The position numbers and the translations under genes are program-made. A model generated the notes under the pieces. The model did no database searches and was not told the DNA's origin. It worked only from the letters and a program-made list of their open reading frames with translations. From Ulva prolifera (taxonomy: Eukaryota > Chlorophyta > Ulvophyceae > Ulvales > Ulvaceae): 64,000 nt of DNA. Positions 1 to 64,000 of the stretch are shown here, piece after piece (the first letter of the stretch is position 1; every line of letters begins with the position of its first letter). The DNA is taken from assembly GCA_023078555.1 (NCBI GenBank), contig CM041198.1:6541924-6605923 (forward strand), written 5' to 3'.

Positions 1-262
1 CGAGCAGCCCGTATCCGCCTGCGCGTCATGAGATAGTGCTGTATTGGCGACACGCACAGTTCATCGTAAACTCGTCCGATTCATTACGGATCAACGCCAT
101 GTGTACATATACACAATGTTCTATCCACTACAAGCAACAGCGGACGTTTACAGGCTCTGGAGCCACTTTGACCTGATCGCGTTTCATTGGATCACCTTCG
201 TGGCGCACCGACCTGTGCGCCACTTTCGCGTAGCTTCTGTGTCATAGAGGTTAGGTTTAGAA

Positions 263-294
263 GTCATAGAGGGTAAACGTTTACCCTCTATGAC
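263..294. repeat. Perfect 32-bp palindrome
   Basis: The 16-base arm GTCATAGAGGGTAAAC is followed at once by its exact reverse complement, with no spacer. A further direct copy of the first ten bases (GTCATAGAGG) lies at 241-250. It sits about 130 bases upstream of the recognisable hAT-like coding remnant. It could be a hairpin-forming site or a protein-binding site; nothing in the sequence says which. Confidence 0.9.
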
Positions 295-419
295 TTGTCC
301 ACCTGGCTGCCTTGATGTGGTAGCTCGAATGCTATGCTGCCATGTATTGCACTGTTTGCATGTCTTGGTGTTTCATCCTGTATGGTGTATGCACAGAAAT
401 GGTGGCTGTGCAGATTCTT

Positions 420-2471
420 GTGCTCATGGCTGCGATGGGCAGCCCTATTGGCGAATACAAGCTCACAAATTGGCGATATGTCAAACGTATACTGCTTGCT
501 CTCAGTAACTTTTATTTGGAGCAAACTGTAGCTCGGGTCAAAAATAGTCCTTTCTTCACAATCAGTACAGATCTGTCCTCAGACAAAGCCAATCGTGAAC
601 AGATGCTGTTGTACATTACTTATTGGGACTTTGATGAGATGCAGCCGGTCACAGAGTTTCTTTGCCTGGCCCGTTTGTTGCGCAAAGATGCCGTGTCCAT
701 TTTTTATACAGTGAAGGTGTGTGATATACCAGACCTTGACATGCGCAATGAACTTGTCGGGTTCACGGCCGATGGAGACAACACAATGCAAGGATGGCGC
801 ACGGGTGTGTTGGGGCGCTTGCGATGATACTGCAGGCACGTGCTCGGGATGCATTGCACAGCCCACAGAGAGGTGTTGGCCACATCATCAGCTGCCAAGT
901 TGTTGAGCCTAGTGGGTCTAGCAGATGAGGCTCTATAGGCACCTTACAACCTTTTTAACCGGAAGCCAAATCACTTTGGCTGCTGGGAATTGCTCGGCAA
1001 GTCATGGAAGCTTTCAACGCTGTCCTTCAAGATGTTCAACACAACGCGATGGTGGTCACGTGAGGTTTGCGTGAAGATGATCATTAGTGTGTTTTTCACC
1101 TTTTCTTATGTTCCTACAGAAGTTCACCAGTGGTGAGAGCCCAGCAGCTGAGTGGCCATCTGCAGAGCCAGTGCTGGCATTGTTGAAGCAATCGCTCGTT
1201 GTCGTTATGCTCTACGCTTTGGCCGATGAGATGCTCGTCCTGAGTACAGCGCGCAAGGTGTTTGAGCAGAAAGGTTGCAAGCTGACGGATTTGCATGCAA
1301 ACATCAGCACATGCCGAGACAGACTAAAACTCCTCCACCAGGACAAAACCTCTTTGGGGGACTTCGGCGGTGTGCATATGGATGCACTCCGCAAGCTGTG
1401 CCCGGCTGTGCAACATGGTCGGTGGCCTGACAAGCTTCAGGATCGCAGATACCCGTGGGCCATTGAATTGACAGCAGATAACACAAAGCACCTGATGAAG
1501 TATTGAATCAGCTGGTCAATCTTGTCGAAGGCAATGATGCTGAGCTGGCAGATCACTTTCCTTCTGGAGAGCTGGAGCTGACGAAGATGTTTGAAATATT
1601 AGATTTCCGCTTCTATAAGGGTTTGCCCGAAGACATCCTTCGGACGGCCGGCGAGGAAGAATTGACCGAGCTGCTGCTTAAGTTGAGCAACCACGACGAA
1701 GGCCCTGATCGTTTCTGGTGCAAGGAGCCTTTGATTGACATCACCAACACCGCCACCTACGATGCTGTGTCTGCACAGTTTAGGTGCATGCGTGAGTTTC
1801 TCTACAAACAGGTGCGCAGTTCAGTCCACTCCGCATGATGTCCATTCCGTGCCATATCTTCCTCGTGTCATTGGTTGTTATTGGTTTGAAGAAGGCCGAG
1901 CCACTGCGTTGTGCGGTCTAGCAAAAGGAGCATGACTCAAGCACGCGCATGGAGCGATTTGATTGCCGAGCAGCCGTACAAGGAGCTCACTTACATCTAC
2001 AAGCTGTTCATCCTAGGAGAGATAATGCCAACTTCGTCTGCCCAAGTCAAGCGGGGCTTCTCTCTGCTCAAGCTGCTAATTGGTGACCGCCGCATATCGA
2101 CGCATGTGGCCACCCTTGACTCTCAAATACGTGTGAAACAAGCTATCACATACGAAGACTTGCGTGAGCAGCATTTTGATCCCAACAGGCCCATAGATGA
2201 TAAGGAGGGTGCACTCACCATGATAGACATGTATGAGAAACTGGTGAAAGATTCAAATTGTGACCTCCTCGTCCGTGTGCTTGCTGAGGCCGTAGCCATG
2301 CATGCAGGCTGCATGCAGCCTGATGAGGCGTGGGACGCTGTTTTGTCTGATGTGCTTCCAGGTGCTGAAGGTGGTGAGGAGGTAGGTTATAGTGACAATG
2401 ATGATGAGCTGGACATTGAGCGTGATGAGTTAGAGCGCTTGCTGACCTTTGGTATGCAAGAGGGCGACTGA
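420..2471 (+). pseudogene. hAT-superfamily transposase remnant (ZNF862/DUF4371-like)
   Basis: Consecutive plus-strand segments read as one hAT transposase. Positions 460-825 carry the RNase H-like core (FFTISTDLSSDKANREQ, then ELVGFTADGDN). Positions 840-1080, in the same frame, carry an HC..HR-type motif (MHCTAHRE) and a TRWWSRE-like stretch. Positions 1119-1811 give the helical insertion region. Positions 1911-2471 give the C-terminal dimerisation region (PTSSAQVKRGFS). The frame is interrupted by TGA at 825-827 and TAG near 930-932, and it shifts near 1490. A polypyrimidine tract ending in CAG at 1119 and a CAG/GT at 1811 suggest at least two introns. Both stops are one C-to-T change from a sense codon. 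The family call is from recall of conserved motifs. No terminal inverted repeats were found around it. Confidence 0.75.
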
Positions 2472-5400
2472 ATGTGTATGTTGCTGTTGTTGCCCACACA
2501 AACAGGCCTTGTATATGATTGCAAAGGCTATTCCTCACTACCATACTTCAGCAGACATATATGATTGCGAGCGCAGGGAGCCCGAAATGTGTTTGGCATC
2601 CCTCCAAAAAAAATTTACGGCGGGATAGCCCTCCGAAATTTCAGCATATCAGCGGTGCTTGCCCTCTGAAAAATGGAAAAACTCTGAGCGTTGGGAAGCC
2701 ACCGGGATTCCCTCCATAAAATACGGGGGTTGTAGAGCACTGTACGCATCGCTCTGTTTACCCGATAGTATCATGCCAATAGCAGCTGTCTGAGCTCAGC
2801 AACTGCAACGGTGCCTGCAACTATCGGCACTACGCAAACATAAACCCTGTATCTAGCGCTCACGCTCACGACTCCGCGCCAGAACGATAATCTTCCTACA
2901 TGGTATGCTCCCTCTTCCAGTTCTGAGTCAAGGCACTTCATCCAAGTTCGCGGTGGTGATTCGCGCCATGACGGCTTATCGATGCCCAAATGCGTCATTG
3001 CTGACCAAAACGCGGAGTTGCATGATGACACACTTCCGCGTGACCGCCAGGCGTATGTGGCACAGCCGTGGCCACGCGTGGTGCCCCCGTATCATTCTTA
3101 CCCGCACGGTGTGCCCTCGCCACCCGCGCTAGCATGGGTTCTCGACGGAAGTCAGCAGCACGAGCAGTAAAGCAGCAGCAGAATCACGAAAATCCCTCTT
3201 CTACCATATTGTGAACTAGAGTTGCCTTTGCAACCGGTAACTCCAACCAATCGGTGTTGTGTGGTGAAACCAGGAGTTTTCAGGAGAATCATAAGCATGG
3301 CTCAATAGGAGACTGCTGTGTGAGGGAGCTAGAAGCTAACATATCAAGAGGTGGTTGTACGCATGGTTGCTGTACACGTGCTCGATGCCCGATGCCCGAT
3401 GTGTGAGATAAAGGGACTCAGAAAGCGGGAGCGTTTGTTGTTTTGTACATAGGTAGACATTATGTGTCTCTGTGCTTGTTTGCATATAAGCCTTGTGTTG
3501 ACTCCAGTAGGACATCTTGTCTATTGGAGTTAAACACAGGTATGGTGTCCTCTAGCTGATGTGCATGGATATGTGGTTGGTTTGTGCTTGTGGACACATA
3601 GTCTGCTGAGTTGGTATAACTCATCATGTTGAATGCAGGCTGCATGAATCAGTGAGTACTCTAGAGGGAGATACATTCACAGCAGCTGTGTTCTTTCACA
3701 GGTATACTTCTACTTAGTGTATACCTCTGTAATCTTGTCTATTGGAGTTAAACACAGGCTGCATGAATCTGTGAGCACTCTAGAGGGAGACACTCACAAC
3801 AGCTGTGTTCTTTCACATGTTGCCATGGTTGTGGCAGGCTTCCGATCGGACCGTTGCTCGTCGATCCGTCGTTTCTCGCCTAAAAGTCGTGAACATACAC
3901 ATGACTGATCTCTTTGTCATCTTTTAGGCTGGTCGTACGTCCGAGCCGGTTGGCTTGCGTGATGTGACCACACCACCAATCTGATCTCATGCTGATGAGC
4001 TGACGCGAGTAGATAATTCTGGCTGTGGCACTATTGATGGCAGATGTATGGTGGGCTAAGTGTTGACTAGTCAACACGACCTACAGCTGGTCGAGTAGCG
4101 CAGGGAGCTGGGCACCCTAGCGAGCGTACAGAAACGACAGGAGAGAAGGACTCGGGTTACAATGTAGCACACAATGGAATGACTGGAACAGGAGCGCCCC
4201 AATCGACCAAAGGTAAATGTGTCGATCACAGCAACACACTTGGAATATATGCGCCCAGGCCCATCCCTGCTTTGTGTTGTCCTCGCTACTGATGGCTCTG
4301 TGGAACTGTGGAATCGCGCTGCTCGTTGATCTCTGTACGGATCAGGGTGCAGCATCCCGCGAGATCTGGCGATCTTCTGCGGGCATTGGGATGTGTAATG
4401 TATCATCCTCTGTCAATCCAATACAGCAGGATGGTGCTGCATGGAGACACAGACGTAGACTGGCTGGCATGGTCATGGACGTTGCACCCTTGGCGTGCGC
4501 AAGCGCCGTGCAGGGGTATGCATGCGACACATGCATGATGGGGCACGCACTGCGCTGGCACTTCGCACTGCCAAAAGGCTGTGGCATAAGGTGGCATGAC
4601 TCATGGGATAGGTATCGTGATTATGCATGTTGAGGAATGCTGGTGGCACTTTATGGGCATGTGGAGTTATGCACATGTAGCTGTATGCATGCAGCTCATG
4701 TGCACAGCTCTGACGAGGTACAGGCTTGCACTCTGAGGTGTTCTTTGGGATACTTTTGGGTGACTCATTTTAGCAGGGCACTAGCCTGAGATACATACAC
4801 ATGTATCCACTATAGGTGCCTGCATATCTGGAATATGTGTGCTGCCGAGCAGACAGACTTGGCCATTACAACACTAAGCATGTACTTGCGAATGGCTTGT
4901 CCTCAACACTTACACAAGCAGACCTCTGCAGCAGCGACAATCACAACATTTCTGCTACACAACTTACTAAGTTAGATCTAAGTTAGATAATAATACTAGC
5001 TTGCAGCCTATAAAGGTTTCGTCGCTGGCCTTTGTATACGTAGGCTTGTTTGGGATCACTGACATGCTTCCCATGATTGCAACAGAATGTACAAGTCATT
5101 GGGATGGTTGAAATACACTCGATACTGCATCTTGTACTTGCAACCAATGCAGGTCACTCCAGTACCTCTGGCATTCCTGCCTACTCGAGTAATACCATTG
5201 ACATCAGCTGTTTGATCTGCATATGCAGCCATCTTGCAGCGTATGCCCCAAATAGCCCGGCACAGATATGTGCACATATACCTGTGACTCAATGCAGTGT
5301 TCTTGCCAGGTTTCTGATCGTGCTTGCATAGCTTACAGTTGCCCCGCTGATCCTCAACGTGGTTTAGATTTTCAAGGACATTGTTGCCATCCTCACAACG

Positions 5401-7314
5401 AAGTTACGCAGCAACGGTATCGCTGTCCGAATCAAGGGTCCAGTAATGTGTACAATATCAAAACATATACACTCATCACAGTGTTGAGGTTTCGGTCGCG
5501 AGTCTCGAACGTCTACCGCAATGGACAGCTCCGGCAACGCGGATATAGACGGAAACGCCACAGTATCTGTACGCATTCCGGCCACAAAGGCGATCGTGGC
5601 TTTCCTTTCTGACAAACGAAGGTTTCCCGTGTTTCTGCTTCTGCTTTACTGCTTGTGCTGCTGACTTCCGTAGAGAACCCAAGCTAGCGCGGGTGGCGAG
5701 GGCACACCGCGCGGGTATAATACACGGGCCGTGGTGGGGCGGACACGGGTGCACGAATAATGTATCGAGACCCAACACACCCACAGGCTACATGAAACTC
5801 AAACGCTATTGTATGGTGTGTACATATGCATCGTTCGCGTCGTCTTGTTGACTCGTGCGGCATTGCGTCACCCGAACACAGTCACAGGAAGAGCACGTAG
5901 CCAGGCCCAGACTATGCCTCGGCTACTATGAGGCCTTCATGCTGATCTTTGTTTGATTTGGAATACTCTGGATCGTCATGCGTGCAATCACAGGCCCTAC
6001 GACTTGTGAAATGCCTGGTGACAGTGCACCGGTGGGCTGGCGCAAACAGATCACTGTTCTCGGCCTCCGCTCACTGCCACGCACTGGTGTTGATCGAAAA
6101 GAGTCGGAAGAGGCCTTTGTCTTGCCGGCAGATGTCATGCGATTTTGCCTGTTTCTCTCACGCTGTGCGTGCTACTCCGCCTCTCCGGTGACACGCAGAG
6201 CTTAGGTCACTGCGATTCGTGGCCTTTGCAGACTTCTGTTGACCATCGAAGCTATACTGCATCGTAAAGAACGCGATCATGTCACACAAAACGCACCACA
6301 ACACAAAGCAACATACACAATGTCATCCAGGCCCACACAGATAGAGCTCAGCTGATCACCGACTCCAGGAAACGTTGAAAATCACTTGTTTAAAACATAT
6401 ATTAGAATTGCGGGGGTGGGGGCAGTGTGTTCGCTGCCTTTGCTGTCATTTGCTGAACACCAAGGTAACACATACTCTCCATATGCATTTGCTTGGTCCA
6501 GGATACGGTTGTACGTCAGAGCACCGTCACAGCTGGTCATGTTATAATGCTTAAGCTGGCGAAAGCTTTTGGTCGCATCAGTGCCCTTGCAGCCTCGTGA
6601 GGCGCGCAAACTGTCGCGCCCAGTGGTGCATGCGGCAGCAGGCTGCAACGTGCACGGGTAGCACTACATGCGCTGCATTGCATCATACATTGGTGCAACC
6701 AATTCTGTCTACGAGATGCGTGTTTTGTTTCCGCGGGAACGTGACCTGAGGCAGCGATTCTGTGACGACACCACCGCGGTGAGCGGCATGCTCGCGAAAT
6801 TGAACCGTCCGCCAACATTTCGCGACACTTCCATCACACATCCCTGCAGAATGTAGTTGTTGGGAGGGGGGGGGGGGGGGTAAGTATGCATATGACATTC
6901 CACATGACGCTCCTATAGCACATACCACTGCCCTGCGTTATGCGTCATGAGTCTGTACGAAAGCCGATCACACATGACCCTGAAAAGATCGCTTTGCCGA
7001 GTCATGACGTGTCTGGCTGAGCCCGGTTGCCTTGCTGTCACATATCGCTTCCTGCGGTCAACTTCAACTTTGGAAGCATGTAGCTCGGCAGCCATGATTA
7101 CGAGGGAGGGACGGGAATACGTAAACGCAGCAAAGGAGTCTCTGCCGCGCCACAGCGATAGTGGTGCAATGTGCGGCTTGTACGCTGATGTCGGATCTCT
7201 CGCGAACGGCGACTTTTGGGATGACAGGCCAGTCTGAAAAGCATGGCGGACACCTGTGCACAGGTGCTTGGGCGCCTTGTTGCATGCATCAGCTGCCCCG
7301 GCCGTCGCTGACGG
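2472..7314. other. Intergenic region without a supportable gene
   Basis: Only short overlapping reading frames with no recognisable domain occur here. The region includes the duplicated segment at 3514-3817, a run of G at 6867-6880 and scattered AT-rich stretches. I see no RNA gene. Confidence 0.5.
3514..3817. repeat. Imperfect direct duplication of two linked segments
   Basis: A 27-base segment beginning ATCTTGTCTATTGGAG occurs at 3514-3540 and again at 3731-3757. A roughly 64-base segment beginning CAGGCTGCATGAATC and ending TTCTTTCACA occurs at 3636-3700 and 3754-3817 with a few mismatches. In the first copy the two parts are about 95 bases apart; in the second they are fused. Either an insertion split the first copy or a deletion fused the second. 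Confidence 0.8.
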
Positions 7315-7426
7315 TATACTCGCTTGGGGTTGTTCCGTGGGCGTGTTGCTGTTGGTTCGGATGAGATTCGGTTTTGGTTTTTGTCTTCCCCCATTAACTC
7401 TTTTATAATATACTCTCTTGGGGTTG
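7315..7426 (+). mobile_element. 76-bp family B 3'-tail insertion with 18-bp target duplication
   Basis: TATACTCGCTTGGGGTTG at 7315-7332 is repeated with one mismatch at 7409-7426. Between them, 7333-7408 matches the end of the family B 3' untranslated region: ATTCGGATGAGATTCGG, then TTTTGGTTTTTGTCTTC, ending TTTTATAA. The long target duplication and the 5' truncation are as expected for target-primed reverse transcription by a non-LTR element. The parent type is the element at about 53679-57880. Confidence 0.9.
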
Positions 7427-7689
7427 CACGGCTTTCTCCGGCGGCGGGCGCTTTCTCACATATGCGACCGCGCACACGGGCATTGGAGGTTCACGATCAA
7501 TCGCGACTTGGGCGGCCGTCCAACTGCATGCAACAACTTGACGGCGCCCTGGCGTGCGCCCCCAGACACAGCCACATACACGGACGGCCGGACGGGCGGC
7601 TTCGCCTTGCCGGAATGTGTAACACCCCACGCCCTTCGTCCGTCGATGTGTGCCGGAAGCCACAAGACGTGGCATGCATGCATGCATGC

Positions 7690-7765
7690 ATCCGGGTAGG
7701 AACAGGTGGGATTCGAACTGGAGACATTGGGATGCATAAGTCGTTCGGTCTACCAACGCGTGCAC
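7690..7765 (-). other. tRNA-like sequence (tRNA relic or tRNA-derived SINE fragment)
   Basis: Read on the minus strand, this stretch has a good B-box-like element (AGTTCGAATCC) and, about 45 bases upstream, TTGGTAGACC resembling a D-arm/A-box. The anticodon and T stems do not pair properly, so this is not a functional tRNA gene as I fold it. A GCAT repeat follows its 3' side at about 7673-7690. Confidence 0.3.
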
Positions 7766-7885
7766 GACGGTCTTCATGCTGATATGCCGTGACGGGGTGT
7801 ATTTGAATCAGTGATGTGATGTGATGTCGGTGCGAATGCGGTGGCAATAAACAGCAGGTGTCGTTCGATACAGGAAATCCTCAAG

Positions 7886-10316
7886 ATGGCCGAAAGTACG
7901 GAAGCCGTGCAGGCGTCAAGTTTTAGCCCGGAAATGCCCTTCGGGGCATGTGACACCGTGGAAACTGTAGAGCTACTGAAGCGGACGCTGGTGTCGTATA
8001 ATATAGCCGTCGTAGCAGAGGCGTCGTCGTTGAATTCAAATGGCAGGGATTGCGTGTTTATCGCATTGAAGCTGGGTGTGCGGCCATCGGGACCGTCAAA
8101 TCAGCGCTTGGTGCGTGACATCGACAAGAACGAAATCGTGAACCTTGATGATATGACGGTTGATGACGTGAGGGAAGGTATCGCTGACCACATCGTGACG
8201 GTTTGGGAGAAGCCCGAACACTGGGCGACAGCCGCATTGAAAATACACATTGACAACGAGGCGCGTGCTTACTTAAATATGCAAACAGCGACGCTGTTGG
8301 AAGTTCGTGACAAATACTGTGCGGCAATCAAGGGTGTGAATGGGTGTGAGAAGATGTTTGGGGATCAGGCCTGTCAGCTAGCATTCGCTTCGCGCTATAG
8401 TAGCACCGTGGTGTGCTGGAGCCCACCCAGATCGACCGCGACCACCAAAAGCAATCGGTTATTTCGACCAATTATGTTCGGTGCCAATGCGGAAGTGGGC
8501 ACAAATACATCCCGGAGTCCATGTCTGATGATGTTGTATGTATTGGGTGAGGGTGTGGGACACGCAGAGCCTTTGATCGCAGGCGAGAGGAAGCATGGGG
8601 TACCATCAAGGTTCACAAGTGTGTCAACTTCGCGTGTTGTGTGTGGTTTTAGCTTGTAGTGTCCGTCGTTGTGATCGGAAGCTGGTGTGTTGCAGGCTGT
8701 ACGTTTCAGCAACTGCGAGATCCTAACTTCTGCACGACAACGCAACAACCCATTGTCACGGAAGCAGCAGCAGCACAGGTATGGTATCGGCGGCAGCCAG
8801 TGTTGTCGCAGAAGTAGCAGCCATCTCGGGCAGTACCGAGACACACAATGAGCATGTACTGGGTAAGTGCATGCCGTGTTTCAGGGAATCGAAGAGCGTA
8901 TGTCCGAGCTTTTTGAGGAGGGCATGCTAGATCCTACATTAGTAAGCATCACCTTTGGCAAGCTCGGCCATGAGATTCCAGACAGGTTCCGACGAAAGTT
9001 TACCGAAGCAATGAATGCTCTGGGTGCGAAAGGGTACATTGATGAGGGTGTTTGCATGACGGAGCGCGGTGACACGAACTACCGCAAGCATATTCAAGGA
9101 ATGGTGGTCATGGGCGTGAACAATGGGTTGAGCATGTCCGAAGCAAGTACGTGACTCGCATGAAGTGTCGTGGCAAGAGGCAAACAACCCACCTGCACAG
9201 TGGGGTGTTGTCTGCAGGCACGAAGATCCACAATTTATTGTTCTTGATGATGGATGTGGCCAGGCTAGACCCCAATGGCAATTTACAGCGGCAATCCAAT
9301 GCTGAGAATATTCGAATGAAGGTGTGCGCAGCACGTGAGCAATGGATTGCAACTCTTTCACACTTGTGCGTCAAGTCCTTCAAAGTTGGCGTATGCAGAT
9401 CATATGCCGTAAAGAAGATGATTCGGTGAAACGTGAAGCTATGCTCGGATATCCACTGAAAGAAATGGGCAACAGATGGTGTGAGACTGTGTTCAGACAA
9501 AACATGTCAGCACAACGGCTGCAGGAATGCCGTGATGCACATCAAGCTGTTGTGGGTTACAATGTATTCAAAAGACGATCAATGCTGCTTCCGACCGGAT
9601 GGCTTGACATTGTGGTGAAGTATGAACAGCTGTACTGTTTTCCGCTATCGACCATGATGCATGCCACACATGTTGTGCGATTCATGCTATTGGACGGGAG
9701 ATACGCATTTAGTCCGAAGTGGCTTGATGCATCGGGTGGTGCAGCCGTGGATCAAACTGCGCTGGAGTCATACAGACGGAACATCAACGCTTTACGACTG
9801 TCGATGGGGCATGTGTGGGTGAATGATATTTTCAATGTGTTCAACCGTGGCAGGAGCAACACCATCAATCGTGATCAATTCGACCAGCGAAATGCAGAAT
9901 ACGATTCCATGCCCTTAGAACAAATGAAGAAATATGTGCGTGCAGCCCGAAGCATTCTAGCTCGTGATCAAGCCGCTCGCATGGGCGAAGACCCATTGCG
10001 GAACTTGGCATTGTTGCAGATGCCGACATACGAAATAGATGACCTAGAGCTAGAGATAGCAACTCAGGGTGTGATGCACGTGCCCGATTGGATGGGTCCA
10101 GAGCATCCTGCAGCCGGGTTTGATGGTGCTTTGGAAGACGATGTACATGGCGCAGATGATGTTGAAGGTGATTTGATGGATGATGCTGCGGCAGCTGTTG
10201 CTTTCGCTCACCTTGATCCCGAGGAGGATGCACAACCGCTTGAGCGCATAGGAGATGTGCAGAACCGTTTGCAGGATCTGGATATGGAAGACGTAGATAT
10301 GGGTAGTGAGCAATGA
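7886..10316 (+). CDS. Spliced gene with an OTU-like cysteine protease domain
   Basis: Five exons can be placed: 7886 to about 8599 (donor uncertain: 8600, 8611, 8619 or 8621), 8710-8778, 8885-9146, 9218-9321 and 9399-10316. The introns at 8779-8884, 9147-9217 and 9322-9398 have GT-AG ends and matching phases (0, 1 and 0). Exon 1 resembles an OTU deubiquitinase. It has NGRDCVFIAL in the position of the DGxCLFRAL nucleophile motif, then FGDQACQLAFASRY like the central W/FGD-LQALA block, then LGEGVGHAEPL in the place of the catalytic His strand. The rest has no family I recognise. The protein ends in a strongly acidic tail (residues encoded from about 10070 to 10316). ATG at 7886 is the first in-frame ATG. 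The stop is 176 bases from the end of a convergent gene at 10493. OTU domains are known both in host deubiquitinases and in some large DNA transposons; I cannot decide between these. Confidence 0.6.
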
Positions 10317-10492
10317 ATTTTTACGGTGGTGGTCTCATGTGAACTGCGATGTGAACTCCAAAATCTGTGAATCTGTACTACACCTATGAGTGCAAATTCA
10401 ATGATAAACTGGTGAAAACGCACAATATAGCCATCTGAACGTAATCAATACAATTACACTTCATATCACTGGTCGCAATTGAGCAATTTCAT

Positions 10493-11523
10493 TCACTCTG
10501 TGCGAGTACGTTTGTAGGAAGACGACACATTGCTGCATTGCGTAGTTTCCACCACAGCATCGACGCGTTTGGACAACGCTGCATTGAAACGGGCAACATC
10601 CGTAGAGATAGCAACGAATTCAATGTCTTTCATGCGTGCCTCATCCGGCTCGTCCTCTGGGGCAGGCGTGATGTCAGAAAACAGTTTCTCTATTGGTAGG
10701 CTGAAGATGTATAGGTGTGGGAAGTGATCAATGAATAGTGGGCAATACAAATTGCCCTTTGACAGCTTCACACCACCACGTGGACCATCGAGTGTTTTAT
10801 TGCAATAGTGTTCTCGGCGTTGCTCAACAGCTTCCCACAATTCTTCCATCTCAGCCTGATCCAGGTGTGCAAACTGCAGGCAAGGAAGAAAATCATGCTG
10901 GACGTTATATATATTGGCTTAGTTTCAAATTGTACGTGAGCACTCAGAGCAGGCTGCACCTTTGTGACTGGGATTCCGAAGAACTGCAACTGAACTATGT
11001 GCATCGTGGCTTCCATGAAAGACCGCACAACGATACCGCCTTCAGTCATGTACGACCATCCTTCCAACGATCCGATGGCACAGAACTGGTCGTGCAGGGT
11101 GGTGCATGAATCCAATAGCTCGGTACTGACATCAATGCGGGCGCCAAGGAATCTCCGTAGGTAGGACTGTGCGGGCCAACTATTAGGGACCAATTCAGAC
11201 CAGTCGGGCAACTTAGCACCTCTGCACTGGACACGTCCGTTCTGGGTCCATCTGTCGCCCATCAGATTGAGTTGGAAGCCCTTCGTATGAGCAAGCATAC
11301 AGTTCTGTGTGTACAGCTTGACGATAGAGCCGCGACGGCTCCAGAGCTGAGGATTTGATACTACGGATGGATCATCCATCGCCATACCAATTGGATACAG
11401 CGCGCTAAGGTTCCAGTACGTTGGTCCACACACAAGTTGTTTCGCGACAGGCATATTGCAAGTCGTGCACGGATAAAAGTTGTTGAACAAATGAGCATGC
11501 GATAACACTGGAACACTCCACAA
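10493..11523 (-). CDS. Two-exon gene of unknown function, convergent with the OTU-like gene
   Basis: Exon 1 runs from about 11523 down to 10936 and exon 2 from 10873 to 10493. The 62-bp intron (10935 down to 10874) begins GTACAA and ends CCTGCAG after a pyrimidine tract. Both sides are phase 0, giving about 322 codons. The frame opens at a TTG with no ATG until MPVAKQ, so an upstream exon is likely. Visible features are a CTTC pair (Cys-x2-Cys) near the N terminus, an even mix of hydrophobic and polar residues, an acidic patch (PAPEDEPDEAR) and a basic C terminus (SYKRTRTE). No family was recognised. Its tail-to-tail placement with the 7886-10316 gene, 176 bp apart, suggests the two were either acquired together or share a 3' region. 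Confidence 0.55.
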
Positions 11524-11946
11524 ATTACGCGTTTACATGCAGTGAACGCGATATATATCAATGTACCCGTAGCAGTTTTGGAATGGCTCTATGATCGCGG
11601 TGCAAGATGGCAGTGCAGCTGATAGCTGCCATCTGCCGAGATGCCATGTCATCTGCCGATGATGCCGTCATCTAGACAGGTCGAACATCGATCGAAGAGA
11701 GCAACATGCCAATTCGGGCGGAATGTGGCGGTCCGCCGGCGCTTTCGTGGCACTTAAGTAAGCTCTGACGAGCTTCGACTCTGACGAGCTTCGACTGTGT
11801 CCGGGGGCGCACGCCAGGTTAGATGGCCACTCAGCTACGACAGGCCAGGCTAACAGCATCATATTATATCGAAGGTGCATCCGCAATTCGCCTTTCAGGG
11901 CATCGTGAACGCTAGGTGTCATTCTGGGATCACGCAATCATCGAAG
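11524..11946. other. Short intergenic stretch
   Basis: No gene is visible. It holds small tandem echoes (TCTGACGAGCTTCGACT twice near 11762-11797; repeated CATCTGCCGA around 11630-11660). The 5' exon of the minus-strand gene ending at 10493 may lie here. Confidence 0.4.
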
Positions 11947-12014
11947 CGATCAGCACGGAGATACATATATATATATACATATATATAACAAATTACGATC
12001 AGCACGGAGATACA
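11947..12014 (-). mobile_element. 30-bp insertion between 19-bp direct repeats, probably a family A tail
   Basis: CGATCAGCACGGAGATACA occurs at 11947-11965 and, without mismatch, at 11996-12014. The 30 bases between them read on the minus strand as TAATTTGT followed by an AT-rich TA run, like the end of family A (CCTTTGTAAC then TA repeats). The second copy of the 19-mer directly abuts the 3' tail of the full family A element, so both insertions used the same target position. Confidence 0.7.
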
Positions 12015-15000
12015 TATATATAGTTACAAAGGACAGAGGCCGGGCAGCGAGCCGTTGCCAGGAACACACACGCAAATCCACTCACGCAGTCATGGCACTA
12101 GGCCGGGCACGAGCACGTACCACAGCTCGGCCGGTGATGCCAGCCAAAGATTGAAGCCCCGCACGGAGCACAAGAGCATTCCCCTTGCACAACGCCACAC
12201 TCAACCGGCGCAGAGCATTCGTCACAAACAAAGCACGGTTCACCTTACCACACCGAGACGCAACCTCCGCCAGCCGATTCAAGTGATTCATGGCAGGCCG
12301 TCCCAAGCGACCATGCGTCTCATGCGATAACGGCACGAAACTATACGCATCAGGGTCGTACAACCGATAAGCAGTGCGTTTCTGCACGTCCCGCGTCTCC
12401 GCAGCACCCCCGTCCTCGCGGGCCGCACGGCCGCAATAGGAACCAGCACAGGGGTTCACAACCGACACATCCCCTATGCACAAAGGGTCACCCGGCGGCA
12501 TAAACATGATGTCCCCCAGTTTCTCCTGGGCCACTGCCCTCAACACCTGCGCCAGCGCCGTTGCCTGCGCGGCAGCGGCCTGCTCCCCAGGCCCCGCCGG
12601 ACCCTGGCCACCTGGCGCCGCTGCCGCCGCCAGGGCCGCAGCCTGCGCCGCGTCTGGCGCGTGGCGCCCCATTTGGGCGCTGTGTCCGGCATCGGCGTCG
12701 GCGGCCGGAGCAGTCGCAGGTGCCGGCGCCGCGTCCGCACGCGCGACCGGCGGCGGCGGCGGGGCTGCAGGTACCGGCTCCGCGGGCAAGGTCGCCCCGC
12801 GCGAAGGGCCCGCGACCTGTGAGGGGGGATGGGGCGGCGAAGGGGGGGGGCGGGCCCGACGGGCCAGCATGGATCTGCCTCGGAGCGGCCGCGAGCCGCG
12901 CGCGGACGAACGGCGCTGTGCGCGGGATGCGCGTGGACGCCACACACGCGTGGGACCCGATCTCGCGCCATTGTTTTTCAACGATATTGTGGCGCGAAGT
13001 CCAGGTCCCCGCATTGTGTGTGCAATTCATCGCATGGTCGAGATCATGCGGCTGTATGAATGTGCCACATTCGCAGCGCGAGCCGACCGCATTGGGAGGG
13101 GCTGGGGACATGCCCAGGAGATACCTGATGCTCAGCATGATTTCCATGTCAGTCATGCGCAGCGCCTGGGACAGCGGCAGGGTGCTCGACCAAAGGGTGG
13201 CTGCACGGCAAGCACAGCTGCGAAGCCGTGCCAAGTTGCATGCACCCTCGAGCGTGGCGACGTCATGCCTGGCAAGCAGAGCTGCCCGGCGGCGCAGGGC
13301 AACCACCTTAGTGACACGCTGCTGCATACCAGGTAACACCTTGGCGATGGTGTCGCCGCTCGCCGGGCCGGGCAGCTCCGGATGGAGCTGCTGAGCGACG
13401 TTGAGGGCCTGCCAGGTTTCCTGCAAGTGTTGCCCGTGCGGCCCCCGATACGGCTGCATGCACTCGGGGCCTCCTGCGAATGCCTTTTGGCTCACCGCAG
13501 CTGCAGCGAGGTACGCTCCGTCCGCGACCTCCGGCGGCGTGGACATGATGCCCAGGCCTCCAAGGCGCGCTGGAAGGACGGCTTGTGCGGCCGCACGAAG
13601 GTCGTCCCGCGGGACGCGCATGATTACATTCACCGCAGCCAGGACAGACGCCTCCGTCCGGCGCATGTGATCGGAAATGTGCGCCCACGGCACCGCCCTG
13701 GCGTAGTGCAGCATACGGCGTTGGCAGGACATCGTGAGCAGCAAGAACTGGTCTTGCGCTTTCAGGGGCAGGCTCATCATCTTCTCGATGGTGGCGCACA
13801 CCTTGTCGGCCGTCGATTCCGCGTGCGCCGACTCGAACGCCGGGGTGCCAATGGGCGTGCCGGTGATGACGGTGCCCTCCGTGGCATGCGTTATGCCGAG
13901 CGTGGCCGCGACGGATCCCGCATGCTGGGGGTCGCGCGAGTAGGCCGTGCACTTGTGCAGCTGGGGCTCCAGCCCGAGGGGCTCTGCTGCCGAGACCAGC
14001 GCACGGAATGCGGCGGCGGCGTCCACGCGCTGCCCGGCGATGGTGCAGTCGTCATGATACGCCATGAGGGCGGCCGTGACCTCCCTCTCGGGTGGCTGGT
14101 GCTGGGCCTGCACTGCCTGGAGGGGGCCCTGGAGGGCCAGGGCGAAGAGCAGCGGGCTGATGGGGTCGCCTTGACGCACGCCGCTCTGCGACGTGATTGC
14201 AGCGGTGCCGGGCGGTGCGCCTTCGATGTAGAGATTTGCGGGGAACCTGTAAAGCATGGTGGCGAAGGGCAGCAGTGCAGGCTTGTGAGACGTAACGGCC
14301 TCCAAGATGGCTGCACGGGACATCATGTTGAATGCATTCTTCCAGTCCAGCTGCACAAGCACGACATCCTCCCACGCTTGCAGCACGGCGCGCGCAGCAT
14401 GGCCCAGGTTCTGCGCGCCCCCTGGCACCCCGACCCCCACCTGCAGCGGCGCGAGGGAGGCACCTAGGCCACTGCACAGGGTCATGGCGCACAGGCTTAC
14501 CAGGCGCTGCCACGTCTCTGCAATGGCGATAGGGCGGATGCCTCCCTGTGGCTTCTCCTGCGGGAGGAGGCGGCAGTCCAGCAAGCGCGGGAGGTGTGGC
14601 AGCCGGCCGGCGAGGGCCGCGTTCACGAAGCGGTGAATCTCCGTGAATGCGGCCGTGGAGGCCGTGCCGGCAGCCCGGATGTGCTCATACGTCCACCCCG
14701 ACAGGCCCGGGCCGCTGCCCTTCGGCAGCTTGTCGAGCAGGGCGAGGAGCGTCGCCTCGTCGATTTGCAGCGGGGGCGCGGGCTCGGCGGGCTGGGTGTC
14801 GGGGGGGAGCGCTTCTGCGGGATGCAGGTGCCGCAGCTCCTCATGCACTTCCGGGGTGTACCTGGCGATGGGCGGCGCCTCCACTTTCGCCGCGCCTTTG
14901 CGGACATTACCGTCGCTCAGTGACCTGTGGACAGAGCCCGCCAGGCGGCGATCCTGGTTCTGATTCATTCTGCGCTTCTGGCTTGGAGTGGGCTCCGCAA

Positions 15001-15900
15001 GCCTGGGCTCCTCGCCGTCCATGAACAGCGTGATGCATGTACGAGCGCGGCGCGCCGTGCCGTCCCCTCCCTTCAGCGACAGAACCTTACCAGGGAAGTC
15101 GAGGACGCGGCCAAGGGCCACTCGTGCTCGGTCGATGTTGGACGCGTCGCTGGCATCGTTGAAATCTCTGAAGAGCTCGGCCGTTGCGTCGCCGAACTCC
15201 TTATGGACGCTGTCCGGGACCTTCGGGGAGGGCCTGGGCCGGGCGGTGTAGTGGGCGGCGGCGGGGGCTTCGGTGATGTGACGGGGTGACTGATGGGGGT
15301 GCGGCTGGGCAGGCTGGGCAGGCTGCGGCTGGGCGGGCTGGGCTGGGGCGGGCTGGGCAGGGATGGGCTGGGCTGGGGCGGGTTGGGCTGGGGCGGGCTG
15401 TCGGGCCGGATGTCCGGCGGGCAGCACGCAGTGACCTGACCTCAAGCTTCTCTTCTGACCTCCCACACATTTATGCGCCTTAGGGGTCTTGGTAGAGCCG
15501 AATATGCCACAGTGAGAGCAGTACGCGGCATTGAGTTCGTGCAGCTTCGCAGTAGGCAGCCTCGGCCCGTCGCGATGGATTCCTCGAACGTGGGTGAACA
15601 GGCTTGAATGGGAGGAGAGAGTAGCGCTGCATCCGTCATATGGACACTGAAAGCTCATACGCAAGGACTCGTTCCGCTGGGAGCGGACACACTAACGGTG
15701 CAGTCTAACGGGCCATTAAACCGGCCAGACGGCACAAAACTAAAACAACAAACACACAACACTTTTAACGAATCAAATCTGCAGACCACCCGCGGCTAGT
15801 CCGCAGGATTGCCAGTGGGACTGCCGGACAACGGCACGCGGGCAGCCAGCGGCCCGCGCCGACATGACGGCTGCACAGCCAAGCGGGTCACCAGGAAGGC
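12015..15900 (-). mobile_element. Family A RLE non-LTR retrotransposon, nearly intact
   Basis: The minus-strand element has one long ORF (15664 to 12082) and a short 3' untranslated region. It ends CCTTTGTAAC followed by TA repeats at about 12015-12032. A 5'-truncated copy with the same C-terminal protein sequence lies at 53261-53606 on the other strand, which confirms the 3' end. The 5' boundary is not defined; I place it loosely upstream of the ATG. Domain order (zinc finger, RT, CCHC, restriction-like endonuclease) is that of R2/NeSL-type elements. Confidence 0.85.
12082..15664 (-). CDS. Family A polyprotein: C2H2 finger, reverse transcriptase, CCHC, RLE endonuclease
   Basis: The protein starts with a C2H2 finger (C7, C12, H25, H30) and a second Cys/His cluster (YCSHC through HKC, residues 48-66), then a PAQP-repeat linker. 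RT motif A is VQLDWKNAFN (about 438-446), the B region GVRQGDPISP (495-504), and the catalytic box AYHDDC (535-540), a YHDD variant of the usual YADD. A CxC...H...C zinc knuckle follows near 870-890. The endonuclease lies in the last 200 codons (GDIMFMPPGDP, then GDVSVVNP, then FVPLSHETHGRLG). The frame breaks once, by one base, inside or near the G9 run at 12842-12850; apart from that shift the element could be complete. The product would nick a target and prime reverse transcription there. Antisense ORFs over this region are composition shadows. Confidence 0.85.
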
Positions 15901-16020
15901 CAGGCGAAACATAGAACAGACATCTAGGTGTTGTAAATGGGCAAGGCTGCAGGCCACTGGCGGCTAGTCCGCTGGCATTCTAGTGGGGCTGCAGAACGAC
16001 GGAACACTGGCAGCTGGCGC
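15788..16020. repeat. Imperfect direct repeat upstream of family A
   Basis: A segment of about 60 bases starting GCGGCTAGTCCGC occurs near 15791 and again near 15961, 170 bases apart and roughly three-quarters identical. It may be a 5' untranslated repeat of family A or part of the flank. No gene is visible between 15665 and 16547 beyond short frames. Confidence 0.6.
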
Positions 16021-16547
16021 GCGTATTCGTTGCAGCTGCACGACAGCGGACGACAGAACACAACTAAGGGCCTATTCGTTTTCTTTTTGCTGCCTCCCGC
16101 AGCCGGGTTCTTTTGGCATGCGTCTACATCGGGACCACGACACAGCACAGACGACAGACGTACATATTGCTGCGTATATATATATGCTGTTCGGGCCAAG
16201 GGCCAGTATGACGCCGGCGGCGCCGCAGCTGTGAACAAGCTCGCCAATTGAAACCGCTCATGTAAATCACAAACCCAGCAGTACAAACTACTGCCTTCTG
16301 CTTGCATGCCTGCTGCAGCCGGTGTGCACCGCTCTTGGTCTTAATTGCCGTGCTGTGGAGCTTCCAGGCCGCGCCTTCGAATGGATCCGGCTGCGCAGCT
16401 CAACCTGCCGCCCCCACCTACCTGGTGGACCTGGAAAGCTCCAGTGACGACGAGGCTATCCTTCCTGCTGTCCCTGCAACCACAGCTCCGGCCCCCTCCG
16501 TTTCGGCTGCTCCAACCAGCGTTAGTGATCGCCAGGGCGGTGGGCGG

Positions 16548-16626
16548 GTGCGATCCTATTTGAACGGTTGACAGCCGTCAACTCTTGTATCAATGAGAAT
16601 ACAGCGTGCCTGTACAGCAAGTCAGC
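16548..16626 (+). repeat. Left 79-bp terminal direct repeat of the DIRS-like element
   Basis: It begins GTGCGATCCTATTTGAACGG and ends CAGCAAGTCAGC. It contains the small inverted repeat GTTGAC-AGCC-GTCAAC. It is identical, base for base, to 22162-22240. Confidence 0.9.
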
Positions 16627-16974
16627 CCAGCATTGTGCAGGCTGTTCGCTACTTGTCTGTTCCATGCTGCTCAGCACGCTGTCTGCGCTTTCTTGCTGGT
16701 TCGTTTCTCGTGCAGCGAGCCGCTGTTCGTCTGCCCCTGTCACCACCTCAGCAATCTGTCGCAGCTCATTCTTTTGCTTTGCATCATTACAGTGAAGAAG
16801 ACATTGTTACTGCACTGCGCCGGCATTGTGACGGCTTGTTCACGAGAAGATGTGCTAGAAACGTAAGCATGAACCTGCTGTCAGCGGGGTCTACACGGTC
16901 TGACGTTCAGACCTGCCCTCATACTGCCCAACTCCTCGCTTACGTTCCCATTCTTCTCGCAACAATATGTTGCA

Positions 16975-18189
16975 ATGCAGCGTGCGCGTGTGGAGCACCT
17001 GTCGCTGCGGCATTTCGGGCGGTCGAAGCCCGACCTACGCAAAGCCGGGGCCCCGCGCGGACTGACCCAGGCCGAGCAGGAGGCAGCGCTTTCTGGCGCT
17101 GTGCGCGGCCACATCGCCGATGAGCGTGCGCTGCTGCGCGGCGCTCGCACCGTGGCGAACATCGACCGGGCGCACCGAGAGTTCAGCGACTTTCTGCTAC
17201 AGTGGCGCACCAACGCCGCCGGCCAATGGGCCACATGCACGCCCGAGCTGGTGTTGGTCTACCTCCGCGATGTCGTGTCTCAACGCACCGGTCGGGACGG
17301 TGCCGAGCTCACCGCCTCCACGTTGAGGCAGCTAGTGTCGAACCTCAGCATGTGCTTCTGCAAGATCGGCCGCAGCGAACCATGGGATGAGTTAGACCAC
17401 AGAGGGAATCCCGCTGCCAGCAGCCTGGTGCGCAACCACGTTGAGATGGCCGAGCGGCGCCAGCACGCGAACGGCGTGCGCGAGCGCAGCGCTGTGCCGG
17501 TGACCCTAGGAGTTGTGGGACAGTTGTTGCGCCATTTAGACGCCTGCGAGACCGCAGCGGGCGCGCAGCCTTCTGTCCTGGAACAGTTGCGTTGCGCCCG
17601 AGACGCTGCTTTATTAGCGCTGCTGTGGCACAGCGGCCGGCGCGGTGCGGATCTGTTGCGGCTGGGCTGGCACCACGTGTACGCACAGGGCACTCGTCCC
17701 GTGGACAGTTCCCCGATTCTCAGTTGCTGGCGGGAGGGGTTCGGTGCTGCGGAGCTGCCGAGCGGCATACTGCTCACCCTTGACGAGCTGAAGAACGCGA
17801 AGCGGCTGCGACCCCTATCCGTAGAGGTGACTACAGAGCCTATCGCTACGGCAGAGTTATGTGCGGTCAGGCGCTTACGGCATTTGCTCAATCTGCAGCG
17901 TCGCCACGGCGAGCCCGAGGGGCAGCCCGTTTTCTGTAGTTATGCAACCGTCAATCCGCCACGAACGGCTCTGACCACATCCGGATTCGCTAACCGTTTT
18001 GACCGCTTTGCTACCGCTGCTCTACCCAGCTCGGGGCCCCAGGTGTACACTGTGCATGGACTGCGCCGCGGTCGCATGCAGCATGAGCGAGAGGCTGGCG
18101 GCTCTGTGCCGGACATCATGCAGCTAGCTGGGTTGAGCACTGAATCTGTAGCCCACATGTATTTGGATCCGGGACGGCATCTAGCTTAG
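16975..18189 (+). CDS. Tyrosine recombinase (DIRS/kangaroo integrase), 404 aa
   Basis: An intact 404-residue frame. The N-terminal half (about 30-140) is a helical SAM-like core-binding region. The catalytic half shows Arg I in LLWHSGRRGADLLRL (R222/R223), a candidate Lys in TLDELKNAKRLRP (about 273-277), HGLRRG as the HxxR box (H361, R364), and the nucleophile in VAHMYLDPG (Y396). The length is normal for the family. The enzyme would join a circular cDNA to the genome by strand exchange without a target duplication. It faces the RT-RNase H remnants on the other strand; the two coding blocks end within about 130 bp of each other. The ATG at 16975 is chosen because the AATGCAG around it could also be a 3' splice site, so an upstream exon is possible. 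Confidence 0.85.
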   Translation: MQRARVEHLSLRHFGRSKPDLRKAGAPRGLTQAEQEAALSGAVRGHIADERALLRGARTVANIDRAHREFSDFLLQWRTNAAGQWATCTPELVLVYLRDVVSQRTGRDGAELTASTLRQLVSNLSMCFCKIGRSEPWDELDHRGNPAASSLVRNHVEMAERRQHANGVRERSAVPVTLGVVGQLLRHLDACETAAGAQPSVLEQLRCARDAALLALLWHSGRRGADLLRLGWHHVYAQGTRPVDSSPILSCWREGFGAAELPSGILLTLDELKNAKRLRPLSVEVTTEPIATAELCAVRRLRHLLNLQRRHGEPEGQPVFCSYATVNPPRTALTTSGFANRFDRFATAALPSSGPQVYTVHGLRRGRMQHEREAGGSVPDIMQLAGLSTESVAHMYLDPGRHLA

Positions 18190-18319
18190 CAGGGCTGCGG
18201 TGGTAAGGATGTGCTCACACTGCTCTCTTGCAGAATATGCAGTCGCCCAGGCCAGGGGCCATGCAGTGCCTATGTGCATAGCGTGTGCCAATTGTAATCA
18301 ACCTACATCCTTACACCCA

Positions 18320-20650
18320 TTAGGCCCCAGGCCATCGGACGTGGACTGCCTGCATGGGCACCTTCCATCCACTCACTGCAGTCTGCGCCGGCACTCGGCT
18401 AGTAGGCTGCACCATCACACTGTGTGGTCCTGTCAGCTGCCTTTGGTGCACGATCGGCAGTCTGTGCAGCAATGTGGTGACCTCCGCCGACACTCGCCGC
18501 GGCAGTACCACTATCGCCTGCGTGCGCTCTGTTTCCACTTTCCGCAGCATATTCAACAGCATAGACACTGGCGGGAACAGCCACAACAGCGGACGTCCAG
18601 GTTTGTGCTGACCAGCCCGGTGGAGCCACGCATCCCATGTCTGCGCCATGCCGTCCACCGCAACACACCGCCCATCGTACATGTCACTGAAATACACGTC
18701 GCACATGTGTGCCTGCGCACTGGCCAGGCAATCGACGGCCGGCGTTCCCATGTCAGCAAACAGTTGCTCCTGTGCCATGCGCTGTGAGAAGCGCCAGTCT
18801 GTTTTATCCTTCCATTTTGACAACGCATCCGCGCCACGCAGCGCTGCATGCTCTCGCGGCACCCACACAAACGACAGATCGACGCCAGCCTGCCACGCTC
18901 GCACGTGCAGCCCACAAACCTCCACAAAAATCTCGCCCACCCCTCGCATACGCACGCAGCACGCGTACGCTGCCTGCGAGTCCGTCCATATCTGGACCTG
19001 CAGGCCCTTTTTCCGCTTGCCACCTGCAGCCAATCCTTGCATGGCCACTCTGAAGCCCCGATCCTCCCGCAGCGTACCAGACAGTCCGGCCCGTATTTCC
19101 TCTGCACTCATGTCCGCTACCATGGTCCACAATTGACACCCGGACAAGAACCCCCCGAACGCCGTCTCACTGGCATCACACGCCAATACTACGCGGTTTG
19201 CTGCACTCGCAGGCATTTTCTTTGCCAAAGCAGCGTCTGCATTCAACTCTAGCACGGGTGCGGCCGCCAGCATCGGCCTCCCATTCAAATGCTCGAGGTG
19301 TGCGCTCATAAGCTCCGTCCACACGCTCCGCCATCCTCCGCAACCGCGCTAGCTTCCGCTCAGGTACTCTCAATTCACTGCGGCTCCAGTCAACAAACAA
19401 ACCCGGAAACTGTTGCTGCCGCATTGGCCACAACTTACACTTGGCTAGCTGTAGCATGCACAAATCCCAGGGCAGCCTCCGCCCACACTGTTGCACCAGC
19501 GGCTATAGCAGCTCCGTTCCGCATGCGATGCACTGTTGCTGCATCATCCACCAACGCCATCAGCGCATGCCCCTATGACCTAGTCCACTCCTGAGCGCAC
19601 TGCATGACCAGTGTCCACACATACGGGGCTTGCGAGAGCCCGAACGGCAGGCAGCAAAACACATAACATTGATTGTCCATCTGGAACCCCAATAGCGGCC
19701 ACAGATGAGCCGCCAGGGGAACATGGTGATAGCCCGCTTTCAGGTCCCACGTGGCCATAAATGCGTTCGGCTCGCCAAATTGCACTCAGTCTGCTAATGT
19801 TTCGAACGAAAACGGCATGTATATATACACGCGTATGCGAGCCACGGATTCACATTCCGCGCATCCAAGATCAATCGCGGCTTACCTTCAGCGTGCCTGG
19901 CCACCGCCAGCGCCAGTACCACTGGTGGGCGACAATTTCGAAATGGCCACAGAAGCACAGAACCCCTGCGAACATTCGCCCTTATTTCCTGGCGTGCAAA
20001 GCATTCGTCCTCTCCCGCTTCCAGCCTATTCGAAAACACCACAGGCGGCGGCTCGGCCCGTGCCAGCATCATGTTTATCTCTCCATTGCGCAACCCTGCC
20101 TGCCTCAACACAAACCTCACACCATTCACACGCTTGTCATGTCTCGGTTCCGCACACTTTCCAGCTCCTTGAGGGTCACAAACCAGGGAATCCCGTGACC
20201 CAGCACAACACATCTCTCCAGTGCGCAGGCCTGCCCAGGGCCGCGTGCACAGCCCCCCACACCCGAATATACCGACAGTTGGCCCCCACATATGCTACTC
20301 TCCGGGCGCATTCTGCGCTGTAGTGCAGCCGCGTACGCATGCTCTGTGCCCACTGCGTCCGGCAGACCCAACGGCCCGCTTCAAACACATCTACCATCAC
20401 CTGCAGCCATAGGCCCACGTCGGCCGCCTCCGCACTCCAGCCGCTCTGCACGCCGCTCGCTTCCCAGTCCTGCGGTGACGGGGAGAACGGTGGAGCGGTA
20501 GTGATACACCTATTGCGATCAGCGCGATCGACACGCACTGCTCAGCCCGGCTCCAACTCGTAATCGGCTGCTGCGGCCACCTGATCACCGGCGAAGGAAT
20601 GTGACTCCAGCTTGGAATGCTGCGTTCTCCGGGGAGCAGTCGCCGTTGCA
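18320..20650 (-). pseudogene. DIRS-like gag-pol remnant: reverse transcriptase and RNase H
   Basis: Read from 20650 down, a gag/pol N-terminal region is followed by RT blocks: GKPRLILDARNVNPWL (about 19850), then FMATWDLKAGYHHVPL with LPFGLSQAPYVWT (19573-19785), then ALMALVDDAATVH carrying the catalytic LVDD (about 19545). The RNase H block is in the open frame 19324-18320: VVLACDASETAFGGF, IWTDSQAAYA and GADALSKWKD. It is followed by the DIRS-type C-terminal region (PAVDCLASAQ, WLFPPVSMLLNML). A TAG interrupts just before LVDD and the frame shifts at least twice between 20300 and 19450, so the polyprotein is broken although all catalytic blocks are still readable. Confidence 0.8.
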
Positions 20651-20685
20651 CGGCCTGTATTTTTGCAGCGCTTTCCCGTGCGGTC

Positions 20686-21050
20686 AGCAGGGGCAGCAGC
20701 GAGCAGCGGGTCCAGCAGCGGGGTCAGCAGCGGGTCAGCAGCAGGTCAGCAGCGGGTCAGCAGCAGCAGGGTCAGCAGCAGGGTCAGCAGCGGGTCAGCA
20801 GCAGCGTCAGCAGCAGGATCAGCAGCAGGTCATCAGCAGGTCAGCAGCGGGTCAGCAGCAGGTCAGCAGCAGGGTCAGCAGCGGGTCAGCAGTCGCGAGC
20901 AGCGGGTCCAGCAGCAGGGTCAGCAGCAGGTCAGCAGCAGGGTCAGCAGCAGGGTCAGCAGCGGGTCAGCAGCAGGTCAGCAGCAGGTTCAGCAGCAGGT
21001 CAGCAGCAGGGTCCGCAGCGGGCCAGTAGCGGGGTCAGCAGCGGGTCTGT
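20686..21050. repeat. Tandem GGTCAGCAGC array inside the DIRS-like element
   Basis: About 30 units of a 10-12 base motif (GGTCAGCAGC with G/CGG/AGG variants) run without a break. Degenerate, spaced copies continue to about 21400. Units differ too little and lack the spacer structure of a CRISPR array. Translation gives only a Ser/Gly/Gln/Ala repeat, so I treat it as a non-coding minisatellite. Confidence 0.85.
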
Positions 21051-22161
21051 GGGCTCTGTTTTAATGTGGCCTTTGTGTGTGGCTCCGGATGCGAATCTTT
21101 TATTGTGTGTGTCTATTCCCGTTCACTGTAACACAGCAGTAGGTTAGCGGAGATCCAGCAGCGAAGCAGCAGTGGGTCAGCAGAAGGTTAGCAGTGGAGC
21201 AGCAGCAGGTCAGTAGCCGTTGACAGCGGGTCGGCAGTGGGTCAGCAACAGGGCAGCAGCAGTTGACAACGAATCAGCAATGGGTCAGCAGCAGGTCAGC
21301 AACAGTTGACAGGGAGTCAGCAGTATCTCTAGAGATACGTCAGCAGCAGGTCAGCGGGACGGCAACAGGGTAGCTTGCAGGTCAGCGGCGGGCCAGGAAC
21401 AGGCAGCAGTACAGTGGTGAGGTGATTTTTCGTTAAGGTGAGGCGATGTGTGCGGGTGCATTGATTGGGCGAGCAGCAGGTCTGCGACAGGCAGCAGCAG
21501 AGCTGCAGGCAGCGTGGTGTGCAGCCGTCCGCCAGGAGCGCTCACAACGCACATGAGTGGACTGTCTGCGTTGCACCGAATATGTCCCGATGCGTTTGTC
21601 ACTGTCGGCAGCGGTGAGCAGGAAACGAGTGGAAAAGAGCGCGGCGCACCACTGCCGGCTTCTCGGGGCATGAGGAGTCACATCTTGGATGCTCTTCCCG
21701 ACTCGGAACGGCTTTTCTCGCGACGAGTTGGTCTCCGGCGTGCGCGGGTCGCAGCGGGTGGGTCAATGACTTCCAACTCTCAGATGACCAGCTGCCCTGG
21801 CTACTGCTGAGCCTCTACTCATCTTTCTCCTCGTCAAATTTGCGCCAGCGCTGTGTCGGGTTCGTAGGCCCGCTGCTCCGGGTCCATCAGAGCGAGGTCG
21901 TCCACGTCTCTCCCAGCTATCTCGGAACCAGCAGAAGCTAGCAGCACCAGCGTAATCGGAATGGTGCGCACGAGCCCACTGAAGCGGATCCGTGCCAGTC
22001 TGACGTCTTTCGCTGCCGTCTCTTTGTACTGGTCGACGCGAATCGGCTCGAAAGCAATGAGCGCGCTGTTTGCATCAATCGACAGCTGTGGCACGAAGAA
22101 TGTATGTGGCTCCAGCTTCGCGGCGCTAGGTAGGCGTGGGTCCAGCATCCCCGATCAGTGT

Positions 22162-22240
22162 GTGCGATCCTATTTGAACGGTTGACAGCCGTCAACTCTT
22201 GTATCAATGAGAATACAGCGTGCCTGTACAGCAAGTCAGC
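22162..22240 (+). repeat. Right 79-bp terminal direct repeat of the DIRS-like element
   Basis: An exact copy of 16548-16626 in the same orientation. It is followed by ATATATATAC and then a 24-base segment (ACAGGCAGAATCGACAAATG...) whose near-exact reverse complement occurs at about 25519-25543. A minus-strand frame just inside the repeat (22148-21834) has no recognised family. Confidence 0.9.
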
Positions 22241-25200
22241 ATATATATACAGGCAGAATCGACAAATGAGCAAACGGGAGGTAGCACGGTGGTAAAGTGG
22301 CATCGCTGGTAGTACTGTGTTGGGCCCGGCACCTCAGAGCCGGAGTTACCGGGCTGTGCGGGCTCATACGAAGGCCTTTACCCAATTTGCCCCAGTTACC
22401 ATCGACATACCACGCTCGGCCGCGGTAGGTAAATGCGTCAAAAGGCACAGAGCAACAGATCGCCGCTGCACCGCTCCTACGCCCACGCATGTGATGTCAA
22501 TGTTACAAAGATATTTATTGCGAGTCAAACAGCCGTCTGTGTGGCCATTTAGAAAAGTCCGTACCAGCCGCTGTGCGGCAGCATACTGCTCTCTGGGTTT
22601 TCTGCCAAACTCGTTGTGTTCACATCCAGGTTTGGCATGACTCAGCAGAGTGAGGCCGAGCGAGCCCGCCATGCCAGCCCCCAATTCCAGCAGCTTGCTG
22701 GCTTGCCTGGCACTTGTAGGAGTAGCACATGTAAATTATGTGGCAGGTGGGATTCATGTGTGGTGCTGTCCACCTCCAAATATGCCCCAAAACTGACTTT
22801 TTCAATTCTCAGTGCAAGGATGTTTGCGGCAGGCCACTGTGATACCCCAGAGTGCATTACCACTGATGTTGTGTTGAAAATTCGCAGCCTCAAGGCCAAA
22901 CAACCAACATGCCGCTCGACCAGAATCCGCCCGATCAGCACTTCACATATACCTCAAGTGATCTCCTGTTCGAATCTGAGCCTCAATCCTTGCACACCAG
23001 CTCCAACAGCTATTCTGCGTGTGCTATCGAGCCCGACTATGCGCGTGCTTCACCATTTTCTGTGCTGAAAGTTGCTGTGCACTCAGTCTCACAAATCGAA
23101 TGCATTCACCGGCAGCTTTTTTGCGTGCTTCGCGAATCTGCATTCCAGTTGTCAACACTGATCTCGTGGAGTGCATGGCGTGGCGGTGTGGTGAGTGGTG
23201 TCCCGTGACGCACGCCCCATGCGAGATTCCAACACCCCGAGTTTTGGTGAAAACCGGTGTGCTGAATACCATACGGTACGAATGCGCACGGCCAGGCCTC
23301 CCGACAGGAAACATCACCGCACCAGACCAACTTGCAGCACATAGTCTTCGTTATAGTCATCCGTTTCATCCTGTACACGAGTATGTGGCTGCTCGAGCGT
23401 GCTTGACCGTGTTGACGTGCTCATCCCGTCGCAACCAACACAGTGTACACGGACGTCCTCGAGTTTGCAGCTTAATGCGGGCATAAATCCCCATGTGCAA
23501 GCCGTCATGATCTCATGGCAGTTGAGTTTGAGTATCCACCAATGACTGCTGTGTCGAATTCATAGGTGCATCAGTGGTCACATTGCAAGTAGAAGTCTTC
23601 TGAGACCTGCATCATGTACAGTACAAACCTCATGCCTGCATCATGTGCCTAGTAAGATCACTCCATTGCTCAGGCATGCACCATTGTTGAATGTACTGGC
23701 GCCGACCTGTATGTGCAGGCTACTCGATAGTCCAAGGAAAACGCCCTGTCGTGTTGCTTGAAGCGATTGTCTGTGTTCCACGCTGGTCGCCATGACTCTG
23801 TCCAATGTATTCCAATGGCTCACTGAGCTGCACAGGGATCACCTATTCAGTATGGGGGTTTCCGTGCTGCATGCCTCCACGATCCACATATCGCAGTCTG
23901 CTTCCTCACCTTGTGCTCATGTGTCAACAATACTGTCCTTGAGCAGGGCGTAGAGCGGCACAGAACAACACTGGTAACACATCTGAAGTGAATGCTTCAG
24001 AGGATTCTGCTGCTTCCACGGTTGCCGCGAGTGGCTTTGTGCTCGAGTGCGTCTAGCTGCTTCACCAATCCAGCCTTCACTTGCAGCATTCCTCACAGAT
24101 TTCGAAACAAGCAACAGTTTGCATATGTGCGACGAAGATGCAATCAAATCGTCGTAAAACAAAGCTCGAGGTCATGCTGACCTTTCGCAGCGCGAAAAGA
24201 ATGCTGTGGCGCTACATTCCGAGGGGCCTTGGGCTATCACGTCGACACAAAGCAAATAGGTACAGAATACTACGTAATGGACAGGGCGAGGTGGGGGCGC
24301 AACTGGGTACAAACAGCTATCGCGAAGCGTTTCAGCAGTGCACGGTCGAACAGGGTCAGTGTGTCTTAATGAAATTATCACGTTCAGAAGCGCTTTTGAA
24401 GTTCATTTGTGCATCTTGGTGTGTAGTTGTGTTGAAATGTCTACTGAGCGCTTGATCAGCCGCTACCGCAGCGACAAGCTGTGGCTACGAGGGTTTGCAA
24501 TAACCAGCGACCAAAATTTCTGCCGGGGCCTCATAGGACTGCAGCTCCAAGGGCACCCTGCTCATCATCCGGTCGCGCTCGGAGGAGCGGCACGGATGCC
24601 AACATCATCTATATGGAAGTGTCTCAGTGCTTTGAATGGTTGCTTCGGAGTTGTGACAGAAGCATCTGGGTTTGGTGTGAGGCAGTGTCATGCTCAATCG
24701 CATTCCAACAGTTGAGTGTTGAGTTCTCGATTCCCGTTTGCTTTGAAGAAAAACAAGGAACTACTGAACAACGCCAGTGCACACACCATTGGCATTCATG
24801 GCTCTGTGCGGCGTGGCAAAAGGGCAGAAAAGCATTCTTGGTGTGCTCAGGCTGGATCTGGACTCACGCCATGGTCACGACCACATGGTCAGATGTTGTC
24901 CTGCACAAAATTCTGAGCACATCCCTGGATTCATATGTCCCCTTTTCAGCTCTTTACGAGGGGCCTCACGTACTTTCAGAGTAACGCCGTGTACGTGGAC
25001 AAGACCCAAGCAGCCCAAGCTGCCGCTCATAGGCCCTAAAACTAGACAGAGTCGCAGCTGAAGTTATATCGAAAGCAAATGTGGATGGCTTCTGTCAAAG
25101 AGATGCCCGATCAGGCTGGCCAAAGGCCTGATCGAGCTCTGTCGACGTAATTCAGCGGTACGGACGGGTAAGCGGGCACACTTGCAATACACCGCCACAA

Positions 25201-25640
25201 CAAACCAAGGCTCCAAGTAGAGCACAACCAACGCAATTGAGCACTCAACAGCAATAGCGATCCATTCGACCCGGTGTCACAATGAACCGGGGCGCTTGCA
25301 CACTCTCCGGTGTACTCGAGCGGTAACCCGACGTAAAGCGGCGTTCTCCATGAGAGTTAAATTCATCTGGCTGCGTGCATAGACCTCACCTGAAGCCCGG
25401 AAAAACACCAATGTGGAGCACAGAAGATGAGGACTTGAATGCAAGTGGGCTTTCAGCGTTTCGTGTTTTTGCCGAAAATACCTAGCTATAGGCTGCCATC
25501 GGAATACCTCCAGTCTGCTCATTTGTCGATCCTGCCTGTGATACCTCACGGCAGCTCGAGATCTTGCAGGTGCGCGAGACTTCTGCGACTCGAATTCAGG
25601 CCGCACATGATTCAAGGCACAGCAACCCTGAGAATGTGTG
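22241..25640. other. Intergenic region without a supportable gene
   Basis: Only short frames lacking domains are present. Codon patterns are weak and change strand and frame every 200-300 bases. I see no repeats with target duplications here. Confidence 0.5.
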
Positions 25641-25649
25641 ATTGGGTGT

Positions 25650-25716
25650 GTATGTGTTGCTGCTGATTCGGATGAGATTCGGCTGTGGTGTTTGTCTTCT
25701 CCCGTTCTCTTGTGTA
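25650..25716 (+). mobile_element. Family B 3'-tail copy
   Basis: TGATTCGGATGAGATTCGG followed by TGGTGTTTGTCTTCTCCCG and a TGTGTAA end matches the family B 3' untranslated region. The flanks show at best a 6-8 base imperfect duplication (AATGTGTGAT against AATGTGATGC), so insertion boundaries are not proven. Confidence 0.6.
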
Positions 25717-25789
25717 ATGTGATGCATTTTCGGTGCGGCACAAGTCTGCGGAACGGGACCGCGGTCCGGATGTGCGCGACCACATTCAA

Positions 25790-25848
25790 ACCAGTGCTTG
25801 GCATTTTCTTCTCCTGTAAACTCTGTTGTAAGACCAGTGCTTGGCATT
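25790..25848 (+). mobile_element. 27-bp family B tail insertion with 16-bp target duplication
   Basis: ACCAGTGCTTGGCATT at 25790-25805 is repeated exactly at 25833-25848. The 27 bases between read TTCTTCTCC...CTCTGTTGTAAG, aligning with the last bases of family B (TCTTCTCCCGTTCACTC...TTGTAA). This is a clean non-LTR-type insertion that kept only the terminal part of the element. Confidence 0.85.
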
Positions 25849-26002
25849 GCTCACATGCATTTGTCTCCGCTCAATGAAGGGATCTCGCCCTCGTGGGCCG
25901 GCGGGCTTCCCGTGAGCCGCTGCGCCGCTCAGCGGAATATTAATGGCCCGGTGAACGTAAGCAACTTGTGGGGAAACGCGGTTGTAATTAGATCGTGTGT
26001 GG

Positions 26003-26078
26003 AGGTGTTGCTGTTGATTCGGATGAGATTCGGGTTTGGTGTATGCCTTTTTTCGTGCACTCGATCCCGGTCGGGTTG
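26003..26078 (+). mobile_element. Divergent family B 3'-tail copy
   Basis: TGTTGATTCGGATGAGATTCGG (in part) is followed by a GGTTTGGTGTATGCC stretch and a mutated GTGCACTCGATC region, aligning with the family B end. A possible short duplication (GGTTGTA at about 25979 and 26073) flanks it but is too short to be convincing. Confidence 0.55.
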
Positions 26079-26454
26079 TACAAGCCTGAAGCCTGGTTGA
26101 GCACCCCCATTCAAAGCGCCCACGCCACCGCTTCCGCCATATGCATGCTCGTACGGCACACGCAGAATTAGCAAAGCTGTCAGCCTGTGTTGTGGGGCAT
26201 CCTTGTCGAACATGGACACTGTACGCAATGGCAGACCCATGCATGCTCATTGCGCTTCAGCGGGCTGTGGTCGCCTGCGGCATCAACATCGCTCATCTGT
26301 TTTCCCCGCGGTGCACAGCAGTGCTGCGACCTGTGCACAACAATTCAATTTCAAGATTGCGTCTGCTCCGCCGTGCGTCAACATGTTCTGCTGCGTATTC
26401 TCTCGATGTCGGTCTCGACACATTGTTCATGCACGACCGACTGACAGATGCAGT

Positions 26455-26605
26455 GGCCCGCCCGCTGCGACTGGCTACCTGTTCCCCGCCGCTGGCTACT
26501 TGTTCCCCGAGTCTCCGGGGATTCGACTGCCATACCGGTTTCGGTGTTTGTTTGTAAGACTGCCATACCGCGGACGAGGTCAACGTACACGGCCAGCAAC
26601 AGACC
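26455..26605. mobile_element. Internally deleted fragment of the family B 5' region
   Basis: Positions 26459-26492 match 57242-57271 (GCCCGCCCGCTGCGACTGG...), and 26515-26600 match 57943-58006 (CTCCGGGGATTCGACTGCC..., then GGACGAGGTCAA and CAGCAACAGACC). The two blocks keep the same order and orientation but lack the roughly 670 bases between them in the 57-58 kb copy. The junction lacks splice-site consensus, so a deletion is more likely than a spliced retrocopy. Confidence 0.7.
26525..26570 (+). mobile_element. 20-bp insertion with 13-bp target duplication
   Basis: GACTGCCATACCG at 26525-26537 is repeated exactly at 26558-26570. The 20 bases between, GTTTCGGTGTTTGTTTGTAA, match the family B end with the middle 18 bases skipped between two TTTGT repeats. 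The paralogous sequence at about 57957-57990 has one copy of the target and no insertion, giving a direct unoccupied-site comparison. Confidence 0.85.
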
Positions 26606-29600
26606 AGCAACAGACATCAGGTCGTCTCAGGCTCAAGCATGATCTCAGATATGACAAGCTCTGCACACAATGAGCGCCATCCAAAACATGAGTCCAAAAC
26701 ATGCTGCACTGCTTGCTTTGAGACGTCATCTTCTGATCTGAGACGTCATCTTCTGATCTTGATCTCAAGCAACACGGACCAGCAGATACATGTTGACACT
26801 AGTTTGAGACTGGTACAAAAGACAATGCTGAGCTGACCCGTCCTTGTCAGGATGTCGTGGGTTCTGATCTGCATGCAAGAGGAAATTGAAACTGCCATAT
26901 ACGCGCGTGGTCACCTTGCTTCGCTCTGGAGGAGCCCCTGTGCTTTGCGCATGGTTGTCTGCCTGACACCAAGTGAAGGGGTTTCCAGGCGCTTTGTTCT
27001 TGTGGCATGTGGTCATTTGGAGGTGTCAATATCCTTTTCAGGACATGGCTCCATAAACCTAGATTTACTATCACAGGCCAGATGCCGAACAGGCGCACCC
27101 ATGGGTGCGCCACAGGAGTGCGCCATTGAGTGCGAACAGGCAAAGTCTTTGTAGACACGCTTATTTTACAATACACGGGCCTTAAGCTGTAGCTATTTGT
27201 ATTGCGAGTGCAACAACATAATCCCGGCGACGAACGGAGCACATGCGAGCCAGTTGCGCCGCGTGCAGTGCTACATGCTTGTGGGGTAGCGTATGGTGTT
27301 GCGGCCTGCAAGCATGATGCCACGGCAAACAACTGACGCGACATTGAATAATCATACATTACGGTGCATTTCGTGTCTCACGGTGCCACTTGCTGCCGTA
27401 AGTGTGGCCTTGGCCCGGTATTGCTGGATCATTCGCTGGGGCAGTCCACAGCTTGCGGCCACGCTAAAGCGCAGATAATCGTATGCAAATAAGGCAAAAT
27501 CCCTCAGGAAGTACGTTTACGCCATTTCTCGATGTCCGGACCGTGTCTAAGCAGAGCTTCATCGCTTCTTTGAGTATGTCCGGGCAATGTGACGGAGCAG
27601 TAAAAATCCTACACGGTGATCAAATGGCTCGTAATCGTTTCATGGACGCGTCAACCTTTGTATACGTTCCATTACTGTTTGCTTGTGTGGCCAGTGATAG
27701 CTGATTGTATCGTTGGGTTCCACTTGGGCTGTCTTGTGCACTTCGTGCTGAAGCAACGTATTTACGTAGCCCGGGCGCGGTCCCAAAACGATTACCACAA
27801 AGCATTCACAAGCGGCACACAGAAGCGCTTCTTTCATCCTCTTCGCTGCACGATGTTCGGTGACTCTGTAGCCGCTGCGTGTTGCGACTCGGGTGGTGAG
27901 CCATGTTTTGCAAAGCAACCAAGACTGCAACCACGACTGGGGTCCATGTTGGCGCAAATGCAGCGACAAAGTTGAACGCATATCACATATGGTTCAATAA
28001 TTGTATTCTGTCGTATGAGAAGTGTGTGCTAGAGACACCGCATGTGCATGTGAAGGCTTGCCAGCGTCACGCGTGATGGCACAGCTGCCTTTCACCGCAT
28101 AGCCCCACTGACACACATGTTGATGTCATAGACACTGATATCGGCCAGCTTGAGTGCCGTCAGGCGCGCGTGCATATTGGCACATACTGCACTGGCGCAC
28201 CTGTCGCGAACGGCTCACGCCTGAAACCGCGGCGCACTGTCTGCAAGTGCGCCACAAAATACATGGGTGCGCACGCAAGGTGCTCCAAAACGACACTGCA
28301 CGCAAAACAACGCAGAGAACGTTGTTATAATGGTTCATATACGTGTGATGTTGAGAGGTACACTCCTAGGCCCAATGCTTGTATATGGAGCTGCTCAGAG
28401 CAGCACTGCCCCAATGCAATCACTCACCAGCCCTCGAGGACACTCTAAGTCATCAAAATGCAACACACACACACACACACACATATTTCAATATTCTACA
28501 GTCACTTGCCCTTCATGTGCGTTTCATTGTTGCCAAAAAGCCTGTGAAAGGTACCTTGGCCTCCTGCACACGAGCCATGTCATAGGCAGACAGTACATTC
28601 AACGGTACAGAAGATAATGCTAGAAAATGCCAGAAGTTGCGACACAAACCCGCCATGCTAGGCATGTTGTTGTAATCATCATATCTCTCAATAGAAGCCA
28701 CGACAATTCAAGGACCTGTACGCAAACGAACTGCTGAGTTTGAAAACGTCATCAGACAATGCCTCGGTGCAGATGTAACATGGAGCCAGCTTCATACCAG
28801 ATCAAGAACATTGAGCAACCTTGAACATCACAGCATGCAAGCATACTAGTTGCCTCACAAATATGTACATAAGAATCTCCGCTCCACACTTGGCGATCAT
28901 ATGTTGTAACCATCGTGGGTGTGGCTCGAACATACTCACAGCTCTCCACACCTGCAGTCGTGGCGGCCTATGGCAGTTTACCAAAGCGGAAAGATGGTTT
29001 GGGTCAAAGTGAAAGATAGCTCCATTCAGGCTCAGGTCTGGGCAAGCTGGGAAAGCATTCAGCAAGAGATGCATTGGGAGGTCCACGACAAACAACACAA
29101 GCTCGACACGAACCTGAATACTTCACGTGTCTCCTGCGGATACGAAAGTAAAATCTTTACCGTTTGTGTAGTGTTTCAACCTGCGCACGACATTTGGTTG
29201 CGGCCGTGAAGCATCTGACACCGATAGAGAATACACGCTGATGCGCATAATCGTCACAAATCAGCGCAAGGATACAGTAAATTGGTTGAATGTACATGGT
29301 CTCTTGCTTGAAACTGATACGATGCAATGATGTTTGCCAGGCCCGGGGCCTGCTTCCAACGCAGCCTGGTCAACAACGACCTCGCTGATGAAGTGCGCTG
29401 TGAAGCAGAAGCTGTCAAACATCAATCTTTGAAATCTGAAGATGGACATGCCTGCATATAAGACCGCGCGAGTTCTTGCGGAACACCTGCTTGCCTGCAG
29501 TGCCGAGGAGTTGCAGGTAACATTGCAATGTGCAGCAACGTGCTACACAATGACAGAATCTATGCAAATTGAAGGCCCGTGTCTATTCATGAAAATAGTA

Positions 29601-29677
29601 TCAGGTACTGCTGGCGCCTCGCGAAGGCTGGCTGCAGGAGGCGATGCAACACGCGCTAGTCACAGATGCAACATGCA
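26571..29677. other. Intergenic region without a supportable gene
   Basis: It contains a 20-base tandem duplication (GAGACGTCATCTTCTGATCT, about 26720-26760) and a short CA microsatellite at 28462-28483. The reading frames are short and unrelated to known families. Confidence 0.5.
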
Positions 29678-30124
29678 CAGAGTTGCATTAGTACGTTTCG
29701 TGATAAAGTACGTTAAGCAAAAATACGCGTATGGTACGTTGGCTATAATCAGGGGGGGTTGAAAAGTACGCTGTATAGGCTACATTGCTGGCTTGGCGCC
29801 GGAGGCGCCAAGCCCGTGATGACCAGCCGTGGTGCCACGGTCACTGTCATCTGTGCTTAGGCACATTATTGCAGAGAATAGTACAATGAACTAGTAGTCA
29901 ATCAGATGATCAGGTTACTCAGATTCATCGTGCAATGCAAGGGATGTTCAAAACCTTCTTTGGCCTTGTGGCTAGAGGTGCACCACAGTGCAGAGCTCCA
30001 GGCTCTCCGAAATCGGCCAAGTCCGAAACGTACGCGCGTACTGTACGCTGATAAAGTACGTAAGCATAAAATACGCGTATTAAACGTACCGAAATCGAAA
30101 GATACGCGTATTAATGCAACTCTG
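29678..30124 (+). mobile_element. hAT-type MITE, copy 1 (447 bp)
   Basis: It starts CAGAGTTGCATTAGTACG and ends with the inverse (CGTATTAATGCAACTCTG). The interior is rich in ACGCGTAT/GTACG motifs and has a GGCTTGGCGCC-GGA-GGCGCCAAGCC hairpin at about 29792-29816. Copy 2, inverted, is at 56154-56610. No coding capacity is present. Its flanks (AACATGCA left, CATGTTGT right) do not form a direct duplication, unlike copy 2. Confidence 0.85.
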
Positions 30125-31450
30125 CATGTTGTTTGTTATGATTCCTTGAAATTGTTCCGCCTGGTATAATCTACGTAGTTTATCACAAGTGCGCACTCAT
30201 GCATCAATGACAGATATGGAAAACAGACGGCTGCGTCTGCCTTGTTTTATGCTGCAAGGTGCTAAGTGGTGACCGGGGGCTACCATTCACACAGCTTTGT
30301 ACAGCTGCACGCCTGCAGACCTATGCCGCACAAATACAGCGCGAATAGACTTACAAAGTGCGCAGACGTATTCTGTGTACATGGCGATGTATAATGTCAT
30401 GAGTTCATATATCTGTCACGAGAACAAGCCAGATCGCGTACACGCCAGAACAGATCCACATACGCACTGGTGTGACCCGACCGTGCTATCACGCGAAATC
30501 AACTTAATCACATACAGGGGTTGGTGCTATGAAAGCCGCGAAACGCTGCTGCCGCCTGTGTGAACTGTCAGTTCAGCCCAACCGCGCTTACAGAGAAGCG
30601 ATCACAGGACATGGCACGCCCTGAAATCAAGTAAATAGCCTTTTCATATTCTCCAATCACCTGACTGCAACTCACAGGCATCAGTTCGCTTGTAGCACGC
30701 CGCATGAGCTGTGCACTGTCGTGACTCACTTCCACACGGCGCACCTGGACCTATGGCGCACTGCAAAGGCGCGCCGAACTTCATCACGCGAACCGATACA
30801 ACCTCTGTAAGACCACATTGAACAAACCAAGCCTGTCACAACGATACATATGCACTAAGTAACCTCAATACAACCTCAAACCTCCAAAATACCCCTTTCC
30901 GGAAAAGTTGTGGCTTAGCGCACCCCCAGGCGGCGCACCCTTCCCGCCGGCGCACCCAGGTGAGTCAGTCTGGCATCTGGCCTGTGATACTCTCCACCTG
31001 TTCTGCCGTACACACCCTCCGCCCACGAGCGCCGACTCTCACACCGTCGACACAAGCCAGCCCAGTCCATCTGTATAGGAAGGTCAAAGCCGGTCAGGCA
31101 GGTAGCGCCATAGGGCATTAACGCACCCGGGCCCGCGCACGCACCGCCACAACGGACAGTCCCGCACATGTACACATGCATGACCGCGCACTCCAGAACC
31201 CACCCCTGCGGCTGCCACAGATGTGCACAGGTTTCCACATGCCAATGCTTCATGACTCGAGTTCTCACGTTTCGCATCTTCAGTTGGCCAGTCCGGTTGT
31301 TTGCTGTTTGCTGAGGGTGCCCGGCAGTGGTGAGGTAAACTTGGTTTGCGTTCAAAACTGCAATGCTTTACAGTTTTGAAATATTTTGATAAGTATACAG
31401 ACTGGTGGTGGTGTGCAGGCCTACGTGTATACGACATATAGCTTTGAGTG
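30125..31450. other. Intergenic region without a supportable gene
   Basis: No domain-bearing frame occurs. It is the upstream region of the plus-strand cysteine-rich gene starting at 31451, so its promoter presumably lies here, but I see no defined element. Confidence 0.45.
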
Positions 31451-34400
31451 ATGCGTGCGCCTGTCTCTCAGGCAACGCGTGTGCGCTGCGGAGTCCTGGC
31501 GGCGGCGCTGCAGCTACTCATGGGGAGCATGATGCGCAGCCCGGTGTTCGCTCAGGATGCCGGACCAGGTGTGGCTTACAGCTAAAGTTTAAATTTGCAA
31601 AGGCCGGCAACTTTGCGGCACGCTTGGCCACCGTGACCCCACGCAGCCACATCATTGTGTGGCCTGCAGTTCAGTTCCCCGCAGTGACACCTGTTTGTGT
31701 TTTTCATGTAGCAGCCAGGTGCCATTTGAAATGAAACCGCCTGATGATTTGCAGCTCAGGTGCTTCCTGCGTAAGCCACACCTCAACTTGATCAGCGATT
31801 GTTCGCCCTGGGGAGTGTGATCCATGGCAATGATGCCCTCCGCATGCAGACACTTCAGGGCCGTGCGGTCTCCCAGGAGCTCGGTGCTGCGAGATTGGCG
31901 CCCAGTGCGATGACTTCAGCTCCTGTTCGGATGACTTGAACATTTGCATCGGCTGTGGAGGATTCGCGCAGCCCTGCTGTGATGCCGGCATCTGCGACAC
32001 CGACGGTATCATACCGATCGGCTGCAATGCCGACAACGTCTGTGTGATGGTGTGTGGCTTACGGGGTCTGCCGTGCTGCAGCGATTCTATACTCCCTCCC
32101 ACAGGATGCGACTCCCGCAGTGACACCTGCTCGTCGGGTATCTGCACCACATGTGGTTCTCTAGAGGGGCCGTGCTGTGATGACGGCCAATGTGGTACTA
32201 CTACATTCGGTGGCCGTCCCACTTTCCCGACGCAATGTGACCCAACACTCAACGTCTGCCTGCCCGTCGAAGAGGACTGCGGGGCGCAGGGCGAGGCGTG
32301 CTGTGCTGCGGCTTCGCAGCAGCCTGGATACGATGACCCGTTTTGCCTTTCTGGCTCAGGCTGCATGCTTTGACGGCACGTGCAGCATCTGTGGATTTGA
32401 TGGCGTTCAGTGCTGTCCCACCTCCTTCGGCCCGGGCTCAGGCTTAGACTACGCAGGTCGCGGCTTTTGTTTACCAAGTGGGATCTGCGTCGGCGGTTTT
32501 CCGCCTCCCCCTGAGCCCGTGCCTCCCACTTCTCCTGACGGTGCGATGATTGACACTCGCTTTGGCTCACCACGGGGCCTTGCTGCGCCATCAGGGGCGC
32601 TCCACAGTGACGGGCTGCCAAAGTCTGCACCATGTCAGGCAACTGTGATAGATGTGTAAAAAAATTGAAACAGAAACATGCGCCTGCAAACCCATGTATT
32701 GTCAATACACCGTGCGACCGCACGATGATTTTGTTCGACTGCCATCATGAGCGCTTCAATCGCATGCAGGCTGTGGTGGCGAAGGTGAGCCCTACTGCGA
32801 CTCTGTTTCGTGCTTGGATGAGGACCTGGTGTGTGACTCTGGAGTGTGCGAGAGATGCGGCGCCACGTACGACCAGTGCTGCGAGGGCGACGCCTGCCGC
32901 GGCGATGCCCCATGCGGCGCCGCCTCTGGCCTGTGCCTGCCTGTTGTTATAGGTATGTTCTCCTGCTCTGCGCCTGCCAGTATGATTTCCTTGCCCGAAC
33001 GGCTGACTCCTGTGATGGGCCTCTGGCATACGCCGGCACCACCAAACATGGTTCAGCTGTGCCATGTACGTATACATGTAGTGCATTCAACGCCGGCAAT
33101 TGTGTACAACCATGATCACCGATTATCGCCCGGCCACGCCTCTGTTGGCCCATGTACGCAATGAGGCTGAGCTTGGCAAATTCAGATGCATATGTGTGGC
33201 ACACACCCACAATTGTGATTGTAGCGAGGGTTTGTGCCGCCATCATGGTGTGGTGTACATTTGATCAAGGCGCCGCTGGTGACTACGGCACCTGCAGAGG
33301 GGGTCATGCACTCCCGCTACGAAGTGGTCCCAGTGAGGGCGCGCGAAATCGACGACGATTTTGATCGATTGGGGGAAACTTTAAGTATTATTTAGGATAA
33401 ATGAACAGAATGGCTGATTCATCTCGGAGGTTTGGGGAGAATCGCCCGAAGTCGCCGATTTGGGCTGTTCCCGTGGGGAGTACCCCCAAATCCGCGTTTT
33501 GTTCCCCAAACATCGACATTCTTCCCCAACCGTCCCCAAACTCGTTCTATGATGCTTCTTTTGATGTTTTACTGGCATATAGCCTTCCTTGGTATTATTT
33601 TGCGTCTCTGTGTGCCCTTTTCCAAACTCAGTGTCAAATCGTGGTCAGCATACCTTCATGTGATGTCTGTTGACACTGGGACTCTCAAATACAACTATTG
33701 TGCGAAATTATATTCGTGTTGACAGTTCCGGGATGTGATTTCCCCATGGCGAGGTGCAGCTGGTCCGCTTACCAGTAGCCTACCCAACTTGAATCTGTGG
33801 ACTCACGTGCAATGCAAGTCCGGGTGTTGCAATCGGTTGAGATAGCTCTTGCAGCTGCCGTGCTTGTTATTCGCGGCCATTGCTGTTCACGTCCTATGCC
33901 TCTGTAGTTTGGTTTGATCAGAGTTGTCCATCGTATGTTGTAGTGTTGTGCGATGCCGGCTGTTCAATCAGTATAACGTCCCCCGCGGAAACTCCTCGGG
34001 CCTCATAGATGAATTCTCGAAACCACAGTTGCGTGTTGCCACGACATTCACCTCGTTTGGCTCCTCGACTGGTCGCGGCACCACTGTATTGACGACTCCC
34101 ACGACTCGACTCCCTGCAATTCCAAGGCCGACACAGGCTCCACCTACTATATAGGCACCGGATACGTCTTGCACACCATCGTATAACACCTGTTGACCAC
34201 TGCGTGGTCACGAAGCCATGTCATTGCAGTGCGTCGAGGTCTGCTCAGCTGTGACGACGACCACATCACTCACAGAAGTCGCAACAGTGCACACATCGCC
34301 AATGTACACTATCATAGTGACTTTTCTATGTTGTCACTGCACTGTGATCACTGGCGTGCGTTTGGGCGGGAAAAGCTGAGCAAATGCCACCGTTTGGGGA

Positions 34401-37400
34401 GAACCGCCATTATTCGCCAAAAGGGGCCTGGGGTGGGGAGAGTCCCCACAGCCGAGATCGCTCACGCAGAGTCCCCAACATTGATCACAATATTCGAAGT
34501 TGTCCCCAATTACGAAAATTCGGTCGTTTTGATGCGCGCCCACACTGGGACCACTTCGTAGCGGGAGTGCATGACCCCCTACCTGCAGATTCTGCAATGG
34601 TCACCTTGCTGTGGCTCACGACTAGCGTGCTGTTCTGTGTTGTTTGCTTTACCGCGATAGTGCTGTGCGCATGATCACGTCGCCATTCCCGATCCCTGCC
34701 ATTGCGTGTCGCCTCCCGCCACGACATCCTGTCTTGTGTTTGTGCGGAGTATCTACGCATGCATAGGTACCGGTCTTGACTCTGCTGGTACACATCGTGC
34801 AAACGTGTTGCGTGATTCCATTGTGGACAACTGCAGGCGCCGCGACAACCTCAGCTTGCGGTGCTTTACTACATGTGTCACTAAAAGAACGACTTGACCA
34901 GGGACAGGCACCCGGAGGGCTGTTTGGTGAGCTCTCCCGGGTGATCGAGCGCGACTTCAGCGCCACTCGAATAGCTATATTGAGAGTGCCATGGTAGCCG
35001 ATCGTGAGATATGTTGTTCCTATGTGTATCTGCGGGTGTCCGGTACGGGCCTGCGCGTTCTTGGAGATGCATGTGGATCGTCAGGAGCGTGTGTTTGTGT
35101 GTGCATGCCACCTGCTTCGGTCTCCGATGTTCGTGATTAGCATGCGCCGGCGTCGTCCGTCGACGTAGAGACAATTTACGTACCCATGTGCGTTCTGTAT
35201 GCCTGGCACGAGTGCGTTGGCGGCATCGTGAGACTCTGCTTAGCATGGGGACACGCAGGTGAGCTGGTTCCCAGATCCGTCACCGCCTACGAATCACCAG
35301 ATTCTTCGTACCCAATGACAGTCAAGTCTATCCTGCTGTTGGTGTCTGTCGATTTCGCGTGATCAGACGTGGAAGTCGCTGTCTTCGCCGGTTGTAAGTA
35401 TCGTTCAGTCCATCTCGTGGCTGGTAGGATGATAAACCTGGGCGTCAATAACGCTCGTACAGACTGCACATAGTCAAATATCTGCATATTAGTGGCTTCG
35501 GAGAAGCCACTGGTGTATCACATGGCGCTTGGCCCCTCATGCGACGCGCGATTCCAGGCTGTGCTTACTGCCTTCCTTTCGTCACCTTTGATAACGCGTA
35601 TATCGGTCTACGATGCGCCCATGGACACACGACAGATCGTTGTTGTTCACATGTGTGTCGTCTCGCCGTCGTTGAATGTCGAGTCGGGCGCGTTCTGGCG
35701 AGGCCGACTTGGCTCGAGCTTTCCCTTGACGCACATCAGGCATGTCCCTCGCTCGCCGAGTCTCCGCTCGCTCCAGAAACGGCGTACATCTTAATAATGT
35801 AACTAAAGTGTGATGTGTGTGCTCTACTGCGTCTCTTTATCGTCTTCTGTGGACGGATCGCGTTGCCCGGAAGTCGTTGTCGCGGGTGGGTTTTTACTCT
35901 GTCCGTGGTAATTCGGCTTCCGGGTAATGCCTACGGGGAGCGTAAATCATACAGGATGCACCATTTCATCGTTGAGCGTCGCATACATGCATCATTAAGT
36001 ATTGGTACGATCACAGACAAATTACAGCTCGTGTCGCGTCGATCACCCATCGCCGCTGCGCCGTGGCAGTGTGCCACCAATCGCCTACCGGGAATCCCCA
36101 TCAGCTCTACAACTTTGTCACATCACATATCACCGCCCTGGCGCAATGGTTGCCGCTCTGCACAAGCTCTGGTATACGAGGGCCGGCATCCGGCAACCAG
36201 GCCTGCGCTTTGCAGGCGGATCAGCATGAAACGTAAATCAGGCAGAGACAACTATGGGCGAAATTCTCTCTTCTTCTGCTTGACTCGTATTACGACCAGC
36301 AGACGGTTGCTTGTGTTCAAAGACGTTGTTGTCGTGCCGTATCCAGCTGTTGCCTGCAAATGGGATGCTTTCAGAGGCATAGCAGTCACCACGACGTGCC
36401 ATCGTGCTCATCATAGTGCATAACTGCTGAAAATTGCATCACAGGCGGGAGCAATCCTCACCTTCAGCTTGTGGGGGCAGGCCAATGGTGGCTGCATCTG
36501 CTACCTCACAGGCTTCTCATTTGCCAGACTGCTCATGCAACCGTTGCCCTGCACCAATCCTCATGTCTTGAAGCAGCCGTACCGTGTCAGCCTCACGTCA
36601 GCGCCAGTGTTGACTGCGTGCAACACATCTTTTGCAGAAGCATACCTAGTATGGCGGGCCAGCTTCAGGTTGTCAGCCAGGCTGTAGTGTAATGAAGCAG
36701 AAGCTAATCATTCGTGAAGGCACCTGTACCCATCAGCACGTGTCCATGCAAGAGCTAAACATGGCTTCTGCTTGGTGCTCCTGTCTCGAGGAGACACCTG
36801 TCGAAGTTCGGGACATTGCTGAGGCGTTTGTGACACCTGTTGCTAAGGCATACCTGCGGTGAAGTGTCAACTTCGTCATGTTGCATTAAGAAGGCAGTAC
36901 ATCTGCATGCTTGACTCCCCTGCACACTCGAACTCGCTGTCACATGTTTTCTGGTCCATCCGCTAGATTGCACAGGAGCGGCCTCCGCTGCAATTTAACA
37001 CGACCAGACAAATGGGCAACTTCGTACCCCCCAAATAGACATCTCCTGAAGATAACATTATGCGACTCGATGTTGAATAGAGACGTCCCATCGATTGGCA
37101 TATTTCCTGTCGAGCTTAAGCGTACTTGTCTTGACCAATGATCGCTGCGGCACTGGGGTACGACGACAACGCTCTTGAGTTTACGTCTACAGAGACAAAG
37201 AGACAGGAAGAAAGCAGCTGTCACTGGTATCAATGGGCATGGTGGTGGCCACACTCTTCGCGGGGCTCGAATATCCGAAGTTGCAGCGTGGAAAACATGT
37301 ATGTGCACGAATTCGATACAATTTGCCTGGCCGAGACATGAGACAACTCTCCGTGTGTCGAGATAGCTTCAATGCTCCGCGTGTGCGGCATCTCATGGTA

Positions 37401-39350
37401 GTGTCAATGGCGTGCGTAAATGGCATGCACCACCACGGCCCCGCGAGGTGGCATGTTATGTGAACTTGAACTTATTCCGGCTTTCGGATGCTCGCCGTCG
37501 CACATTGAAAGACCCGGAGCTGGAAAGCATGCTGTTCCGGGCGATGGCACCCGACCAAACCACGCGCGACTGCCCGGAAGATGAGAAATTCCGACTCCCG
37601 GGCACGCAGACGCGAGCTGCGTGACGCTCAACCCGGAACTCTCAACCAGGAGACCGTAGCCACCAGTGTCCCTGGTCAGCCCGCTCGCCCGGGAGCCTGT
37701 CCCTGGTCAAGTCATTCTTGTATTGTACAATGCAGGGAGCTTGAAGCAGCATCATGCCGAGGGGTCGCCTGAACAAGCTGTTGTCGCTGCGTGCAGATGA
37801 CGGGCCTTGTGGAGGTGAAGCCGTAAGATGCTGTGATGAAGGGGATGGCGTGACTGATGGGAGTGGGTGTTTTTCTGATACAATATGCATTGGAGGCACG
37901 TGTGCTCGCTGTGGAGCCCCGGGGGAGCCTTGCTGTGACGACCCATACTTCGGGATCTGCGACGGCCCGGACGTGTGCCCTGAGAACGGCATATGCGGTG
38001 CTTGTGGCAGGCCAGGACTGCCGTGTTGTGACAACGGCCGCTGTGTATCCAGCGCTCCTGGGCCCGTGGGCATTGAATGCGATTTGGCAACAGACACGTG
38101 TGTCGAGGTCGCCATAACCTGCGGACTCGAGGGCTTGCCATGCTGCCCTCAGGCCACGTCCTTCGACCCCAGATGTGGGGCCTCCACGGCCTGCTTCGAA
38201 GACACTGCGACGTGCCGTGCCTGCGGTCGTGAGGGGCAGGACTGCTGCCCAATCGCCCGAGACAGTCCATTGCCTGGGGAGCAGTGCATGGGCAGTGGTG
38301 CGGAGTGCGGTGATGACGGCGTCTGCAGCGGCGCACTCCCGGCAGGTGACAAGTGCGGCTTGTTTGGCGACCAGTGTTGCCCCGGCGACCGCTGCATACA
38401 GGACGCCATCTGCAATGACGGCACCTGTATCCCGTGCGGGCGTGGCGGAGATAGCTGCTGCGAAAACAACCGGTGCCAGTTTGGAGCTGCTTGTGATGAC
38501 GGCGTGTGCGGTTTCGAGCCCCAATGCGGGTTCCGAGGCCTCCCCTGCTGTCTGGACGAAAGTGGTGGAGAGCCTAGTTGCAGCTCTGGCTGCAACAACA
38601 ATCGACAACAATTGCGTCGAAGGCGTGTGTGAGACGTGCGGTCGGTCGTTGCTGCCATGCTGCACACCAACAGTGCTGGACCCCATACAGTGCTTCCCCG
38701 GCTTTTGTCAGCAGAACAACACATGTTCGCTGCCCTGCGGCGAACCTTTCCAGCAGTGCTGCGATGGATCGACAGGGCCCCCATGCATTTTAGGAGATGC
38801 ATGCCCGCCGGACAATATTTGTCCAGTACCTCCAGGCGTGCCGCCCTTCATCCCCCCTCCTGGCGTGCCACCCTTCATCCCCCCTCCTGGCGTGCCGCCC
38901 TTCATGCCCCCTCCCGGAGCACCGCCGGTCGTTCCCCCTGGTGTGCCGCCTCCCGTCCCGCCTCCTATAACTGCAGCTCCTCAGCCGCCGCCCGCCATCC
39001 CAGTGCCACCACCTGCACCACCAGCTGCTCCGAGGCCTCCGGTTTTCCGCTTCACAGTATCGCCTCCTGTCTCCACCCCATCACCCACTGTACCGACACC
39101 TGCGACTCCGGTGCCACCTTCAGAGGATCCGCCGCAGACTGAGCCACCGTCGTCCCCACCAGCTTCCCCTGTGCCACCTCCTCAGTCGCCACCCCCCTCC
39201 GCCACCCCACCGCCAATCACGCCTCCTCCCCCAGCTCCTCCGCCTTCACGACCGCCTGCTGCCCCGACACCTTCACCGCCACTGTTCAGGTTCTCTACCT
39301 CATCCAGCTCTCCTACATCTCCGCCAGACTCAAACCCGCCTGCTGCCTAG
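31451..39350 (+). CDS. Secreted cysteine-rich/proline-rich repeat protein, four exons (member Z)
   Basis: Exons: 31451-31568 (signal peptide, hydrophobic LAAALQLLMG, probable cleavage after VFA), 31859-32540, 32770-32952 and 37797-39350. Every junction is GT-AG and phase 1. The mature protein is a chain of modules with the core CGxxGxxCC plus further Cys spaced 3-10 residues apart. A first proline stretch follows (exon 2 end, PPPPEPVPP), then more Cys modules, then a long Pro tail with PGVPPFIPP repeats and VFRFTVSPP / LFRFSTSSS motifs. Two single-base shifts break the frame, at about 32362-32368 and 38600-38610; without them the exon phases add up to about 844 codons. Intron 3 (4,844 bp) contains two TIR elements. 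It could instead be two genes split by that intron. The likely site is extracellular matrix or wall; the function is unknown. Confidence 0.6.
33298..34580. mobile_element. Non-autonomous DNA transposon T1 with TIRs and 8-bp target duplication
   Basis: AGGGGGTCATGCACTCCC starts the element and its reverse complement ends it. Inverted similarity extends about 45 bases inward (through CGCTACGAAGTGGTCCCAGTG). The flanks carry ACCTGCAG at 33290-33297 and 34581-34588. The 1,283-bp interior has no transposase-like frame. Clusters of TTGGGGA (either strand) lie near both ends, at 33433-33541 and 34389-34505. The 8-bp duplication is compatible with hAT- or P-type elements; the TIR start is not the usual hAT CAG. 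It lies in intron 3 of the cysteine-rich gene. Confidence 0.8.
34885..37719. mobile_element. Probable second TIR element T2 in the same intron
   Basis: AAGAACGACTTGACCAGGGA continuing CAGGCACCCGG at 34885-34914 is mirrored by the inverse at 37690-37719 with about three mismatches in 30 bases. CAGGGACAGG is hAT-like, but the eight bases outside it are themselves inverted (GACTTGAC and GTCAAGTC) and not a direct duplication. The true edges are therefore uncertain. No transposase is readable in the 2.8 kb between them; the longest frame (35815-36423) has no recognised domain. The right end lies 77 bases before the exon 4 acceptor of the host gene. Confidence 0.55.
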
Positions 39351-40646
39351 AGGGAGAACTTGCCACCCTTGACGTCCGACGCCGCAGCACCCGACCCAAG
39401 CCCCTCCCCGCCACTTGTCCCATCCCCGTCCTCGCTATTCCCGAGTCGTCATCTCTCACTCATGGATTGCTTGTCTGTACATTTAGGGCAGGCTAGACAC
39501 CAGGCGTGCATAACTCAGCTCACTGGTCAGCCATCTGTATGCAGCGAAGCAGGCACATTTATGCAATAGAGTTATGATCTGTCACCCATGACGACGCCAT
39601 TTGTGACATATGAAGAAGACCTGACATGCTTGAAATTGTGATGTAAATGGCAGCAGAGGTCTGCCATCGTTACTTTGTGGTGGTGCAGACCCTTCTGTAA
39701 CGCCGAAGATGAATCTATGAGATCATGCATCATGAGTGACCTTGTCGCATCAATTATTCTAGATCAAAAAGGCATATTGTCAACACTGATGTCAACTCGA
39801 GGTAACAGAAGGTTGTACCAATGCAAGAACGGCAGGTTCTCGATGGTGGGGAGGTTGGGGGGCCTGTGCGGCTGGTTGGCCCGGCCAGGCAGCCTCGTAT
39901 GGAATTCTGTGGATGGGCACTGTGGAGCCAAGCCTGCCACGGGTGCGCTGCGGGCACCCCGGTTGCACGCCTTTTGGGTGAGGGCGTATGTGGCACACAC
40001 AAAGTCAGTCAGGTCGGTATGGGACTGCCAGGGCAATACACAAACATACCAACGGCTAGTGACATCGTGCGCTGAGACATGTCCACCTCCAGCGTCTCCG
40101 CTCATCGCCACACCAAAACCCACCACATTCACCCCAGCCCATAAGCGTGGGCTCCTGCCGTAGCCACGCCCGGATGCACTGAGCCCCAACCGGAGCTGCC
40201 CGATCGGGCCACTCGATCGCAGGAGCCGCACGCCAAACCCTTCCCGTTCCCCACAAATCCGGACGACACTCCGCCGCACTTACACCAAATCTCACCAGAG
40301 ATCAGGCCGCCACACACCACCGTGCGGCCACCTGTGGGCACAAAATACATATACGAGTGAAAACACTCACATCAAAACGATTCCTCAAGCGACGCATTTT
40401 TTAAGCAAGCCTGGACCTGGATGACAGAACAGCACTTTGGCGTCATGACTCTGCCCGACGGGTCCACTGTGCCACGGCAGTCATGAGCGGCCCGGGTGCT
40501 GTCTCTCCAGAACACCCTCCGGATCACACATCCGCAATCATTCATGTACTAGACAAAACATGTGCTTACAGCGCGCAGTTGGGATACATGTGAGGCACGG
40601 GGCAATGTGATACGATCGCTAGAGAGCGGCTGCAATAGCATGTAGA
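39351..40646. other. Gap between two tail-to-tail cysteine/proline-rich members
   Basis: The interval holds the 3' flanks of the plus-strand gene ending at 39350 and the minus-strand remnant ending at 40647. Frames at 39764-40279 have no recognised family. No repeat with a target duplication was found. Confidence 0.45.
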
Positions 40647-41037
40647 TTAGCCAGTGGAAAGGGTCAATAAGCTGTGGGACGGGGGCGATTCAGCAGGCAC
40701 AGGCTCTTCTGCTGGGGCGACTGAAGGGGTGGCTGGAGGTGTCACCGAGCCCGTCACTGCAGTTGTGGCTGGAGGGGTAGCGGGAGGTGTAGCTCCTGGG
40801 GTTACTGACACTGTCCCTATAGGGGTGGCCGGCGCAGTCACTGGAGGGACAGGCAGTGGCTGAGAAGACGTAGGCGGTGTCTTCGGAACGGAGGTCGGAG
40901 TCACGTCCTTCACGTGCTTGTTGCAGATCCCCCGGACACAGTGAACCTGAAGATTGGTGGCGTGGATGCCCGGGCAGGTGGCGGCGAGGGAGGGGGTGAC
41001 AGCGGCTGTGCCGGCGCCGGCTGTGCCGGCGCGCGTA

Positions 41038-41069
<32 letters not shown>

Positions 41070-41510
41070 GTGGTCTGCTTGCTGGCGGCGTGGGCGGGAC
41101 GGCAGGCACGGAGTGCGGTGGGCTGGTGGGCAGAGGGACAGGAGCAGGTCTTGGAGGAGGATGGGCTCGGGGCTGCTGCACTGGTGGAGCGGGAGCTGGT
41201 GGTGTCAGCGTTGAAGGCCGAGGAGGCGCAGGCGGGCCTCCACCAACATTGAGCCTGAAGATGGGCGGTCGTGTAGACGTTGGTGGCGGCGGCGACGCAG
41301 GAGGTGGTGGAGGCGGCGCAGGGGTTGAGGGGGGTGGCAGCGCTTCGAATCCCTAAGAGGACAGGTACCATCATCCAAGCACTCACGTGCACCATCATGA
41401 TATTATATGCACGCACACACGGTGCGTATACTTGCGAGCGGCATGGCTCGCCATATCTGCCACAGGCCTTGCAAATATCATTAGCGCAATCGGTGTGCCG
41501 AGTATCAGTC
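40647..41510 (-). pseudogene. Truncated cysteine/proline-rich family member W
   Basis: It retains only the last Cys module (HTDCANDICKACGRYGEPC, matching YSDCNDDICEPCG of the 59-60 kb gene) and the Pro-rich tail with PPIFRLNVGGG and PPIFRFTVSGGS motifs, ending HSLLTLSTG. A 79-bp GT-AG intron at 41431-41353 (phase 0) can join the Cys part to the Pro part. An alternative reading through the intron would give ECLDDGTC, as in intact members. The Pro frame shifts at the 31-base G run (C on this strand) and again near 40915. Upstream modules and the signal exon are missing, so it is either a decayed partial duplicate or is badly affected by indel errors. Confidence 0.65.
41038..41068. repeat. 31-base poly-G run
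   Basis: An uninterrupted G homopolymer inside the Pro-codon region of member W (CCC codons on minus). The reading frame changes across it. Such a run is a likely site of both slippage and assembly error. Confidence 0.95.
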
Positions 41511-41662
41511 ACATACCTGCACGATTATTGGCGCCGTCCCTTGCATCTTCTCGACTCCAACCTTCTAATACATGAGTCCTCACGGATGATGTTAAAGCCA
41601 AGTACGATCTTAAGCGGTACATCTTCGCGGTTGTGGCGGTGGTATTCGGGGTTGTGGCTCCG

Positions 41663-41731
41663 GCGTGGAGGGGTGATGCGTGCATGCGTGGAGGGGTGAT
41701 GCGTGCATGCGTGGAGGGGTGATGCGTGCAT
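41663..41731. repeat. Three tandem 23-bp units
   Basis: The unit GCGTGGAGGGGTGATGCGTG plus CAT is repeated three times head to tail without mismatch. No coding context. Confidence 0.85.
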
Positions 41732-42365
41732 GCAGCCAAGTTGTCCGTGGCCTACAAAGCCACCGTCGCGACACATCGGTGTGCAGGATTGATAGCCTTG
41801 TCAGTCCGATCACGCCGTGTACGGTGCCACTGCTGACACAGTGTCCTTGCCTTGTGGGTTCAAATGCACACTCAGATGTGTCGCCGTACCCGTGATTGCC
41901 AGGCTTTCACACGAGTGATGACGGAGACGCGTCACGTCACAGCCCTCGCGCGACATTTTGTATGCACAAATTGGAGCTCCCCTGTCATTTCGCGGACAAC
42001 ACGGTGCTGGTGGACATGGAGCCGAAAAACAACCGATGCTACCGGGGGGCATCCGGTCAGGTCTGGCGGGATACTGGGCAGAGCTGATGAGGCTGTTGTG
42101 CAACACAGAGTGAACGGGCATAGAAGGCAGGGATCTGAAGGGGTTTGCAGCTGCATATGTAAGACCAGGGCAATACTATGGCGCGCCACACCAGCACACT
42201 CAACACATGGTGCTACTACCCAGGCGAATTTCCTGGTTCTACGCTGCTTCAGGCTCCCTTTCAGGAGCAGAGTGTGATTGTGCTGGAGTGCCACCAGCCA
42301 CGATTTCACCACAGCACTGACAAGATCGTGCACTGCATTGGCAGCAAGTATAGAAAAGCCCATGT

Positions 42366-42537
42366 GATGTTGGATGTGTTATAAGGACAGTGCAAGCAAG
42401 GCAGGCAGCACCGCGAGCAGCAACCAGGGGAACGGCAAACCACGCAACGAGCCACACTCAGCACACACCAATACACCCGCGCAACGTCAGCACCCGCGCC
42501 TGCCACAGCCATGCAGCCCATAAGATGTTGGATGTGT
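42366..42537 (-). mobile_element. 144-bp retroposon tail (family D) with 14-bp target duplication
   Basis: GATGTTGGATGTGT at 42366-42379 is repeated exactly at 42524-42537. The insert, read on minus, ends GCGGTGCTGCCTGCC, then TTGCTTGCACTGTCCTTATA, then A. A sister tail ending CCTTTGTCCTTATAA is at 52031-52222 on plus, and the family C 3' end at about 50250 is similar (GCGGTGCTACCTGCC... CCTTTGTAAC). It is a 5'-truncated non-LTR or SINE-type copy. Confidence 0.8.
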
Positions 42538-42585
42538 ATGCATGATTACATAGCCATGAGTACACCAGGATAACCAAAAACTCGA

Positions 42586-42670
42586 GCATCGTACAGAGAT
42601 GCCCTGATCCGTCAGACCGGCATTTCAGCATCGTACAGAGATGCCCTGATCCCTCAGACGGACGTTCCAG
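42586..42670. repeat. Two tandem 42-bp units
   Basis: GCATCGTACAGAGATGCCCT and the following 22 bases occur at 42586 and again at 42628, with few mismatches, in the 3' flank of the gene ending at 42912. Confidence 0.8.
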
Positions 42671-42911
42671 CACCACGCCTAGGTTTGGAACATAGCAATT
42701 GTCTGTGGCAGCAAAACTTTTTCAGGTCTGTCTGACTACACCACTCTGCATAAACACCCACAGTCTCGAAGTCTATGCACCACACCGATAAACACATTCA
42801 GAGCAAGACTCTGCAGAGAAAGCTAATATCATACAAGCACAACACGTGGGTCAGACGCACACAATCCCTAGGCATACAACTATATCGGCGGTCGCTCGAT
42901 ATATACGGCCA

Positions 42912-45900
42912 CTATGCTGTGGCTCCTCCAGCAACGTTAAAGCGGAAGATGCCTGGTGTGGTAGGGGGAGGAGGCGTCACCGGCTCAGGCACCGGCTGTG
43001 GCGTTGGGGTCGTAGGTGGGACCTCCGGCACCACTGGCGGTATAGTTGGTTGGACGGGCACGGGCGGGGCAGGTATGGGAGGTGTCACAGTTGGAGGAGT
43101 CGGAGTGGGGACTGCTGGCGGGGGCTGCTCCACTGGTGGAACAGGCGCCGGTGGTGTCTGCGTTGGTGTCGGAGTCGGGGTGCTCGTTGGGGGCCCCCCA
43201 CCACCGGCGAAGCTGAAGAAGGGTGGTGGATTGGCCCCTGGCAGAGGCGTCGGCGGAGGCGTCGGCAGAGGCTCGGGCAGAGGCGTCGGCGGAGGCGTGG
43301 GCAGAGGCTCGGGCAGAGGCGTCGGCGGAGGCGTCGGCAGAGGCTCTGGCAGAGGGATGACCGGTGGTGGCAGCGGAATCTGCGGCCCCGGACCGAACGA
43401 GGCACAGGTGTTGTCGGCCAAGCACTCGGAGCCGAAGCAGGGGTTGCTGAGGTTCTCAGAGCAGCACCGCTCGCCGGGGTTCCCACAAGGCTCACAGGTG
43501 TTGTCGGCGCAGTCGGAGTAGGAGGAGCAGGCAAAGGTGTCGACGTCGGGGCCGCAGCAGGGCGCGCCGAGGCGGCCACACGTCTCCCTCCCGCACAAGC
43601 CGTCAACACAGGGCGCGCCCCGCTCGCACCGGTCGTCCCGGCAGCACTGTTGGCCCTGGCGGCCACATTCTTCGCAGCGGCCCTCCGTGCAAAGCGTGCC
43701 TTGTACGCAGAGGTCGCCGGGGCAGCAGTTCTCGAAGCGGAATCCGCAGCCGCGCGCCAGAACCGGCAGCGCGTTGCTGCACACGTCGTCAGGCCCGCAC
43801 ACCGCAATTTCGCCGTAACACGCGTCCGAGTAGTAGCGATTCTGGTCAAGCGGGCAGCACGGGTCACCGTCGAATCCGCAGCGGTTGCAGGTGCCGCCGA
43901 GGCACTCTGTGCCGTAGTCACAGTCGTTGTAACGCTCCTCGCGGGTGCAGCAGCGCTGATCGGCCGCACCACAATCGAGGCGAGAACACGTGTAGCTGTC
44001 CTCGTCGCATGCGTAATCGTATGCGCAGCTCGCGCCGCTGCAGCAGCGCATGCCGGCGGAGCCACATGCGGTCGAACAGATGCCTCCGGCGGCGGTGTCG
44101 CAGAAGCTGGATCCCCCCGAAGCGCACAGGTCGCCATCACAGCATTCGAACCCGGCAGAGCCACACCTCGTGCAGACCCCCAGGTTGCACTCGATGTACT
44201 GGTAAGATCCACACTCGGCATATGCTGCAAACTCGGGGTCTTCGGGCCCGCAGCAGCGGAGGCCTGGGCTCCCGCAATCCGCGACTGCATGCACCACAGC
44301 TGTCTGGGGCCACGAGCCAATGCCTTGAGGGAAGATCACACCCAGGTGTGCACCTGTGTTGATTGGCACATGCGTGCATGACAAGAGAGGACACAGGCGG
44401 GCATTCGAGACCAACACATGCTTTCACAGCAGCCACCGGACCGTGTGGCTCTCCGTTCGGGAGAACATTTGCAGGTGCAGTGCCTGCTGTCGCGTTTGTT
44501 GGCTTCGTTCCATCGGCTGTGGTGATAAACGCGCAATGGCTGGCGGTCGCCGGGTTCAGCCTGACAGCGTGCGGCATCTTCCCGACGGGCTGGTCGATAG
44601 CCTCAGATATCTGCATTGTTTATGCCAGTAAGTTTACAAGCAGAGGTGGGCGCACCGGCAAGTGGTGGGGGTGGTGGGAACGGAGGTGGTGGCGGTGGCG
44701 GAGGGAGCGAGTTGGTGCAGACGTTCTCGGCCGAGCAGACGCCAGAGGCATAGTTGCTATAGTCGCCTCCCCGGCATTGGAGACGAGAGCCAGGGTAGAG
44801 CTCGTCACAGCAGTCCAGGCCCTCGTAGCCACAGGCAGAGCACGTGTTGGTCTCCGCGTCGCAGACGCTTCGGCCGTTGTTGTCTGAACAACCGGTGTCG
44901 TCAAGGTAACTCCGCTCATCAGCGCCGCAGCAGGTAAGGCCGATCTCTCCGCACGTTGCCGGACCGCATGTGTTGGATGCGGCATCGCACTCGATGCCGG
45001 CGAAAGAATAACAGGGGTCAGAAGGCCCGTACGGACTGGCGTCAGGGTCGCAGCAGCTGCTGCCCAGTTGGCCGCACGGCTCACAAACACCGGCCGCGCA
45101 GACGCTGCGGGGAAAGCCGACACATCCAGCAGGCTGGCCGCTGCTGTCTGGGCAGCACGGCAGGCCAGGGCGGCCACAGGTGATCTCGCAGATGCTGTTG
45201 GCATTGCAGGACGTCTGATCATACTCGCCTCCATAAAAGTAGTCGCCTTCGCAGGCGCTGCCAGGGCAGCAGGGGGCGCCTGGGATGCCACAGGCAGCGC
45301 AGATGTTTGCCGGGAGGCATGCAGCTCGGATCTCATCACAGCCTGATGGGCCAACGCCATACCTGAAGTCACCTTCTTCACAGCACCGAGAGCCTGGAAA
45401 CCCGCACGGCGTCCCTGCACACATCCAGTGGTCAGCCGCGACGTGTCGTCGTTGTGATCTTTGCAGTTTGTGAAGGATTCTGAAGACAGTACAGCAGTGC
45501 TGTCGCCGGGTGCGCTTGATGCGTAGGAGCGATGCTGCAAAAGAACAGGAGCGGGGGAGGTGCTCGTTCGGTGCATGCAGCGATTGAGCCATTTTGCTGA
45601 GATCGTGGCCTTGATGTCCCCGAGAGACACAGCTTGGACTTGTTCTCAGGGCTAAGTGGCTGCTGCTGGCCATGCCTTACGGTTCTGGTTGATCAGACTG
45701 GCAGTCTGTCCAACCTGGCGGCACAGCGAGCTTTCTCCCTGACTCAGGAGCATGCCATGAAAGCGCCCGTGTCCAGGATGTCAGTGCAAAGCACGCCCCG
45801 ATTGCATATGAGAATTGGATCAGCGGTGTTGCCGTCTCATGAATGTGGGTAGCAAGGTTCGGAAAGCGTGGCCGCAGCCGCGATGCCGCCGCAAGATTCA

Positions 45901-46204
45901 CTGATGGGAACATAACTGAGAGAGCCAGATGTGCTTGCACACATGACCTTTGCGCAGTGCTGAATGCGTCAACACAGCTCGCAGCACAGGCCAACATCAG
46001 CAACGGCAGATATGCATGCAAACTGACCCGCAGTCATGTCAGGTAAGGAAACTTCAGTCTAGGGAGAGGGGCACCCGGCACCGGCTGCCCGGCCGCCAGA
46101 CTGATGCTCATGATCAGCAGCAGCACCGCCGAAACCACGGCCGTGGCGCGGTGTGCAGCGTTGCGGCCATGCATACGGCCGGGTGCTGCGGTGGTCGCCT
46201 GCAT
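42912..46204 (-). CDS. Secreted cysteine-rich/proline-rich repeat protein, three exons (member XY1)
   Basis: Exons on minus: 46204-46075, 45414-44656 and 44284-42912; both introns (660 and 371 bp) are GT-AG and phase 1, giving 753 residues. Exon 1 encodes a signal peptide (AVVSAVLLLIMSISLAAG then QPVPG). Exon 2 has about six CGxxGxxCC modules (CGIPGAPCC, CGRPGLPCC, CGQLGSSCC, CGEIGLTCC, CGYEGLDCC) closing with an SLPPPPPPPPFPPPPP stretch. Exon 3 has about nine more modules, then a Pro tail with PLPEPLPTPPPT repeats, FFSFAGGGG and a final IFRFNVAGG. There is no membrane anchor. Joining exons 2 and 3 makes one gene of what look like two ORFs; the matching phase and the identical structure at 59-62.6 kb support this. 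The role is unknown; a disulfide-rich wall or matrix protein is likely. No frameshift is needed in this copy. Confidence 0.75.
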
Positions 46205-47417
46205 CCTCACAGGTGCTCCGGTGTAGCTGTAAATGCGGCTGTGATCGAGGCTGTGATGGAGATGTGGTCCCTTGCAGCTGGACAGGACCGCTTCCCTGCA
46301 TGCCAGGAACACATGTGAGCTGTACACACGGTTAAACTCCCGAGAGCCGGTGCAAACATATGCCATTGCGACTGTGCATGTCGACATGACTGCACTATAT
46401 GCGTTGCGAGGGTACACACGAGAGGCGGTAGCACCGCCAAGGCCGCGCATCAGGACACAAAAGCCACCGTTCACACCAGAAGCCGACCCACGCCAAACCC
46501 GGCCACGGCACCTCAGCATAGGAAGGGGACCCCACAGCCACGCCAGCCGCGCATCTGCGCACGGAGCCCCACTCACCAACTCCCCATCACGCCCCTAAAC
46601 CCACACATCCGGGATGGCATGTACTCACAGCCCCGTACTAGATGTGTCACCATAGCCGCAAAGGATTTTCATCTTGGTGGAAGGGGAAGACATATGTCCG
46701 GGCATGGCATGCGCAGGCCCCCTGTACAATGGGGATTGATGCCAGTTTCATTCACACGCAGTGCCAGGAGCACTGAGCTGAAGCAAGTGCCAGCCTACTT
46801 TGGCTGGCAGTCATGCCTTCTGTATTCAACGGTCATGACTGATTTCAGGCTGCTTGGTAGTGACCAGGGGGCTTAGCAGTAGCAGTGGGAGAGTCAGTTG
46901 GAGAGTGAGCGAGAGAATCAGTGCAGCCAATGCTCTTCAATTGGCCAACGCGTTACACAACTGTGTGCCACCGCGGCACACAACTGGCAACTGATCTGAC
47001 GTTGTTCAAACATGCACATTCCGGCAGGCAGGGCCCACAACCAGGTCTCGAACTGCGAGTTCAGTCACAAATAACGACCATGGGCAGGTGTTTCCCTGCA
47101 TCCGGTTGTGTGTAAAGACGATGGCCAGGGCATAGACGCCGCACGTTACGCCCGTCTGCGTGCATACTCGCGCACAGGTCTGCCAATGCAGACTGGGAAT
47201 CATGGACTGTCAAGTTGCGTCGTAGCCCGCTGCTGGAGGAGGACACGGCATGCCGAACGTGATGGTGCGCCGCGGTGGCCACCCGCGACACGGAATTCTC
47301 GTGCAGAACATTCACTGTGAACTTCATGATGCACTAACCATGCGTGGCCACGTTGGCATCGATGACAGCGCCATGGCACGCCACCGCGATGCATGCACAT
47401 GTACAGCCATTGTGAAC
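46205..47417. other. Upstream region of member XY1 and intergenic DNA
   Basis: It contains the presumed promoter of the minus-strand gene starting at 46204. A frame at 47250-47756 continues through the insertion at 47430-47582 because insert plus duplication total 165 bases (a multiple of three), but it has no recognised domain. Confidence 0.4.
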
Positions 47418-47594
47418 TCTGCGCCCGAGACTTTTACAAGACTCTTACAAACGAGTGAACGGGAGAAAACAAGCACTGAATCATCCAAATCAACTTCAAC
47501 ACACACACTCACACACACACACGCGAACACTACAGCCGCACTCACAACTCAGTCCTGCAGGATCGTGTCCTCAAGGCCCGCATCTGCGCCCGAG
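47418..47594 (-). mobile_element. 153-bp family B insertion with 12-bp target duplication
   Basis: TCTGCGCCCGAG at 47418-47429 is repeated at 47583-47594. The 153 bases between, read on minus, begin in the last codons of family B (AGLEDTILQD then stop, compare AGLEDAILPD at 53785). They continue through the TG-rich 3' untranslated region to GAACGGGAG-complement and TTTGTAA-like ends. It shows directly that the short tails derive from the RT-bearing element at 53-58 kb. Confidence 0.9.
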
Positions 47595-47937
47595 GTACGT
47601 TCCAGAAGAGTGAACGTTCGGGCGTGGCATACTGTAGCAAAGCTTTGCAAAGGGATCTCTTCCAGGTCATCACACCGCGTTGCACAGTCATCCATTCTGA
47701 TGTCTGTGGTCAAGATTGTAGTCAGTGTGACGGGACCCCGAAGCAAGCGGTCATAGCGGCCGTACGCGTCAGCGCTCATCCGACGATATGACCCTCCCGA
47801 TCATTCTCGCGCAGCACAACCGCGCGCGAGGCCTCGGTACAAATGCGTTACGGAAGAGTGCGTCGGCGAGAACGAACACGCCCGAGACCTCCACCTGTGA
47901 CGACGCTGCGCACGACCTTCGCAGCCGCCTCGTACGA

Positions 47938-47993
47938 GCATCGCTAGGACAACGTGAGGTAGGCATGCCTACCTCACGTTGTCCTAGCGATGC
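47938..47993. repeat. Perfect 56-bp palindrome
   Basis: Two 28-base arms with no spacer: the left arm begins GCATCGCTAGGACAACGTG and runs into TAGGCA, and the right arm is its exact reverse complement. Symmetry continues a few bases outward with two mismatches (CGTACGA.../...GCGTACG). No gene was recognised around it. Possible natures include a fold-back insertion or a recombination or assembly artefact from hairpin closure. Confidence 0.95.
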
Positions 47994-48792
47994 GCGTACG
48001 CGCAGCACCAACACCGAAACACAGCATCAAAGGAACCACACATGTGTACAGATCTTGCGTTGGTCAGCTGCGTGGGCTGTGGCTAATGCCCTGCAGTGTT
48101 GGAAGCAGGCCTCACCTGTGTGGGGGCGCTGACGTGCTCTCCTCGCGAGCTCGGCGGCGGCAGCTAGCGCTGCAGGCCTAGGACACGTTCGGTGGCGTTG
48201 CGGGGCTGCAAAGCCAAACTTTGCTAGGAAGAGACGTCCTGGCTCGAGCTGTCCGTATGCGCCAGTCGTGACGCCAGCAGTAATTATAAGAGCAACAGAC
48301 ACAGCAGCTACCGTTCACTCTTCTGCAGCAGCGGCGCAGGGAACGGAACGCTGGAGGTTTTCGCAAGCACGTATTTCAATCCACTCGCTTGTGCGCTAGC
48401 GCGACGCCCAGGACACGAGGGCTCCTTGCTGGGAGGTCCGAGCTCCTGGTGATCTGAACAGAATCTGCACGGTGCAGGTATCGGATGATTGGAATGTCTG
48501 GATAAACAATTGGCGGCAGGCTGCGGGTCAAGAGCTTGTTAACGTTGCGGTGGTATACACACACTTGGTGTATAATCACTTCGGACAGCTTCGGCGGGCC
48601 ATCCGGACCCACTCTATATATGTATACCCGGACGTGCGCATCAAAATAACAGCCCAGGATCGCGCGTAGTCCCATGCGTTCGTTCGTTCCTGCGCATGCG
48701 CATCGCACTTCGCGGGCGAAGCGGCGGTGGGCGCCGCTTCGCGGCACTGCCGTCGCGGAGAGCTCTTGATCACAGCGCAACGCCCACCGTGG

Positions 48793-48882
48793 TTACAAAA
48801 GAGTGAACGGGAGAAAAAATACTATGTCTGTACAGTATACCACAAACGAACTCATTCGAATAAACAGTTACGTACACATGAC
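48793..48882 (-). mobile_element. Divergent family B tail copy
   Basis: TTACAAAAGAGTGAACGGGA then GAAAA aligns with the family B end. After an extra block of about 20 bases, ACTCATTCGAATAAACA and GTACACATGAC align with the next part of the 3' untranslated region. No target duplication is visible, so this is an older or rearranged copy. Confidence 0.65.
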
Positions 48883-50245
48883 CATTGCTAGTCGCGGGCT
48901 TGCGAGCATGCATATGCATATGGCTACACACGGACACGTGTCCTCTAGCTACAGCTGTATGTATTCCATCGCAAAGGGTGATGTCCAGATTCCAAGCAGG
49001 CACCATCCTTCTCCCTAGGGTATGCGTGATGGTGTGGTCGCATGTCGCTAGCCTTCATGTTTGCTGAAAGGCCGCAACGGCACCAGTCAGCTAGAGAGAG
49101 GTTCTTCGTGTGGCAGCATGGAGTGCAGTTCCTGCTGCTTTCACGTAACCAAGAAAGCACCAATCTGGAACAGTCAGATGTGCTGTTGTCGGCAGCACAT
49201 GTGATCTCAAGATTTACAAGAGTTCATGCATGATGCACGATGTTTCGAATTACAGGCGCTGCTGTGCATCTTCGCCCGAGTATGTATTTTATACAAATGC
49301 TGCCAGCTTAAGCTACAAGCTTGTAGCAGTAGAGCATCTCCATATTCATGAATACGCCCTACTGCCACAAGCTATAGCTAGTGCTGAATATTTAGTTCAG
49401 GGCGGCTCAGGCACAAGTGCAATTCTGTATCAACTTGACAATTGTATGTAGTATACTGCTTAAAGGGATGTAAAGATGGCACAAAATGCTATCTCAATAG
49501 ATTACACACTGGCAGGCGCCCTAGGCCTATCAGATGCTTACTGACCCGTCAGCACTAGCAGGGCTGTACTACAGAGTCATCTACAAAAGGTGGAAAGGCA
49601 CACAGACTCAAAGACCACACAAGAACGTTGCGGAAAGGGTTCATTTTGTTTGAGTTGTGAGAAAGTTGGTGTGTGGGTGCTGCATAACATTCTGTCATAG
49701 TACTCACTCTTTCATAGCTATCAAGAACTAGTGCTATCAAGAACGAGGGTCCATGGTGCACATATGGAATCTAACAGGGCCTTTTGATTCGGAATTTGAC
49801 ATGCAGGCCAGCCCCCACACCTCCAGGCACAGTGCACAGCAATCAGCCCCCACAGTATCAAATCTACAATGTGCTGCTTGCATTAAGGGATGAAAGAAAC
49901 CTACCGTAGAAACTTACCGTGACGTCACTGTGGGCCTACATGTAGCTGGCGGGTGGGTGTGCATGTTGGTCCCATGGTGCAGCCTCACACGCCCCGTCCT
50001 AGGTGCGGTGCGGCGGGGCTACGCGGCGGTGTGCCGGGCTGGCGTGGTATGCTGTGGCTTGGTGGGGTGGGGGTGGGTCTTGGGGCCAGGGCGGCCCCCG
50101 GCAATCGGGCGGCCATGATGGGCGGCCTCAGGCAGCAACGTGTTGGGTTTGGCCCTGTCGTACGGCGGCGGCGGGCGTTGTGGTGCTGGTGGTTGTGATG
50201 TTGTGTGTCGGCCGTGGGGTTTGTGCGTGCGCGTGTGTGTTACAA
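48883..50245. other. Intergenic region without a supportable gene
   Basis: AT-richer to about 49920, then abruptly G/C-rich. No domain-bearing frame was found. Confidence 0.45.
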
Positions 50246-50249
50246 AGGA

Positions 50250-52030
50250 AAAAGCTGGAGGGGCAGGTAGCACCGCCAGGACCAAAAGGGAGAGCATAAG
50301 AAACGCAATGCGCACGCAGCAGGAGAGCCACTGCCAACGCCAAGGCACAACGAGCACACACACACCCCCACGCTCCCACACACTACCACACGAACCACGC
50401 ACTGACACCCGACCCACGCACCCACGCACCCGCACGCGGCCCAGACCCGACCCCCAACACACACACCCACACGCCAACACGCTACACGACCCCGCCGCCC
50501 GCGCGGCAGCAGCAGCCCCACGCAGCGGCCTGGCCGGCGCCGGCCCCACACGGAAGCCGCCGGGGGCCCCCAGGACCCCCGCCCCAACGCCCCGATCAGG
50601 CCAGCCCCGGGCGCCGGAACAACACACACGGGGGCGCCCCCATCCGCGGACCCACCCGGAACGGAGCACGCCCGAGGCGCGCCGTGTTCGGGGGCCGGGG
50701 CACACGGCCGCGGCAGCACACGCCGCCTACCAGCGCGTCCGAGCCTCGGACGGCGCCCGGCCCGCGAGAGAGCGACGAGGACGCCGCGGGCGGCTCGCCG
50801 CTCAGGCCGGATGGCCAGCGAGCGGCGAGAGATCATCACATGGGACCGCAAGTCCCGTCAGTACCGCCTTGCCCGCGTGACGCGCCATCAGCGGGGCAGC
50901 GGCGTGAACCTGGCGTGCAACGGCGCGGCAGAGCGTCGTGGAGATGTCGCGCATCGCATTCTCCAGGAAGCGCCGCCGAGAGACCGCGCCCGCCCCTGCA
51001 GCCACATCGGCGAGCCTGTTCAGGAATGCGAACGCCGCCGGGCCCACGCGCCCGTATGTTTCATGCGACAGCGGGACCAAGCTGAGCCCTCCGACTCCCG
51101 AGCGGCCGGACTCCCAAGCGGGTGAGTGACACACACGTCGCCGATCACCGGCGAGCCCGGAAAGAACGCGAGTATGTCGCCCCGCCGGGCGCCCACGCGT
51201 GACCTGGGGAGGATGGCTGGTGGGGCGTCATGCGCGGGGCTCGCGTGCGGCTGTCCGACGCAAGGCGCGCGGGCGGCTGCCTGCACACAGGGGAGGTCCC
51301 CTGCGGCCGCTGCGGGGCCTGCTGGGGCCGGCGATGCCGGGGTTGGGCCGGTCATCTCGACGTCATCCGTCAACACGACAGCAGCTGCGTAGGTGGTGGG
51401 AATGGGGACCTGGGCGCCAAGAGTGGGTGCGGGCGCGGCCGAGGCCAGGGAGGCTGAGGGATCGGGGGGGGCTGCTGTGGAAGAGGTTGGATGCGGTGCC
51501 GCGGGGCACGCATCGGGGGACGCTGGGGGGTTCCGAGGGCCGAGGACGGCGGCGCTGAGCACAGCCGCGCCGAGCACGGCGGCGGCGTCATCGCGCGCGG
51601 GCGTGGCGGAGGCGCCGCTGCAGAGGGGGGGCCAAGCCTGGGCGCCAAGAGGGGCTGAGGGCGCGGCCGGGGCTTTGGCGGGCGGGGAGGTGGCAGAGGG
51701 TGACGCGGTGCCGGCCGTGGAGGGAGCTGCGAGACCTTGACCGAGGCCCTTTGGGAGCCTGCTCAGGTGCGGCTCCACCGCCGATGTGATGCCGCTGCGC
51801 GCGATCACGCGCCTCCACGTCTCGACGAGCAGGTTGTGACGTGCGACGACCGTTCCCCAGAGAGAAGCGCAGACCAGCGAGTGCGTGCCCGCCTCCCCGC
51901 TTCGCCCGCATGGGCAGTCTCCATCATCGGCGAGGCGCGGGAGGAGGGATTCCCCGAGCCGCAGCCGAGTGTACACGCCGAACTCCATGTCGGACAGACC
52001 CGTGACCGGTCCGGGAAACGCGTGCGCGTG
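50250..52030 (-). mobile_element. Family C RLE non-LTR retrotransposon, 5'-truncated
   Basis: The minus-strand element retains only the region after the RT: the CCHC knuckle, RLE endonuclease and a long GC-rich 3' untranslated region ending CCTTTGTAAC then ACACAC at about 50240-50256. The 3' terminus is the same as in family A (CCTTTGTAAC). The 5' side stops at about 52030, where an oppositely oriented family D tail begins. Confidence 0.7.
50802..52030 (-). pseudogene. Family C C-terminal protein: CCHC knuckle and RLE endonuclease
   Basis: It begins near GLSDMEFGVYTRLRLGE, then the knuckle CPCGRSGEAGTHSLVC with the following ARHNLLVETWRRV. A low-complexity Ala/Pro linker leads to the endonuclease (RRGDILAFFPGSPVIGDVCV, then SLVPLSHETYGRVGPAAFAF). 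These blocks parallel families A and B. The frame changes between GDVCVTHPL and LVPLSHETYG near 51090-51110. No RT domain is present, so it cannot be autonomous. Confidence 0.75.
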
Positions 52031-52222
52031 TGTGGGTTTGGGTTTGTGGGTGTGTGGGTCTGTGCGTGTGTGTGCTGGTGTGTGGGTGTGTGCTTGGCGG
52101 TCTGCGGATCTGTGTCGCTTGCTACGCCGGTGATGAGTGAGATGTTCGTGGGTGTCTTGGTGTTTGCTTCGTCTGCTTGCTCCTTTCGCGGTGCTGCCCG
52201 ACTTGCTGCCTTTGTCCTTATA
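52031..52222 (+). mobile_element. Family D 3' tail, sister of the 42380-42523 insertion
   Basis: A TGTGTGGG-rich stretch is followed by GCGGTGCTGCCCGACTTGCT and CCTTTGTCCTTATAA on plus. It resembles the 42.4-kb insertion but in opposite orientation to family C, which it abuts. No clear target duplication was found, so its left edge is approximate. Confidence 0.55.
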
Positions 52223-53260
52223 ACACACGCCCCGTCGTGATGTGGCAGCCCGGGCTTACAGAGACCGCATCCATCACGAAGAAGACATACCGGCTGGCTT
52301 TCGATGAAAGCCCTAAAGGCCGGAGCTCCGCGGAGGTCATCCACTGGCCTATTTCTCGACAAACTGTCGCAATGCATGGCGCCGCCCTCTGCAGAGCTCG
52401 GTCACATGTACACACTGTGGCGGCCCGGAAGCGTTTCAGACTCGCACCCCTCCTCCACCACGTCGGCATTGCGTCACGGCACTCGGAAACCGTTTCAGCG
52501 CCAGACTGCTACCATAGATTCCAACTCTGGCAGGTGAAGCAGCCGCATGCTACCCGATAACGCTGTCTGTTACCGGGTTGTTCGGCATCACTACAGCTAC
52601 GGTAAGCGACCCAAACAGTACCTCGAAAGGTGCCTTGATGCCTTTCGGTACCACATGCGTGCCCCACAGGCGTAATATGCGCAATGTCGATGGCAAGGTA
52701 CCCCGTGACGCCAGGTACCGCCAGGTACACGTTGTTTGCTGAGATCGCCATGTAGAGTGGCAGTTTCTCTGCATCAGCTACCTGGTCAAGGACAACTGTG
52801 ACTCAGTTGATCTTGCAAGCAAGCATGTCTTATTCTTAGCAACGACGTGGGCCCATGGACACGATGAGAATGCACGAGCTCGAGCTCGGACAAATTGAAG
52901 CAGCAAAAATCGTGGGACAAGTGCATCACGGTGTAATGCTCGCTTTGGGCACGAGGATTTTCGCCTTCTGGTGACAAGCATCGCCTGAGATATTCAATCG
53001 CCAGCAGTGGCTGCGCTTGCACTGCATGCTAGCCGGCAGTCGTGAAACTGGACGCACAGCAATGTGTAACATCGCAACAAGCATTCAAAAATCTCATCGA
53101 CAGCACAATCAGAGACCGTGACTGTCTGCGCCGGGAGCCGGGGAGGAAACTGGCTGGTGCTCCAGGCATTTTGTGGCGGACAGTGCGGTGGCCAACAACG
53201 GCTGCAGATCAGCTGCATGCGTTTGATGGCCAGATCAACGCGGCAGTCAGCTATATATCT
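52223..53260. other. Non-element region with a possible coding remnant
   Basis: On minus, about 52790-52550 reads as a plausible but frameshifted protein piece (NNVYLAVPGVTGYLAIDIAH in one frame, VVPKGIKAPFEVLFGSLTVA in another). I do not recognise it. The rest shows nothing I can support. Confidence 0.3.
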
Positions 53261-53606
53261 AGTTTCGTGCCGTTATCGCATGAGACGCATGGTCGCTTGG
53301 GACGGCCTGCCATGAATCACTTGAATCGGCTGGCGGAGGTTGCGTCTCGGTGTGGTAAGGTGAACCGTGCTTTGTTTGTGACGAATGCTCTGCGCCGGTT
53401 GAGTGTGGCGTTGTGCAAGGGGAATGCTCTTGTGCTCCGTGCGGGGCTTCAATCTTTGGCTGGCATCACCGGCCGAGCTGTGGTACGTGCTCGTGCCCGG
53501 CCTAGTGCCATGACTGCGTGAGTGGATTTGCGTGTGTATTCCTGGCAACGGCTCGCTGCCCGGCCTCTGTCCTTTGTAACTATATATATATATATATATA
53601 TATACT
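53261..53606 (+). mobile_element. 5'-truncated copy of family A
   Basis: From TAGTTTCGTGCCGTTATCGC onward the sequence encodes the same last 86 residues as the family A ORF at 12082 (FVPLSHETHGRLG to the stop). The same 3' untranslated region follows, ending CCTTTGTAAC and a 26-base TA run. The near identity indicates recent transposition. The target duplication is obscured by TA-rich sequence on both sides. Confidence 0.9.
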
Positions 53607-55661
53607 ATAGACGCAGATTTATGCTGCTTAACTGTGTGTTGTTCGCCCGCGATGGTGGCATCTGTTTGCTTTGTTATTTTACAAAAGAGTGAACGGGAGA
53701 AAACAAACACTGAAACCGAATCTCATCCGAATCAACATCAACATACACTCACACACACACGAACACAACAACCGCTCTCACAACTCAGTCCGGCAGGATC
53801 GCGTCCTCCAGGCCCGCATCATACCGCAACCCCTGCTCCCGAGTGATGACAAGCCCAGACTTCCGATACATATCCGCATTGCCACGCTGCAATGACACCG
53901 ACAACACCCGCAGCGCCCACTTGACAAACGCGCCCTTGGAGATGCGCCCACTGGTAGCGGCCACGTCCCCCATGGCCAACTGACCGACGAACCTCACGGT
54001 AGCCTTGCCCATGAAGCCACACGATTCGACTGCAAACGGAACAAACCGGAACGCGGCATGGTTCGGCACGTCCCGCCGGAAGCGGTCCCGCTTCCTGTCC
54101 TCCGCCCGCTCCGCCGTCGCACGCGTCTCCCGCGCCGCAGCGGCCACATACGCCGCAGGCGCATGTGTGACCACGACGTCCACGGCCGCCATCTCCAGGC
54201 GCGGCATGACCACGGCGATGTCCCCGCGCCGATTCAGCTCAACACCCGCGCCCCGCGCGAGGGCACAGTAGAGCGACTCCAGGGCAGACTGCAGTCCGGC
54301 GTAAGAGGTGACTAGGCGCAAGGCACGAGCCAGGTTATCATGGCGCATCTGGGTCTCCTTTGCCACCTTCTTGCAGACCATGGCATGGTCTGGTTCGGCG
54401 GCAACACTTGCACTGCATTTGCACGGAAGGCGGGGGACGTCCGTCGGGACGTGGAATCGAAGGTGGTGCCACACCGCCAGGACAAACATGGCGTCGCCCA
54501 GGGTGAGAACGCCACCCAGTAGAGTGCAGAGGAAGGCGCCTGCAGGCCCCCCCGACGCGCTCCTGAGCCACGCCGCTTCCCGCCTGCCGGCCGGCGTGTC
54601 GAGGTCGATGCCCTGTAGCAGGAGTCAGGCCGCATGGTCCGCGACCGCGCACCCCACCTCACGCTGGACCGCCTGCAGCTTGCCCGAGACGAACTTGTCC
54701 GGTGGGTCATGGGCATCCGCCTCCCACCCCAGCAGCTAATGCAGCTCGTCGAACATGCCCTGCCAGCGCTGCAACAGACTGCCCCGGCTGTGGCCGCGGA
54801 GGGGCCGGAGCAGGTCCGGGCAGCCGGCGAGGTTGCGCTCGGCCATGCCGGCCCCCGACAAGAAAGCCACCAGCATCGTCAGTCCGAGCCCGCCATGCCT
54901 GACAGGGGACATCAGCCGATAAGACAGCCGCTGCATCTTAGCGTCAGTGGCCAGGTTGTCAGACGCGGCAGCTGCCTCCGCAACCTCAGGCGGCAGGCAC
55001 AGGATTGCGGTGGCACCGCGACACACAGCGGCCTCCGCCCTGCGCATGTGCGGCTCGAGCACGGCATACGGCACCGTCCGCATCAGGTGCGTCATGCGCA
55101 CACTCAGGGACACACGCAGCAGGAGGAACTGCGCCTGCACTGAGAGCGGGATGCGCACGAGGGTCTCGACGAGGCCCTCAACCTCGCGTGCCCGCGCGTC
55201 CAGCGCCTTGGCGACGTACTCCGGGGTGTCCAGCGGCATGCCGACTGCCTTAAAGCCCGCGTGCAGATCCCGAATGCCGAGCTCTGCGGCCACAGCGGCT
55301 GCCGCCTCGGCGTCGGCGCTATGGACGCCGCATTTGGTCGGGTTCACCTCCAGCCCGATGCTGCGCACGCCGTCAGCGTCCACGCACAGCCGCCGGAACA
55401 CGGCAGCTCCGGCCGCGAGGTCGCCCGCGATGCTGATGACGTCCAGGTACGCCACCACAGGGGCGCCGGCGCCTGACGCGTCGACGCACTCCAGGACAGG
55501 CTGCAGGGTCAGCGCAAACAGGAGGGGGCCCAGGGGGTCACCTTGGCGGACGCCACGTTGGCAGAGGACTGGCTCGACGTCCTCCGGAGCGCCGGCGATG
55601 TGCAGCGGGGTCCCGGCGCCGTACGCCCTTTGCGTGAAGGGCAGCAGCGCCGGGGCACGCT

Positions 55662-55725
55662 CCTTCACGGCAGTTTTTACAAAAGAGTGAACGGGAGAAA
55701 ACAAACACTGAAACCTTCACGGCAG
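55662..55725 (-). mobile_element. 40-bp family B tail inserted in the family B RT domain
   Basis: CCTTCACGGCAG at 55662-55673 is repeated exactly at 55714-55725. The 40 bases between are, on minus, TTTCAGTGTTTGTTTTCTCC through CACTCTTTTGTAA plus extra A: the last bases of the same element family in the same orientation. Insert plus duplication (52) shifts the frame right after RT motif A. The two flanking reading frames align perfectly once the insertion is discounted. Confidence 0.95.
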
Positions 55726-56145
55726 CGAACATGGCCGCGCGGTCGAGGCTATTGAAGGCGTTCTTCATGTCGACCGAGAACACCGAAGCGCCCTCGGCGA
55801 GAGCAGGATACAGGCCGTGCACGACTGTCTCGGTCCCACCCCGCGTGCCAACGCCGACCTGCAGCGGCGCCAGTCTCTCTCCGATGCCGCGGCCGTACTC
55901 GCGTAGGGCGCACATTGCCGCGAACCGGTACCAGGTCTCCCCCACCGCGATCGGCCGTGTGCCACCGTCCGGCTTCTCCAGGCCGGTGAGGAGCCCGTCC
56001 AGCAGGAACGTCTCCCGTGGCAGCATGCCGGACAGCATGTGGTTGACAACTGCCAGCAACGCGTCGGTGGCTGCGTCTGAGGATTGGCATGCCGCGCAGA
56101 TCATCTCGAACGTCCAGCCGGACGGGCCGGCCGACGACGTCGACC

Positions 56146-56618
56146 CTCGATGGCAGAGTTGCATTAATACGCGTATCTTTCGATTTCGGTACGTTTAATA
56201 CGCGTATTTTATGCTTACGTACTTTATCAGCGTACAGTACGCGCGTACGTTTCGGACTTGACCGATTTCGGAGAGCCTGGAGCTCCATGGAGCTCTGCAC
56301 TGTGGTGCACCTCTAGCCACAAGGCCAAAGAAGGTTTTGAACATCCCTTGCATTGCATGATGAACCTGAGTAACCTGATCACCTGATTGACTACTAGTTC
56401 ATTGTACTATTCTCTGCAATAGTGTGCCTAAGCACAGATGACAGTGACCGTGGCACCACGCCTGGCCATCACGGGCTTGGCGCCTCCGGCGCCAAGGCAG
56501 CAATGTAGCCTATACAGCGTACTTTTCAACCCCCCCAGATAATAGCCAACGTACCATACGCGTATTTTTGCCTAACGTACTTTATCACGAAACGTACTTA
56601 TGCAACTCTGCTCGATGG
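56146..56618 (-). mobile_element. hAT-type MITE, copy 2 (457 bp) with 8-bp target duplication
   Basis: CTCGATGG flanks both sides (56146-56153 and 56611-56618). The element 56154-56610 begins CAGAGTTGCATTAATACG and ends with the inverse; it is the reverse-oriented sister of 29678-30124. The 8-bp duplication and CAGAG terminus are hAT hallmarks. It is inserted in the family B element just upstream of the RT GPSGWT block. Confidence 0.9.
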
Positions 56619-57880
56619 TGTGCGCTCACGGCGGCCACCGCCGCCACCAGCGCCTCCCGTGTCAGGCACAGAGCGGGGACATCCGGGTTCGGCTCCAGAG
56701 GAGCCCGCGGATCTGCTGGTGGGAACAATGCGCGCAGACCGGCTGGACCTCCAGGGACCGCGCATCTGCGGGCTTGCTATCCTTCAATCCGCGGCCAGCT
56801 TTGTGAATGGAGCGCTTGATGCGAAAGCATCTGTCGATGTGTTGCGCCTGCAGCTGATCTGCAGACATGGGAGCTTTGCGTCTCCCGGGCCAGTGGCCGG
56901 GCAACGTGTCCTCCCACATCTCCACGGGCAGCCCAAGGGCGTAGTCGCGGCAACGCGCTGCCGCCGCTTCCTCAGAGCGCCGCCCCCTGCTGTACGCCAG
57001 CAGGCGCATGGGCAGGCGCATGAGCTCCTCGAAAGCGGCAACAACCTCCTCTCGCGCGCTGTCGCCGCGCGCATGCGTGCACGCGTTGGCCACCAGCTCC
57101 CACACCCTTGTGCACGACTCGGCCCACCCCAGCCGGGCGGCCGGGGGGACATGCTGCGGCAGGTGCAGCCGTGGGGCCGCGTTGGCCCGCTGCACTGGCG
57201 GGGCTGATGCAGCCGCACGGAGCCCGGCCTGTCAGCGGGGGGCCCGCCCGCTGCGACTGGCTACCTGCTCCCCGTCCCTTGCCTTTCTTCTTACCGCCCC
57301 GCCGGGCACGCTGCTGCTTGGCGCTACCGCCCGTGCCCCCACTGGCCTGCGCAGGGGGGGGTGCGCCGGCGGCTGCTGCGGCTTGGCGATGTGGCCGGCG
57401 GGTAGCAGACTGCTTGGCTGCTGCGAGGCCAGGAGGCGGGGGAAGAGGCGGAGAAGGGGTGTCGGTGGAAGCGGGCGGGGGTGGATGGTGGCACTGTGCA
57501 GTGCAGTGAGCCCTATCGTGTTGGTCGTTGTTTGTGGCTGGCGGCTGCTGATGGGCAGCCGTGGCGAGCTGAGTCTCACCAGGCACCACATTCAGCGCCG
57601 ATTTTACCTGTTTGCTTGTATCTGCCGAGAGATGAGCCTCGGTAGCTTTCCCGCTGGCAGGTGCTGCGCGCCGGCGCTTGGGCTGTGGAGACCCGCACGG
57701 TGACTCGCGCTGCACGACTGCGAGCTGTCCATTGTTGTAATTAACAACTTCATTTGTATCTAGGATGCTACGTTGGTCTGTAATCAATAGGCTAGGTCGC
57801 ACGGGCGACTGCGAAGCATGCTGGCGGTTCAGGTCGCTCAGCTTTGCCTTTGACGGCTCATTCCGCTTCGGCTTGCCCAT

Positions 57881-59040
57881 GGGATCCTAGCATTGCAGAT
57901 ATGGCCTAACAAGTATTATCTAGTGCCAAGCGCCGAGCCTCCGGGGACTCGACTGCCATGCCGTGGACGAGGTCAATCGACATGACCAGCAACAGACCAC
58001 CAACATCGGTCGGAGACTTGAACTTCAGAAATGTGTCAGGAATCTTTTGTAGTACTCAGTACGGTGCTTGTCCGCGTTGCGCCGGCGGCGCTACCCGTCT
58101 CCCGACGTTGTCAATTCAGCAACATATCGCCTAATGTTAACGCGATAATGTGGCATAAAATCTTCCCCCTGCTTCACTGGAGATCACGGGTTTGCTTGTG
58201 CGTGCACTTTGAGTCAGTCATCAACTTGAAAATGGCCGTGCGTGACAAGTTTGCACAACGCAGGTGGAGGGCCTCCGAGATTCGCGCAGCTGCCTGAGAC
58301 TATGGTTGCCTGGTGGGTTACCCCTTTGGCATGTGATTCGGCATTGATGTGTGCGTTGCCAATGCTGTCTTAGCGATACGGCCGTTTAACGCGAGTTTTG
58401 TTGCATCCTGATTTGCATCTGGGAGACAACGGTGTTGACTCAGTTCTGGGGTTTCTTGGTGCGGTCGCAAATGGAGGATTGGTCGTCAAGGCACCAAGGC
58501 ACATAAGTGCGCCCTGAAAGCAATCTTCCTTGTCATATCAAGAAATTTGATCCTATGTCTGGACCGCTCCTTACAGGCATGCGAGGTGTGCGTTATGCAA
58601 TGCTGTCACAAAAGCGTTACAAGACGTTATCATCCGCTGCTGAGATACATACAAACACATCATGCGGTCCAAAAATAAACAGGAAACCCAAAAAAGGAAC
58701 ACATCATGCAAAGCTCGTCTCTTCCCTCATACGGCAGCGTCAACAGCAAGCCAACTAGGCTTGCTGCCGCGGCAGTCCAACACTAGTAGTACTAGTAGTG
58801 TTGGACTGAAGCAATGACCTGCCGTAATGCAGCTCTGCCAAATGAGCCTGGCAATACCAATGCACATGTGCAGCCGCATATTCTCAGTCTAGACAACACA
58901 CTTGCAAACCTTCACTGAGGACACGGCTGCACTCAGTGCCAAAATCATACAAAGGCCGCACGCGCTGCAGACGCATGCGAGGTCCATGACACCAGCAGTA
59001 CTGATGCCATCGAGGGACGGCCATTGCTTGCAATTGCAAC
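57881..59040. other. Intergenic region; inverted repeat at 58773-58808
   Basis: No gene is visible. Positions 57943-58006 are shared with 26515-26600. At 58773-58808 the 13-base arms CAGTCCAACACTA / TAGTGTTGGACTG flank a 10-base TAG-rich centre. The right part is the 3' flank of the gene ending at 59041. Confidence 0.5.
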
Positions 59041-62000
59041 CTAGCTTGTGGAGAAGGTGAAGACATTTCCGACGGGGGGTGTTTCCGAGTCAGCAGGGGG
59101 AGGCGTCGGTGGAGGATTCACTACAGGCGTGGTTGGAGGCGTCACGGTAGCGGCGGCTTGAGGCGGTGTCGCGGGTGGCTCCTCTGCCGAGTCAGGTGAC
59201 GGGAACGTCCGCGATGCAGTCGGTGGAGTTGTGGTCGGCGTAGGACCACTGCCAACGTTGAACGTGAAGATGGGCGATGGAGCATTGGTCGGGGCAGGCG
59301 GTGGTGAGGGAGGGGGCGGCAGCGGCTGTGCCGGCGGAGGAGGGGGTGGCACCTCCGGTTCCGCTGGCGGCGTGGTCGGTTGAGACGGCTCCGGAGGGGT
59401 CGGGCTGGGGGTGGGGACAAAGGGAGGGGTTGGAGGCGGGACTGGGGCCGGGGGTGGGTCCACCGGAGGAGCAGGCGCTGGTGGTGTCGGCGTTGGTGTC
59501 GGGGGAGGCGGGCTCGGTGCGGGCCCTCCGCCGATGTTGAATCTGAAGATGGGTGGTGGACTGACCGGTGGAGGCGCTGGCGTCGCCGGTGGGGCTGGCA
59601 CAGGAGACGGCAGAGGTGTTGGCGGAGGGGTCACCGGGGGTGGCAGTGGTGGCAGTGGTGGCGGTGGTCCGAAATCGGGGAAGGTACAGGTATTGTTGGC
59701 TAGGCACTCTGAGGGCGCGAAGCATGGCTCGGGGTTTGCAGAACAGCAGCGAGCCCCGCCGTATCCACAGGGCTCGCATATGTCGTCATTGCAGTCGGAG
59801 TAGGACGAGCAGGCAAAGGAGTCAATGGCAGTATCGCAGCAGGGTCTGCCGACCCGGCCACATGTCTCTGCTCCGCACACACCGTCCACGCAGGGCGCGC
59901 CGAGGCGACACCGGTCGTTCAAGCAGCACTGTAGGCCCTGGAAGCCACATCCTTCGCAACGCCCGTCCGTGCAGACCGTGCCTTGCACACAGTTGTCGCC
60001 GGGGCAGCACACATCAAACCGGAAGCCGCAGCCACGCGCCAGCACCGGGAGCGCGTTGCTGCAGACGTCGTCGTCTCCGCACACCGCGGAATCACCATAG
60101 CACTCATCCGCGATGTAGCGGTTCCGGTTCAGCGGGCAGCAGGGGTCTCCGTCGAAGCCGCAGCGGCCACAGGTGCCGTCGAGGCACTCTGTGCCGTAGT
60201 CACACGGATTAAACCGCTCCTCACGAGTGCAGCAGGGCTGGCCGGCCTCCCCACACGTCAGAGCAGTGCATGTGTAGCTGTCCGTGTCACACAAGGAGTC
60301 GGCGCAGTTGGCGCCATTGCAGCAGCGCAGGCCGGCAATCCCGCACTCGCTCGAACAGATGCCTCCGGCGTCGGTGTCGCAGAAGCTGAATCCACCAACG
60401 CACCTGTCGCCATCGCAGCAATCATACCCGCTGATGCCACATGTTGAGCAGACGCCCTGGTTGCACACGCTGTATGGCTCAGGCCCACATTCGTCATATG
60501 CTGCAAACTCGGGGTCTTCGGGCCCACAGCAGCGGAGGCCTCTGTTCCCGCAATCGGCGACTGCATGCACAGAAGATTTCTGACTGCGAGGCGGCATGAT
60601 CACAAGTGGAGAGGGGCTCATGTCAACATCGCCAGGCATCATCGACATCTAGGCGGGCACTAGCCTGATTCACTGCGTAAAACACTGTGTTAGAAAACCC
60701 GTGTGCAACCGCAAACACTGTGCGGTCACCAGGATTGCATATGCATATGTGGTCCTGGTGACCGCAGCATCGTGCGTGGGCGCTGCCCCACCGCTCGCGG
60801 TCGCACACGCCACGGCCGCCGGTGGATTGCTCAGTGCAGTGGTGTGTGCGTGCAGGCTCATGTCGCCGGTCATACAAACCTGTGACTCCTTTCAGGCTCG
60901 GTGCATGTGTGCTTACGTAAGGGTTAGGGCGCACCGACACGCGGCGGCAGCGGCATCGGCTCCGGCGTTGGCGGTACAGGCGGAGGCAGTGGGCGCGAGT
61001 TGGTGCAGACGTTTTCGGCTGAGCAGTCGCCGCCAGACGGGCCAGTGAAGATGGGTGGCAGGCATTGGTATGGGGATCCGGGGTACAGCTCAGGGCAGCA
61101 GTCCAGGCCGTCGTAGCCGCAGCGCGTGCATGTGTCAGTCGCCGTGTCACAGAAGGTCTGGCCGTAGGACGAACATTCGTCGACGTCGTCCCGTTCTCCG
61201 GCGTCGCAGCAGCTCAGGCCGGCCTCTCCACACGTCACCGGAACGCAGGTGTTGGACACGGCATCGCACTGTGTAGGGCTGTTGAAGCCTCCGAAACACG
61301 GCCTGGATCCGCGTGCTGTGTCGCAGCACGGCTGATTCAGCCCGCCGCACACCTCGCAGACACCTGACTGGCAGGTGGTTACGACAGGCAAGCCGAAGCA
61401 GCCGCGGGCCTCCCCGCTGCTGTCCGGGCAGCAAGGCAGACCGGGTCCGCCGCAGGTGGTCTCGCAGATGCTGTTGGCATTGCAGGTGGTTCCATCCAGG
61501 TCAAAGTCAGGGTCGAAATTGTAGTAGCCGTCAGCATCGCAAGCGCTGCCTGGACAGCAAGGAGCGCCTGGGACGCCGCAGACAGTGCAGATATTTGTCA
61601 CGGAGCACGTGCTGCGGTTTTCCTCGCAGCCTGATGGACCGACGAAGTTGTTGAACTCTCCCTCGCCGCAGCATCGCTGGCCTGGGACCCCGCATGTGAC
61701 CGCTGCATGAAGTTAGATCTCAGGTTAGATATCATTTTGAGGAAGGAGTTGTACGAGACAGTACAGCGAGACAGTACAGAGGCAAGCAGGAGCTGAAGGC
61801 GTAGGGCCGACGCTGGAACAAGAGTAACGGAAAATAGCTAGGCTCGTGCGTCATCACAGGCGCCTGCGGCTCCGCAGTCAGAGCAGTCATGGCATCAACT
61901 AGCCACATTATGTGCCTTACCAACGGCAGAGGCATAGGTGTCAGCAAAAGAAAACAAGTCCGAAGAAGATGAAAGTCGAAAAAAGCGACAGGTAAGCAAA

Positions 62001-62610
62001 ACAAGATCCCGCATCAGGAGCGTATCACAGTCCTATTAGCGCATGTGGTGCATGCATCAGCTGTACTACAGCTGCACAGTAGGTGCCAGTGTGTGCACCT
62101 CAACTCAGCATTCGAATCGGAACCTCGGCGTCCCTGTGGGCATGAATTGGCTGTATGCTCGCCACATCGTGTGGTGCGCATGCTGATGGCCACTCCTTGC
62201 AGTCCTGGGCAAGCCCGGGACCTCAGACACCACACATGTACATGGCGTTCTGCCTTCCTCAACTCGGGAGCATGCCGTTGGCGCACAAGGCTGACGATTT
62301 CTCTGTGCGCTCCAACAACATCACCGCAGCGTACGATGAACCGCATTCTTTCGCACAAGCAAGTAGTTACAACAGACATGTACTTTTGTGTGAGCGATCT
62401 CTTTGGAGACAGTGGGCACGGCGGCCCCCGAGCAAACGCAAACGGTTGAAGAAACGCACGGGGAGGCGGTATTGGCGGCGGCCGTGGTATAACCGGCTGT
62501 CCCCAAGCCAGACTGCTGCATAGCAGCAGCCCCACCGACATCAGGGCCACGGCACGCTCTGCAGGTACGCGGCCATGCATGCGGCCAGGTGCTCCAGTGC
62601 TTGCATGCAT
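59041..62610 (-). CDS. Secreted cysteine-rich/proline-rich repeat protein, three exons (member XY2)
   Basis: Exons on minus: 62610-62460, 61702-60935 and 60560-59041. The introns of 757 and 374 bp are GT-AG and phase 1, exactly as in the 42912-46204 gene, giving 812 residues. Exon 1 carries a signal peptide (ALMSVGLLLCSSLAWG then QPV). Exon 2 carries modules such as CGVPGAPCC, CGGPGLPCC, CGEAGLSCC and CGYDGLDCC and a short Pro stretch. Exon 3 carries CGNRGLRCC through CGYGGARCC, then a long Pro tail with PIFRFNIGGG, PIFTFNVGSG and a terminal VFTFSTS. Sequence identity to member XY1 is highest in the first half of exon 3 (CCGPEDPEFAAY, CCTREER, ALPVLARGCGFRF) and drops in the Pro tail and introns. 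The frame is intact. It is probably a wall or matrix protein; the family is not recognised. Confidence 0.8.
60721..60766. repeat. Hairpin in intron 2 of member XY2
   Basis: TGCGGTCACCAGGA at 60721-60734 pairs perfectly with TCCTGGTGACCGCA at 60753-60766, with an 18-base loop containing TGCATATGCATA. The corresponding intron of member XY1 lacks it. Confidence 0.85.
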
Positions 62611-63333
62611 CCTCGCGTGTCTCTGATTGACGTCGCAGCTGTTGTCCAGGCGGGAGTGGTCACTTGCAGGAGGCCGTGGAATCTTCGCTGCATGCCAGAG
62701 ACGTGAGTGAGATCTAGACCTTCGGAGCCGGATTCGAATGAATCTGAGCACTTAGAATTGAGGGCCTGCGGGCTCATCAGAGGCTCATGGGAGCCTGAGA
62801 GGCGGGGCCCATGCATGCGCATATGCGCAAGTGCACATGAATTTAACGCGTTAACGCGTGTGCTGTGCCAGTGCTGTGGTGCTGCTGTGCTGCTGTGCTG
62901 TGCACCCACGTGACTGCATGCATGCAGTCAGGGTACCCGTAAACTGGTGATGCTCTTTGGTGCGATGCTCAGAGCTAGCTCACCCTGAGCAGGATGCAGG
63001 ATGCATGCACGGCATATGCCCAAGTGCAGCTAGCCGCGCTTGGGCATATATATGTTCTGCATGCACCGCTGGGCAGGCTGCTTGACACATCATGCGCCTT
63101 CAGAGAGGGGTGAAAGGCCCCAATTACAGTTGGTTGCCAATAGTGTTGGCAGTGGCACTACCATTTGGGGTGGGGTGTCAACATGTTATACACCGGCGCT
63201 TCATTCCGGAATTCCTCAGTGGATACAGGGTTATCTGACAACCTGACGGTTGTCATATATTTGGAGTTAAGTTGCGTGGGCGATGCAGCATGGCGGTTCT
63301 TGCAGTGTGCCGCGAGAACACTAAAAGGCTAAC
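62611..63333. other. Upstream region of member XY2
   Basis: It contains the presumed promoter, a palindromic TTAACGCGTTAA at about 62842-62853, and a hairpin (ATATGCCCAAG at 63014-63024, CTTGGGCATAT at 63039-63049). No gene was found. Confidence 0.45.
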
Positions 63334-63440
63334 GAGCTAACAGTTCGTGTGTGCATGTGTTGATGTTGATTCGGATGAGATTCGGTTTTGGTGTTTGTCT
63401 TCTCCCGTTTGCTCTTTTGAAATATTTGAAGAGCTAACAG
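63334..63440 (+). mobile_element. 87-bp family B tail insertion with 10-bp target duplication
   Basis: GAGCTAACAG occurs at 63334-63343 and 63431-63440. The insert 63344-63430 reads GTTGATTCGGATGAGATTCG, then TTTTGGTGTTTGTCTTCTCC, ending in a mutated CTCTTTTGAAATATTTGAA. The tail is A/T-extended relative to other copies. Confidence 0.85.
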
Positions 63441-63497
63441 AGCATGGCCGCCTCCCACTGCCCAGGCTCAGGTTTGCCATCGCAGACCGTCTGTCGT

Positions 63498-63601
63498 GGT
63501 CTGCGAAAATTACAAAAGAGTAAAAGAGAGAAGACTAATACCACAGAAAAAATTCATCCGAAGCAACAGCAACATACACGCGCTCACACGGTCTGCGAAA
63601 A
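63498..63601 (-). mobile_element. 80-bp family B tail insertion with 12-bp target duplication
   Basis: GGTCTGCGAAAA occurs at 63498-63509 and 63590-63601. The insert 63510-63589 is the family B 3' end on minus (plus reads TTACAAAAGAGTAAAAGAGA...). It lies only 57 bp from the preceding copy but in opposite orientation. Confidence 0.9.
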
Positions 63602-64000
63602 GGCGTCGTAGATAACAGGATGAGGCATAGGGGTACACGGCCGGCGCGGCATGTGAGAGGTCGTCGCCCGGCCCGTTTTCTCGGGAAGAACTCGGGTTGA
63701 ACGTTCACTGTGACCTGCTGACGGCGCAGTCCCACTGAACACACTGAACACATTCCTGTGTGGTGCTTACTTGTCCCCAATGCATTGAACTTTGCAGAGA
63801 TGTCATTCTTCTATCTCATAGCAGATGGCATGAGCTTACGGAAAACATACCACACTGGCAGCCTCACAGCAGCAGAAGCAGCAGCAGAAGCCCCCCGCAA
63901 ACACACACGACCCATCATATGCATGAGCGCTAGCTATAGCTCACCGGCAGGTGCGAGGCGTCATGCCCCGCACCATAGTGCGGCCTCCGTTGACGCGACA
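63602..64000. other. Window end, no supportable gene
   Basis: Short frames only; an AGCAGCAGAAGC repeat lies at about 63869-63890. Confidence 0.4.

What the first reader, a model, noticed from the sequence alone, without database searches (positions are those of the whole stretch)
7315..63601. A set of very short retroposon insertions (20-153 bp), each with its own target duplication
Seven sites (7333-7408, 25806-25832, 26538-26557, 47430-47582, 55674-55713, 63344-63430, 63510-63589) carry only the terminal bases of family B between 10-18 bp direct repeats. Non-LTR elements often make 5'-truncated copies, but copies of 20-40 bp are normally invisible because they fall below repeat-detection length. 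Seven in 64 kb implies that reverse transcription commonly aborts within tens of bases, or that an RNA tail is used directly. Such insertions act as a source of small frame-changing indels.
Basis: partly seen in the sequence, partly recalled or inferred. Interest (0 to 1): 0.88.

Follow-up and report, generated by a model that had tools for sequence, protein, structure and literature searches.

The report
Mostly tiny copies of a retrotransposon
A jumping element in this genome often copies only its last few dozen letters into a new site, leaving clean insertions of about 20 to 80 letters, so reverse transcription here seems to be cut short very early.

Summary
All seven sites carry 3'-terminal pieces of one LINE between 10-18 bp direct repeats. 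The site at 55674-55713 lies inside an older LINE copy and is empty in all 29 other copies fetched.

The terminal 18-mer occurs 1005 times exactly genome-wide, its reversed control 0 times. In the first 100 listed places, homology is under 80 nt in 69. Of 93 testable, 50 have a target-site duplication (TSD) at score 8 or more, against 0.2% of 558 swapped flanks. A related family behaves alike on a small sample.

Shared 3' ends, scattered 5' ends, abutting TSDs and 5' microhomology (32 of 43, null 25%) fit target-primed reverse transcription with 5' truncation. Loss per nucleotide is about ten times higher in the last 130 nt than beyond.

The element is R2-like. Microhomology is longer in short inserts (p 0.005; n 30 and 13), which favours early capture of the cDNA end; this step is inferred. 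The kind of event is known; ten library searches showed no family dominated by copies under 80 bp.

The parts
7333..7408 (+). 76-nt 3'-terminal LINE insert ending TTTATAA; TSD 18 bp, 1 mismatch
25806..25832 (+). 27-nt insert ending TTGTAAG; TSD 16 bp exact
26538..26557 (+). 20-nt insert, 3' end with an internal gap relative to the parent (by eye); TSD 13 bp exact
47430..47582 (-). 153-nt insert with a doubled TTGTAA tail; TSD 12 bp exact
55674..55713 (-). 40-nt insert inside the RT region of an older LINE copy; TSD 12 bp exact; site uninterrupted in 29 of 29 other fetched copies
63344..63430 (+). 87-nt insert ending TTTGAAATATTTGAA; TSD 10 bp exact
63510..63589 (-). 80-nt insert ending TTTTGTAA; TSD 12 bp exact
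53678..58006 (-). long copy of the parent LINE (family B), interrupted at 56154-56610 by another repeat and at 55674-55713 by the 40-nt insert
   Evidence: matches L150 7680-3865; RVT_1 at 24.3 bits, under the curated cut-off of 29.6
12024..15664 (-). related LINE (family C) with a 1058-residue open frame, RT domain, CCHC-like and RHN motifs by eye, 3' end CTTTGTAA
53260..53593 (+). 334-nt stretch of family C 3' end, 99% identical to 12010-12343; TSD not tested
   Evidence: (I1)
25636..25717 (+). family B 3'-end copy; TSD not tested
25978..26062 (+). family B 3'-end copy; TSD not tested

Best explanation
These are 5'-truncated insertions of an R2-like LINE, made by target-primed reverse transcription. 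Shown from sequence: a shared 3' end at TTGTAA, as a rule without poly(A); scattered 5' ends; TSDs of 8-22 bp that abut the truncated end; and 5'-junction microhomology, mostly 1-3 nt. Inferred: the element's own endonuclease nicks the target, the RT starts on the RNA 3' end near UGUAA, and within tens of nucleotides the cDNA end pairs by a few bases with the exposed other target strand and is joined there, ending synthesis. The few events that pass this early window go on for hundreds to thousands of bases.
For: Seven of seven window sites. Empty site in 29 of 29 other fetched copies (one search found 28; the last, L032, was read in the wrong orientation there and is shown). TSD score 8 or more in 50 of 93 against 0.2% of 558 swapped flanks. 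42 distinct breakpoints among 53 TSD-supported inserts, 43 of 53 with no extra 5' sequence. Microhomology of 1 nt or more in 32 of 43, null 25%, mean 1.81 against 0.34. Genome counts of exact 18-mers at rising distance from the 3' end: 1005, 613, 287, 40, or losses per nt of 0.0159, 0.0093 and 0.0012. Microhomology longer in inserts under 80 nt (mean 2.27, n 30) than in longer ones (0.77, n 13), p 0.005. No unusual RNA fold in the last 115 nt, z +1.14. Family C: 10 of 20 sampled copies under 100 nt; TSD score 8 or more in 6 of 14 testable against 5 of 182 swapped pairs. Family C RT nearest R2 among solved structures, E 7e-6 against 0.36 for L1.
Against: 43 of 93 testable copies lack a TSD at score 8 or more, so some may be old, nested or made another way. 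At score 7 the TSD-supported fraction is lower for copies under 80 nt (37 of 69) than for longer ones (17 of 24), and lowest in the 18-29 nt class (6 of 14). The microhomology trend rests on 13 long inserts and may be lowered there by reference mismatches. The endonuclease motif was read by eye; no Pfam model matched it and structure prediction never ran. For family B itself the R2 matches are weak (E 0.0044 and 0.0053) and rank below an unrelated enzyme at 0.0011. Exact-match counts depend on how conserved each 18-mer is.
Confidence: 0.87

Rival explanations
1. The RT is simply poorly processive during its first ~100 nt (an initiation-to-elongation transition), and the microhomology is only how the stopped end is later joined. 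This shares the main explanation and differs in the cause of the stop.
For: Falling loss rate with distance; 10 of 53 inserts have 1-6 extra 5' nt.
Against: Longer microhomology in the shorter inserts is not predicted. A reference title seen reports high processivity for a non-LTR RT; the paper was not read.
Confidence: 0.4
2. Short RNA templates (3' UTR decay fragments) are copied to their ends.
For: Most inserts lie inside the roughly 106-nt 3' UTR (lengths; stop codon by eye).
Against: Breakpoints are scattered (42 distinct of 53); run-off should give extra nucleotides rather than microhomology, and 32 of 43 have microhomology.
Confidence: 0.1
3. A SINE family that shares the LINE tail.
For: Many copies are 50-80 nt.
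Against: No common 5' head: 43 of 53 are LINE sequence up to the TSD, with 42 distinct starts among 53.
Confidence: 0.02
4. Chance repeats, or deletion remnants of longer insertions.
For: 43 of 93 lack a TSD at score 8 or more.
Against: Swapped flanks give 0.2%; TSDs abut the truncated end; 27 of 29 other copies align to the occupied site with a gap of exactly 52, insert plus one TSD copy.
Confidence: 0.02

Closest known systems
5'-truncated human L1 insertions (PMC2912911, passages read)
   Same: Shared 3' end, TSDs, 5' microhomology in nearly 80% there and 32 of 43 here; extra 5' nucleotides 14.6% there, 10 of 53 here.
   Different: L1 has poly(A) and a different endonuclease (recalled); in this family 37 of 53 TSD-supported inserts are 80 bp or less.
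R1 and R2 of Drosophila (PMC2718515, passages read)
   Same: Truncated copies with 1-5 nt microhomology or non-templated nucleotides at the 5' junction; R2-like RT.
   Different: R1/R2 insert at fixed rDNA sites; this family is dispersed with varied TSDs.
Zebrafish ZfL2-2 in DT40 cells (PMC2666801, section 10 read in full; passages)
   Same: Truncation partly set by host end-joining: loss of Ku70 or Artemis gives longer inserts.
   Different: Different LINE clade (recalled) and host; there the NHEJ defects did not change the junction microhomology.
Zepp / Zepp-like LINEs of green algae (PMC8226300, passages read)
   Same: Frequent 5' truncation leaving mostly 3' ends, with nesting.
   Different: Zepp is an L1-type element in clusters; this one is R2-like and found on C1-C9.
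Hebe of the rotifer Adineta vaga (PMC2861651, passages read)
   Same: Non-LTR element in which short 3'-end copies were looked for with a 3' UTR probe.
   Different: There few if any extra copies were found: the opposite of this family.

Membership tests
5'-truncated LINE insertions (TPRT products) | Shared 3' end with variable 5' ends | tested here: met
   42 distinct breakpoints of 53
5'-truncated LINE insertions (TPRT products) | Target-site duplications abutting the insert | tested here: met
   50 of 93 against 0.2% null; 7 of 7 in the window
5'-truncated LINE insertions (TPRT products) | 5'-junction microhomology | tested here: met
   32 of 43, null 25%
R2-like LINEs with restriction-like endonuclease | Reverse transcriptase nearest to R2 | tested here: met
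   RVT_1 above cut-off in L150, L151 and family C; family C best solved relatives R2, E 7e-6; family B only E 0.0044, below an unrelated hit
R2-like LINEs with restriction-like endonuclease | C-terminal CCHC and RHN/RHD motifs with D-x13-D | tested here: inconclusive
   Seen by eye (motif definitions recalled; D-x13-D in family B only); no Pfam match; fold not predicted
R2-like LINEs with restriction-like endonuclease | No apurinic-type endonuclease domain | tested here: met
   Only RVT_1 found in the frames scanned from L150, L151 and P0001; a diverged domain could be missed
R2-like LINEs with restriction-like endonuclease | Sequence-specific insertion site (usual, not universal; recalled) | tested here: not met
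   Dispersed with varied TSDs; family C copies lean to ACATAC-like targets
SINE | Common non-LINE 5' head | tested here: not met
   43 of 53 have no extra 5' sequence, the other 10 have 1-6 nt

The most novel reading that the evidence does not exclude
In this LINE the insert length is set by microhomology capture of the growing cDNA during an early vulnerable window, not by RT fall-off. This makes ultrashort insertions, down to about 12-20 nt, the main product of the element and a steady source of TSD-flanked small insertions, most of which bring in a UGUAA motif.
Probability: 0.35. Interest if true: 0.75.

Novelty: new variant of a known kind. Interest (0 to 1): 0.6.

Why it matters
What decides where a LINE insertion stops is, to my knowledge, an open question. 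This family offers about a thousand natural events with the same exact 3' end, most of them short in the sample, so stop position, microhomology and TSD can be measured base by base. It also suggests that repeat annotation with a length cut-off would miss most of such a family's insertions, and that some small insertions of 20-80 bp flanked by repeats are retrotransposition.

Tried and rejected
3' transduction as the source of the 0-12 nt tails after TTGTAA: the three tails of 8-12 nt that I searched genome-wide (L099, L066, L076) were found only at themselves. One 9-nt tail (L080) shares its first 8 nt with the flank of a long copy and with one further old copy. So the tails may be non-templated, transcribed flank, or both; unresolved. 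An unusual RNA fold as a block was not found. The SINE reading was rejected.

Limits of the sample. The sample used is the first 100 listed places of the terminal 18-mer, all on C1, so it favours young copies and cannot see inserts under 18 nt. Of the 53 inserts counted once, two pairs (L113/L119, L114/L115) look like duplicated loci, so about 51 independent events. A second scan covered 233,850 bases: the window plus loci most of which were fetched because they hold this 3' end, so it is not independent. It found exact TSDs at 84 of 272 TTGTAA (0.31) against 0.044 per occurrence for 20 of the 59 other permutations, one of which (TGTAAT, 22 hits) overlaps the real motif. The shortest insert there with a clear reading was 12 nt with a 19-bp TSD (L073), not examined further; rows of 7 nt (L029) and 13 nt (L064) are ambiguous. 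In one search the first family C reference was cut to 17 nt by mistake and only the second was effective. The string count missed L032 because it was in the wrong orientation (corrected). Structure prediction never started. Passages of PMC2657916 held nothing on this point.

Full report
What was checked. The seven sites were re-read with their flanks. All seven hold a piece of the same 3' end between direct repeats of 10-18 bp, at the coordinates given. Exact abutting 10-mer repeats at the same spacings occur at 14 of 200,000 random positions. A blind scan of the 30 TTGTAA motifs in the window recovers five of the seven; the 59 other permutations average 0.34.

The parent. The window lies in an unnamed assembly of 88.9 Mb in 44 contigs; that it is a eukaryote is my inference from size and content. 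A long parent copy runs on the minus strand at 53678-58006, in two blocks separated by a 457-bp insert. Other copies carry a reverse transcriptase domain above Pfam's cut-off; the window copy's own stretch scores below it. The 3' end reads ...CTCCCGTTCACTCTTTTGTAA, as a rule without poly(A). By eye the coding region ends at LEDAILPD, about 106 nt before the 3' end, so most short inserts are purely 3' UTR. A related family at 12024-15664 has a 1058-residue open frame whose RT is nearest to R2 among solved structures (E 7e-6; L1 0.36). For family B the R2 matches are weak and rank below an unrelated enzyme. By eye both families have a CCHC-like cluster followed by RHD or RHN, and family B also D-x13-D. 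This suggests a restriction-like endonuclease; the motif definitions are recalled and no Pfam model matched.

Empty site. The 40-nt insert at 55674-55713 lies in the RT region of the long copy. The search found 41 matches, of which 30 became loci, the site itself and 29 others. All 29 contain the uninterrupted sequence: 28, and L032, which has a local duplication and was misoriented there. In pairwise alignment 27 of 29 differ by a gap of exactly 52, that is 40 plus one 12-bp TSD; L057 shows 53 and L032 24.

Genome-wide. The exact terminal 18-mer occurs 1005 times and its reversed control 0 times. The first 100 listed places, all on C1, were fetched in 86 stretches. Homology to the parent reaches 49 nt in 62 of 100, 80 nt in 31, 131 nt in 20 and 440 nt in 7. 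Seven of the 100 were too long to test for TSDs. Of the other 93, 50 reach TSD score 8 and 54 reach score 7, while swapped flanks reach either in 0.2% of 558 trials. Of 53 supported inserts counted once at score 7, 37 are 80 bp or less; TSD length has median 13, range 8-22. Supported fractions at score 7 by length class were 6 of 14 (18-29 nt), 15 of 25 (30-49), 16 of 30 (50-79), 14 of 21 (80-179) and 3 of 3 (180-449). So the shortest copies are supported somewhat less often, and the rest of them may be older or made otherwise.

Length law. Counts of exact 18-mers at 1-18, 32-49, 114-131 and 1728-1745 nt from the 3' end are 1005, 613, 287 and 40. Loss per nucleotide falls from 0.0159 to 0.0093 to 0.0012. 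One constant rate does not give this. Conservation of each 18-mer also affects the counts; the C1 sample gives a similar fraction at 49 nt (62% against 61%) and a lower one at 131 nt (20% against 29%).

Junctions. Among 43 inserts without extra 5' bases, 32 share 1 nt or more with the target (null 25%), mean 1.81 against 0.34; the other 10 of 53 have 1-6 extra nucleotides. Microhomology is longer in inserts under 80 nt (2.27, n 30) than in longer ones (0.77, n 13; p 0.005). The terminal 115 nt has no unusual fold (z +1.14).

The 3' side. After TTGTAA come 0-12 further nucleotides. Three of three longer tails searched are unique in the genome, while one 8-nt tail occurs at three copies. One of the 100 C1 copies, a long one in L080, has 13 nt and then a run of about 54 A after TTGTAA; none of 28 flanks checked among the first 30 loci has 8 or more A within 45 nt. 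UGUAA is the likely poly(A) signal of most chlorophytes, peaking about 17 nt before the cleavage site (PMC1868727, abstract and passages). The spacing in that one copy fits such a signal. If so, the usual tails could be transcript between signal and cleavage site from which the RT starts short of the poly(A); non-templated additions, as reported for R2 (PMC2718515, passages), remain possible. That the host is a green alga is only a guess from this motif.

Second family. For family C the terminal 18-mer has 854 exact places. I fetched 20, chosen by hand from the first 24 of the 100 listed. Ten of 20 are under 100 nt and six run to the end of the fetched stretch. TSD score 8 or more occurs in 6 of 14 testable, two of which (L159, L160) look like duplicates, against 5 of 182 swapped pairs. 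The targets are ACATAC-rich, so this is weaker evidence.

Mechanism and comparison. The anatomy is that of 5'-truncated LINE insertions by target-primed reverse transcription. Human truncated L1 shows nearly 80% microhomology and 14.6% extra nucleotides (PMC2912911, passages); R1 and R2 show both (PMC2718515, passages); loss of Ku70 or Artemis lengthens ZfL2-2 inserts, though without a change in junction microhomology (PMC2666801, section 10). In Adineta's Hebe a 3' UTR probe found few if any extra short copies (PMC2861651, passages). What differs here is the length: most sampled events stop within the 3' UTR. My preferred reading is early capture of the cDNA end by microhomology; a slow-starting RT is a close rival. 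Ten paper searches (one search was on poly(A) signals) listed no report that I could recognise of a LINE family dominated by copies under 80 bp. I saw listings and passages, and one section in full, and that library lacks most subscription journals, so this is not proof of absence in print.

Verdict. It is an extreme variant of a known process.

Noticed in passing
L080 (C1:1592187, minus strand copy): A long LINE copy with 13 nt and then about 54 A after TTGTAA, as if a polyadenylated transcript had been copied once with its tail.
   Followed up: partly
window 56154-56610 and 29678-30125: A ~450-bp repeat with terminal inverted repeats (CAGAGTTGCA), 97-99% alike, one copy inside the LINE flanked by CTCGATGG on both sides; looks like a non-autonomous DNA transposon.
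   Followed up: partly
window 43204-45210 and 59096-61486: Similar stretches about 16.28 kb apart, 76-83% identical in several blocks, a likely gene duplication.
   Followed up: no
window 16548-16626 and 22162-22240: A 79-nt repeat, 100% identical, 5.6 kb apart.
   Followed up: no
window 4090-4874: 88% identical to L150 2664-1871, upstream of the LINE there and next to an open frame that resembles an integrase by eye; perhaps an LTR retrotransposon fragment.
   Followed up: no
L067, L080, L112, L126, L135; also L094 and L110: 3' ends of the LINE cluster within hundreds of bases, and TSDs of L094 and L110 contain TTGTAA themselves, as if inserted into earlier LINE tails.
   Followed up: partly
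L155-L174: Many family C copies are followed by CTACATAC-like sequence, suggesting a target preference.
   Followed up: partly
window 26538-26557: The 20-nt insert lacks an internal ~18 nt between T-rich stretches of the parent 3' end (by eye), as if the RT slipped or jumped.
   Followed up: no
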